The position numbers and the translations under genes were made by a program. Positions 1-64,000 of a stretch of 64,000 bases of DNA are shown here, one piece after another (within the stretch, counting starts at the first letter, position 1; each line of letters starts with the position of its first letter). Origin of the DNA: Antedon mediterranea (lineage: Eukaryota; Echinodermata; Crinoidea; Comatulida; Antedonidae); contig NC_092679.1 in assembly GCF_964355755.1 (NCBI RefSeq), positions 5,332,001 to 5,396,000 on the forward strand, given 5' to 3'. The notes beneath the pieces are model-generated. The model did no database searches, was not told the origin of the DNA, and saw only the letters and a program-made list of their open reading frames with translations.

Positions 1-3000
1 ATCTACAGGAGGGAATACTGCGGTACTCAGCCATTTTGTTGTACTGAAGTGGTTTACTTTTGAAATTCACATAACACAAAAGTGTTTCTAATTCTTGGAA
101 CAAGAAGAACTTCTTTCTAAGAATATACATCTAACTATTCTATGTTGCTGTACTTCTTTGATTGGCCTTAATTATCTGGTGGAAATTTCAGAACAAAATA
201 TGCTTTAAAATCACATTTTGTGACTATAAGTTACGAATATAAATCATTACAGCCTGTGAGTGCACTAAAATGTCCAGTTATTACTAGCGTCTTGACGGTA
301 CTATTTACTTCTATTCTGCTTTGCGTTGCATTGAACACCTTTGCTTACCAGGCCTGGTTCATGGTTACAACTGATAGACCTAAACCAAACTAAGTTATAT
401 AGCATTTCATAAATCAGTTTTTAAAACATATCTCAGACCTATATTCATTAATGGAGTATCATTCAAAATGGAACAAATTCAACAGTTTTTCTTTCTGTCA
501 TGGTTTTTCTCCATAAACACTTAATAACAATTACCTGTAAATAACAATTCATAATTCAAGCTAACTACAACTGCATAAATAAAATAAGTAAGTGTTTTAC
601 TCCATTGGTCTTCACTATTAGTATTACTTTTTGTGTGAGAAACAGCTGTATCAAACTAAACCGAAACTTTCCTTTCTACATTAATATATAAAGTTACATG
701 AGAAAAGAAAGGGTTGATTGTAAAATCAGACGGATAAGCTAGGCCTCGTATAAAATGCCTCTAGGCTACAAGTTAGGTAAACTAGCTTGTAATTCTGCCC
801 ATAAAATCTTTTCTTTTGAAAAGTACAACCGCACACCGATTTATAAAAGAACACCATTTTAATCGATTTCTCTAATAAGAAGTAATAGTTGAAAAAGTAA
901 AGATTAACAATGTATTTAATATTCTTGTTATTTCAAGGAGTAGAGCTTTTCTTTAAGTGGGTTTTCCTGAAGGGATTATGAAAGTAATACACCCTTTAAG
1001 CTCAAGTGTAAGCCTAATAAGTCAACTATACGAAATCGAATTACAAAAGTCTGGCTCCAGAACTTCTGCTGCGAAAGATTTGGTAGAATGTATTCAGTTT
1101 ATTGAAAAGGGGGAAGTTTGTGTGAGTAAGAGACTTTACATTTCGATGACAGAACTCGATTGTTAGCAGTTCTGGTAAAGCTGCAGGCAAGATCAGAACA
1201 ATCACAAACTAATTGATTCAAGGCGACTGGGTGGATAACAATGAGTTAAACATATAAAAGTTCATTAAGCAAGAAAAATGGAAACATAAATTTTAGACTT
1301 GTTCAAGAGGTAAACCTGTCAGAAAGAAACTATATTAATCTGCGGTAAATACGTTCCCTCCCTTTGACCCAGTTTCTATCGCACCCTTCTCATTATCAAT
1401 GCCTGACTTCATTATACCAGGTCAGTATTATATTAACAAGTTTGAAAAAAGTTCACAGAATTTTAAATAGTTAAATTAACTACAGTATTGAATCCGTCTG
1501 CACGAATTATTAAATTAGTATTCTAAAACTAACTGTTTCTTTAGAATTTATGAAAATACAGATTTTATGAAAAATGTTATTAAATAAATAGATAAAATAT
1601 TACTGAAATTTTAAAAAGAGTAAGGGGCTAATGCCGGTATACTTAACCGCTTGCAAATACAAATTGTTCTCTTATCATTGATAATAGGCCTATATTTTAT
1701 ACATCATTTATTGCGTTAGTATGTTAGACCTACAATACGTCTATGTAAATTTGAATAATTTCGACAATATCTCTGCATTAACAATTCGTTAGATTAGAAT
1801 TTATATTATTACAATTTTTGGCAATTTTTTGGAAAACTACAGCACCTTTTTGATAAAGTATCAATTTTAAAAGCAACTAACAATGAAGAATGTGGTATTT
1901 TAAACTAACAAGCTATTTAGAATAGGCATATGCATTCATGAATGAAATATTTAAGCTATGTAGATTAGCACCATGAGCAGAGAATCGCCAGTTCCGTCCA
2001 GGCCAATGTACAATTCTGAGCGGTCTAACATGATTCATTGATAGGGCCTAGCAAACGGTGTCATTATTATCAGTAACCAAATATTTCTAGCGGATTTATG
2101 ATTTATAATTCTGCTATGTTTCTACATTGATAGTCATCTATCTAGTATTGTAAAATAAAATGTTGTAAATGATCACTAAACCGAGGAGAGATTTAGTTGA
2201 AGTATTAAATCTTTGCTGAATGTAACAAAGGATAGATGAAAAATTAGCGGTATGATAAAATAAAGATGTTTTATAAATTTATAGTTACATCGGCATGTTT
2301 ACATCACCTCGGCAGCGTAGTTTCATATACGCGTATCAAATGGCTAGTAAACGATAGGCCTATAGAAAATGTAGAATCGGCTTTATAGCGGTCAGGTAAT
2401 GTTATTCACTTCACACATGTGATAATTTTAACTAGAATATTAGCGGATTCTGCAATTATTAAACATTGACTCAAATCCAATCGAAAATACAAAAATAAAA
2501 TGGACACATTCAAGCCCAGGTCTACCCACATTGTCAACTAGAGTTGATGGTTTAGACGAATAGGCCTATTGGCTGACATGATATACAAACAAAACATTAA
2601 ATTAATATGAAACTCTTTATCGAAATATCCATTATAGAAAATTTAATTTTGAAAAACATATAAATATAATTTACCTGATCTGATAACATTATTGTTGTTA
2701 TACGCCTAATAATATATTGATTAAATGTTTACCAATTTAATATCGATATTGTTTTGCAACGAATTTATATGTGTAAATGGTATAATAACAATAATTATAA
2801 TATTAATATTAAATATTGCATGATACACAGTATTATACAACTTCATCACGTATACATACTTTTCCACCGGAGAATAGTGAGTGATGTTTATATGCTAGAC
2901 ATTTAGAGGTTCAATTGTCTCACTTTATGGTGATAATAATGTGTACCGTTGAAGAGATACTGACGGATTTAAACATTTGATTACACCATCTGGTCTAGCC

Positions 3001-6000
3001 TTAACAAATCACAACTGGGTTGAAAATAAAGTTAAATTCGTAGACCACTGGAACCTATCATCTACTATAACAACCCATTGGAGAATTAAAATATCTAATA
3101 AAAGTTTTAAATTCTGAATATTATGCTTTGGTCGTAAACCTATGGAGGAATTGTTATTCCAGATGTATTAAACACTTTAAATAGTTCCTCAAATATAGAA
3201 TAATACATAAGAACAGTCTTTTACATCATAGTACACATACAAACAGAACATATACTATATAAGTTTTTGCTTGTAAATTAGTCTCTATTGAAAACTAAGA
3301 TATCCTATTAATGATTAAATGATAGTTTGGCCCGCCATAGCAAAGCGTACATTCAAGTGCTAAATTGAAGCTGATCCTATTTAAAGGAACGAAGATAGAT
3401 ATTTATATATTAGTTAGTGAAATAGGCCTATAATATCTATGCTTATATTCAATCAACTCTATACTAAGTTTCTCTAAAGTTGTAGGCCTTGGGTCTCTAG
3501 TGCAAAACCCGGATGAGTGAAGGCCGTTTAAACGTGTACTTGAGCAGTAGTTTTAATGGGATGGGTCAGCTCAGCTCAAGCTACTGCTCTTTACATGCTA
3601 ATCCATCAGCAACCGTTACAGTTACGGTGTATTGTCTAATACCCATTTTTTTACCAAAATTAAAACCACACACACTGTACAGATAATCACATTTCATGGT
3701 TTAAAGAGTACAAAACGGGTCTCATTAAATTAGATGCTCACCCGGGTTTTGTTTAACGTGCTTGCATATTATTAATTTTAGTACCGTTGTCTATCGGCGA
3801 TAAATCAACTCCGACTAGCATTCATTTGTCGGTTAGTGTTAACTGAAATTTGTATAGATTAATAACACGTTTTAGAAAAATACGAGTAAAAAAATAATTT
3901 CCTGATGTTAATTAAAATACAATATTTAAACATTAACAAGTTGGAAAGAATGATGTATTTACACATGTACTAGCAGTCATTTACTACGGCGCGGTGCATC
4001 CCCTTGTAGACAGTTGTGTTGTATCGCGAAGAAAAACATCTGTTGTTTGTCGCTTTTCTGTCAGCAGCCATCTTGTTGGAACACTCTTCCGTTGGGTGGA
4101 CACAAACTGACGAAACAGTCACAGATTAATAAAAAAAAACCCTCAAAAATAGGCGTGCGTAGCAAAGAATTTGTCCTCCATAAAAGATGTTGAGATAATA
4201 TAAATGCAGAACACTTCATGAATGTATTGCATAGGATAAAAATACAACAATATTTTCAATAGCAAACAATATACCGCATATAATAATAATAACTGTGGTT
4301 GACCATAAATTAACCGGATACTGATGTGCGATAACTGGACAGTACAATTATGCCTGCTGCTGGTCGGTTGAATTGAATCACGACGTTAAAAGGCCAGTGC
4401 AGAGGTCATGTTCCAAGTCCAAGTCAATCTGTCCCATGGCCAAGAAATTCCAATCTCTTTTTAATAGATATAGACGCGCTGTAGAAACAAAATTAGTTGA
4501 ATGTTTGGGTGGTGTTAGGAAGGTTGTTTAGGTGAACACTGTTAACACATTGAGTTAATTCCCACGTTATCTGTTGACGAGGTAGGTACTCTAAAATGAT
4601 TATGTTCATAACTTGAGCTTATTAATTTTGTTTTCGTTAATTATAGTTCTAGAGTATACCCATATTGTGTTCCCAAATCTGTAAACAAATTCTTCTTTCA
4701 GTAATTGTAACCAAAAACCATTCTTTGTGTGGATTCTGCAAAGGCAATGTGACAGACAGAATATCGTATCATTTGGATCGAAATTATACTTAAAAGTGAG
4801 CTTAAGAACCGGGCTAAATTTTAAATTCAATAATTGTATTATTTAGTAAAATACTTAACTGATAGCACTAAATTTGTACGGTATTTATTCCTGACTGTCG
4901 CATTAAATTTTACTAATAAATGTATTTAAAAGTAAACGTTTAATGCATGTATTTTTAGCCTTTCTATTACAAAAATAAATGCTACCATCCTTGTATAGAT
5001 ATCATCTTATCATCATAGGTCAGGGTTTAAATAGTTTAATTTATAGAGAGAAGTGGGTAAAGTAATATGTTTCTTCATCTTCATTTTTGAAAATAAACAT
5101 TTAGGCATTCTAAAAATGTTTTATAAAGACAATACACGTGCTTCTGGCTGCTACCAGGTACAGTGTCATCAAACACAAACTTAGAACAGAAATTGAACAA
5201 AATAGACCTTGCATTAATCTGTCATTAACTATTTTGATAAGTTTATTTGAAAGGTTATATATATACATATAAAAGATGTTTCATATACTTTTTGTATATA
5301 TACCTCTCTGATATCAACAAACCCTGTCTGTACCCCTAACCATTGAGTGGGTTTTGCGTAGTGACCTTCTAGTGACGTCATTGGGTTTTTTAAACGTTAG
5401 GTGGGGTTCTATAACGTTCCATAACGACAGTGATTTATTTGTTTTGAAAACGCTCATTTCATGTATATCTATTAAAATCGAGAGGGGGCTATTACATTCA
5501 AGTAATGCAGAATAACAATAGTCAACAGCGAAAAGTGGGCTGAATTGAGGAATAATATTATTCATAATACTAACTATATAATGTTGACGACATCATTCTT
5601 TAGAGTGAACCGTCTTACATATTATTTGTAGACTATATTGTTTGTCGCAAGCTTCAAAAGAAACTTTTAATTTGAAGGCGGTATTCTAAAGATAATTTTG
5701 AATAGCGAATATAATTATTTTTAATAATATTTCCTTTTCTAAAACGCATAAATCGATCATTATATTAGTTATTAAGTACTTTAATTGGTGTATTTATGTA
5801 CCTAGACATTAAATTTTCACTGAAAAGAAATAAAAAAAGCCGTAAACAAAGCAAAATGTTAATCGTCGGAGACTTTTATTATCGTTCAATCAAACACAGC
5901 CTATTGTGTTTTTCTTTTGTTGTCGTCTTTTTATGTGTATAATCAACATTTAATGGCAACATTTAGGCTTATGTGGATTATATACCACATATAACAACGT

Positions 6001-6359
6001 AATTCGAATTTTAATGTTTTCATCGGACACGCGGTACACGTGACGATTATTATAACTAAATAATTCCCCAATTATTATCAATATTATGATATAATGGTTG
6101 ATTATTTAATATATTAACCGCATTTGAATACTCTATTATTATATATAACAACGGTATACTTTGACAGATAATATTTTAGATAAAAGACGGTTTGCAAGAA
6201 GCGAATTTCAAAGGTCTTTGTTAGTAAGTGATTTGATAAGTTTTCATACGCGTGTTTTGTTGAGCTGACCTTACGTTTGATTCGTTATTTCGTTGTTGAT
6301 GGATTAAATGGCATAAGACAATCGTAGATCTGTCCTAATTGCTCGGGCAACACTACACA
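1..6359. other. Intergenic, no gene seen
   Basis: AT-rich DNA with stops in all frames. The few open frames are 60-85 codons, unlike any family I know and without splice context. Scattered TAGGCCTA words and short AT runs are present. A 9-bp inverted repeat (GAGCAGTAG at 3542, CTACTGCTC at 3581) encloses a 30-nt loop. No tRNA, rRNA or transposon ends were recognised. Confidence 0.6.
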
Positions 6360-6443
6360 GTAGCGATACCACACGGTAGCGATACCACACGGTAGCCGTA
6401 CCACACTGTAGCGATACCACACGGTAGCCGTACCAAACGGTAG
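6360..6443. repeat. 16-bp minisatellite
   Basis: About five tandem copies of a 16-base unit of the form GTAGCGATACCACACG, alternating with a variant GTAGCCGTACCACACT. The alternation of the two variants suggests partial expansion of a two-unit block. No coding meaning is apparent. Confidence 0.9.
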
Positions 6444-7126
6444 CATTTTATGTTACCAATAAATGTGCTCTAAATTCATGAACAATTTAATATATCAAGT
6501 GGTTTTGAATAATAAAAAGAATTATAATTTTAAATGTTTATATAATTGGTGAACTAAAGTTTACCAAGAAAAATATTTTGTGACTTGACTTTCGAAGCGA
6601 ACAATGTAGGTTAGTACATTATAAGTAGGCCCTTATGAAATTAAATATTTATAAAATATGACATAATTTTTATTTTTTTTTTACATAATAATCTTCAATA
6701 TATTTCCTAGATTCCTTTTAAGAATAATAATAATTCGCACGATAGATATTCACATATTTCAGAGAAATTGCTTAATTTTTAGAGAATTTACATCCAAAAC
6801 TTGTATTGCAGTACCGTAAGTTAATTTCATGATTTTAGAAATAATATGATTATTCTAAAAAGAAATAAAAAACGAAATTAATAAAATAGAGATAATTTAC
6901 CATACCATATACGGTATTGAAACGCGCTTTAAACGAATATTCCTGTCACTTATTATTCAAATGTGTAGAGAATTGATGCTAACAACACATGTTGCTCCAG
7001 TTATCCCCATGCACCCTCTGTGAGGTTGGATCAAAATTAGGTCTGGGCTAAAGATGATAACAACGAATAATTATATTGGCACACATTCTAAGATCTTTCA
7101 GATATTTCTCCAGTGAAAATAATTTT

Positions 7127-7438
7127 TTAAAGATGTATGGTCCCCCTGAAAAATAGTTTTTTTTTGTTGTTGCATATGCTATCTTAATGTAGCATAATAG
7201 TTATCCACTTTGACCAAAAATTGGGTCTAAACAAAATTAATTTACCTGAATAAACTGTAATTTAAAAAAAAATGGCTAAATTTTTTTTTAATTTAACCAT
7301 TTATTATGTTATTCTATAAGTAAAAACATATTTTTTATCGGAAGTGATTAACTTTATTAAAACTACAAAATAACCTATTCAAAGTCTGATTTAATTAATC
7401 TTTATTTTTCATGTTTTTAGGGGACAATACATCTTTAA
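7127..7438. mobile_element. TTAA-flanked MITE, copy 1
   Basis: A 312-bp element bounded by TTAA on both sides, with inverted ends AGATGTATGGTCCCCC on the left and GGGGACAATACATCT on the right. The interior is AT-rich and non-coding and is shared with the copies at 23984 and 33574. The TTAA target and short inverted ends are typical of piggyBac-type non-autonomous elements; assignment to that superfamily is inference. Confidence 0.85.
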
Positions 7439-7781
7439 ATTTCGCTTAACGAATTTCAGAAGTTAAAGTAATCAAGTTATATGGTAGTTTGTTTCCATTT
7501 TGAGAATGTTGTTGCTTTAATAATATTTCAAATCAATTATGCTTTTGTTTCCTCCTTTGTTCAATATGTAGAGTTAGTAATCAATATTTCAATAAATTTG
7601 AATATAGGTCTATATTTGTTTATTCTATACAAAATTATTATATTATATTAATATTCAATGAGTCCTCATCCTCAGTCATTCATTATATGTGGTGAAATAA
7701 TATACAAATAATGAATGTTTATGAGTGTAATGGTACAAATAATGGCACGAGGTGAATGATGAAAGGTTATATTTCAACGAG

Positions 7782-7908
7782 GCAAAAAAAAAAAAAAAAA
7801 TTGACTGTATAATAAATATACCAAGCACTGATGAAGGGCTAGTGTTGTCCGAAAGCTCTGCTAATGTTTCTGGCTGTTTTACTTTATCGTTTTGATTTAG
7901 CTTTTATG
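7782..7908 (+). mobile_element. Retroelement-like tail with hammerhead-like core
   Basis: After a 17-base A run comes a segment containing CTGATGA, a GGGC/GTCC stem and GAAA, followed by GCTCTGCTAATG. This layout resembles the terminal region of many retroelements, and the word order matches a hammerhead ribozyme core with one extra A before stem II. Stems I and III can be drawn only with an extra unpaired base. Family and activity are unproven. Confidence 0.45.
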
Positions 7909-8152
7909 TTGTATCTCCATTGAGATCCAGCCGCTGATACCCACAGCATTGTCATTTTTCAGTTATATTTTTGTATCTCAATTGAGATCCAGCCACTGAT
8001 ACCCACAGCATTGTCATTTTTCAGTTATATTTTTGTATCTCAATTGAGATCCAGCCACTGATACCCACAGCCTTGTCATTTTTCAGTTATATTTTTGTAT
8101 CTCAATTGAGATCCAGCCACTGATACCCACAGCCTTGTCATTTTTTCAGTAA
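7909..8152. repeat. 62-bp tandem repeat, four copies
   Basis: Four nearly identical 62-bp units begin at 7909, 7971, 8033 and 8095. Each contains the perfect palindrome ATCTCAATTGAGAT (changed by one base in the first unit) followed by CCAGCC. The array directly follows the retroelement-like tail, so it may be that element's terminal tandem repeat. No open frame runs across it. Confidence 0.93.
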
Positions 8153-9409
8153 TTTTCCTTTGAATAATATAACAAGCAATACACATAAGATGGTATCAAA
8201 CTGCAATAAACAATTAAGATACGTTTAAAAAGGTATAAAAATACAAAAAAAAGAAGTAAAAACGCATATTACGAGTGTTAACAGCAAGTCAATGACTACA
8301 GAATGCCTTAAATAAGACGATAATTTCAAACGAAGAAGTTTAAAACCTCCAAATGTAGTTTATTTTTTACAATTTTAACTGAAATTTATATTCTTATATA
8401 TGAATATGTTATCAATTGTTGATTTTGATCTTATTGTGAAGCGCTTTGAACAGCGATATAACAAAATTTATTATATAAACTTCGTTGATACACATCTGTG
8501 GTTGATAAAATTGGAAATGAAATTAAAGTTAACGGCACATAAATTGTAACTATGATTATTTTTACAGAACTCTATGCCTAGATATTTGTTATTTTTATCT
8601 CCTGTCTATCTGTTTTTAATATCAACGAAGTTGTATTATTTTATTTCGCATTGCTTGTATCGAAATATTAAAAGCATTTGCTGGGTACAACTGGCATGCA
8701 AGTGTATTGGGGCTACGGCATGTAACAAGCCTTGGGTTTTCTATAAAGTATTAATCTTACGGAAATAATTTAAAGTGTTATCGCAACGACAACAATGCTT
8801 TCTCCACGCCCTTTCTTTTCCTATTGATACATGATACACATTTCTACTTACCACTATATAAATAAAACTATTAAACTATAACTATTCCTGTATTTTCTGC
8901 ACGTTGCAATAGCTCTCAAAGATATTCAACGAATTTTTACTGCCCTGGCTAAGACACATTTGCAGCCTACGATAATGTTTACTAACTCTTATAAAGACAT
9001 TCGGCAATGGCCTAAAGATGTGTGTACCAGTCAGGAATTTAGTTCACTTACTCGACAATTAAAGAGTCAAATATTTCTAATTTGCACATTAAATACGTGG
9101 TTTTATTTTAACAATATTGTTTTTTTGTCTTTGTAATCATTTTATATCGATAAAGACAAAGATCTCAGGTTTTTATTTTAATATTATGTATTTTCGTTGT
9201 ACAGCATTAACGTGCAATTAAAAAAAATATTGCTTTCTGGACATACGAGCTGATCTTAGTTTTAAATGTTGAATTTAATTAATTAGTTGATTAAATTTAA
9301 GGTTGTTCACCGTAATTCGTTTGTCTCATAATAATGTACGTTAATATACTTCTTGTTTACTAATTTACTAGGCTAACTTCAAATAACTAACAACAACTCA
9401 TTTTTTTAA
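8153..9409. other. Intergenic, no gene seen
   Basis: AT-rich spacer. A 64-codon open frame at 8574-8768 has no recognisable homology, splice context or codon structure and is taken as chance. I see no repeats or RNA genes. Confidence 0.55.
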
Positions 9410-9800
9410 ATAAATTTAAATCTTATCCACTGAGCTATTTATTAAATGTTAGATCGATGTATTTTTGCGGTTTCATCCATCTTGTAAAATGTTGTATAAA
9501 ATTACGCCTACCGGTATATCTATAATAATACGTTCACATCAAATATTAACAATATCTCAAAAGGATGATTTTCATGCGAGTGATTTTGTAAACAACTTTA
9601 CGCATAAATAATTTCAAATCTTTATCAACTTTGCTATTTATTAAATGTTAAATCGGTGTATGTTGCGGTTTCATCCATTTTTGGAAATTGTGTGTACAAT
9701 TAGGCATATATAATAATAGTTATCCTAACGTTCATATCAAATATTAAAAATATATCAAAAGGATGATTTTCAAGCGAGTGATGTTGTAAACAACTTTATT
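9410..9800. repeat. Two-copy tandem duplication, about 199 bp
   Basis: Two diverged direct copies about 199 bases apart share blocks such as GCTATTTATTAAATGTTA (9434 and 9633), GCGGTTTCATCCAT and TCAAAAGGATGATTTTCA. They differ by many substitutions and small indels, so the duplication is old. No coding potential. Confidence 0.85.
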
Positions 9801-12800
9801 CGCAAACAGAAAAGCGTAAGATAGCGTACAGAAAGATTACTTTTGATTCTCCGCAGATTTTCGTAAGACATACTGCTCATAAACCCGTCACTGTCCTTCA
9901 ATTCGAAATCAATTCATTTTTGTACAGTTGTCCACAAAAGATTTATTGTTTTTCTAAGTTACAACCAAAGATATTTCTGGATGGAAATATATAGAATAAT
10001 CCAAGCGGTTATCCGCAATAGGAGTTAATAGAAATCAGAGTCAGTAAATAGTTTCATTATCTTAGACAATTTTAGAGTTTGTTCTTATTAAAAGAATAAT
10101 GTATTTCGCTTGGTTTTTTTTTTCATTTTTTCATTATTTTTATACCATATCGTAAGTAGGCCTATCAATGATAATCAAAAGAAAAACGAATTCGAAAAAT
10201 ACAATATAGGACATTTTGCCCGACTACTACACGGCTTTAGTAGTAGGCCTACTTAGTTCCTTTGATTGGCATATCGTAGGCTAGCATTAAGTATGCCGGC
10301 CGGCAGAAATTGGTATGCACAACGCGGTCGTGCCTATGCTTCTATTTCTTTAATTTAACGGTACTTTACTTTCATTGTTGGTATTGTTTATATAATGGAT
10401 ACTATTACATGATCTTAAGAATTCACTCTTGTTTGCAGAATTAACGTTGATCAGTGAAAATTCGTTTAATCCTTTAGAGTGAGTATTCATATTCTTCAGC
10501 CTTCTGAAATCAAATAAATAGTCAAAATAACAAAAATTAATGTTTAAGTAATTCTCTTCATTTACCGTTTAGACACGTCAATACCTCATCTGATAATTAT
10601 ATCTTGACTGTTGTTTTAATAAGTTCAAGTTCAAGATTTTAGGATAAATCTTCGAAATTGTTTACGTTCATGATTTGTCACGTCTTTTGAATATTGCCGT
10701 ATTTGCATAGAGCGTGAATACTCATAATGGCGGATACGTGCTCATAACGAACTTCTTTTACTCATCAAAAACGATTGTCGCTTTCTATTTAATAATTTAT
10801 TTATCTACAATAAAAATGATGGTTTTAAAAGATTCAATTTCATACACAAAATTAAAACATAACATTTCGTTAGAATAGTATTGTCTGCAATTGCGCCAGC
10901 GGTAAATATTGCGAAGAGACTTAAAAGAACGACCTATATTAGGCCTAATTGGCGAGATAATTGACAAATTAGAATTCATATAGACATCATTTTTTCTATC
11001 TCATTCCTGCAGTGCTTAAAGCAACGAGATAATGTTTACAACATACGGGTAACTATTTTTAAATCACAAAATTAATATTCGCTTAAATTATTTTTTTAAT
11101 AGGCTACCTTATACCAAATAGGCCTATCAAGTCTTACAAAAGAAATTATGTGTATTCTGTGAATATACAGATATCGCTATAGTTAATACTGCTAGGTAAC
11201 TCTTGTAATGTAACAGTCTATAAAATACAAAACTGTAACAATATTTTTTTTAACCCGTTTTAACAAAATAGAAAATCAATCAAATTTGTTTTAAAATTAT
11301 TGTAATAAATAAATGAAGGATAAATGAAACAAAATTGATAACATTTTGTGTATAAACATGATAAATTCGTTTATATTAAACCTGGTTAAAATGTCTACGG
11401 CTCGGTATTATATAAGCATGCTGTATTCCATCATAATTCTAGTCTATGTAGGTTTTTTTAGTCGTAAAACACTGGTTTTAATTTATATAACCTAAATTTC
11501 GATTACCACGTTGAAGTTAGTAGAATATCACCACCTATATCGATTACATTAAAATGAACAATAACAGTGGTGGCCTATGATCGATTAATCATACATGTAT
11601 CTGACGAATTTTAATTAATATTAAATTTGAAAACAATTTCATAGATTCAATGTAGTAATAGGTTATCAAAATCATCTATTATTATAATTCATAATATAAT
11701 TTTATTTTTAAAGGAGCATATGGTGTATAAAATTACGACAGAATTTGTTAAATTTAAGGTAAGTTAAACTGTTTTAGACCTGTAGGACTATGGTAAATAC
11801 AAAAACAAATGTCCAACGATACCAATATAACGGTTATTATTTCACTATGTATCACTTTATTGTCTTAGAGCATTGAAACTACAATTGTGTGATCTATCAA
11901 ATCAGATACAAATGTATTAAAACCATGCTACTCCTGAGAAGCGTAAGGAGGCTACATTAAAATAAACAGAACAGTTGGTGGAGTACGGTAATGATAGTTC
12001 TAACTTTCTAATCACAGTATACTACCGTACATTACAACACATTGTTTATTCACAACAAGAAAATACACAACACACGATCCATAAAAAATCATTAAACTGA
12101 GTTAGTTTCGTCTCTCTGATGATCTCCTTCTCTCTCTTCTGACGGAGGGAAACATATTTCGGTACTTTTGGATGAAATGAAAAATGAACAATGAAATAGA
12201 ATTAAGTTACATAAATCTATTTTACCATTCATCATACACACTACTACAGTTCATCGCATCCATTTCATCGGTAAGTAGGAGGAGAGGACAAACTAAACTA
12301 GGCCCATCCATGAAGTTCAAACTCGTATAAAATCGTCGGTCGGTTACCGTATCCAGGGCCGTTTGCCACTAATATGTAACGACATCCCGAGAGGATGGAC
12401 ATCAAATAGTCAAAACCTTAAAATTTCAAATAAACTACTGAATGGCCGTCAATCACTTTGACCAATAGAAAAGAAAAGTAGTTCCATACTTTTAAAGGAC
12501 AAAATTAGTAGGTTTGCGAACTTTTTTGGCATGGATCAGGGATTCTGACAATGTGTTCAATGACGATTTCCGATTTAATATGACAGCCATTTTGAAATAC
12601 TGAGTACGTGGTCGAATGGGTTTTTTTTAACTATGGATGTTGGTCATATCACAAAATATATTTAGTATTTTAAACAATTAAAAAAATATATATATATTCG
12701 AATTTTAAACAGATTTTGAGAGTTTCTTTTATATATTATTATTATAGTACAGAAAAATCTGTTGGGTCTCGCAGCTTTTTATATTTTTACTCACACTTTA

Positions 12801-14929
12801 TCTGGATAACAATAAAAACCCTACTTTACTTTTGACTTTAGTAAATAAACTTTTCAATATTTTTAATGCAGTGTAAGTATGTAGATGTATAGATAGAGAA
12901 ATGTGTATTTATGCCGCCTTTGAAACCGGCTACATCAATCAAATCTAGCTATATAAAGTTCCAATAAAAACATATCCAAACTTTAGAGATACTATAGTAA
13001 GCACTAGGCTTTCCTGCAAATAGTTTTTGTTAATGACATTGGCTAACCATACATGTTATTCAAACATCTCTGCGTACGGCACTCATATTTCACCTAACTT
13101 TAAAAAGATGCAGTCGAGTGAAAGTCATTTGCGAATTATGAAACTCGATTCTGTGAAGAACAAACGGTTCTATGTTTATCCACACTGCTATATTATATAT
13201 TTAGTTTTAGGCCAGAAATGAGTTAAACTATACCTGTACCAGCATTTAAAACAGTACGAGGAACTTATAGAAAGAAACTTCATTCATAATTTTAGTGTTA
13301 AATTTAAAACAAGCTACAATGTTGGTACAGAGTTTGCTAATTTATCCAAATAAAAAAAATGAAATAAAATGGTATAGACCTACTTAGAAAACCAGTGAAT
13401 AAAAACATTTGACAAAGTTACACGTACTTGTTCATAACACCGTACAAGGCAAACAGAACTGTAAACCCACACCAACGTTAAATAAAGTAGAGAGATAGTT
13501 TACTTTAAAACTTAAGGTCTACTGCCAATCATTGAAATTAATCTATTCAATTAATGTACCATATGTTATGAAACTTACTATTACGACTAGCAAGAAGTGG
13601 TCATAGAATCTGGTGTAAAATCAGGTCGCTTTCAAATATAACGTCAACTCAAAAATCAAACTTTGGATAAATTTCGTCAAAAGTGGGTTGTGAATTGTTT
13701 ATTTTAAGTCTAATAGGCAGGAATTAGTGTGGAAATAAATGGGATATCTTACCCAAGGTGTCATCTTAACCGTAACATTCACTCATCTGCACATTATACA
13801 TGCATTAAAACGGATAAATACAACAAATATTGCCGGTTTTGAAAGATCAAACCACACGCACGCAATGTTTGTAAAACTTTTTAAAACGATTTTATTGATG
13901 GATTCTGTTAATTGACTGCAGTTCAAGTCATCTCACCTGTCCACATGTCTAAATTAGTCTTGATTTGTTGAAAATGTTCATGTTGAATTCAGCAATAGTT
14001 CAAAAGAGACCTTGATGAAACTTGTAACCGGTTTACGCTAAGTAAAGAACGTGTGTTTAGCAGATGATATTCAAGCGACTCTACAACATATTTCCATTTT
14101 CTATTGATGCGAAATCGTTAACAATTTAAACTAATGTAAATCTTTTCTAGTTTAAATCGCCTCAATAATAGCTAAAGTCTGCAATTAATTTATATTAAGG
14201 AAATGAAAACTAACATTTAAACTCAGTTTACATTAACTAACTACAGCAATTAAATAACCAAAATTTTAGAGCCTGTACTGGAATGGTGAGTAAACAAACG
14301 TGTTTTTTAAGCATGATTGTATATAAAAACTGTCCATATTGTAAAACAATTTTTTCTATTAGAATTAGCTGGCGTTACATAAAATACTATAGTATATAAT
14401 TCAAATATATTAAATACTATACTGTAGTTTCTTTAACACTATATAGTTTATAGTTTAAAAGTAATTTATACGGTACAAATTGTTTTTCGGTTTATATTAT
14501 CCTATATTACTCACAGGGTGTAAAATTGGTGCTATTTTAAGTTTGACTGCAATACAAATGTTGCTCTATTTGAGGTTGATGACAAATATGGATATGAATA
14601 GCAAGGTTGTGTCATGTAATACATATTCAAGCTGTTACCATACAAGCTAGATATATATTAGTAAAGACACAACATGGTCAACCGATCGTGTAATATTGTT
14701 TGATGCACTGAATTTGAGTTGATGAATCTGTGTCATCTAGACACTCGTCAACCCTCCTTGTTTCCCTGTCAGACTGTAATCAACATCAATTATTATTTAC
14801 TCCACCCTTATATTAGATATGAAGGGATTCGAAATTGGCTTTGACAATAATTATGTTAAACTTAGTTTTATATAATATATGCCTATTCCTACATGATTTA
14901 GGTCATTGTATTATATATTTTTTTAACCA
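9801..14929. other. Intergenic, no gene seen
   Basis: AT-rich DNA with dispersed TAGGCCTA words (near 10160, 10245, 10940, 11120) and homopolymer runs. Open frames at 10797-10979 (-) and 13027-13221 (+) are short and unrecognised. Nothing else could be supported. Confidence 0.55.
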
Positions 14930-15166
14930 CATTTTAATGAGGGTGATCCATTGCTGGATGATCCAGCAATTGCTGATCATTATAGACTCTAGGCTCACAA
15001 GACAAACATATACACAAGATGCTCTACATAAACAAAGTCGTATTACAAGTCTTTGGGAGTGGGGTTGTAATTTTGTCCGTAAAAAAAATCCTGACATGTG
15101 ACAGGACTTAAGCCCAGGACCCGTGGAGTGGTAGCCAAGCATCATAATCACCAAGCCACAACTCAA
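14930..15166 (-). mobile_element. tRNA-derived SINE, copy A
   Basis: Read on the minus strand, it begins with a tRNA-like head: an A-box-like GTGGCTTGGTGATTATG and a B-box-like GGTCCTGGGCTTAAGTCC (plus strand about 15104-15120). A roughly 150-base body ends in GGATCACCCTCATTAAAA. The body matches the copy at 44658 over most of its length. The head is too diverged to be a working tRNA gene. The overlapping open frames on both strands here belong to the SINE. Confidence 0.85.
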
Positions 15167-18100
15167 CTTATTAACTATAATAAATTAAAGTTTTATTCCT
15201 AAAAATAAAATTGTTCTATTATGGAAATAAGTTTGACCTTTGGTTACTTTTTTGTGTTACCCTGAATTCATTCTTTGTATTTTTTTTTTTTATGTTGTGT
15301 TATTTTATGAATTCGAATAAAGAAATGAAAAAAAAAATATATTGGCTGTATTTAAAAACGTTTCATCAAATGCTCAAACATGTATTTCTAGTATGATTTC
15401 ATACTTTTCTGCAACATATACTGTGTTGTCCTATAGTCAACCGCTTCTTAATTATTCACTAGCTAACCATGGCCGTCACCTCTGAATCTCCGGTGTCAAA
15501 TGCATTAATTTAATACCAGTTACGGTTACAAAGTTAACAAGACTGAATTTGTGGCGGTTGTATGCTTTTATAAACACCGACAGAAGTTATGTGAACAGAA
15601 GAAAATGAACAAAACCACAAATTAGAAAGATAAATTAGTACTTTGCCAATTTCCTGGAAAACTTTTTCGATGCTGCAAAGATTTTAAGAATCAATTTCTG
15701 GTGAATGAAAATGAAACAATGAAAAAATTTGTTTGGTGTTTTTGTTAAATATTTCAAAAAGGTGTTTCTGGAAGGTTCTACTATTACTGGTTTTTAAGAT
15801 TTAACTTTTAATTTAAAAACTTGGATAACATTTCAAATAAATCACTTTTTTAATTGTAAATTTAGAAATAACTGTACACTTCGTGTAGAAATCTTTTTTC
15901 TCTCTTTAGAGGGCGTGATGCAAACATGAACCCGAACGGGTACGTCTACCAACAGGGTATTTAATCTTCTACTAGGAGGAAAGTCGGCCGATGACTCTTA
16001 AAGGTCGTTGAACGTGGGATATAACGACCGTCTGGCCCTATGGGTCGTCAGAAATTGATATATTTGGCGACTGGTCAAATCACTCAAATTTCTTTGGGTC
16101 AAGTTATTATTTTTATTATACAGTGTAAATCATTGCACACGTTTTGAATTGTATTACTTTCCAAACCAATCAACACACACATAAACTAAATCACCCATTC
16201 GACACATTTCCTTTTCGCTATGCGATACTTTAAATTGCAGAAACAAAAGAATTCACCATATAAAGCCGATGTAATCTGTTATTAGGCCTGCACATGGTGG
16301 TGGTAGCAGAAGAATGAGTGAAAGTGATTAGTAGGCTGGTTCTTTCTACTAAAGTGGTTTTAAACGACTTCTATACGTTGTTGGATCAGTATCCATTCGT
16401 CTTAGAACGAATGTTAATTCCTTCTCAGGGGGTTTTAGTTTATTTTTAGAACGAGCAACGTATGAGCTAGTCCACACAGTACCCATTGGGAGTTGAATAT
16501 TAAGAAAATCAAAAATCTTATTCTTTTGATATCAATATTAGTTTATGTTTACTGTTTTCGCATATAAAAAGAGAACAGATTATTTTGCTGTTACTACTTC
16601 TTAAATGTTATAATATGTACTATTTTGAATTATTGTACGTGAGCCAGTGGCCTACATACTATTGAATAATTGAATTAATGAATGCATACCAGTTTTTCAA
16701 TATCTTGATATTACAACAATGTACATTTATGTCATAATTGGTTTGATGTTTAGATGAAATACTAGAAAGAAAAATGTATATTTTATGAAATGGAAGTAAC
16801 TATTACTTGTTTTTTTAAAGATTTAACTTAACAACGTATTAAATTAGTTTTAATAATAACAATGTACATCTTTGTCATCAATTACGAGAATAAGAACATC
16901 AAAAAGCGAATTCGTATTTTACGAATTAAAGAATTAATCCATAATTAAGTAGCGTAGTTAGTCTAAATATGGAGAAGAAATTACCAACAAGTTTCTTCCA
17001 AATATGTATAGCGGCCCTTGCCGAATTTGAAGCTGGGGGGGCCAGGGCATAAACATTGTAGAACTGAGTGCTCAACTTAACTTCTATCTTTTGCATTGTC
17101 ATTTTTCAAACTAATTGATAGCATTGCTCTGAAGAATTGTGTATCAAAAAGTTGACCAATAAGTAAATCTGACACATGGACATTAGTTCATCAGCAGTAG
17201 TTAAGCTTCGATCAGTCATTCTCATTCAGTTTCTATTAAAATACGTATATCAAACGTAATAATTACAGTCGCCTCGCATATCGCATCTCAACAAAGTTAA
17301 CAGCACACGCGAACACTACAATATAGATTTTCAATTTTAACCATTTTAAAAGGTTTCTAGCCACGTTTTTATTGAAATACAAATCGTAAAGATATTTGTT
17401 GCACAAATATTAGTTGCTCGATTGCAAGATAGTTTAAAAGACATCAAGCTTAGTCACTATAAAGATTTACTCGAAGCAATATTTTGGTTTTTATTTCAAA
17501 TAATAAATGTGTCAGATTAACTTTTTATTATTGACACTTGTGAAAAGTAACGGTCCACTTAATCTAAATGATCATCGTGTAATATTTCAAGTTTTGAGAA
17601 GCAGAATTAAATACGTTGTTTCCAATTCTTTAGCACGTACAAAATCATCTATCGTTTGTACGGGCGCATAATTACTTCACCGTGTGTTCTACACTTTATA
17701 TAATTCTTATTTGCGCGTACACAATGTAACATCTATCATCATAGTTTGTACGCGCGTGTCAAGATTGTGTTGCAGTGTACATTTTTGTGGTGAATGGCGT
17801 TTGCACCTGTCTATGAACCGACTATTACGTATATTTACGCCAAATTTGGCGCTTGTAGACCACTTACGACAAGAGATAATCGAACGGATCATAGTAATAA
17901 CACCCGGGTGACTTATGTGTTTTATTTTTGAACTGAGGACCTCTGTATAAACCCAGTGGGATTGCCATCTTTACGAAATGACCAATCATTAATGGTTCCT
18001 TTGTAAATTAAATGCGTCTTATATATCGTTTAGTGGTGAATCTCCGATTGACGAGGTGTCCATAAACGATTTAAAATACGATGACGTCATGATATAATAG

Positions 18101-21100
18101 TTGCAGATTATATGACAGCCTTTTTTTTTATTGATCAACATCATTGAGTAAAATGTATTTTTAGCTTACGCTGAAATCCCGATACACTATTGATGCCTTA
18201 TTTAATCAATTGTATTATTTCATTAAAGGCGAATTTTAGCACAGTTTCTCTAAAGCACTCAACTATCATTTGTTGAAACTTAGTCTACTATGGGTTGTCA
18301 AAGAACAATGTCAATCCAATTTTAGGATGATCAATATTGTTTCATATTGTAATTAAATATCTGTTTTACTCAATTCCCAATGTAAATAAGCGCATTACTT
18401 AAGCACCGTTGCTCTACACCATCGTGGTAAATTACGGTACGGACTTAAATTAACAATTGCGGTTCATACGATTTATTAACATGGCATATTGAACATTTTT
18501 TAAATGTAGCTTTATTATGGTTGAGTTAATTTAAGTTAATCTGATGTTTTGTTTTTTACAGGAAAGAGTATAATTCGTTGGGGAGCATTTGTTAAACGCG
18601 TCAACTGGTTAAATATGCATCCGCTGAACGCCTGCATTCAAGACAGCATGACGCAGTCCTTCTATAACATTCTTAGCTTTGAGTTGTGATAATCCGTACA
18701 AATATCGTTTATCATTATAAACTCAACAGAAGATGTTTTACAGATTAAGTCTTTTTTCGGCAGTTGTGAAGGAAGGCTTTAATGTTATTTATGAAATAAC
18801 TTTAATCAGTAGACAAATCTGTGAACTTAATGGTGGCATGCATTGAATCTGATTGAACTCTGTCCATCTGCCAATCAAAATGATTTATTAATGAAGCCTT
18901 TTGTCTAAATTTAAACACATATGGTGTGAGATTCATAACTTGTTAAGAATGCTATAATATTGTAATGTCACATTATATGGTAAATACTCAGGCTACATTA
19001 GGCCTATATATGAGTTCTTTTTAAATAGGCCTAATCATTTAAAATCGTTGTAAACAATTTATATTTTTATATTTCAGTTCAGAACTTTCAACGGTTCTAG
19101 GCCTAAAACAAACACAGGCTATATTTTAGGTCTATATTTTCTGCTATTAACTCCGCAAAGTATAGGACCTAATTTGATAGGCGTAACTTTAGAAAAGTTA
19201 CTTAACTTTCATTCTAGTATTTCGACATTAAAGTCCGTAGTTGATGAATAAATGATTATAATTTAATAATTGTTGTTTGTATATTATCTTAATGAATTCT
19301 AGTTATAATTCAAATTGAATGTAATGCCTATTTCCAATATGTTGTTGATTGATATAGCCTATTATACACTCAATAGTTTGTTACCGCTTTTTCCAAAGTA
19401 TATTACCACGCGGTTGAAGAACTACACATTGATTATCGTTCACCAACTTCTTATTTTGGTTACTTGATATTTAGATAATTTTTCACTGACCTTGTTTTCA
19501 TCATGAAACAGTAAAGTCAATATTTTTTCTATACCATAGTGTTGAATAGCAGACTATAATATGAAGGGACATACGGTTGTGAATAAAATGATACGTAACA
19601 CCATACTAAAATTACGCGCGCTTATTCAATTTATCGTCTGTGCGTGTTAAGTGTGATACTTATCCTAAGTATGTCAACACACATTAATTCTAAATTTAAA
19701 ACGTCGACATTTTGATAGCATTTCTTCGATAATTGTTTAAAAATCTCAAATTTACACATGATCAATTAGATAACTTCTAAACCCATCAAGCAGCCTACGT
19801 TATTTCCTTACTATTTCAGAAATTCTCAGCGCAAAAAAACGTGCTAAAATGGAGAAGTTAGAAAATATGTCAATATATATTAATGATCTATGAAATATTT
19901 GACATATCATTTTTGTAATCGAAAATTGTTGAAGAAACTTGGATTAATAAAGTGGTATATGATATTGCTGTCCAGTTAAGATATCTTGAAATGACCTAGG
20001 CCTACATCTACGTCTTTTGAGACTTTTACCAAAACTGCCGCAGTCAGAGAATTAACTTTGATATATTGTGGTATAAGATTATTATAGGTCTAACTATATT
20101 TTGTTACTGCAATTGTACAATGCAATTAAAAGTGTGAGAAAGGCAGGAATTGATCCCATGACCCTAGGATTTAGGCCAATGAAAGGATATTGAAACTTGG
20201 CCGGTAGAGGGAGTAAGTTTAACGGTTGGTTTACCTACAATTTGATATAGGCCTATGGCACTCACCACTGATTCAAATTAAAAACAATAGCACGAACTGT
20301 GTGAGAGAATTGAATAATATTAGCCAATTATTAAAACATCACGATATATGGGTCGTTTTGTATGGAAATAAATATCTAAAATTCACTAATGTTACATAGT
20401 AAACACGAATAGTACTATGGTTTCTAAAATTGAACTTGCTTGAACCTACAGTTATAGTTAGTTATACTTGCAAACAAAATAAATAAAAATTTAATACTGG
20501 AAAATGTCTTACTTTTCACCTAAAATGGTTTTATTCCGGATGTCCAGGCCTGATTTTTTCTTTCAAATAAATCCACCGGAAATGAAGCATCTTCTGAGAG
20601 CCGGTTAGAGAGCTTTTTTCAGCTGTAACAAAATTATTCTGAACAGAATATGGCCAAGGTTATTTCCACTAAGTTATGCATGATACCAAAACTTGTGTTA
20701 TTTATTTATTATAGTCACATTCCCTAAAACTAAATGGTTAACCTCAAATTATTGTCCTACAAATTTAAAAACATAATTGGCAATATATAAAGTAAGCCTA
20801 TTGGTAATACTAATCATGCCGATTTGTTATTCTTTATACTCAACTTACTAACAATTATCGAGAATGTGTTCTGAAAAATATTCTATTTTTGGCGCATTAC
20901 CGCAGTCAATTTAGACGTGTATACATAGTAGCATTAGACCTACCATTCATTCATGATTTGTTAGTGAAGTATGTCTATATGACCCGGTTTTACCATTGTT
21001 GATTTCGTATATCATGACAAGAAAAACATTGTCGAATACGGGTGTTAAATGAGGCGTTGGAAGTGATGAAAACACGCAAAATGACTTCTCACAATGAAAC

Positions 21101-21482
21101 TTGGCAAAGCAATTAACCTCAGCTTCAGATAAAACATGGACTGAAATGATTAGAAATACTGATACAGAACCAATGGTTAATAGCTTTCGTATCCGTTTTC
21201 ATTGTGGAAGTTGGAGAAAACGCAGACGAGAGATGGATAAGTATACAAAGCAGACAAGCATGAATTGACGTGAAATCGTGGAGGTTCAAAAGAGGAAGAT
21301 AAATGATCTAGTCCGAATCTAAGGACTAGTAAAAAGCATTAACAATTTACCAGTAAACAGTATCTATTTCTATCAAAGCATAGTTAATTTATAATCGATG
21401 CTAATTATCTTAAAGTTAAATATCATGTATTAAGTAATGATACCTATATTACTACAGAACAGAGTGAAATGTCACTCTTTCC
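15167..21482. other. Intergenic, no confident gene
   Basis: Mostly AT-rich DNA without recognised elements. One weak gene-like signal lies at 18562-18689: a good acceptor (TTTTTTACAG) followed by about 42 open codons to TGA, with no recognised homology and no partner exon found. Open frames at 17684-17911 overlap on both strands in a slightly GC-richer patch and look like chance. AGGCCT words recur near 16290, 19005, 19030, 19100, 20000 and 20250. Confidence 0.5.
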
Positions 21483-21745
21483 ATTCACTCTTTCCGGATT
21501 ACAAAACATATATTCAATTAACTGCTATTAATGATTAAACAAAGATCTCTTTATATCGCATGTAGGGTGTTTTTTTTCTTCTCTTTTTTTAGATTTAACA
21601 AAAATGTGAAATATCTTCCTATTCATTCTTTCCTGATTACAAAAAGTAGGCCTATATTCAATTAACTGCCATTAAACAAAGATCTCTTTATATCGCATAC
21701 GGTAGGGTGTTTTTTCCTCCTTTTTTTAGATTTAACAACACAAGG
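21483..21745. repeat. Two-copy tandem duplication, about 140 bp
   Basis: Two direct copies share TTCAATTAACTGC, AAACAAAGATCTCTTTATAT and GTAGGGTGTTTTTT followed by TTTTTTTAGATTTAACAA. They differ by small indels; the second copy has gained a TAGGCCTA word. The 65-codon open frame that starts in copy two is not otherwise supported. Confidence 0.85.
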
Positions 21746-23983
21746 TTAAACTGTGTCAAATTAAATCAATTGTGTCTGCCAATTGAATGGCGATATGACA
21801 TAACAAAAACAAAACCGACAGGTCCTGGAAGAAAATTAGGACGAAGGAGCGAGAGGTTATTTGGAACGAAGGAGAAAAAACACCTATCACCTGATTGGTC
21901 CTAAGAGAGCGGGGACTTGTTCGGAAATTGGATACGAAACTAGGCCGGCTGCAAACATTTTAAAGAATGTATTGATGGACATGTTCAGGTAGCATATCCT
22001 CTTTGAACTGCCACCCTGCCAAATTGAATCTTTAGGCCTTATTAAAACACGTAAACCACTGCGGCGAATAACACGAGCAACAAACGGTAACCAATACTCC
22101 TATGTCGGAAGTGAAAAACTCTTTATGAAGTTCTTTGCTCTTTAATTGGCTTATATTTTTTGTGTCCGGAACTTCCTTATCCATATCTACGGGCAAATAT
22201 CGGCTGAAGAGTATATGCCGCCGTAAAGTAAATTCACTGCTTATTATCCGGAGACGGGCATTACGAGCAAACGTCTCCGCTTTGCGTCATCAACGGCGTA
22301 AATAGCCAATATGGAAAGCCTAACGGCAGTCATGATGTAATTAGTACTAACTTTGTCGTTTTTAACACCATACATTGAAAACACTTGCAGTCGTTTCTTA
22401 ATCCCTATCTCTTTGCTCGTGAGTTCAACGTACGGCTTATAGGGTTGTTTAGTTAACCGGCCATGTGCCTGGCGATATTTTTACAACGGATTTTAGCGGT
22501 GATTTTATGTTTAGCCGTTTACAGATATGTGATTATTGGTCTGTTTTATAGATAGTTGTCTGCTGATTGAAGAGCTCCTAAACGGATTATGTTAAGCTCA
22601 AATTTGGTGATTGTAAATCGTCGCAAATTACGCTAACACATCGTTACACACGTTTCCAATGTCATTGTCATAATTTGTGGTTTAAACACGTTCTAAATCG
22701 ACGATTTTAATTTTATTGTTCACAATCTTGATCAATAATGCCATAATTAAAATATATATGTTTACACAACTCAACTGGTGTTTTTACACGCATTTTAGTT
22801 GTTACTTTTTACAATTGCTTAATGTATTATGAATTGATGAAAATGTTGTGATGCGGCATCTGAATGAATATGTATTACACCAGGCCTCCGGTATTTTATA
22901 AATCAAACTATAGGCCATTAATTTTGTTCATGGACATTTCATTCTTTTGCTTATAAGCCTATATATACTACCACTATTCTGCCTAATGTATCGATTCACG
23001 TTTTAACTTTGAACGTTTGCATAATCAACACCCTTTCCTTTCGCATCAGTTTTTAACTTTAGGCCGCATGAATTATATTCTTGTTTGCGATCTCTTGTTA
23101 ATAGACTGCTATACTACGAGCACACATGTACGTTTTTTAAAGTTGAATTAGGAGAAATGGTTGGCGTATATATGATTGAAGTGTATGTCGAATATACGTA
23201 AATCGAACATAAATCTTCGGCGATAACTGTTCTTTATTAAGTTCTCTCTTAAAACAATCTTTATGGGTAATAATTGAAGTAAATAACATTAAATTGGGGC
23301 CAGCGACCAACTTTACCATCTAGATCTCACCCTGGATTCCTTAAGAAATATTAATGGCATACAACCCTAAAAGGTATTAAATTAATTGCCTTTTTGTGTT
23401 TGTTTCGAAAATAATACCTAACTCATGGTTAAACTTCGTGCATGAATGGAATAAACAAAACAATATATGTCTATACGAGCAGAATAAAATTGGTTGGGCA
23501 GCAGGCGACTAAATGGACAACAAATATTTTGGTCACGGTGTGATTTTATATAATTTTAGTCAAGTTAATTCAATTTAAAAAGTAACCCGACCTGATTCTT
23601 AAAAAGTGCTATGTTTATTGTATATTGTTGCGAATCATACAACATTTGACGGGTGTTATCGAACCGTAGGCCTCCGATGCACGGTATGAGCCTAGGCCTA
23701 ATTCATAAGCATGGAGAGACTACGTTCACGCCGAGAATCTTTAGAAATTGGCTACATTTCTTAAATGTTACAAAATCAGTGCTTCACGTATACAGATACA
23801 ATCTGTAGTAGACAATCATTAAAGGCTACTTAATTTATAATATTGACAAGCCTAACCTAAATGAAAGTCACTATAAACATACGGGTATCGTATATTTTAC
23901 TTTACTTTTAAAATTAGATTAGTTTATGAAACTACATAGTGAATGAGTTATGTACTAATGTTGATGTCGAAGAAGTAAATGAC
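21746..23983. other. Intergenic; GC-richer unique segment at 22.06-22.55 kb
   Basis: About 22060-22550 is less AT-rich than its surroundings, contains several CpGs and shows no repeat structure, inverted ends or long open frame. It could be a conserved non-coding element upstream of Six4/5, but nothing in a single sequence proves this. The rest is ordinary AT-rich spacer. Confidence 0.45.
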
Positions 23984-24339
23984 TTAAAGATATATTGTCC
24001 CCCTGAAAAATAATTTTTTTCAATTTTTTTTGTTGAATATGCCATGTTAATGTCACATAATAGTTATTGACTTCGACCAAAATTTGGATTTAAAAAAAAA
24101 TGTATTTACCTGAAAAAACTAGAATTTAAAGCAAAAAATGGTCAAATTGGCTGCCAGCCAATGGATTTTTGGTTGAATTTAACCATTTATCATGTTATTT
24201 TATAAGTGAAAACCTTATTTTTTCCCGTTTTTTTTCCTATGGAAGTGATTAACTTTATTAAAACTACAAAATAATCTATTCAAAGTCTGATTTAATTAAT
24301 CTTCATTTTTCATGTTTTTGGGAGACAATACATCTTTAA
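23984..24339. mobile_element. TTAA-flanked MITE, copy 2
   Basis: A 356-bp member of the family seen at 7127. TTAA flanks both ends, with inverted ends AGATATATTGTCCCCC and GGGAGACAATACATCT. It contains an internal palindrome TTGGCTGCCAGCCAA shared with the 33574 copy and absent from copy 1. Non-coding. Confidence 0.9.
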
Positions 24340-27059
24340 GATGTATTAAGTATCAATCGTTTTAGATGGTGGAATAAAATTACACAATCAAAAAGAAATA
24401 ACACTCAATTAAAAAGAATTTACAGACAATAATGTTGTAATAAAAAACCTGTTGGTGAAAAGAGAATCAATCAATGTTCAGGTTAACAATTTATTGTTAA
24501 AATAAAGTATGGTATGCCTCACATTGAACACTTTTATATTGGGGCTACAAATAACTAACTGCCAAAAATGATATCATGTTTGCCTCATATAGACAAACAG
24601 ACGAGAAATGCATCGTAAGAAATATTCCAAAGTTTGAAATCTACCCGACGATAAAATCAAGTGAATGTTTCAGATATAAATCAATAAATTTATAAATATG
24701 TCATTAAATCATGATCCATGAAAGTAGAATAGGAGCATAACGTCGATACATAATATACAGTAAACAGTTTATTTTTGGAAAGGGAATGCGAATATAAATC
24801 TACGCCGGACAACCGATACTCCCGTGCGGTAAACTCAATTGAGGCCTATAGTTTTTTTTATGCTGCATAGTGAAATTCACCATTAAGCATTATGTAGTTT
24901 ACTTAAACCGTAGAATAAGACAATGTTTCAATCACTTTACATAACTGTATGACATTGCTTTTTTGGTCGAGCTTTTGCCCGCCCTCTATAGGCAGCCTAG
25001 ACAAATAGTACTTTGGAAACTTTCAGTTCAGATCTAATGTTTACAGTATTATTATAGTAAACTGTACAAAACATTTAAAATATTTAATAATTGTTTCATA
25101 TTATAGGGCCTTAATTATCAGTTTAAGTTCAATATAGGCCGATGACTATAGTTTTATGGAAAATAATGAAACCTCTCTAATATCAATCACCGTACAAAAT
25201 TATTGTGTAGGTCTACTACTTCAAGTGTACGAAGGGATACAAATTAGGCTAAGTACTATACATTTCCATCAATTTAAGATGTTACCTCTGTATTGAAACA
25301 AGATTGAGTTCACTGACATCGTGTTATATTATTAACCATATAGTGATGGACATTTGTTTGAAAAACAGGTCGAGCGGAAGCCTGCATACGCTTCGTTGAG
25401 GTCTTAATTTTGTTGATGGAAGAAATAAACTACTTGATACTATTCTAAACTCATCGCTGATTTCGATAAAGAACAAAAAAACGCGGCTACTAAAGAAACA
25501 TCTACAAACAATGAAATTGTGACAAAATTAAATGATACAATCACACTACGTCAGTTATATTATATTAAATCAAATATTAAGTTAGAAGCGAGACTAATGT
25601 GTAACGTATATCTCCGCACTTTTTGTCAATCCGGGTATAATTTTTCACCGATAAAGGAAAATCGATTTTGCATAACTAGTGCATTTAGAGGTTGATTTGT
25701 AAGAAAAGGAGCCAAGGCACAATAGGATGCATTGTATTCCAGTGTTTAGAAAGAGAACGATTATATACCATTTTCTACAGTCTATTAATAACACAAAAGA
25801 TGTATCAACACCCGATACCATTTATTGCAAGTTTGACACTTTTCCATTGTGTGTAAAATTTGATGGAAATATGACACTGTTAGGTTTAAATAAAATTTCT
25901 TAATTACTGCATCATACTTGTTATGTAGCTGAAATATTACAGTACCATAATTTGATATAGGCATAATAATTCTATTTTACAATGAGTGTGAACATTGATG
26001 AAAAGTTGATGAAACGCTTAGGTTTCATCAACGTCAACTCTTTTCTTTCTCACTCAATACAACAAACGAATGGTTTGTGTTTCTATGGTGATGTAATAGA
26101 GAGAAATAGTGGTCATAAGCACATGAAGTTGACGATAAAATGATCAAGAAATAAATTTAAAAGCATTTGAAACATTGCTAGCAAAGAAAAATAGAAAAGA
26201 AAGAGCAGGGAAGAGTTTTATACTCTGGAGTTTTTATATGAATCTTCAAACTTCAATTTCCAAAACTTTTTACAAAAGATTGCAGAAGACTAGGCCTAAG
26301 TACAATAGAAACAACGAGAATATCGTCAGGAAAACTATTGAGAAGTAAGTAAAACATGGCTGCTATCTGCGCCTTCTGTATCTCCCGAAAATGATACAAT
26401 TTTGTTCAATAATGGTAGAATGAGTCCGATACTAATTAGAAATCATTCAAACATAGTTTAGTCAATTAAAGGACAGGTAACCTTAGAAAATGAAAGGATA
26501 CCGACAAGTGAACTCCTTCCAAAGAATTCATTATTGCTTCTGTTTTTTTAAAGGCAAGTGCGAAAAATAAATAACTGGAAGAAATCATTATTGCATGCAT
26601 CCAGTTCACAATTCCTGCTGCATCGAGGCGTAAGTTAGAAAACTCAGACGGTATTATTTTATTTATCTAGCGTCGAAAATCGCTCTTCCTCTTCAACAAT
26701 TTACAACAAACCAATTTATAAACTCATGCAATTGGTGACATTGGTAATGGAACTACAAGAGATTAGCATATCGGAAGAAGGATAATGTTACCGAGAACGT
26801 TTGTTATTTGCGATAGTTCCATCATTCTCTTTTGTCTCTATTTATTTCAGACCACCTATCAAATATCGTTCACTCTGCTGTTCACTGCTACTTGATACAC
26901 CAAAGCGCAAAGAGAACCTCCATTCGTCAACAGCTGGTTCGATTTCAAAGAGGAACCGAGTTTCCACCTGCGCGCCTTCAAGTAAACACTATAAATCCGA
27001 TTGATTTAAACACCCTTGCAGTCCCTTCCCTTTAAAACACCTCCCCAACCCCTATCCAC
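24340..27059. other. Intergenic, no gene seen
   Basis: AT-rich spacer. A perfect 11-bp stem with a 6-nt loop (GTTGATGAAAC / GTTTCATCAAC) lies at 26005-26032. Two overlapping open frames of 67 codons at 26801-27035 have no recognisable product. Confidence 0.5.
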
Positions 27060-27550
27060 ACCGTACCGTTCCAATCATCGCGTCCGCGTACTAATTACGT
27101 CATCATTTGTCATTGAACTTATGAACTGGTCTGTAATTGAATTAAGTGAAATGGCTGCCAATGTTGGAAATTATCTGCCACGTCTCTTACAGTTGCTCAT
27201 AAAAACGATGTACTTTTCACATTTATTTCGATTCTATTCCTAAAATTAGACAAGCCTAATCTCTATATACACTCATTAATGAGCTAACGCGGATAAAGTG
27301 GTCATTTAGGGTGTCATTTGCGTCCTTAGTACCGTAGATTTGTAAGTGAATGTGACGGGGCTGTGTGGCCAGCATCCAAGGGTGGTTTAATGCGGACCTG
27401 AAATAACACAAATATGGTATTTAGTTTACTTATGCTAATTGCATAATGCCATCGTCTTATCCAAACATTGTCATGTTCATGTAATTGGATTAATGCTGTA
27501 ATCCTTTGTCAAGAGAGGCTAGCTCAACATCACTACTTAATGTTCCATCA
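27060..27550. promoter_or_regulatory. Candidate Six4/5 enhancer (homeodomain-site cluster)
   Basis: About 4 kb upstream of Six4/5 lies a repeat-free segment with closely spaced homeodomain-type words: the palindrome TCATTAATGA (27273-27282), an octamer-like ATGCTAATTGCAT (27432-27444) and an inverted pair GGATTAATGCTGTAATCC (27487-27504) followed by CTTTGTC. GGATTA/TAATCC is the classic target of homeodomains with Lys at position 50. That this region regulates Six4/5 is inference from position and motif density only. Confidence 0.35.
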
Positions 27551-28575
27551 GTAGATATAAAAAAAATAAAATCCGTTGAAATATCATGAATGTCGCAACA
27601 GATATGTGTAGGCAACTATTGCAAAATTGTGAGAGCACAAGAATTGGAAACTGGTACCTTTCAAACATCCATTATACACAACTCATTCCTTTTTCAATAA
27701 CCGACCGCCTAAATATTGATTCATGTTATATAATATGGGTCGAAGGCCAAATTACGAAATAAAGAAAGAAAGAAAGAAAATCACTATTACAAACGACCAA
27801 ATGTGTGGATTATAAATAAAAAATAAATTTGTAAACAAATAAAAATACGTGAAATAATAAATTGTTTGATTCAAATTGTCCATATTATTCTTTTAAATGT
27901 AGGCCTTCAGCTTAGATTACTATTAGCGTTTAAAGTTGTTAACTGTACTATTTCTTTTAATTTGTGTTTAAATCTGACAAACAAACCTCTTGAGCCAATA
28001 GGGCCTAGCATTTGGCTTATTATTATTATTATATTATATATATTATAATTAATATTGTACAAATAATAAAACGTTATATTTTGCATTGCTCATTCAATTT
28101 AATGTTTAAATAATTTGCATAACAAACAATTCTGTATGTGCACTACTACTAGGTTCTGTATTACACACACACAGCCTGTGTACAAGACTAAGTTTGTTTC
28201 AATACGATGTGATGTCGATTGAGGGCGACATTTTAAATTAAGTCATGGGTAAGAAGTACGATTTAGTCTATGGAAAGTGTCGTATTTGTTGCCATGGTAA
28301 AATATTATCAGAAATGTAAATGAAAACTGTAGACTAAGAGGGCAGCAGATACATTATAAAATAAAATCACAACAATATTGTAAAATGGATTACTCGCAAC
28401 TACTTCTTCTATTCAATACAAAGTACAATTTAGGTTAGAGTATCATGTGATTTAAGCGCTACTTGTGGTAGTCCTATCTTATATTTTTCAAAATTTTTTA
28501 TAAACCTTAATCATAAACTCACCACTAGGCACTTTAAACAAATAAACAAACTTTACCATATACTGTGAAATAATT
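27551..28575. other. Intergenic, no gene seen
   Basis: AT-rich spacer. A (GAAA)n tract at about 27760-27780 follows a short GTCGAAGGCC-containing stretch and could be a SINE tail. TTATTA runs occur near 28018-28048. No coding signal. Confidence 0.5.
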
Positions 28576-28709
28576 AATGCATTTAACGTCAAATGCATTA
28601 CCAAAATAAATCGGCTTTCTCTACTCGAATTTTGACCTTTAACTTAAAGATCAACATTTGAGTAGAGTTAAAGGTCAAAATTCGAGTAGAGAAAGCTGAT
28701 TTATTTTGG
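28576..28709. repeat. Near-perfect hairpin: 44-bp arms
   Basis: Arms at 28601-28644 and 28666-28709 are reverse complements over 44 bases with one difference, which would be a G-U pair in RNA; the loop is 21 bases. Immediately upstream is a second small inverted repeat, AATGCATTT / AAATGCATT with a 6-base spacer (28576-28599). No transposon target duplication was found. It could be a foldback element or the template of a hairpin RNA. Confidence 0.93.
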
Positions 28710-28952
28710 TCGTGTTGTTGTCATATTTGTTAATGAAGTTTTTATATTTTGTTGTATTATATTATATTATGAGAAAATAAAATATTTACACACATGTGAC
28801 TTTGATATGTCACCAAAGTCGATTCAGTGTTGGGAGTTCTGTTTGAAAAAAACATTACTTATCTGATGTAGACCTACGTTTTGAATGAGAGAATGTACCG
28901 TTACATCTTGATGATCAAATTAATTGAACATCAACAACTGTTTGAAATATTT

Positions 28953-28975
28953 GGGATTTGGGATTGGGATTTGGG
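28953..28975 (+). other. G-quadruplex motif
   Basis: Four GGG tracts separated by 4, 3 and 4 bases (ATTT, ATT, ATTT) lie on the plus strand inside very AT-rich DNA. This satisfies the standard four-tract quadruplex pattern. Whether it folds in vivo is unknown. Confidence 0.75.
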
Positions 28976-29168
28976 ATTGGCAAATAATATATTTCGTAAT
29001 TTTAACATAATTGCCATAGAGGTCGCTATTTACTAATTATAATAATAATGTTACAAAATTACAAATTTTACAATAAATGATAGCATTATTATAGCTATTC
29101 GTCTATATAATCAAGAGCTTGAAAAATGTTGTTTTACAAACAAAAAAAAACATTGAAATAAATAACAA

Positions 29169-29273
29169 GGCCATATACATGGCTGGCCAAGCCGCGTGTT
29201 TGAGTTAGTGTTTACCGACTGACTGACCAACCAACCGATTTACACAGTGAGCTAGTGGCGTTTGCACGCGACT
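29169..29273 (+). repeat. Dispersed repeat R1, copy A
   Basis: About 105 bases beginning CCATATACATGGCTG, with AGTTAGTGTTTACC, a run of CCAAC/GACTG-type words, AGTGAGCT and an end near GTTTGCACGCGACT. It matches copies at 43869 and, inverted, at 55171. It looks like a short non-autonomous element or SINE-like repeat; the family is not identified. Confidence 0.75.
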
Positions 29274-29472
29274 AAAAACACTGAATAATTATCGATCAGA
29301 ACCCCAAAGTTTCATAATAATTATAACAGATAATCTAATCCACCCGCGCGGCAAAAATAAACAAAAAAACTGCTATGCTTCTATTTAATCATTCAAATGT
29401 ATTGGTGATGATCGGTACCGTAGGCTATCGGTAACTATAAAAAAAAATGTTTACAGCTTACGCCACAAATAA

Positions 29473-29764
29473 TAATAGGGACTTTAAGAAGCACGGCGGA
29501 CGACGAATATCCTGTGTTCGCTAGAGCGTAAAATAATATACAGTCCGCCGGCATATAATACCGTTTTATTCGTTAAGCACCCTTGAGCAAAGTGTAGTAG
29601 TATATTTCTCCAATTACCTACCATGTCTCGTGGCGCGGGGCCCTTTTGAATCGGTTGGCTCTGGTGATACAGACGACGGAATTTCACGCTAAGCTCCGCC
29701 CACTTTGTTAAAGCTCACCGTCCGTCCTATATGCTTCCCGTCGTGTTTCGTAAAGTCCCTATTA
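29473..29764. mobile_element. TA-flanked MITE, GC-rich
   Basis: A 292-bp element with inverted ends: TAATAGGGACTTTA on the left repeats inverted as TAAAGTCCCTATTA on the right, extending to about 27 bases with a few mismatches. The interior is clearly richer in G+C than its surroundings. TA or TTA target use fits Tc1/mariner- or Harbinger-type elements. The 67-codon minus-strand frame inside it is not convincing coding sequence. Confidence 0.8.
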
Positions 29765-31320
29765 CCAATGACGGAGGGACCACCGTATACAAAACATAGT
29801 GTAACAGTATATCTGTATCATAAAACACTCAACCTGTATCACTATTAGGCCTATGAAATTCAGTTGTTCAGTTACTTACAAAAACTGTACTTCTTGGATC
29901 GGATGTATTGTAGGTATAGAAAAACCAGAGTGGTTTCAGATTTTATTTACTGTACCGGCTGTTTGTGGGAAATTTAAATTATGAACGCGCCACCACCAGA
30001 ACAGCGAAAACAGAACGGAATTTGTTCAAAATTATAATATGCATGCCAATCAGATAAACAATTTTATCCAGAAATTAATTGTTTTTATATTGCATAGTTT
30101 ACTGTTTATATAATTGTCTACAAGCCGATTTAGTTATTTAAATATTTAATCTAAATGTGAATAATAATTGTTGCAATTGCCTGACACTCATGTAAACTAC
30201 CAGGACGCCACCTATAAACTTTTCTTCTACTTCGTACTTTATTGTGTACAAGTTAGGGTTTGTTTAGTTTCAATGCAACCAACAATTTAATATTAATATC
30301 GACTACTTCAGTATCTGACTATGGAAAGAAAAAATAAGGAATTATAGAAATATAATAAAACAAAAAAATAAGATTTTTTTTTTCAATAATGCTTACTTCA
30401 ATTCTAAAATTGATCATGTTTACATGGGTCTCTTCATATAAAATCCAAAGGTAAAACACTGAAAAATTGACAGTGTTGGCATGGTAACAATGGCTGGATC
30501 ATGAAAATACAAATGAAATAAGCAAAACGCTTATAAAAGCCAGAAAGAGGAAGGATAGTATAGATACGCTCTACCTAAAGTGTTGTGTCATAGTAGGCCT
30601 ATGTTTTTCTAAAAGAGGTGAAACATTCAGGATGCCAATTTTCTAGGAATATGTTTGTTCTATGACGTCATCAAACATGCATAGATGTTTTAGAATGTGA
30701 TACAGTACCACCACATGGATATTAATTTATTTAACAAATCATCAGTTAAATTCATTTTTATTATCTTGGCCTAACACATAGCTTGACATTTTCTAGTCAA
30801 GGATAAAAATATTAAACGCCAAAAAAAAAAACAGTAGGCCTAAAATTAAATCAGGGAGGTGAATTTACCTCCCTGCCTAAATCATCAAGAGCCACCATCC
30901 ACAGTCCGATGATAAAGATGATTGTTGCTGTGTGATTCTGACGTCATGACAGCTAATATGATAACTAAGTTACGGCGATTAGTTTGATAATTGACTTTTA
31001 CTAAATTTACACTAGCCAACTGTTTTGGCACGTCAGAATTAAAAACAATTCATCCAGTGTTAAAAAGACCTGACCACCACCGGTTCCTCACAGCTTGTCA
31101 TGGCCACCACCACGCCTACAACATTAACATTTTGAGGGACCTTCTTGATGTTAGCGTCTTCGAGAACTGGACAAACATAATCCAACCTAAATCAAACTTG
31201 AAAATATTCAATGTGTTTCCTTCCTTTTACAGACCGATTTTATTTTTTAAATCGTCACATATTACTTCTTATTAAATAAGACATAATAATGTTTTAGAAT
31301 GTAGATAAGATTGTACTGTA
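29765..31320. other. Six4/5 upstream region
   Basis: Non-coding DNA upstream of Six4/5. An inverted pair CAGGGAGGT / ACCTCCCTG with a 6-base spacer occurs at 30852-30875. An open frame of 94 codons at 30991-31275 shows no recognisable domain and is taken as chance. The base composition becomes less AT-rich towards the gene, so proximal regulatory sequence may lie here. Confidence 0.45.
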
Positions 31321-31615
31321 TAAACCAAACAAGAGGGTTATAAAATTTGTCTCCGATTCGGGGTACACCACACGAAGATAAACATCCTTTTCCGATCCCC
31401 AAAACAGATGGTTTAGTTTATCAGCTTCAGGACTTTGTATCAACCAATCAGAATCGTTCGTCTGGTAGCTTGCTATGCGACGGGTCGTGCTTAATGCCTA
31501 TCACAGCCCTGTGAATAGCTACTCACCAATCTTGACAACGCATTAGGAATTTCTTCTGACCCGCATTCGCTGTGTCCGTTGCAATATTATCCGCACTCGT
31601 CTTCTCTTACCAACT
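31321..31615 (+). promoter_or_regulatory. Six4/5 proximal promoter and 5'UTR (probable)
   Basis: A TATAAAA word lies at 31339-31345 and CCAAT words near 31443 and 31526, within 300 bases of the Six4/5 start codon. The transcription start cannot be fixed from sequence. The start codon context, AACTATGG, has A at -4 and G at +4. Confidence 0.45.
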
Positions 31616-32340
31616 ATGGATTCCCAAATTGAGAACGTCGACACGGAATTGGAAACCACGATAAATACTGGGGAGTCGGATATCAACCGTGGCCATCAGA
31701 ACCATAGCCTGCTGCCCCACAATTCGTTATTAAACAATATCGACAACACTCGGTCGGCGACAATTGTCGGATCGTTTACGGATGAAGATGTGAAAGCGTC
31801 GCTCGTCAGCTTTTCTCCGGAGCAAGTCGTATGTGTTTGTGAGGCCTTACGTCAAGAAGGGAACGTCGATCGTTTAGCTCGTTTTTTATTTTCTCTACCT
31901 GCAGATAATGCGCTTCAACGTCATGAACTGGTCCTCAGAGCTCGTGCGTTTGTTGCTTTTCGACAAAGTAGGTACAAAGAGCTGTATACAATTCTACAGA
32001 GCTTCCATTACAGCCCAGCCCTGCATGTTGAACTTCAAGATCTGTGGTATCGCGCACATTACAAAGAAGCAGAGGTTGCTAGGGGGCGTGCCTTGGGGGC
32101 TGTTGACAAATATCGAATTCGGCGAAAATATCCCCTTCCTCGAACCATCTGGGACGGTGAAGAGACTGTCTATTGCTTTAAAGAGAAATCAAGAGCTATG
32201 CTGAAAGATTGTTACAAACAAAATAAATATCCATCACCAGATGAAAAGAGGAATTTAGCCAAACTGACAGGTCTTACTCTGACCCAGGTTAGTAACTGGT
32301 TCAAGAATAGACGGCAAAGAGACAGAGCACCAGCAAGAAG
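31616..32340 (+). CDS. six4/5: Six4/5 exon 1 (SIX domain and homeodomain)
   Basis: Encodes residues 1-241 plus two bases of the next codon. It starts at the first ATG of the frame, preceded by stops. It ends CCAGCAAGAAG before the donor GTAAAT at 32341; without splicing the frame hits TAA at once. It holds the complete SIX domain and homeodomain. The overlapping 98-codon frame at 31908-32204 is a shadow. Confidence 0.95.
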
Positions 32341-35300
32341 GTAAATTACTTGAAATTTTTTTAAAATTTAACATACAAAAAAAGAGGGATATGACCGGTT
32401 GGGCCGCCGACAAGTTGAGCCGCCGGTAATTTCTATGAAACGCCCAGTGCGTCTTTTACGACATTTCGCGTAGTGATAGAGGGGTGTCCTAGTACATAAG
32501 TTCATGGTCTTTAGGTTTATTGTGTCATGAAAATAAATAATAATTACATACTACAATTGTGTTGGTTTGAACCGCCATAACAACACAGCAAAGGAAAGTC
32601 ATATTTAATAATTTAATTGTTTTTAATCTTTCAAATTCTTTCAAGTGCAGTGCACTCCATAATATTTTTCTCGCGTAAAATCATGTTGTCTCTCAGGACT
32701 AATAGAGTATTGATACTCTTCGAATGAGGTTAAATAATAATTATTTTTTATCTACTATCTTTTAATATCATATTTTATTGAATTTTACAATGTTAATACA
32801 CAAAATATTTTACTAAAAAACGGTGGTTTTATGCAATTATTTTACCGAAAAATGGAGTAGGCCTAGTTCATACAACTGCCGCCTAAGGGGGCAACATGTT
32901 TACGTCATTTTTGGCTAAAAACGATCATTTTCGGTCATGTTTTAGGCCTTATATTTTGGAATCTACAAGTCAGATATTCATAATTATTTCTCTTTAATTA
33001 TAATATTTAATAATATATACTAAAAACCGTGATATATAAACTTTGGAATATACATCGTTATATCTAATAATTAATATAAATAGAACTTCTATTAAATAGA
33101 AACGAGCACCGGCGAAAGTAAGCATTTGGCGTTTCATAGAAAATAACGTTTTTCTGGCGGCGGCTCAACTTGTCGGCGGCTCAACTTGGCCTAATCCAAA
33201 AAAAGAGACTGTGACATGTGGTGCAAACTGGTCCACATGAGGGGGGAGGGGATTAAAAATGTATGTAATGTGTTTAATAATAATTTATTTGGAAGCTACA
33301 GTTTTGAAACAGTGGCACACTTCTTGAATGAAGGTACGTCCAGAGTAAAGTAAAATAAATGTTAGAGAAAAAAAGTGATTTATGATTCTATAGCTTAGAC
33401 CATCATGGAGGAATTATTATAAAGTGCAGCAGCACCAGAACTTCTTAGTAAGACATTACTACGCTACCAATATTAAGAATTTATTATGGTGATTTTTATA
33501 TTATAAAGTTTTTTTACAAATAAATATATTACTGTATTTGGAAAGAAATAGAACTGTATTTTTTGTGATAATATTAAAGATGTATTGTCCCCCTGAAAAA
33601 ATAATAATGTAACATAATAATTATTCACCAAAAATTAGATCGAAAAAAAAATGTATTTACCTGAAAAAAATGTAATTCAAAGCAAAAAATGGTCAAATTG
33701 GCTGCCAGCCAATGGATTTTTGGTTGAATTTAACCATTTATTTTGTCATTTTACAAGTGAAAACATTATTTTTGGGTTTCTTTTTTTCTATGGAAGTGAT
33801 TAATTTATCAAAACTACAAAATAACATATATTCAAAGTCTGATTTAATTATTCTAAATGTTTCATGTTTTTGGGGGACAATACATCTTTAATGTACGATA
33901 CAGACTAGTGTCGTTCAATGCGTTAATAATTTGATTGACAGATCTACTAACAAATTGTTTATTCTCATTATCATTTCTTAATTGTTATATTCAGCTAGTG
34001 AATATACAATTAACTCTGTCTGGAACGACCCATGTTTATTTTATAGTTTGTTTATTCCCAATTAAAGTTATCTTCATCGCGTCTTTCCTTCCTTTGCCGG
34101 TTGTTTATTTGCTAATCTGTACTGTACTTAAAACTTTATTACTAAAAACCTATTTAGTTTCCTGCATTTATAAAACCACAACACATTGTATTTATTGGAA
34201 AACAATCGGAAGTTATAGTAAGGGTATTCAGTTTCCCAGTGACTACCTTTTATATCATACATTTATTATATTTATGTACTATTTCCAGGACAATTACTTG
34301 ATTAAAATTCTTGGATGTCCTAAACATTCATACTTACACGATACTGCAGTTCTGAACAAAGTTAAACAAAGATCACAGCTAAATTTTTCCATTTCAAATT
34401 CTGCTTCTAACAATTCTTATTTGGAGTTTTAATTTAAAAAATAACCCAGACTTGCCTGAAAAATACATTTACAATTGTAACAATTTTATCAATTATGGTC
34501 ACAGATTCCTATAATGAAATACATTGGCATGGCTCGGTTATCAGAACTATTGAATGGAGCTATGCAATTAAAATAGCTTCATAATCTCTGTAAAAAGAAG
34601 TATTAACAAGTACGTAATATAAAGATGTTTTTCCATGCTATATTATCATGGAGCTATCTAATTTATAGGTCCATGCTATTATAAATAGGCTTTTGTTTAT
34701 CCAATAATACGTAACAATTATTACGTAATAATACAATAAAGAGGAAATGTCGACACAAGTCTACAGTTAGTGGCCAGGGTATATATTAATAATTATACCT
34801 CCATCCATGGTATAATAGCGCAGTACATACATTTTGTAGAATGTATTTAAATACCAGATATTAAATTATTAATTAACTTATACCAACTGGCATTTTTTTC
34901 CAACCCTCCTTAAAATGAAGTTTGAATAAAATACATATAAAGTTTTTGCATTGAAAAACATTCATTCATACGACATACAACATACTTTATCATCTCCATA
35001 AGAAGAAATTACAGTAGCTTGTAAAACAACAAGGTAAGACATGACATAAAAACTAGTTCTAGATACATCGACTTATGTATGTTATTAAAATTGGCCTATT
35101 GCATAAAAAAGGCACGATTATAACAAGTCACAAGTCCAAAACATTCATTAATACTAGTTCTAGATACATCGACTCATGTACTGTTATTAAAATTGGCCTA
35201 TTGTATAAAAAGGCACGATGATAACAAGTTACAAGTCCAAAACATTCATTAATACTAGTTCTAGATACATCGACTCATGTACTGTTATTAAAATTGGCCT

Positions 35301-38300
35301 ATTGCATAAAAAAGGCACGATGATAACAAGTCGTAAGTCCAAAACATTCATTAATAGTAATACTAGTTCTAGATACATCGACTCATGTACTGTTATTAAA
35401 ATTGGCCTATTGCATAAAAAAGGCACGATAATAACAAGTCACAGGTCCAAAACATTCATTAATACTAGTTCTAGATACATCGACTCATGTACTGTTATTA
35501 AAATTGGCCTATTGCATAAAAAAGGCACGATGATAACAAGTCATAAGTCCAATTAAACTTGCTCTGATTAATACCAGCTGTTGACGATGTCGAACGCTTT
35601 CAGACTTTGTGATAAATCACTTTGCGGACCAACTTGCACTTTCACCTCGCATTCACCAAACAATCAATCATACTAGTAAATAAGGTATTCTTCAACACTA
35701 AATTAAAATACGAAAGTTTAACCTAATTTGTTAAATTATAATAAAATTATTATGATCGTATAAATATATTATACTTCGTGTTTTTATTCTGATTCACTGG
35801 GTTGCCTTCAAATTGATTGGAGGTCGGTAAAAGTCCACTCGATAGTGGATTACATTACTATTACTATTTGTAATGTTTTGGGGACTTCTTATTAAAAACA
35901 AGAAGATATCCTCCGCAAAACATGCAAAACAAAGATAAATACATAGTTTAAGAAAATGTTTTCTTTATAAATATGTATTTATTCATAGACAATTCCAGAC
36001 AATAAACTAATTCCTTATGATGAATCATTTTGTTCCTTTATTTTCTTTTAATATTATGGTTTTATTTATTTAATTTGAAATTTAAATAGAGAAGGTAACA
36101 TTCTCTGAACCATCTGCTATCCAAGAGTCCTCTCTTAAAATATAACAACTATACTTAAATTTAAATTAAACTCCAAACAATATAAGATATAAAAAAAAAT
36201 TTATCAGATAAATTTTTTTTTTTCGATCTAATTTTGGTCAGAGTGAATAACTATCATGTATAAATTTAAAATGGCATTCAACAACATATATATCTTTGTA
36301 CTGTAACACATGATTAATTAAAAAAAATATCCATTAATTATCCAAAAACAATAGGTTATAAACACAATAGGGTAAGCAAGCGCTAAAGCATCATTTATTG
36401 TACAGGTAACATTAAGAGTAGCTAGTTCAATCAATATTAATTTTTGCTGCAATGGGTTAAAAAAAATCAAGAAAAAAAAATTAATTATTTTATTTCGAAA
36501 TTAATTATGTCTTGTTCTCAGTTATTTTTTTTATAAACATGATTAATGTTTGTTTATCCACATGACCTTGTGTCCTACGGGACACTACACACATTTATAT
36601 AAACAAATTTTTATGGTAAAGTGGATGCATTTGAAGTGGTTATGCAGGGAGTTGGGGTTATGATCACAATTTGATTAGGTAGACTTTTTTTTTTATTGTA
36701 CAGACAGTATTAAGTTTGTGTATATTTTGTATATCGGTCGAGTGCCACTGCTATAAAAGTGTAAACTCCAAATAAATTATTATTATTTCGTTTATCATTA
36801 ATGTTTACATTTGTAATTTCAAATACAGTAATTAAAACATGGAACATCATCGTGTCTGTTGCTATGATACCGCATAAACAACTTTTCACTGATAAAACAA
36901 TGTTTGGATTAAACCATTCATTTGTCCACGTTTAACTCTAAAAAACGCTCATAAAATATGTTTGTGTGTTTTAGGGTTTTATACGCGCTACCATACAACA
37001 AATCACAAATCTGTGCGCGTTTCTTGTTTTTTAACGTTGTGTACAGTTGTTAAAGAAATACTTATAAGGACATGTAGACACTAACACAATAACAAACCAT
37101 CTTTTCATAAACAGACAAAAATGGAAGACGGAAAACTTTAAGAAAAAGTATAATTTTAGTGTATTGGTGATTTGAATGGAGAAAATATTTAGTTATAACA
37201 TACGATTAAATCATCTACTAGTACTAGGACCACGTGTTTTGATACACAGTAATGACTCATCAATCAGTTTATTTAAATTTACTGTTTAAGTATACTTCCT
37301 ATATCTGCAAATACAAATACAAAACTATTGTGTTGGTCGCTTATTAAAAGCATAATAAAAACACAAACTGTACAGTACATGTATTACCGATCACCATCGA
37401 GTTGTTTAACCTCAAGGCGTACTACCAGCCACACATTCCTATACCGGTTAGGCGTGTTATTATTGAATATCATTCCAGTACACAGACTATACGATTTATT
37501 ATTTTGTTATTCCTAGCGAGATATTAAAAATAGGCCTAATTGTACTGTCCTTCTAAATTAATAATAAAATAACAATTTTAAATATCATATAATATTTACC
37601 ATACCATTGTTTATACTTAAATTACAATATTTGCAAATTTAGGCCTATTATTATACTAATAAAACGTTATTCTATAAATTAAAACAAAAATTGAATAGAA
37701 CAGGGGAAAATCATAATGGCAAAATTTTTCCTACATTCTAGGAGTTTTATCAGGAGATAATCTATATTATTTTGACAACTCTTCTAACATGACTACAGTG
37801 CTGATTTTGGAAGAAACATATTGTACGAGGAAAGACGCTCCATAAATTTACATTTTTCATTCATTTTTTTTCATTTTTCATGAATTACACCAAGAAATAC
37901 CTGCAGAAATTAAGTTCATGCATATCTTGTAGAAATGACAAACTCAGATCTAGGAACATTTACGCATTGAATTCCAAAGCGAGCATTGTTTTATGACGTC
38001 AATGTTCCTTTACTTTGTGCAACTCCTTATGATTGATTTTTTTTTACCACCACAAGTGAAATATCCTCAATATATTCTCTCATACACTGTCCTTAGATTT
38101 TAGCTTTGTTTTGGGACTTTCCACAATGATGAGAATCTCCTCAATTAAGATGTCGTTTTTGAGATGTGACATGTCTTTCCGGCTAATGGATTGTTAAGCC
38201 TAATTAAGGTTACTATAGATAATGGTAAAGAAAGGGAGTGCTGATTGTATGCAGTACCGTACCGTATACTGGCACAATTAACTAGCGCCATGATTGATAC

Positions 38301-39708
38301 ATTATAATATCCATAATCACTGTAAACCTAATTATTCAAGTTTTGTCATTTAAGAAACGGACGTTTTTAGGACACCCACGACTTTGTTATTAGCCATCGG
38401 CTATATAGACCACCACACCTGGTCATTTTAACGCACCATAGTTTAAACTTGTCGCATCTCTTAAAATACGTTATGTATATAGAAATCAATAAGCGGTTAC
38501 AAAAATCATTAGTTCTAATCACACGGGAAAAAAACTTCTAACATTTTGAAGTTCATCCATGGCTTTTTACATGGCTTTAAGAATGGCTTTCATTTAACTG
38601 TAGGTAAACGCGTTTAACTGTAGGTAAACACGTTTTGATGAACACATTTTGCGTCGTATAGATCCAATAGAGCAAAACTGAGTAATAAATAATAATACAA
38701 ATAGGTCATTCTTATATAGCGCATATAAGCAAGCTCTCAAACTAGTTTGAAAAAAAGTGTGATGAGCCCAAATATGGTAGTGATATTGCTTAAATAATTA
38801 TGGTTACGTATTGATATGACATTATCATGTCCATATATGGGCAAATCACATTTTTTATAGAGTTGACAGAGCTTTAAAATAACAAAAACTGTACTATTAA
38901 TATTTTGATTTGAATTACTGGCTGTTCATTTAAATATTCGTTTCAAAATTTCTAACATTTTTGTTTTTTTTATAATAGTGATATGGAACACAATATGACT
39001 AATAATATGGAATCACCGGAAATAGGCCCAGAAGGAAAATTCATGCCAAATGGTAATGGACTGTCAAGCCCACCCATGGACGTTGGTGGCACACCCTCTG
39101 CAATCTCCTTGACAACTAAAGACACAAAATGTACTGTAATCAAAACAGAATTTGATTCAGACACACCGGCGGACGAATCTTGGCAGCACCATCTTGGCAG
39201 TAACAAACATACAAACCAACAAATAACATCACCAGTTTTTCCCGTCGCAGTTGTAGCAAGTGACAACGGACCTTACTTCCAAAACTCTGGACTTTTTATG
39301 AATCCGTCCTTACTTAGTTCCGCATTGGCGTTCTCCTCAATGAACACAACTGCGGCACAAGCATTTATGTCCACGATGGCTGCCAACGCCGCGTTTACAA
39401 ATACACCGCTTCCAGTACCAGCTACAACTGGTTCAACACATGCATCTACAGGTCTTCTTCCAATCTCGTTTCCAGCCGCCGTCCCAGCAAATTCTGCAGC
39501 GGTTACCAACAACGCGACCACTGAGTCCCCACAAGCACTGAACATCAGTAACTCAACGTTGACAACATTGACAACAGTAACACCTCTTTTGACATCTGCT
39601 GCTGTTAGCTCAATCTCTCCAATTACGCACACGACTAACGCTCTGCCAACTATCTCCACCTTGACGATGCCTCAACCAGTGTCGGTTGGTTCTTTAGTAT
39701 CGCAGTAA
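31616..39708 (+). CDS. six4/5: Six4/5 homeobox transcription factor (two exons)
   Basis: DNA-binding transcription factor of the Six/sine oculis family; family members act with Eya and Dach in mesoderm, sensory and neural development. Joining 31616-32340 to 38979-39708 gives 484 residues in one continuous frame (AG + T at the junction). The SIX domain runs from about residue 65 to 170 and the homeodomain from about 178 to 237. The ETVYCFK motif at 173-179 is the Six4/5 type (Six1/2 has ETSYCFK), and the recognition helix has WFKNRRQ with Lys at homeodomain position 50. The C-terminus is Ser/Thr/Ala-rich and carries a sumoylation-like IKTE. The protein is shorter than vertebrate SIX4 and SIX5 because the activation region is compact. 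The single intron is 6,638 bp. Subfamily assignment is strong. Confidence 0.95.
32387..33196. mobile_element. 810-bp inverted-repeat DNA element with 11-bp target duplication
   Basis: Flanked by an exact 11-base direct repeat, CAAAAAAAGAG (32376-32386 and 33197-33207). Inverted ends of about 50-60 bases share CGCCGACAAGTTGAGCCGCCG and TTTCTATGAAACGCC. No transposase frame, so it is non-autonomous. A target duplication of 9-11 bases and long inverted ends suggest a Mutator-like element (inference). It begins 46 bases after the Six4/5 donor site. Confidence 0.88.
33208..33573. other. Six4/5 intron, no element recognised
   Basis: AT-rich intron sequence between two transposons. Nothing recognised. 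Confidence 0.5.
33574..33891. mobile_element. TTAA-flanked MITE, copy 3
   Basis: A 318-bp element in the Six4/5 intron with TTAA at both ends and exact inverted ends AGATGTATTGTCCCCC / GGGGGACAATACATCT. It shares the internal palindrome TTGGCTGCCAGCCAA with copy 2. This is the best-preserved pair of ends among the copies here, so it may be a recent insertion. Confidence 0.92.
33892..35052. other. Six4/5 intron, AT-rich
   Basis: Contains the longest chance frame in the window (33935-34432, 165 codons). It is rich in Ile, Leu, Phe and Tyr, as expected from AT-rich DNA, with no recognisable motif or promoter, so it is not called as a gene. TATTACGTAATAAT-type palindromes occur near 34712-34735. 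Confidence 0.5.
35053..35556. repeat. Tandem repeat of about 101 bp, five copies
   Basis: Units begin CTAGTTCTAGATACATCGAC at 35053, 35154, 35255, 35363 and 35465 (spacing 101, 101, 108, 102). Each ends in ATAAAAAAGGCACGAT. The 6-base insertion AGTAAT in one unit and variation in an A run explain the length changes. The spacings of 108 and 102 are multiples of three, which keeps a 112-codon frame open by chance. It lies in the Six4/5 intron. Confidence 0.93.
35557..38978. other. Six4/5 intron, 3' part
   Basis: AT-rich intron with one recognisable transposon relic (36190-36290) and a 20-base direct duplication around 38597-38636 (units containing GTTTAACTGTAGGTAAAC). No extra exon is needed, since the phases of the two Six4/5 exons match directly. 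Confidence 0.5.
36190..36290 (-). mobile_element. Truncated TTAA MITE relic
   Basis: Read on the minus strand, this matches the left interior of the TTAA family (GTTGAAT, GCCAT, ATAGTTATTCAC, GACCAAAATTAGATCGAAAA). The terminal AGATGTATTGTCCCCC is lost. Confidence 0.6.
38979..39708 (+). CDS. six4/5: Six4/5 exon 2 (C-terminal region)
   Basis: Starts after TTTTTTTTATAATAG and reads T GAT ATG, completing AGT with exon 1. It encodes 242 residues to TAA at 39706: low-complexity, rich in Ser, Thr, Ala, Pro and Asn, with few aromatic residues, as in Six activation regions. TVIKTEFD contains a consensus sumoylation core. Long frames on the minus strand here (38970-39266, 39273-39659) are shadows. 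Confidence 0.9.
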
Positions 39709-40680
39709 CCAAAGATGTCATACAGATGCCGGCTCATCTGTCCATTGCTGTAAATTATATAAGTAGAGGCCTATGATGGAAAACGCTTCACGTCACGTCC
39801 ATTTTTTTCACACAAAAAATACACTGTTAGTGTTATCGATATGCGACTTTTAACTAAATTAATATGCAACTTAGAAATGTACAGTTAATATTTGTATTGA
39901 ACATTTTGTATTGAATAGGCCTATGCAATGTTTAATGTTTTAAAGTTTACTTTTGTTAATGTTTTAAACTAACAGTAATTACTACGCAAGTACGACACAA
40001 TATTAACACATTTAGTTCATAATGTTATCTGTAAAGTACATGATTTTATATTGTTAAACGATAAATAGGACCTTTTATTTCTTAATACTAAAGCACATTC
40101 GTTGTTGTTATTTTACGAGCGTTATGTTAAAATTAAATTTAAAATAGAATGAAGCTATTATGCAATACTTTAGACACATTCCAACATGGTGTACATGACG
40201 TAGGAAAGATTGACACGATGTGTCACCGAGTGTGCGCATTACTGATACAGTATTACTTTGGTCAGGTTTTTCTTTTAGAAGATTTTGCCTTTTCCTGAAA
40301 ACTAAGACAAGTGTGGCCGTGGGGAATAATAATTTAATACAGGTATTGTACTGTATTGGAATATTTGGTGCATTTTTGTAAATTTAATTTTATGAAAAGT
40401 TGGATGAAATGGAAACTATAGATTATTTTATACGATTTAGTGTATATATTACCATAGAGATTATAATATCTCTATGATATTACTTATCACAACTAGGTCT
40501 ACAACTGCAATGCATTTATGTTGATAATGTTTATAAATACTATACCATCGGTTGTCATACAATTTCAATTGAATGTTTTGACAGCAGACAGTTTCATTTT
40601 ACGTTGACATTTGCGAAGTTATATTCTTTTGTTTCCTTAAAAGATTGATGTCAAAGGTCGCAATAAAATTAAAAGTATTG
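39709..40680 (+). other. six4/5: Six4/5 3'UTR (probable)
   Basis: The first canonical AATAAA after the stop is at 40662-40667, giving a 3'UTR of about 970 bases. No competing gene is seen. Cleavage about 10-25 bases beyond is expected but not visible. Confidence 0.5.
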
Positions 40681-40778
40681 TTTTGCTTGGGATAAATGAT
40701 AAGTACCATATCGATAAATAAGGCGGCCCTCAAACTAACAAATATATATTAACACGTCAATAGCGAACTTTAAAGCAT

Positions 40779-40925
40779 GGTTTCTACTAGAAACAAACGC
40801 AACGACGTATGCGCAACAATACAAGTGAGTTGACCAATCACAATCGACAGTCCAGATGATCCATCTTGTTTTGAGATTACAGCGCCGACGCACTTACGTC
40901 ATTGCGTTGCGTCCTAGTGGGAGCC
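40779..40925. mobile_element. Short inverted-repeat MITE, about 147 bp
   Basis: The left end GGTTTCTACTAGAAACAAAC and following GCAACGACGTA are mirrored on the right by TTACGTCATTGCGTTGCGTC and CTAGTGGGAGCC. No clear target duplication. The interior includes TTGACCAATCACA. Superfamily not assigned. Confidence 0.7.
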
Positions 40926-40936
40926 TAGATTGAGGT

Positions 40937-40960
40937 CCATGGAGGAAATTTCCTCCATGG
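40937..40960. repeat. 24-bp perfect palindrome
   Basis: CCATGGAGGAAA followed by its exact reverse complement. Similar half-words (CATGGAGGAAT or its complement) occur near 3144, 33403 and 44500, which suggests a small dispersed palindromic repeat. Confidence 0.8.
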
Positions 40961-43319
40961 TCAAACATATAACTTTGGATTTGTCAGCTTCAGAAATTAC
41001 ACACTTTCTAAAGTCTATATTACCCATGTTTGAGTAACCCACATTCTGTAAAATAGTTTTTGTGTAATATTTTTCTATTTAAATTTTTCAATATGATCGC
41101 CTTACTGTTATTATTATTATTACAGTATTAGATTAGTATCACATCTTTTTAAACTCTTTTCGCCTATTGTTTTAGTAGGTAATTTTATATATAATACAGT
41201 ATAAACAAAATAGGTAAAATGCTAGACTATCGTTGAGCGACAATAGAAAAAAAAATTGTAACAAATTGATTAAATTAAGTTGTAGATTTTTATATTGTAG
41301 TTAATCGTTTTAATTCCTTGTGCAAGAAATAAGTGTGCTCACACACGATCATAAACATTGTGCTTATATATCGCTTATTAGTACGATGACTTTATTTCAT
41401 CAGTCAGACACAATGATGACACATTCGACAAACTCCTCGGAATGAGACACAATGAAACCGTTCGACAAACTCCTTGGAATGCATTAAATACGTTGACCAA
41501 GTGGTGTTATACAGGTTCATTCATGATTAAAACCGCGTCGTATATTTTATAAGGACCTCTACTATCAATGGGCCTATGTATGTATAGTACAATGTTAAAT
41601 GCCACTTACATAGATCTGCGTATGATGAGCCTAATTAACATGCATGTCATAAAAGTAATATTGAAGATATTTAGCCTTCAAAATTTCAATATCATTTCTC
41701 AAGGATTAATTACCCTTTATCAAACAGAAGAGTTCGAGTTTAGTTATGTTTTTTTTACGGTTTACTATATTTATTTCAGCATTTTGTCTTCCGTTAAAAC
41801 AATTTACCGGGTTAAATCTCGAAAATCGGAGCCGAATTAATGAAAAAAGATAAATTAATATTACCTATACTTTTTCTCAACTACAGTATTACATTAGACA
41901 AAGAGAAAGAGGAGATGATATCTGCATCTGGATGGAGGCCCGTATCTAAAACCTATCTAAAATTTAATAATGTTGTTAGAAGAACAACAGTAATATAACA
42001 GCGATTCAATATGACGTAAAGTATAAAACGACTTTTTTGTTGGAAATATATATACAGTAATCTAGTAGAAAAAAAGAATTTCAATTATTTTCGATTTGAA
42101 TGTATTAAATGCATTGTTGGGTCCCGAAAGTGCCTCTTAAATAGGAGTTAAATTTTATTTTATTATACAGAAAAATACAGCATTCGATCAACTATTTCAA
42201 CTCATGTAAACAATTCAGAGTTTCAATCACAATCACAAAGAAAAATCAATTATTTTATCATTTTTGCACGAAGACGAAATTAAACCAAAGGGCATTACCT
42301 AAAACAAGGAACGGTATTGTTTGTTAACTCGCTCAGTACGTCATCACCGAATGTTTGACCCCGAAGGAACGCGGAAACACGAAGTAGAAAATATCACGTC
42401 GATTAAATCATATTATAAATAAAGAAGTCATAGTATTAAATAATGTAATAGCCTAGTAGGCCTGATCTAGTACCTCTATTAGTTTAAAGGGATTTGAATT
42501 TTCAACAGATAAAAAATTACTGCTTGAATATTGAAATTTAATAGAAATCTAATTAATGTCTCGTTTAGATCGTAATATAGTATTTGATACCAATAGTGGA
42601 GACCTACAATCATGGGCCTACATCCGTATACAGTGTATGTGTAATGTAGGGTGTATAGCCGGTACAAAAATGCAATCAATGAAATCATGAGTATTGGTAC
42701 AGTAAAATATTGTCTTGCTTATACGGGTCTATACTATCTTTGGAATTGTGATTAGAGTGCTTGGTTATTTATAGAACATTCCTGAACCACGGGATTCTCT
42801 CCTTTTAAATTCAATTGTTCCTATTACGGGTACATACATCCTATTCAACAATGAAGGGAAGTACAGTAAATACAACATATTACAGTATAATTTATTTATA
42901 GTATGAACTAGTTCAGTGAACAGAAACTAGATTGCTTTCTTTTGAACATTACAAAATTCTGCTATACCATGAATTCCTCCATTTTCAACTTCGAGGAAGT
43001 TTTAAAAATGTTCATAAAAACACCTGTCAGATGACGCAGTGTTTGACATTTACATGTTTTATACAGTATATGAAAATAGATCATGAAGCTCATATATGGC
43101 AGGATGTACACCCTACTACTGTACCACATTTTCCGTAATAACAATTTCCGGTATTACTTCAGTAATGGGTTGTTCAAAAGTATAGAGCACAGGTTGTTCA
43201 ACCTAAGTCGGTTATATAGATCTTAGACAATGCTAAATGATTGTATGAAAGTGACATTCAATCTCTCCTTTTGACATAAGGAGAAACTAGATAACATGAT
43301 ATTTCAATGTTAAGATAAG
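40961..43319. other. Intergenic, no gene seen
   Basis: AT-rich spacer. A short imperfect duplication around 41403-41483 shares ATTCGACAAACTCCT and GAGACACAATGA. Open frames of 60-90 codons are unrecognised. Confidence 0.5.
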
Positions 43320-43640
43320 TTTTCAAGTATAATCTACAAATTCCTTTTATGGACAAGAAACAACAGACTAACGAGAAATAGGATAACTTAATTAAGAATG
43401 AAATTAATGAAAGATTATATATAAATGAAGCTATTGTTATGTTTAAAATTATGAACAGCCTTGCACCTCCATATTTATAAAATAAGTTTAATATCGAAAA
43501 CAATTAATATAATATTAGAACTAAGCCAAATTGAATACAGTAGTAACAAAAACAAACTACAAAAAACGTAGCTTATCATAGAGGTCCCAAGGTTTGGAAT
43601 GAGCTAAATGAAGACTTTTTTTGTTAGTAAGTGTATCACG
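43320..43640 (+). pseudogene. Decayed LINE reverse-transcriptase ORF, 3' end
   Basis: Translating across several stops and frame changes gives words typical of the C-terminus of CR1/L2/RTE-type non-LTR ORF2 proteins: a segment with RLYINEAIVMFKIMNSLAPPYL-like order (given here only as its pattern) followed about 40 residues later by RGPKVWNEL and a stop. The GPK.WN motif after a 'K.xNxLAPPYL' motif is the recognised signature. It is clearly inactive and truncated at its 5' end. Confidence 0.65.
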
Positions 43641-43868
43641 GTTTCATTTTATTTTATTGTAATTGTTTTATTATCTGCTTTGATAGTCATTAGGTCTTTT
43701 TACATTTTGGGTGGGGGGGTGTTTTCTTTTGAGCACGGCCTTACGGAAAAACAACTTTCAGTTGAGTTAAGTATCTGTGAGTATCGCTGAATTACTGCAA
43801 ACGGCAGTGTCAAACACAGAATAACCAATCAAAAAATCGGTACAGGTTTCCAATAACTTAAAAAACAA

Positions 43869-43946
43869 GGTCATATACATTGCTGTAGTCGCGTGCTCAA
43901 GTTAGTGTTTACCGACCAACCGACCGAACATAGTGAGCTGTAGAGT
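43869..43946 (+). repeat. Dispersed repeat R1, copy B (truncated)
   Basis: Matches copy A at 29169 through CATATACAT, AAGTTAGTGTTTACCGACC and TAGTGAGCTGTAGAG, but lacks the GCGTTGCACGCGAC end. Confidence 0.7.
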
Positions 43947-44657
43947 TTAAAAAGTTTATTTGAAGCTTTACTTGTGAATTAGTGTCCAAATTGTAGCGGA
44001 AAAATGGAAGAAGAAAAAGTAACCACTAACACCTTCCAGAACGTCTCAATCGAAGGATGTGGTAAAGCGCTTATCGTCTACGTTTTTTTTTATATTTGAA
44101 TCACAAATGACTGGAAAACAATCGATAAAACTAGCGGTGAAACAATCATACTGGCAAAATGTTGAGTGAAACCGCTGAGTATAATCTCCGACATAAATGT
44201 TACGGAACACTTGATAAACGAGTATTGTCGAATGAATGAATGCGTACATTTTCAGAGGCGAATATCGTGGATGATCACGAAGGATTTAAACACTGATTCC
44301 TCCGTGAGTGGTTCCACTAGAGAGCAACCATGGTAGATTAGAAATGAATTTGATTCTTCCATATGGCTTGATCCACCAGAGAGCAATATTATGACGAATA
44401 GAGTTGTTTCCACCAGAGGTGAAGCATTGTGAGAAAACAATCTATACTACACAACAATTACAATAACTGCTTTGTCAATCCACGGAGAAATAACTTATTC
44501 CTCCATGCTATATCATTCTGCACTGGCAGAATGACTCAAAACGAAGAAGAGTTGTGTTTACTACTACGTTTAGGTGATGTGTGGACTAGTTTATACAAAC
44601 ACAACATAAATACTGTACATCTATGGGATTGCAAGGGTATCAATCAACATTGGAGTG
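43947..44657. other. Intergenic, no gene seen
   Basis: Three related words near 44310-44430 (TTCCACTAGAGAGCAA, ATCCACCAGAGAGCAA, TTCCACCAGAGGTGAA) look like a degenerate internal repeat. Open frames here are short and the 117-codon frame at 44429-44782 ends inside the SINE, so it is not called. Confidence 0.45.
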
Positions 44658-44853
44658 GAGTTGTGGCTTGGCTATCACTCCCAGGGTCCTGGTTTCAAAT
44701 CCCGTCACATGTCGGGATTTTTTCTAAGGACAAAATTACAACTCCACTCACAAAGACTTGTAATAAGACTTTGTTTATGTAGAGTGTCTTGTGAACCTCT
44801 GAGGGTCCCTAATAATCACCAATTGCTAGATGGATCACCCTCAATAAATATGG
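44658..44853 (+). mobile_element. tRNA-derived SINE, copy B
   Basis: Same family as 14930-15166, opposite orientation. The head reads GAGTTGTGGCTTGGC then GGTCCTGGTTTCAAATCCC (B box), with about 17 bases deleted between the boxes compared with copy A. The body shares AAGACTTGTAATA and ACTTTGTTTATGTAGAG and ends GGATCACCCTCAATAAATA. Confidence 0.88.
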
Positions 44854-45284
44854 TCAAAACATACGCTTAATATACTGTGAAACCCGTAAAACAACTAAAT
44901 AATACTGTACTGCAACAAACATTATACTGCATATCAATGAATATGTTTGATACAGTGATCCTCAAACGGATCTTTTATTTTGTTCTTCAGCAATGACACT
45001 GACAATATGCATCATACCAGACATATGCCATTATGGAATAGTTTGTTAATTGTTATTTAACATTAACATGTCTGTACAAGTTAAATTGTATGGAGAAATA
45101 CTGATTTTTTTACAATTAAAAAAAAAAAAAATCAGATGATGGTATTCATAATTGAAATACCGAACATAAGTAACAAATCTGAAATATAGAGTACACAATA
45201 CCTACCCACCACTGCATCTCCAATCCACATAATTTTAGATATTGATTCATATACAAACTACTCATACAGTATTCATATGACAAC
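44854..45284. other. Intergenic, no gene seen
   Basis: AT-rich spacer with an A run at 45117-45131. No recognised feature. Confidence 0.5.
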
Positions 45285-45512
45285 ACCCTCCTCACCACTG
45301 TCACAAAGACCACACCCTCTTCACCAGTCACAAAGACCACACCCTCTTCACCAGTCACAAAGACCAGACCCTCTTCGCCACTGTCAGAAAGACCACACCC
45401 TCCACACCACTGCCACAAAGACCACACCCTCCTCACCACTGCCACAAAGACCACCCCCTCCTCACCACTGTCACAAAGAACACATCCTCTTCACCACTGT
45501 CACAAAGACACT
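45285..45512. repeat. Minisatellite, unit 24-27 bp
   Basis: About nine units of the form CACAAAGACCACACCCTC plus TTCACCACTGT, some shortened by three bases. Units lengths of 24 and 27 keep frames open on both strands, which produces spurious reading frames. It lies just downstream of the CLASRP stop codon and its probable poly(A) signal. Confidence 0.9.
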
Positions 45513-45536
45513 ACATTACCTACACACATATACAAT

Positions 45537-45542
45537 ATTTAA
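45537..45542 (-). terminator. Possible CLASRP poly(A) signal
   Basis: ATTAAA on the minus strand, 127 bases past the CLASRP stop. No canonical AATAAA is closer. Cleavage about 20 bases further would fall at the edge of the minisatellite. Confidence 0.35.
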
Positions 45543-45668
45543 TACATAAAACTGTAAAAGAAAATGGCTATGCTATTATTAACACATATGGAAGCTCCAA
45601 TTGGCTTAAAAATGTAACCTCCCAAAATCTCCAAATCTCAATAGTTGAATAGGGAAGCTTGAAAGGGT

Positions 45669-45784
45669 TTAGCGATAATCACGATGATGATGTCGATGAT
45701 GATGTGATCGTGGTGAATGGGAACGTGATCTCGTTCGTGATCTTGAACGTCTTCTTGCTGGGGAGTTTCTGGATTCACGACGTC
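45669..45784 (-). CDS. CLASRP: CLASRP exon 15 (last)
   Basis: Follows TTTTTGTTGCAG. Encodes an Arg/Ser-rich stretch passing into a histidine-rich end (SHHHRHHHRDYR) and TAA at 45669-45671. Human CLASRP also ends in RS repeats and His. Confidence 0.92.
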
Positions 45785-48700
45785 CTGCAACAAAAATTTA
45801 GTTCTATTTTACCAAATATGGAATTTTAGAAAACTATTTGTAACACATTTTCTGAAACCTTTCTGATATTATTAAAACTATATTATTCAAATTTGTTTTT
45901 ATTCATCTTTATTTTTCATGTTTTGTGACGAAATACATTTTAAAATAAACTTACTTCGTCTTCTTTCATAGGAATCATCAGAATCTCTTCTACTATGACC
46001 GTGGTCATCATCCCACTCTCGATCCCGTCGTTCTCGTTCAACCCTTCGCATTTGTCTTGCACGTTCTCTCAAATCATCTTCACGACTCTATAAAACAAAT
46101 TCAGAAATATTTACTTCCAGGAATTGCTCCCACTTAAATCCTGGGTTCAATCCAGACCTTGTGTCAGGGTTGAAACTCTAGGCCTCAAATGAGACATAAT
46201 TGTAAGCACATAAATTATAGTTTATCCATCTTGTAATAGACAAATTTATCGCTGTTGAAAGCATATAAAATAAAAAATTTATAAATAATGTTAAACTAAA
46301 TACTACTAAAATGGAAAAAGTATAATTTTTCTTCCAAAACTACCATGTCAATGTCATCAATAAATATTTTCCCTTCAATGGAAATAAATAATATATAAGA
46401 AATAATACAATATCATAGCAAACAAGACATTTAGCTTAGATTTAAATAAAAAAACACCTACTTACAATTTGAGCTTGGAGCTTTTCCTCTTTCTTCAACA
46501 CTTCCTTCTTTTTATCAGTTTTATCTATAAATAATAAATCAAAAACAAAACATGTTATTTCTGCTTTATTTCCTGAAACCTCTATTCAGGAAATAAGTTA
46601 AGTGTCCTTTAACCCTGCCACTTATTATGAAAAAAACAATCCAAGATGCATCATATAAATCTAGAAGTGGTAAGTGGCAGCCAATCACAGGATAGCCAGG
46701 CAGGATGTTGACAACACTTTGTGATATCATTTTTCAATGAAATCATACCAAAATCAGATAGGCCAGAATTAGAACCACTTTCAGGGCGAGAGGTCACGCC
46801 CATTCCCTACAATTTGTGATGTTTTGTAGAAATGCATATATATTACTTTAAAAACATTAAACCAGGTTGTTCCTTGTCTTAAATGTACGTTTTATGGTAA
46901 ATTATGATAAAAAGGCAGAAACAATGCACTACCTAAGTAGCTTGCGGTGAATTTCCTCTCGTGAGCTGTCTTTAGGCATAGCCTAGCTAGGCTTAGTTTT
47001 GTAGGCCCAGCTGGTAAACTAAATCAGTAACGATACGAACATCGTATGCTAGCTAAAGGCCTAGCCCGACATTGTATAGTAGCTGCATTAATTGTGTTTC
47101 TGTTTTTACATTGATTCAGAAGTGTGTTATTTTATTTTTAATCTATTTTTTTGTTTGATTTGTAAAAGCTTACGTTGTTTATTTAGTGCCCTCTGCATCA
47201 TCATCTTCATTCTATCCTTTGCCGTGAGGGGTTTCTGAAGATCAAACAAAACTATCATTTTAAACTCAATGAAAACTATAAAATGATGTCTAGCAAATGT
47301 TAAATATGTTGTGACTGACATATAAACATTTTTTTTTAAACAAAGAGTGTTATCATTGAACAATAACAAAAAGACAGGATTGAAAGGAAAACCAAGTTGT
47401 AGTATGTATTGTACTTAAAAAGTAATGTCATTTAAAGAAACTGAATTTATTAATAAAATAATCAATACTGACTTTGTCTGCAGAACCTGGTGGCAATTTT
47501 GGTTTTGGCGTTTCTCTGAAAAATCAAAATGAATATTTAGACCACAATATATGGCCATTTACAGTTTTATGGATTTAAAACGGACTACCGTATGTATACA
47601 ATATAAGCAAATTAAATATCTGAAAAAACTTGTCGAATAACTGTCAAAAGGAACTATTTGTTACTTTCATTGGGAAAAATGTGAATTGGTGTATATGTGT
47701 GTCCCTCTCCAGAAAACCTTTCCTGATTGAACCATTTAAATCCTCTATGCTACCTTTAATACATATGAGGACCACATAAAGATAACCCCAGTTATACCCT
47801 AAAGATGTCATAACAAATATTGTATACATCTTCCATTTTGGCCTAAATATTTTCCACAGATTTATACTGTGAATGTAGGAATGAAAATATAACATAAATT
47901 GACAGCCACAGAACAAATTCTAAATCAGCCTGTGAAATACTGTATATTAATTAATAAATTTAATCAGGGAATCTTTGAGAATGAGAAAAAGCTGCACCAA
48001 CAAATATTTAAATTTTTATATAAAGACAACCAAGACAGAGTAATAATCTTCTTAGTCGTATACAATTCTGTGTTCTCTACATACTTTTTAAGTTTCATAA
48101 CCTGAGTGGGTGTCACTGGTTCTAGACTCCTTGAGCGTGATCTAGAAGAAGCCGAATCTGAACTTGATGACCTCCTACGTTGGCCTGTCGCTGAGCGGTC
48201 ACGCGATCGTGATCGACTATGTCTATTATGTACTGGTGGAAGTGCTCTTGCCCTATCAAAGAAACGCTTTCCTTGAGGCCGATTATGTTCACTTGAACTA
48301 CTGCTAGAAGCCCGATGTCTATGCTGAAAATACTTTCCAACGCGTTTTGGTGAACGAGATCGAGAATGTGATCGGGAACGTGAACTAGACCTGGAGCTAG
48401 AGCGGGAGAAAGACTGAGATTTTCGTCGCTTATCACGTCGTGGTGATGAAGAAGATGAACTTGATGATGATGACCGCTGTGAATGTTTCCTACAATGTAA
48501 ATATACGACTTACAATTAATTGGATAACAAATCTATGGATAAAATAAATGTATTTTTTTGATGTATTAAATTAATTTCATTTTATAATTTTCAAACACTT
48601 TACACTTACAGACTTAATCTGTGAACAAAATGCAAGTCAGCCAAATATTGGGCAAGATTAGAGAAAACATAAATTGGCCAAATATTGGATAAGCTGTCAT

Positions 48701-51700
48701 ATGAAGACCAAATATGGAAAAATACTGTATTTTACGATAAATACCCTTAAACAGAAAATATACAAAGTCCAAAATACAATATTGTGTATACATGTACTTA
48801 CAAACTACTAAAGTTCAGTAATATATTAATATTACGATAAATTTACTCAAAAACAACAATGCCATTGGTAACAGTGCCTCCTGATAAATTAGCAAAAAGC
48901 TAAATCAAGACTTACTAAACAGCCATTGAAAATCTATCAATACAGTACTCAGCATCAATCACACAAAAATAAAATTTGACCTATGACCTGAGTAGAATAC
49001 CTATAATTTTATCATCCACCATAAACAATTTCTCATCACATCAGTATCTTGTAAAACATGAAAAAACATAGAAAACCGACCAGACTTTACTGTGTGTATC
49101 TGAATTTGATTTGTTCTTTTCCTCAATTTTGGCAGCATCTTCTTCACCCCCAAAGCTGGTAATGAACGTTACTTTGCCGGAATCTTCCGGAGTGCTTGAG
49201 CGACTACCGGAAGATGATCTCCTTCCATGACTTGGGTATGGATCGTATGTAGGACTATCTCGACGTGCATAGCTGTAAAAAAACAAACAAAAATAGAATA
49301 CGCCTGAATTAATTGAAAGTTTGATGGGTAACCTTGTAGCCAAAGTAGTATATACTGTATTTCTGTCTTTTTTAATGCACAAAACATTATAAAAAGGTAT
49401 TTGGTATGTCTAAATTACCTGGGTGGACTAGGCACTTTTTTCTCTCGAAGACGTTTTTCAATATATGCCCTCCTTTCCCTTCTTGATTTACGTCCCTGGA
49501 AAAAAAATAAAAAAATAAATTAAAACAAATCTGCACACGACAAAAGTGAATTGATTTGGCTTGTTGATGTTCATCGAACATGAACTGAAATACTGTACTG
49601 TAGAGGGGGCTACACTCGTGTATGGTCAAAATTATTAGCTGTGAATTAAGAGTAATATTCTGTACATTATGCCACAGGGGTCACTCAGAGTAACACAGAT
49701 ATTTTTATCTTCATTTATTTATATAGCATCACAAGAATAACTATCATTAATTCATTGGACAAGTTTCCTATATCCTTTTATAAATGACTAGTGAAGCTCA
49801 TTAATGTGGTCTAATGGTGGGTATAGGAAACCTGCTATTTCCTCTGTATAATTAAACTATTGTTTTATATAATACTTATATTTAGCCTATTGATAAGATG
49901 CCCTTACTGTATTACATTAATAAGTGGTAAATACCGGAGGAAAAATTTTTACTTCCTCTTGTAAGAGAAGGGATAATCACAAATGCTTTCAATTTGGGAT
50001 GAACGAAGACCTAGTTACAAACTAGGTTAAGTCAATCGATGTGTCATAGGTCGTTGCCTAGACCTAGAGAACACCAAAGCCATGTTAAAGGGCCTGTTTC
50101 TGCTGCATAAAAATAACCGGTTTAAAACGCTGTGACTAAATTCATTTTCCATTTTCTTGGGAGCAGAAACAGGACAATTCTGTGGTAACCGGTTAAAAGA
50201 CAGCGCAAAATAACCAGTTAAAAACAGAAAACCATATTATCGCTGAGCAATTTTTAGCTGCAATACGAAATAACGGTTATTTGATTGACAGCTGCTGACT
50301 TTGAGTCAACTACACTGCAGTAACGTTTGGATTAACTGCCAGGACCAAAAATTGAGCAGAAATGCAGTCGAAACAAAAATTACATTTTTGAAATAATAGG
50401 TTTATTCTGCGCTCTTCAGCAGAAACAGACCCAATGCGTTTAGTGAGTAAGCATTTTGCAACATCTCTGCATGCGTACAACGAAGTAAAAAGAAATGAAT
50501 GTGACAATCCCTGTACTGGTTTATCTTTATTTTCACTTATATATAATGTATATCACAAACAAACAAACAAACAAACAAACAAACAAACAAACAATAAGTA
50601 AAAATAAAGATGAACAAGTACAGTACATTACAGAATTGGCCATCTAGAGGTCAATCTGTTTGATGTTAGATCGTCATAACTTCTGAAGAAGCTGTCCGAT
50701 CAGGACAGCGAAACTGTCAAGGTTAGTTTATATACTAATTGTTGGTTTGAAAAAAGAACATTTCCAATAAATTATCACTACAAACCAGATGAACATTTTC
50801 AATCATATATTGTGTATGTCATTGTATTTTTATGAGAGCGCTTGTGCCTTTCATGAATTTTTTGCAAGGAACAAATAAATCTGAATCAACATGTTTCTTG
50901 CAGTGATTGGGGTCACATATTTCTAGTACCCAGGTAATTTTGGTGACAACTTACGGAATACATTGCTCTCTCTTCTTCCTCTGCTTTTGCCTTCTTTAAG
51001 TTTTCAGCTTCTTCTTTCTCTTTTTGTAATAATCTAACAACAAAATAAATGCAACATTTTAAAATGGTTAGTAGAGCAAATATAAAGAACAAGTAGCCAT
51101 TAGTAGCTATATTACCACTAAAAATTATAACTTTTCCATACAATAGCACTAATACTAAATATCATGTGATACGTAATTAACCAATCAAATGATAATACTA
51201 TGAAATCTACTTACTGAGTGAATTGCTTTGCCGCTAGGCCATATTTTTCCCCAACTTGATTTACTAAAACCACCTGTTCGGGATTAAGTTCATCTATATC
51301 TAAATTTACATTATCTGAAAATAAATTGAAATTATTTAAATTTGAAAGCTCTGGTCTCTTCCTCATTTTTTTTTCACTGAAAGGAAATAAATAAATTATA
51401 TCTATGAAAGCTATGTTTGTGTAGTACTTTTTAGTATATTAATATTTACCTATTTCCAGGTCACTAAGACTATCATCTGTGTCGTCGTCATCATCATCAG
51501 TATCATTTGCCTCTTCCACTGCGTTGCCACCTGTACTGTCTTCATAGCTAAACCCTATTGCTGCTTTCTTTGTAGTTAATAACCTTTTGAGTAAAAGAGA
51601 CATTATATTTATTACATTGGGGTATTTTCTACTGGTGGAGTACATTTTATATTTATTACATTGTAGTCATTTCTATGGGTTGAGTACATTTTATATTTAA

Positions 51701-53807
51701 AGTATTACATTGAGGTATTTTTTACTGTGACAGCAATAATTTATTTAAATATTTTATAAGCGATACTTTTCTATATTGAACAGCTGCATCTAAATTTTGC
51801 ACTTAAAAAGTCTTACTTCTTTGATTTGTCTGCTTCATGCTTATTTTGTAATTCTGGAAACATTTCATCTATATAGATTTGTTGAAGACATTGCTCTTCC
51901 GAGTCTGAAAAACAAGGCAATGATAATTTAGCTAATTTACAATAAATTATATTCCTCAAGTCTATAATCTCCTAAGCGACCTGGACCAGGTCAGATAAAA
52001 CTCAAAGTTAAACAGGTTTGTTGCAATGTACACTACAGAGTAAGGGTGTGTGGCGCAGTGTGTTGGACATTGGATTACTGATCATGAGATCGCGGTTCGA
52101 ATCCAACTCTGCCGCATTGCTTGTATCCATAGGCAAGATACTTTACTTACATTTGCCTCTCTCCATCCAGGTGTATAAATGGGTACCCGGTTGATCAAGA
52201 CACAATTTTGCTTCGATTACGTGTTTGATGCAAAAAAAAACGGGGTAATAATGTTCAGCGCTTAGAGGTTTCACAACATCAGGCGCTATATAATTCCTGG
52301 ATATTATTAATATTAAAGAAAGAAAGATCCATATTGCCACCACTATAGAGTGTATTATATTATTCAGAGCAGAGTCAATCAAATATGAACAAATACACTA
52401 TATATCCCTGCTATACTTACTTCCTTTATAGTCATTTTGTACCAACACTCTGAATCTCTCATAGTTACATTTACGTTCCTCTTTCTCCACTTCTGGTGGC
52501 AATAGTAGATGTCCTATACCGGAATATTCCGGTATTATATCAAGGTGCGCCCTCACATCGAACCTGTCAATCATGTTGGTCTTTTGTCCTTGCCAAGGCA
52601 TCCTATGTTGTAAATAATATACATAAATAAATTATACATTTATATTTGCATTCAAAGAAAAATAAAGTCAGAATCAGTATAAAAGCAATATTGCCCATTA
52701 AAATACCAGTCTGAAACGCTTTAAAAAAAAACAAAAATGCCACTTGACATTGTTGTACAGGCCAGACAAATGAAAAAATAGTTCCTAGGAGAAGTCCTTC
52801 AGCATTGGTATTAAATGTAATGTTTTTTACAGTGTATTTTTGTACATTGGATTGGGTTTTGAGCAAGTTTCATTCTTACATTGTGGCAGGACTTTCTGCT
52901 GCATGATATACGGCTGGATCAAGGTGGATTTTACATGCACGTCCATGAATTTGCAGAAACTGAGCTGGGTCAAGTTTCTGAAATGAAAAATGATTTAACC
53001 AATTCATTAACTACATACATACAGTATATCAATATTTAAATAATTTGTATTTAGGGTAGGTCTATACATTATTTAATTAATGCAATGCACTGTATGCCTA
53101 GCTAGGCCAATTACTAGAGAGAGTAGTAGGCCTCTAGGCCTACATACAAGCCTAGTTATCTTTAATGAAGTGGTACTAGTAGGCATAGGGCCTACATAGA
53201 GGGGCTTACCTCTAGACCTAGTCCTAGAAGGCTAGTAATTAAATGTCAGACAGAGATAGCAGACTATAATGGAAGTGGCTAGCTATAGAATTAGGACCTA
53301 GGTAGGCCTAGTTTAGACAAAGTTTAGGGCTAGCCTAGGCCTTACTTCCTGGGCCTAACTAGCCAGCTTAATTTAGGCCTACTTAATAGCTAGGCTAGGA
53401 AGGCTGGACTAGGCCTAGACTAGCTAGGCTGGCCCTTGGGATTAACCGGCCTAGCTAGGCCTACCTAGCTAGTAGTAGTAGGCCGAGCTAGAGGTTTGGC
53501 CTAGGCCTAGCCAAGCCAGCCTAGAGTAGTGGTAGGCCTACTCGGCCTACACTAAACAGTAGGGCCTGGCTCTAGTCTAGCTAGGCCTGGCCCTACCTAG
53601 CTAGGCCTAGCCTAGGTAGGTCTAGCTAGGCTAGTAGTAGGCCCCTACCTAGGTAGGGCTAGGCTAGAGTATTTTTTAAGTTAAAAAAACAGTTTAGGCC
53701 TAACTCACAATCGTTTCATAGTATTCTCTTCTTCTTTCCGCTCTTTTTTTAAAATCAACCATCATCCCCCGAATTTTTTTCTCTTGTTTTCTTGCTTCGT
53801 GCCACAT
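45669..53807 (-). CDS. CLASRP: CLASRP, CLK4-associating SR-related splicing regulator
   Basis: Nuclear SR-related protein of the CLASRP/SWAP2 family, known for interaction with CLK kinases and a role in alternative splicing. Fifteen coding exons were placed by hand, giving about 612 residues; human CLASRP is of similar size. It opens MWHEARKQEKKIRGMMVDFK as the family does. The N-terminal DRY_EERY region follows, with NMIDRFDVRAHLD, ERKCNYER, SEEQCL..IYIDE and GFSYEDST. Then come an acidic Asp-rich patch, an ARRDSPTYDPY block, an ITFITSFGG-like block, an RS domain, a basic coiled segment, and an RS/His-rich tail ending RDYR. Phases agree at all junctions except those on either side of the RS exon (48102-48489), where the frame needs extra bases; a small exon or alternative splice sites are likely. 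Head-to-head with ninein. Confidence 0.95.
45830..45945 (+). mobile_element. Decayed TTAA MITE right half
   Basis: In CLASRP intron 14. It matches the right part of the TTAA family (TATTAAAACTA, TATTCAAA, TCTTTATTTTTCATGTTTT, AATACAT) but the terminal repeat is mutated. It stops nine bases before the exon 14 donor. Confidence 0.6.
45955..46087 (-). CDS. CLASRP: CLASRP exon 14
   Basis: Acceptor GTTTTATAG, donor GTAAGT. Encodes a charged helix with SREDDLRERARQMRRVERER, matching the family's REDELR..ARKIRMKERERR segment, then RRDSDDSYERRR. Confidence 0.93.
46466..46524 (-). CDS. CLASRP: CLASRP exon 13
   Basis: Acceptor TTATTTATAG, donor GTAAGT. Short basic exon encoding KTDKKKEVLKKEEKLQAQI, matching the family's lysine-rich helix after ALN.Q. 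Confidence 0.9.
46525..47173. repeat. CLASRP intron 12 with two perfect stems
   Basis: TTATTTCCTGAA / TTCAGGAAATAA with a 7-base loop at 46566-46596, followed by CTGCCACTTA (46615) and its exact inverse TAAGTGGCAG (46671). The rest is AT-rich with several AGGCCT-type words near 47050. Confidence 0.7.
47174..47234 (-). CDS. CLASRP: CLASRP exon 12
   Basis: Acceptor TTGATCTTCAG, donor GTAAGC. Encodes KPLTAKDRMKMMMQRALNKQ, matching the conserved KPKLTPQEKLKLRMQKALNR block of the family. Confidence 0.92.
47473..47515 (-). CDS. CLASRP: CLASRP exon 11
   Basis: Acceptor TTGATTTTTCAG, donor GTCAGT. The frame that continues into exon 12 reads ETPKPKLPPGSADK, but it needs two bases from upstream, whereas exon 10 as drawn ends on a whole codon. 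The preceding junction is therefore unresolved. Confidence 0.75.
47516..48101. other. CLASRP intron 10
   Basis: AT-rich intron. A missing coding piece with length 2 modulo 3 should lie here or as an extension of exon 10 (one candidate uses a weak GTATAC donor 38 bases further on). I could not identify an exon with family similarity. Confidence 0.4.
48102..48489 (-). CDS. CLASRP: CLASRP exon 10 (RS domain)
   Basis: About 129 codons rich in Arg and Ser, including SRSSSRSSSRSRSHSRSRSP and HSRSRSRDRS, ending LEPVTPTQ before a GTTATG donor. The RS frame is unmistakable and continuous. With the CATTGTAG acceptor it needs two bases from exon 9, which supplies one. An acceptor 19 bases upstream would fix this but has a poor pyrimidine tract. 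Confidence 0.85.
48490..49090. other. CLASRP intron 9
   Basis: Intron with strong splice-like words on the minus strand: TTTGTTCACAG closely followed by CTGTAAGTG near 48607-48630 would enclose a 9-base microexon, but in the current frame it introduces a stop. GTAAGT-like donors also occur near 48795. No convincing exon resolved the phase conflict. Confidence 0.4.
49091..49272 (-). CDS. CLASRP: CLASRP exon 9
   Basis: Acceptor TTTTTTTACAG, donor GTAAAG. Encodes SYARRDSPTYDPYPSHGRRS, then a Ser-rich stretch and KVTFITSFGGEEDAAKIEE; the ARRDSPTYDPY and TFITSFGG blocks are hallmarks of CLASRP. Confidence 0.95.
49419..49495 (-). CDS. CLASRP: CLASRP exon 8
   Basis: Acceptor TTTTTTTTCCAG, donor GTAATT. 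Encodes GRKSRRERRAYIEKRLREKK and VPSPP, the basic block that precedes SYARRD in the family. Confidence 0.94.
50090..50432. mobile_element. MITE in CLASRP intron 7
   Basis: A 343-bp element with inverted ends GGGCCTGTTTCTGCTG and CAGCAGAAACAGACCC (one mismatch). The interior has repeated AACCGGTTTAAAA-type and TAACCGGTTAAAA-type words. No transposase; target duplication unclear. Confidence 0.8.
50554..50593. repeat. (CAAA)n microsatellite
   Basis: About ten uninterrupted CAAA units in CLASRP intron 7, just before the hammerhead-like tail. Confidence 0.95.
50680..50735 (+). ncRNA. Hammerhead-like fold in retroelement tail (candidate)
   Basis: CTGAAGA, then one extra A, then a perfect 7-bp stem GCTGTCC / GGACAGC with a 5-base loop, then GAAA. 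A short stem III (ACT / GGT) and a stem I (ATAACTT with AGTTTAT, one mismatch and one wobble) can be drawn. The order matches a hammerhead ribozyme, but the extra A and weak stem III may abolish cleavage. Similar words are common in retroelement ends. Confidence 0.35.
50955..51033 (-). CDS. CLASRP: CLASRP exon 7
   Basis: Acceptor TTTGTTGTTAG, donor GTAAGT. Encodes LLQKEKEEAENLKKAKAEEE followed by ERAMYS, matching the family's RKDKEEAE...EEEKAMYS. Confidence 0.94.
51215..51314 (-). CDS. CLASRP: CLASRP exon 6
   Basis: Acceptor TTTATTTTCAG, donor GTAAGT. Encodes DNVNLDIDELNPEQVVLVNQ and VGEKYGLAAKQFTQ, matching the VDVDELNQEQVADLNKQA region of the family. Confidence 0.93.
51450..51583 (-). CDS. 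CLASRP: CLASRP exon 5
   Basis: Acceptor TTACTCAAAAG, donor GTAAAT. Encodes KLLTTKKAAIGFSYEDSTGG then an acidic run (DTDDDDDDTDDS). GFSYEDST corresponds to the family's GYTYEDST. The acceptor has a weak pyrimidine tract but the phase fits. Confidence 0.9.
51817..51904 (-). CDS. CLASRP: CLASRP exon 4
   Basis: Acceptor CTTGTTTTTCAG, donor GTAAGA. Encodes SEEQCLQQIYIDEMFPELQN and KHEADKSK, matching SEEQCLYQIYIDELYG of the family. Confidence 0.95.
52043..52326 (+). mobile_element. tRNA-derived SINE in CLASRP intron 3
   Basis: The head has an A box TGGCGCAGTGTGTTGG (52051) and a consensus B box GGTTCGAATCC (52094), with a tRNA-like spacing. The body contains TTTGCCTCTCTCCATCCAGG and TATAAATGGGTACCCGG, and the element ends in AAAGAAAGAAAG. 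Opposite orientation to CLASRP. A different family from the SINEs at 14930 and 44658. The B box is intact, so Pol III recognition is possible. Confidence 0.88.
52421..52602 (-). CDS. CLASRP: CLASRP exon 3
   Basis: Acceptor TTTACAACATAG, donor GTAAGT. Encodes MPWQGQKTNMIDRFDVRAHL, DIIPEY, LLLPPEVEKEERKCNYERFR and LVQNDYKG. This is the most conserved part of the DRY_EERY region. Confidence 0.96.
52880..52977 (-). CDS. CLASRP: CLASRP exon 2
   Basis: Acceptor TTTTTCATTTCAG, donor GTAAGA. Encodes KLDPAQFLQIHGRACKIHLD and PAVYHAAESPATM, matching the family's DPAQFLQVHGRACKVHLD. Confidence 0.96.
53060..53700. repeat. GGCCTA/CTAG palindrome-rich tract in CLASRP intron 1
   Basis: About 600 bases built almost entirely from the words TAGGCCTA, CTAG, AGCTAGGC, TAGTAG and their complements, with no regular period. 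Dozens of overlapping self-complementary hexamers occur, including many AGGCCT and CCTAGG. It is sharply different in composition from the AT-rich flanks. Confidence 0.9.
53709..53807 (-). CDS. CLASRP: CLASRP exon 1 (start)
   Basis: ATG at 53807 in the context ATCAAAATGTGG. Encodes MWHEARKQEKKIRGMMVDFK and KRAERRREYYETI, almost identical to the family N-terminus. Ends on a whole codon at a GTGAGT donor. Confidence 0.97.
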
Positions 53808-54330
53808 TTTGATTCATTACAATAAACAATACAGTATACAAAAATTCTAGGCCTACTAACCAGAGGATTTGCATGCGCCTGCTGCAGTACTTCGATGGCC
53901 GCGGCGGTGGTAGGTGTGGACGACACGCGACGTGTTACGGTTGAATGATTTCTTTCTCTTGTAAATGAAAAGCGACTTCAAAACATCAGCGATGAAATAC
54001 GCTCGCCTTATGGTTTGAAAACCATTTTCATGATATTTCTCATCGACAAAGGTACCTAGCCATTGGTATTTTATAGTTTACCGTTGCTGCTCTATCTGGG
54101 TTACAAGAAGTCAGAGATATTTACAGATAAAGAAACTTTGTAAGAACATAATTGAATTAAAATTACAGATATAGTTAGTTTTAGATTTACAGATTGATGT
54201 GGTGAGGGAAAAATTATAAGCATTAATTGACAAACAGCCTCCCAACGGTAGGTTTTATATGCCCGACTCTAGGCCATTCCAGCAGCAATTGTGTTACTGT
54301 TATAGTGTTGTTTTTCACACGGTAAGTCGG
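53808..54330. promoter_or_regulatory. Probable bidirectional CLASRP/ninein promoter
   Basis: The segment 53870-53945 is the only clearly CpG- and GC-rich patch between the head-to-head genes, containing GATGGCCGCGGCGGTGG and CGACACGCGACGTG. No TATA box sits at a useful distance. A GTAAGT donor at 54322 could end a non-coding first exon of ninein. The shared-promoter reading is inference. Confidence 0.5.
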
Positions 54331-55170
54331 TGCTTATTGATCTGGGGTGGTGGAAGTTGTGAGTAATTGTTGAGTCACAACTTCTGTTCATTCATTCTCT
54401 TGTGTTGTTTTTGTTTATTTAAGTACAATTTGTGGGTAATAATAAAGAATTGGTTTTAGTTTTTAAGACTATAGAGACTATATATAGTATAATAAGGCCT
54501 ATTATTAGTTAGGAGGAATTATTTATATGCATTTTACTGCATTATTATAACCTTATTGATTTTGTCAGAATCTTTATTTATTCTTTCATTAGCACTATTT
54601 TGTCCGTCAATTATCTTGAGATCAATTTCATCTAGCCACGTCAATTTTTCAGAGTATATTCCTTTTGGCCAGGAATCGATGTGATGGCCAGGAATCGATG
54701 TGATGGCCAGGAAGCATCTTTTCAAGGTGCGCAATCAAATATTACGCGGTTCATGCACGGTTTAACGAAATCACGTTTGTTGTATGTAAGGCATGTACCG
54801 GTATCATAATTAAACTAAATTTGGTACTCATAAATTTCAGGTCATATTTCATCATATGGCGATACAATTGCATGTGTAGCATATATAGCACATTTGTATG
54901 TGCGCTTACAATTTTTAAAATTATCACATTTTTTTTTTCCTATAATTAGTCATATTGACGAATTAAATCTATTTAATCAGTTGATATCAATTCAGAGTAT
55001 AGTACAGTACAGTATGTATTGTTGGTCATAAAGAACTCCAAATGCATGGGACCATGGCATGGTATATAATTGATTAAAATTAATAATTAATTGAAGTTAG
55101 AGTTACTAAGAATAAGATGGAACCACTCAGAATTGACAGTACAATTTAAATTAGAAATAGAATGTTCAGA
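54331..55170. repeat. Ninein upstream region with 19-bp repeat
   Basis: Non-coding. At 54666-54713 a 19-base unit, TGGCCAGGAATCGATGTGA, is repeated twice and a bit. Another short repeat (GGGCAAGTGCATGGATG, 17 bases) lies further on at about 55337-55370. Confidence 0.7.
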
Positions 55171-55268
55171 TGGTCGCGTGCAACGCGACTCTATAACAGC
55201 TTACTATGTCGGTCGGTTGGTTGGTAAACACTAACTTGAGCATGCGACTGCAGCCATGTATATGGCTT
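55171..55268 (-). repeat. Dispersed repeat R1, copy C
   Basis: Inverted relative to copies A and B. On the minus strand it reads AGCCATATACATGGCTGCAG, then CAAGTTAGTGTTTACC and four CCAAC/CGAC words, and ends in a small stem GTCGCG TTGCA CGCGAC, the most complete 3' end of the three. Confidence 0.8.
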
Positions 55269-55685
55269 TTGTTTAAATAGTGTATTATTTTGATTGGGAG
55301 TGGTTGGTTGGGCAAGCCATAGGTAATATCTCAATGGGCAAGTGCATGGATGGGCAAGTGCATGGATGAGCAAATGATAATTGTATGCAAGGTTAACCTT
55401 CAAGATTGGCATACATCTATAGAGTATTATACTGTAAAGGAGGTAACCTTCAGTTTGGTGATGTTACTCATTGTGATTTATAACCTTGTCTGCTACGTTT
55501 TATTCAACTACAGATTAACATATTACAAAACATTAAAGAATTTAATACAGATGAAACATATTGATGCTGTAACTACTTTACCTTGATGTTCAATTAGTCT
55601 TCTTTACTTGAATTACATACCCTGGTACTTAGGACTGGATTTCATTTTGTTCTTCTGATCAAACAGTACAGACATATGTCTGGGT

Positions 55686-55980
55686 TGTGTATGTTTCTAT
55701 ATCTAACAAATTAGTTTAAATAAAAGATTGGATTTTTTAATACTGGTATATAATAAAATGTGTGTGCTTTTAATTTAATTTTACTGTACAAGATTTAGAA
55801 ATTGGTGATACTTTGTATGTTTCCATATCTACCAAATTAGTTTATCAAAGATTGAATTTCTTAATACTGGTATGTGTGTGCTTTTAATAATTACTGTACA
55901 AGATTTCCCATAAATGTACAGAGAAATTCTGAAGTGTGCAACAAACATTAAACAAAAGAGAAAATTTAGAAATTGGTGAT
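55686..55980. repeat. Two-copy tandem duplication, about 127 bp
   Basis: Copies beginning TGTATGTTTC at about 55688 and 55814 share ACCAAATTAGTTTA-like, TACTGGTAT and GTGTGTGCTTTTAAT blocks; TTAGAAATTGGTGATACTTTG recurs at the end of each. The second copy carries an insertion. Confidence 0.8.
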
Positions 55981-55989
55981 ACTTTGACT

Positions 55990-56546
55990 TTAAAGATGTA
56001 TTGTCCCTTTGACTAATTCCAAAAAAATGTTTACAAAAATCTTTAAAAAAAAAGTGGGTAATTTTGAAGTATTATAATAGATATTAACTTTCACCAAAAA
56101 TTAGTTGAAAAAAAAATTATTTAACTGAAATACAGACGTTTTTTTGTTCAAAAAATAACTTTGACTTCCAGTCAAAGTTTTCGATCAAAACATATCTCAT
56201 AATGCAACGCGCTTGTTTGGCTACTCTGTATGCATAATCATAAAACTTTCCTCGCGATCTGTGTAAAAACACCTTCTCAACCGTGACGAGTTGTAAACAA
56301 TCCTAATTAGCATCATGCATAATGCACACTCGTGGTTTGAAATCTTTGTTTACTTTTGCTGTGACGATTTTCCAGACGAAATGTAATCAAACTAATTTAC
56401 CTGTTAATTACGTAAACTTGATGTTTTTGGCTCGAATTTTCGACTTAAAGTGAATAACTTTAATATTACTTTGATATGGCCAATTCAAATTTACAATATC
56501 TTGACTTTCATTTTTTTTTGTGTTTCAAGGTACAATACATCTTTAA
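55990..56546. mobile_element. TTAA-flanked MITE, copy 4 (long variant)
   Basis: A 557-bp element with TTAA at both ends and ends AGATGTATTGTCCC and GGTACAATACATCT. The outer ~120 bases resemble copies 1-3, but the centre is different, with more CpG and ATGCATAATG words. It may be a longer ancestral form or a related subfamily. Confidence 0.85.
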
Positions 56547-57107
56547 ATAAATATCCAAAAAATGATGGTTCATTTCCTACACAATACATTATTTCTCTCA
56601 TTTTCCATTTGTTTTGAAAATTTGAAAATTCGTAGACTAACTAGACTGTTTTTGTTGCTAAATCAATGCTATCCTGTTAAACACATCACTCACTACAATT
56701 GAATCAATATTCACACCTAACTCCATGCTAATCAGCTTTCCTATTATTAACTCGTATATTGGACTCACCTATCCACGTTTACACCTGCCCAAATGACAGT
56801 GAGCAACAGACCTACAGTACAGTATCATCAATATAACCGTAGTACAGTATTTTTATAAGATTTATTATTTTTCCTGATTTCTTTGTGATTTTAACAGGTA
56901 AGTACTGTACTAACTGGCATTGTTTTATTTAGTTAGGGTCATACAAATCATAACATCTGAAGAGAAAGCATTGTATATACAATACCTATATTTTGATATC
57001 TCATAGGTGCTTAGATTGTACCTGTTTCCTAATTTAGATACATAGTATACGTTCTGTCTTTATTTTACTTTGATGCTAATTGTTTAACATTATGATTATT
57101 ATTCTAG
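56547..57107. other. Ninein 5' region, no element recognised
   Basis: Non-coding. A pattern TTTTAACAG followed directly by GTAAGTACTG near 56890-56906 mixes acceptor and donor words with no exon between them. TACTGTAC words are frequent. Confidence 0.45.
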
Positions 57108-57190
57108 ACTAGATGAACTCACATTGTAGCATGTTGTTTAGTAGCAGATGAACTGATTATGTAACCTAAGCACAGACTAACTATATTGAG
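57108..57190 (+). other. NIN: Probable non-coding 5' exon of ninein
   Basis: Bounded by a good acceptor (TTATTATTCTAG) and a consensus donor (GAG/GTAAGT). The 83-base exon contains a 12-codon upstream frame starting ATGAACTCAC and ending TGA. The next acceptor, TTTATAATAG at 57595, leads to the exon with the ninein start codon. Confidence 0.5.
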
Positions 57191-57610
57191 GTAAGTATCC
57201 ATTTATGTAGATTTTTATATAGAATAAATTGACAGTCAACAAGCTGTTGTACACATAAAGTTGCAATTGATTCTACTGAAAGGCAATCCATATAATTAGG
57301 CAGCACTATGCTTTTAATTTTGTTTTTACATTTGGCTGAACAGGTACTGTACTGTTTGTTTGCATTGTTTTTTTGTGTTTAACTTGTGTCCATTTCTCTA
57401 TGTATACAATACAGTATTTTGCTAAAAACATGTCTAATTTAAAGTAGACTAAGTTATGGAAGAAATATTGATAGTGAACTGGAGTTTTTAATGGAGACCA
57501 TAACATTTTGGTAATTCACTTATTACTGTAGGTCATCATATAATGTTATGATAAAAAATTTACCTTAAACGCTATTGTAATCAATTTTATAATAGCGGGG
57601 AAACTCCAGT

Positions 57611-57793
57611 ATGGACGAGACCGACAACGATGTGTATGTCGACCAGCTGAAGGAAGTCTTTGACAGCTGTGATGTCAACAAGAATGGAACCTTAAATCGC
57701 AAAGAGCTAGCAGAGCTCTGCAAGAAGCTTCAGCTGGAAGATCAAATTGACAACCTCTTAGGAGAACTACTGGGGGATGCTCAAGATGGACAG
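57611..57793 (+). CDS. NIN: Ninein coding exon 1
   Basis: Exon begins at 57596 after TTTATAATAG; ATG at 57611. Encodes 61 residues with the first, canonical EF-hand loop at 21-32. Donor GTACAG. Confidence 0.94.
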
Positions 57794-60700
57794 GTACAGT
57801 TACTTATTCCAAAATAAGTTCTTTTATGCTTTTTTTGTTTAAATTGTTTGAAAATTCAAATTTAATATAAAAGATTCAAAATAACTCTCCTTGAGCAGGG
57901 GTAATGATTTTCTGAAAAGTACTGTATGTACAGTTAAAAAGAATTTGGGCCCTTTTAGGGGATTTTCATGGGGCCAGATCAGCTGCTTTAGAGTGTTATC
58001 CTCAGTAAAGCATCATGTTATTCAAGCTATTTGTGATTTCTCTTCACTTCTTTTAATGTAGGTTGATTTTGAAACATTCAAAGAAGGATTTGTAATGATC
58101 TTATCAGTCGATATGGACAGTATTGGAAATATGACAGACACGGAAGATGACCATAGCGTTGCTGATATACTAGATAATCAAGGTATAAAATGCAAATTCA
58201 AATATAACACTAAAGTTCAACATTTTAATAACATGAAGTAAACTTTATAATAAAGGTTCGGTTATAAAGATAGTCAATTACCCTCCAGAAATGATGGCAC
58301 CCCAAGGCACCATTTGAATTAAAGAATAGAGGCATCATTAGGGATGCATCAGTAAGTTAAAAATTGGAAAGGCTGAATTGATAAAGTAAAAACACATGTC
58401 TTATAATGATTGGTAGGTCATGAGTGAAAATGACATTAATTGTGTTTAATGATTTGTAAAAGGCATTTCCAGATGATGCAAGTACCAAACAGTATAATTT
58501 AAAAGTTAATCAGACTGATAGATTATTGACCTAGGTTGACCTCATCTCGTTATTCCAATATAGTTTCTTCTACTTCTTCATCTGTGAAATTAGAAACGTG
58601 TGGAATGTGAATTTTAGTCTCATGTATGAGTAGTTTTAGAAATGTGATATGTTTGATATCTTCAATGTTACTTTTTAATTAATATTAGCATTCCTACACT
58701 AGTCCTTGCTGTTCTAAAACAATACTGTACTGTATTTCACTTAAAACATAGAATTAATTTTTTTAAACTTTCTTGTAGGAGTACACCATGTAACTCCAAA
58801 ATATGTTAAGGGCGAGAAGAGATATGGTCGACGCTCTAGGCCAGATTTTGATCTTGACTATAGCGCCGATTTCTCCGAGATCGAATCTGAACCAATATCG
58901 CATAGAAGCAAGAAATCTGAGAGCAAACGCGAAATTAAACAAAATAGTAAAAAAAGAGATTTAATGGATGATAATGTTTTTAGTGAGAAAAGTGCTAAAC
59001 GAGACAAGTTTAAGGATGCCAGGACGTTATCATTTGCTGATAGTATTAGTGAGGTATGTGACTATTTTGGAATATAATATTTGTTTATGAAAAGATTCAA
59101 ATAGAACAGAAAAAAAAGTTTTCATTTTATTAAATTCTGTTGTCATATCTTAAGGATCAAGAAACACTGTTCACTTTTCTTCTTTTATATTTGTAGATGG
59201 AAGAAGACAACAAAAACATTCTTAACGATGATCTCTATGATCAAAAGGAAGAAGTACCAGATATTAATGTAGAGAGTGGAAGTAAGAAGTCTTTGCCACC
59301 AAAGAATGAAACATTTGAGGCTGAAGGTAAAGTATTTTAACGTGTCAACCAAACGTTAATGTGGTATTCTGGACCAGATATACACCATTGATTATCCTCA
59401 AACTTGAATAACAGCTTTTTTTCCTGAAATTTGTAAGGTACAGTTTCTTGGACAGTGAATCTGAATATGTTTACTATATTCCTTGTTGGACATTTGTCAA
59501 ATTTTTTATTCGCAAATCTTTGAAAATTCTCCACTGGATAATATGTCAAGTTAAAAACATATTTTTTCTTCTATTAATATTTCCAATTTCAACATAATAA
59601 TTACTTATTTGTATCATTCAGGTCAATTAAATGCTTCCATGGGCCAGTTTGAAATTGGGAGTCCAACGGATGAGGATCAAGTGCGAGCCATCTGGGAAGA
59701 AGTTGGAGTTGGGAAAGATGGATTCCTTAACTTGAAGGAACTTGCTTTAGTCTGTGAGCACATAGGAATGGAAGACATGGATGATGAGGTATCACTATTA
59801 GTTACAGTACAAAATGAATTATATGCAATTTATTATAACATTGTAAAATGAGTTACCAAATTTTCACATTCACATGATTCCAAATGTACTATATTACTGT
59901 ACGTAGCTAGAATATTTAGTGTACTGTATATAGCGATACAGTACTGTACAGTAATATGTAATAGAAACCCAAATGTGGACTCAGCTTCCATATAATGTAA
60001 ATTAATAATAATAAAATAATACATTTTTGTTGTAAATAGGAATTACAAAACCTTTATAATAAACTTGACCAAGATGACGATGGAAAAGTTGGTTTTCACG
60101 AATTTCTTGAGGGCCTGTTTCGACACGATAGCACCCGTGCCCCAACTACGCCACTTCCTGCCACTCTCTCAGCCACACAAAAGGTTAAGCTTCGAATGGC
60201 TGTTACTGGCAACTCAATGGAAGAGTCGATGCATCGAGCAGCAACGCCCTCAGTGGGTACGTTTCAGGGAAGCAATCTGCTGAGTATTTTAGATGCTGAT
60301 AATAGTGGGTATGTACTGAATTTCGGTGTTTTATAGAATGATTTTTTTAAATAAAAATGTTGAAAAGGCAAAGATGAAATTCCCTTTAATTTAAAATTAA
60401 CATAAAAATCAAAAGTGCAGTTCAGAATTGATGGTATACAAGAAATGTTTGTATTAAAAATGTAAGCAAAAATGTGGGTTTTGCTGTTAATACCAATAAA
60501 TCAGAGACATATGTTTTTATTGTATTTTATTAGATTAATTTTTCCATGCATACATCAAATTTTTAAGTATTGATTTTTTCATTGCAACTATTTGTCATCA
60601 GCGTGCTGTATTAATTAACAAAGAAAATAAAATCTATAAATATACCAATCCAATGCTTGTAAGTAATTAAAACCTAATTAGCATAACAATAGCCAGTATT

Positions 60701-63700
60701 CAGTGTATGCCAAACAGATGGAAGTCTATATCAGATTTCATGTCATATTTCTCAAAAAACATCCGAGCACAAGGATGAAATTATGTTTCGGAAGTATTTT
60801 TCCGACTTTTTACCAGTTTATCAGACAAGGAATTATAAGGAGAAAAGAAAAGAGTAGGTTTTCTGTTTCAATATTTTTTGTAGGTTTTCATGCTTCAGGG
60901 AATTTCAACGTGTTGTTTCTTTTTATGGTTTATTGCTAAAATATGCTGTGAATAGGTTTTGAAGCGTTAATTTTTACTACTTCTTAATTTGTTTAATGTA
61001 TGTGTTGATTTAAAGGTCAGGTGCGGGCAAAAAATTTCTATTAATCATACATTCCAATAATTATCGATCCATAGTTTCCCCTATGTTTCATAATTTTTGG
61101 GATTTTATTTGTGTTACACGAGCTTGTTGAAAATAAGCCCTTTCTTATCAGTGGGGGGATAGTTCAAATTACACAGTAAAATCTCTATTCTTTTGTACAC
61201 AAATTTTGTAAATAGAGAGGCATTTTTTAAAAAGCTCTGAAAAATAAATGGTGTGGTAAAAAATGTTATCCGAGACTAAATATAGGTAATATAACTTGAA
61301 TATTACATTTCTGATATTTTTATTCAACATCAGATTTTTATTTTCATGCTATAGCTAAAATTATCCACCGTATATCCACCATCTTTTTTCACCGTCTAGG
61401 GAGTCACCAGACATGTTATTACATTAGGTTAACTACCTAACTATTGAAAAAAAATCTTCCTGGTTTTTATTGAAGAATTTTGCCAAATTTTGTATTTGAC
61501 CATATTAAGGGAAATTCATGTTTATTTCATTTCGATTTCTGTTACAAATATTTGATTTATGTACTATTAACCAAATATTATATTTAAAATTCATGCCTGT
61601 ACCTGAGCTTTAAGTTTACCATCTTGGGGAGACTCTAAACTATATTCAGGGAGGTATACCTTTTCTGCTATCGGTGTAATTTTATAACAATATTTCATAA
61701 ATAATTAATTTTAATAGTAGTTTCTTAAATATTAAATTAGAGATATTTAATATTAAACGTTTGTATTTTTACCAGGTATGTCACTCAAGATAGTCTCACA
61801 GAACATTGGGAACAACAAGGGATACAAAATACCCCTGAAGTACTCAAGGTTGGTCTAAGTTCACATAACCATTCCTTGTGATGTGTTTATTTTTAAACTG
61901 ATGTAGGCATCATTCTCTCACCTGGTATATCCAAACTATTATTAAAGTAATATCAATAAACCTGACCCGAAACCTACCATACTATCCAACATGTTAAACT
62001 TTACTTTAACCACATTTAGAACCTTTTATCAAAATCATTCAAAAGGTTGTTTTAATCTTTAAAAATTAAATGTTTGTATTTTTTGCATTTGTATTTCATC
62101 CCTTTTGTGTCGTACTGTCTGTTTTACCCATTTTATTATGTTTTTATATGTGACAAGCAAGACACATTTTGAGCCATGACAATTTTGATAAATAATAATT
62201 GAGGGATAAATTAATTAATTTGTTAATAAATATAGAATCTGGACATTGACACAGAAGCAGGGAAGATCAACATCTCAGAACTGTCTATGGCTCTTGAACA
62301 TGTACTTGTGACAACAGGTGACAATGATGGAATCTACCAAGCAGCTCTCACAAGCTATCAGATTGAACTTAAACACCTCAAGTAAGACTACAATGTCTCT
62401 CTTTTACATCCTTTTTAAATTCATTTTATGAGAGCATTACTTCCATAAAATCCTGAAACAACTAAATCTTATTGGATTTTTTTTTCCTGCAGGAATCAAC
62501 TAGATGCGTCCATAGATGAGAACAACAAGCTGAAGACTGATGTAGCAGAACTGCATCAGCGTGGAAATATACTGGCGGCCGAAGTTGATGATAGACATGC
62601 ACATTTGGAGAAATCAAATGAAAACAAATTAAGGTAACATTATCTGTTGATGAAACTGGTAAAGCGGGTGTTCAAGGTAATGCCCGAGTGGTGAAAGTCA
62701 TGCTTAGAATGAAGACAAACAATAGATGATTATAATACTGTAATCAAATTAAAATGTCTTCTTAATAAGAATCGTGTGGTAATGGTAGCAATTTTCTTGC
62801 AGAGACGAAAGATTGAGAAACCAGGAAAAGATGACACTTTTACAGAGTGCAATTGAGAAAGAAAGAGAAATGATGACAAGTCAGGCTGCAAAACAAAAAC
62901 AAAAGCTAGAAGATGAAATTGACCGATTGAAAGCAGAGGAAACTGGTCTCAGAGAGAAAGTTACAATTTTACAGAAGGTAATAATTTTATACTTTAGAAA
63001 TTACCTTTAATCTTTGAGTATTAACAATAAATCATTATAGTGCATATATTTCTACATGCTTATTTTTATTTACAGGAAAATCTTCGAATGGAAAAAGATA
63101 TTGGAGAATATTCAGAGAGGCTAGGTGTGTTAAAAAAAGTGAATCAGAAGTTACAAAAAGAAGTGGATGGGTTTCAGGAATTAGAAGCAAGGGTAAATAG
63201 AAATACTCTTAAATAGATTTTCACATTTCCTGTTTTGGGGATAATACAGTATTCTAGTATTTTTTTGTGTAAAATCATGTTATTTTTTAGCTTGCTGAAT
63301 GGGAGTCAAGTCGAGCTAATATGACTAAAGAACAACAGGATTATTACGAGCAACAAATTAGAGATTTTCAGCAACAAAACAGGGTTAGTAAAAAGATTAA
63401 TATTAGTAGTTCCTTGGAAAAAATGTGTCAATCTAATGTCACAAGATGAATATCAATAAAATCAGGAATATAGACCAAGTTTGTTTAATTCTTAGATGTC
63501 CATATTATCAGTAAGTTGTTATTTCTTTTTTTTGCACTGTGATTATGTATTCTTACCATATTTCTTCAGGAGATGCAAGATCGTCTGGATGAGGTTCACC
63601 AGGAACTATCCATTACCAAACAGCAATCAGTTGAGAAGAAGGTCCGTCGTAAAGGAAGCCGTTTAAAAGATACCAATAAACCCAATAGGCTTGGATCTGT

Positions 63701-63968
63701 CTTATCGGATTATACTAAACCAGTTGTGGTCAAAAGAAGACAGTCATCATCAGGTTAGTGGAGATGTTAAGCTTCAATACATATACAGTATTTGTTGGCA
63801 GTGTTGATTGGACAATTAACCATTGGATTTAAACTTTTCCAACAGAAAATGAATCCGATATTGAGGATTCATCAAGTGGAACTACCAGAAGGCAGCTTCC
63901 TGTCGCTCTAAGATCAACTGGAGATGGAGGGTCCACAGAGGGAGAGGATCCAAAGATGGATATGGAAC
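57611..63968 (+). CDS. NIN: Ninein/ninein-like centrosomal protein, N-terminal 14 coding exons
   Basis: Centrosome and microtubule-anchoring scaffold; vertebrate NIN and NINL are paralogues and this gene resembles both. Fourteen exons in consistent phase encode about 732 residues before the window ends. EF-hand-like units lie at residues 21-32 (DVNKNGTLNRKE, canonical), a shortened one near 55-70, one near 265-280 without a leading Asp, 302-313 (DQDDDGKVGFHE, canonical) and 377-388 (degenerate). The family motif PKYVKGEKRYGRRS is at 108-121. A Gln/Glu/Lys-rich coiled coil starts near 450. FKEGFV and NKLDQD resemble NINL, while KRYGRRS resembles NIN, as expected of a single pre-duplication gene. 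It continues past 64000. Confidence 0.95.
58062..58182 (+). CDS. NIN: Ninein coding exon 2
   Basis: Acceptor TTTTAATGTAG, donor GTATAA. Encodes VDFETFKEGFVMILSVDMDS, completing the second EF-hand-like unit, then an acidic stretch. Confidence 0.94.
58779..59053 (+). CDS. NIN: Ninein coding exon 3
   Basis: Acceptor CTTTCTTGTAG, donor GTATGT. Carries PKYVKGEKRYGRRSRPDF, the strongest family signature, then a long Ser/Lys/Glu-rich linker without known domains. Confidence 0.95.
59197..59326 (+). CDS. NIN: Ninein coding exon 4
   Basis: Acceptor TATATTTGTAG, donor GTAAAG. Encodes an acidic, disordered linker ending FEAEG, matching the YEAEGQL motif of vertebrate NIN across the next junction. Confidence 0.93.
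59622..59788 (+). CDS. NIN: Ninein coding exon 5
   Basis: Acceptor TATCATTCAG, donor GTATCA. Encodes QLNASMGQFEIGSPTDEDQV and the EF-like unit WEEVGVGKDGFLNLKELALV, close to WEELGVG of NINL. Confidence 0.95.
60040..60308 (+). CDS. NIN: Ninein coding exon 6
   Basis: Acceptor TGTAAATAG, donor GTATGT. Carries the canonical loop DQDDDGKVGFHE, FLEGLF, and a Ser/Thr/Pro linker, then the first half of the DADNSG loop. A 72-codon frame in another phase is a shadow. Confidence 0.94.
60309..61009. other. Ninein intron 6, 5' part
   Basis: AT-rich intron. An open frame at 60703-60939 is unrecognised and taken as chance. Confidence 0.45.
61010..61613. mobile_element. Second TTAA-flanked MITE family
   Basis: A 604-bp element in ninein intron 6 with TTAA at both ends and inverted ends AGGTCAGGTGCGGGCA / TGCCTGTACCTGAGCT (three mismatches). 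It is different in sequence from the AGATGTATTGTCCCCC family but uses the same target. No transposase frame. Confidence 0.8.
61776..61848 (+). CDS. NIN: Ninein coding exon 7
   Basis: Acceptor TTTTTACCAG, donor GTTGGT (non-optimal). Completes the DADNSGYVTQDS loop and encodes HWEQQGIQNTPEVLK, matching W.EEGI.N..EILK of the family. Confidence 0.93.
62236..62381 (+). CDS. NIN: Ninein coding exon 8
   Basis: Acceptor ATAAATATAG, donor GTAAGA. Encodes NLDIDTEAGKINISELSMAL and YQAALTSYQIELKHLK, matching ALDFSLDGNINLTELT...QAAL of vertebrate NIN. Confidence 0.95.
62493..62633 (+). CDS. NIN: Ninein coding exon 9
   Basis: Acceptor TTTTTTTTCCTGCAG, donor GTAACA. Start of the continuous coiled coil; LAAEVDDRHAHLEKSNENKL matches the family's ASEVDDHHAAIERRNEYNL. 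Confidence 0.95.
62803..62977 (+). CDS. NIN: Ninein coding exon 10
   Basis: Acceptor TTTTCTTGCAG, donor GTAATA. Coiled coil with EKEREMM and QKQKLEDEIDRLKAEETGLR, matching ELEQEIEKAKTEENYIRDRL of NIN. Confidence 0.95.
63076..63192 (+). CDS. NIN: Ninein coding exon 11
   Basis: Acceptor TTATTTACAG, donor GTAAAT. Encodes ENLRMEKDIGEYSERLGVLK and a further coiled-coil stretch; ENSRLE in the vertebrate proteins corresponds to ENLRME. Confidence 0.94.
63291..63383 (+). CDS. NIN: Ninein coding exon 12
   Basis: Acceptor TTATTTTTTAG, donor GTTAGT. Thirty-one residues of Gln/Glu-rich coiled coil (TKEQQDYYEQQIRDFQQQNR). Confidence 0.92.
63570..63753 (+). CDS. NIN: Ninein coding exon 13
   Basis: Acceptor ATTTCTTCAG, donor GTTAGT. 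Begins EMQDRLDEVHQELS, corresponding to LQDQVDELQSELE of NIN, then turns basic (KKVRRKGSRLKD, KRRQSSS). Confidence 0.93.
63846..63968 (+). CDS. NIN: Ninein coding exon 14 (last in window)
   Basis: Acceptor TTTTCCAACAG, donor GTAAGT. Ser/Glu/Asp-rich low-complexity segment with TTRRQLPVALR, similar to RRRQLPGL of NINL. It ends with one base of the next codon; the remaining coiled-coil exons lie beyond the window. Confidence 0.9.
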
Positions 63969-64000
63969 GTAAGTATGCTATGTTATTTATAAACTAAATC

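Follow-up and report, generated by a model that had tools for sequence, protein, structure and literature searches.

A Six4/5, CLASRP and ninein gene series at the end of an intact Six gene cluster and its probable relation to a linkage group multiplied in vertebrates

Does a series of genes in an invertebrate genome, in which Six4/5, CLASRP and ninein follow one another on a single undivided chromosome, retain a linkage that existed before the vertebrate genome duplications? In human, CLASRP and NIN lie on separate chromosomes, neither of them adjacent to a SIX gene. The series was found in a window, by which we mean the whole stretch of 64,000 nucleotides that was analyzed (C10:5332001-5396000, in a genome of 354.43 Mb in 18 contigs), with Six4/5 on the plus strand at 31616-39708, CLASRP on the minus strand at about 53807-45678, and ninein on the plus strand from 57611 to beyond the end of the window. 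An earlier note on this DNA had read the three genes as a possible relic of deuterostome linkage from before the duplications, in which one invertebrate locus joins genes that were later split in human.

The identities given to the three genes in that note were borne out by Pfam domains and, for CLASRP and ninein, by collinear tblastn pieces, for which human CLASRP and the N-terminal part of human NIN served as queries. Exon 1 of Six4/5 (31616..32340, plus strand) encodes a Six domain and a homeodomain, with Pfam matches at 31616-32344 on the plus strand (SIX1_SD, 2.3e-44; Homeodomain, 5.2e-14) and a GT donor at 32341 read from the sequence, and its homeodomain was 84% identical to that of SIX4, 75% to that of SIX1, and 61% to that of SIX3 (human sequences). 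Exon 2 (38979..39708, plus strand), which follows an AG acceptor at 38977-38978, joins exon 1 in frame, scored 31.4 in the codon scan, and encodes the C-terminal S/T-rich part up to a TAA stop at 39706-39708; no Pfam family was matched in this exon, and further exons are possible. CLASRP, an RS-rich splicing protein, occupies 45678..53807 on the minus strand, convergent with Six4/5, and was recognized by a DRY_EERY domain (Pfam, 1.3e-20, at 52398-52631 on the minus strand) and by seven collinear tblastn pieces on the minus strand from 53807 down to 49131, with 41-82% identity. The C-terminal part of human CLASRP gave no tblastn match at E 0.01, and RS-rich pieces reached down to 45678 in the codon scan, where the last coding-like piece sets the lower limit of the gene. 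The 5' part of ninein, a centrosomal protein and, like CLASRP, of the housekeeping type, lies at 57611..64000 on the plus strand, divergent from CLASRP. An EF hand above the Pfam cutoff was found in two of the three ninein pieces that were scanned (57596-57814 and 60040-60336, plus strand), the match in the third (59618-59830) falling below that cutoff (0.014), and four collinear tblastn pieces on the plus strand, from 57611 to 62634, matched the N-terminal part of NIN with 29-45% identity. The end that had been proposed for ninein, at 63968, did not hold, since coding-like coiled-coil exons continued in the codon scan to about C10:5400109, 4.1 kb beyond the window. An exon farther on (C10:5406798-5407217) matched no Pfam family and had no meaningful PDB match, the best E value being 0.51.

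The distance from the Six4/5 stop (39708) to the lowest CLASRP piece (45678) is 5,970 bp, the two genes being convergent, and that from the CLASRP ATG (53807) to the ninein ATG (57611) is 3,804 bp, these two being divergent. In the codon scan, the first interval (39708-45678) held no convincing gene, all of its pieces belonging to a tandem array with a 29-bp unit (45279-45509), and the second (53807-57611) held three weak pieces alone, at 53846-53962 with scores of 7 to 8, and likewise no convincing gene. The open reading frame lists agreed with the scan, and the three genes are thus adjacent with no gene detected between them, as had been claimed, within the limit that a short or fast-evolving gene could escape a scan of this kind.

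The Six4/5 gene in the window comes third in a Six3/6-Six1/2-Six4/5 (SINE) cluster that is intact, lies on one strand, and spans 151 kb. A search of the genome with the Six-domain profile, in which all 12 of the 12 candidates were scored, gave exactly three matches, all on the plus strand of C10, at 5220780, 5297395, and 5363811. Every member had both a Six domain and a homeodomain of the Six type, as judged from Pfam, domain matches, and reading frames, and compared with human sequences the homeodomains were 96.5% identical to that of SIX3 (Six3/6), 93.0% to that of SIX1 (Six1/2), and 84.2% to that of SIX4 (Six4/5). The three families were linked without known genes between them, and in the intervals every piece that scored above 14 in the codon scan was repeat-like or poly-Asp. 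The part of the Six1/2-Six4/5 interval that falls in the window (1..31615, assigned to neither strand) held no convincing coding exon, with weak pieces only on both strands of 1-31347 (best codon scan score, 10.8), and may be a regulatory landscape. No Rfam family scored above its gathering score in 234 kb around the block, including the whole window. Six1/2 and Six3/6, which lie 66 and 143 kb upstream of Six4/5 on the same strand, had been overlooked in the first reading of this DNA.

The available text of one paper describes the SINE cluster as conserved across bilaterians, linked in a tick and on one chromosome in vertebrates (PMC10726417), and that of a snail genome paper calls the cluster typical (PMC8848322). 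The arrangement found here is like that bilaterian cluster in having three families, each in single copy, on one chromosome and one strand; the Six genes themselves show no difference from it, and CLASRP and ninein are not among the neighbors named in the available parts of those two papers (PMC10726417, PMC8848322). The description of the linkage as specifically deuterostome was not upheld, because the Six cluster is reported across bilaterians (PMC10726417) and nothing in the present evidence confines the linkage to deuterostomes.

The origin of the DNA itself was examined through microRNA markers. The mature sequence of miR-2008 had one exact match genome-wide, on contig C6, where 1.6e-4 matches were expected by chance, and the surrounding hairpin (about -40 kcal/mol) was recognized as mir-2008 (RF03355) with 93.5 bits, barely above the gathering score of 93. 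The mir-2008 gene, which we take to be an ambulacrarian microRNA, was therefore present, and bantam, presumably a protostome microRNA, had no match in the genome at one mismatch or fewer. A COX1 search gave no match either, which indicates that the 18 contigs include no mitochondrial one. Because the hairpin and the lack of a bantam match point to an ambulacrarian, the attribution of the DNA to an invertebrate deuterostome is probably right.

The positions of the human relatives provide the background for a comparison at chromosome scale. NIN lies at 14q22, NINL at 20p11, MNAT1 at 14q23.1, ERCC1 at 19q13.32 near SIX5, STRN3 at 14q12, STRN at 2p22, and FOXA1, FOXA2, and FOXA3 at 14q21, 20p11, and 19q13.32, respectively. 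Many genes separate SIX5 from CLASRP, a distance of about 0.7 Mb, and SIX4 lies about 10 Mb from NIN; the rough chance of a gene falling within 0.7 Mb of SIX5 is less than 1 in 100, and that of falling within 10 Mb of SIX4 is about 1 in 100. By this rough count, both proximities are better than chance, yet the linkage group explains both. The human SIX loci, as given in the available text of the sources, are like the present locus in holding the same three families, with SIX1, SIX4, and SIX6 at 14q23.1, SIX2 and SIX3 at 2p21, and SIX5 at 19q13.32 (PMC2211742), where CLASRP and STRN4 are also placed (PMC9355243).

Genome searches placed striatin at C10:16.86-16.87 Mb, MNAT1 at C10:3.42 Mb, and FoxA at C10:7.18 Mb, the last with 90% identity, compared with 74% for the next of 29 forkhead matches, and with a whole open frame; ERCC1 was found on C1 and not on C10. 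Contig C10 is 25.04 Mb long and makes up 7.07% of the genome's bases. Three of the four informative markers of human 14q, 19q13.32, 2p, and 20p11 were therefore on C10 (P for three or more of four, 0.0013), the markers being few, not fixed beforehand, and picked from assumed human positions, with FoxA picked after two hits were known. The TF_Otx profile had no match anywhere in the genome and was not counted as an informative marker; counting it as a miss gives a P value of 0.0032 for three or more of five. Single-copy relatives of genes in these human regions were thus located together above chance (three of four markers, along with CLASRP and ninein), in a small sample for which most human positions were assumed. 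Incidental placements off C10, which do not amount to a designed control, were a second, SFSWAP-like DRY_EERY gene on C3 and FYRN matches on C8 and C2. With ERCC1 on C1, the correspondence between C10 and the human regions is not one to one.

FoxA also belongs to the deuterostome pharyngeal cluster (nkx2.1, nkx2.2, pax1/9, foxa, and mipol1), and here it is on the same chromosome as the Six block, 1.8 Mb away. That cluster is separate from the Six genes, which are not members of it. At 21-38 kb 3' of FoxA lies a coiled-coil gene that may be mipol1, and a mipol1-foxa pair is described in the available part of one paper (PMC11175523).

We consider it likely that the end of the SINE cluster and its two neighbors stand on an ambulacrarian chromosome derived at least in part from an ancestral linkage group that was multiplied into human 14q, 2p, 19q13.32, and 20p11. 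The vertebrate genome duplications would have multiplied this group to give the four human segments, each of which would have kept a different subset: SIX1, SIX4, SIX6, NIN, and MNAT1 on 14q, SIX2 and SIX3 on 2p, SIX5, CLASRP, and STRN4 at 19q13.32, and NINL and FOXA2 at 20p11. The Six genes were probably kept together by long-range regulation in their wide intervals, and CLASRP and ninein may have come to lie beside them through chance inside the linkage group, or may be bystanders in a region that holds Six4/5 regulatory DNA. On this account, the human division into SIX4 with NIN and SIX5 with CLASRP follows from conservation at chromosome scale together with the vertebrate duplications, and the block as it stands agrees with known bilaterian linkage groups and two vertebrate duplications. 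The proposal that one invertebrate locus joins genes split in human accordingly held at the level of the chromosome, since FoxA, MNAT1, and striatin are also on C10, as linkage from before the vertebrate duplications would predict; it was not supported for the three-gene block as the ancestral unit, given that the human genes are not adjacent and that ERCC1 is on C1. Quadrupling of chordate linkage groups in vertebrates is described in the available text of PMC7269912.

The order of the three genes was also considered as proof of ancestry by itself and was rejected, because genes of a linkage group are expected to share human segments regardless of how they are arranged locally. A serious possibility is a recent origin of the adjacency, with CLASRP and ninein brought to an old Six cluster when this lineage underwent a rearrangement within C10. 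The separation of the human genes favors this, as does a sea anemone paper whose available text presents macrosynteny with scrambled local order as usual (PMC10719294); the sequence, however, bears no breakpoint mark, and the Six cluster is intact. The opposite reading, in which Six4/5, CLASRP, and ninein already formed a local block in the deuterostome or bilaterian ancestor, held by Six4/5 regulatory DNA in or beyond CLASRP and ninein, appears unlikely to us. The genes are close together now and beside a conserved Six cluster, but the many genes between human SIX5 and CLASRP and the distance between SIX4 and NIN argue against it. So does the literature, in which, at partial coverage, no paper joined Six4 and ninein with synteny or CLASRP and Six4 with ancestral, although the adjacency may be reported; the shared location of SIX5 and CLASRP at 19q13.32, as given in the available part of PMC9355243, speaks in its favor. 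We find it just as doubtful that the whole run of Six3/6-Six1/2-Six4/5-CLASRP-ninein is an undescribed microsyntenic block from before the duplications, with CLASRP and ninein as bystanders that Six4/5 regulatory DNA kept there until the vertebrate duplications split the block into SIX5 with CLASRP and SIX4 with NIN.

Least probable, and in our view very improbable, is a coincidence of the human proximities with no ancestral linkage outside the Six cluster. The absence of ERCC1 from C10 and the total of only four informative markers fit such a coincidence, but three of those four were on a chromosome with 7% of the genome, besides CLASRP and ninein.

Descent of the chromosome, at least in part, from a multiplied linkage group remains the reading that we prefer, and the locus contributes an intact Six cluster, together with the genes to its right, from a probable ambulacrarian, tied to FoxA, MNAT1, and striatin on one chromosome. 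If the local order is ancient, it would serve as a marker in reconstructions of the 14q/19q13 paralogon and would show where old Six4/5 regulatory DNA might be sought.

Three tandem arrays were found in the window: one with a 62 bp unit (3.9 copies, 97% match; 7909-8150) in the interval between Six1/2 and Six4/5, another with a 102 bp unit (4.9 copies; 35045-35552) inside a Six4/5 intron, and a third with a 29 bp unit (8.1 copies; 45279-45509) just past the 3' end of CLASRP. The last of these carried long open frames on both strands, which are a chance product.

On C10, the chromosome that carries the window, a gene with Folate_rec and GSDH domains lay downstream of ninein, approximately 18 kb beyond the window end (C10:5414071-5415630, minus strand), and we take it to be HHIPL-like. 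Between ninein and this gene were two coding-like pieces of a gene (C10:5406018-5407217, plus strand); neither piece was assigned a Pfam family, and a PDB search with the longer one returned no meaningful match. Several adjoining coding-like frames were clustered at C10:5432465-5434345 (plus strand). These frames resemble a transposon or a recent insertion, and neither of the two that were tested had a Pfam family above the cut-off.

For the mir-2008 hairpin on chromosome C6 (positions 1488-1572 of extract L021), the opposite strand also scored with Rfam, at 55.7 bits, below the gathering score, which is expected because the hairpin is a near-palindrome.

Two further forkhead matches were located on C10, a gene at C10:3386512 (minus strand; 57% to FoxA) approximately 35 kb from MNAT1 and a weak match at C10:5472305 (38%) approximately 76 kb beyond the window. 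Pieces of a coiled-coil gene were present 3' of FoxA (C10:7198495-7215509, minus strand) and, judged by eye, they possibly represent mipol1. The foxa-mipol1 combination is a known gene pair, according to PMC11175523.
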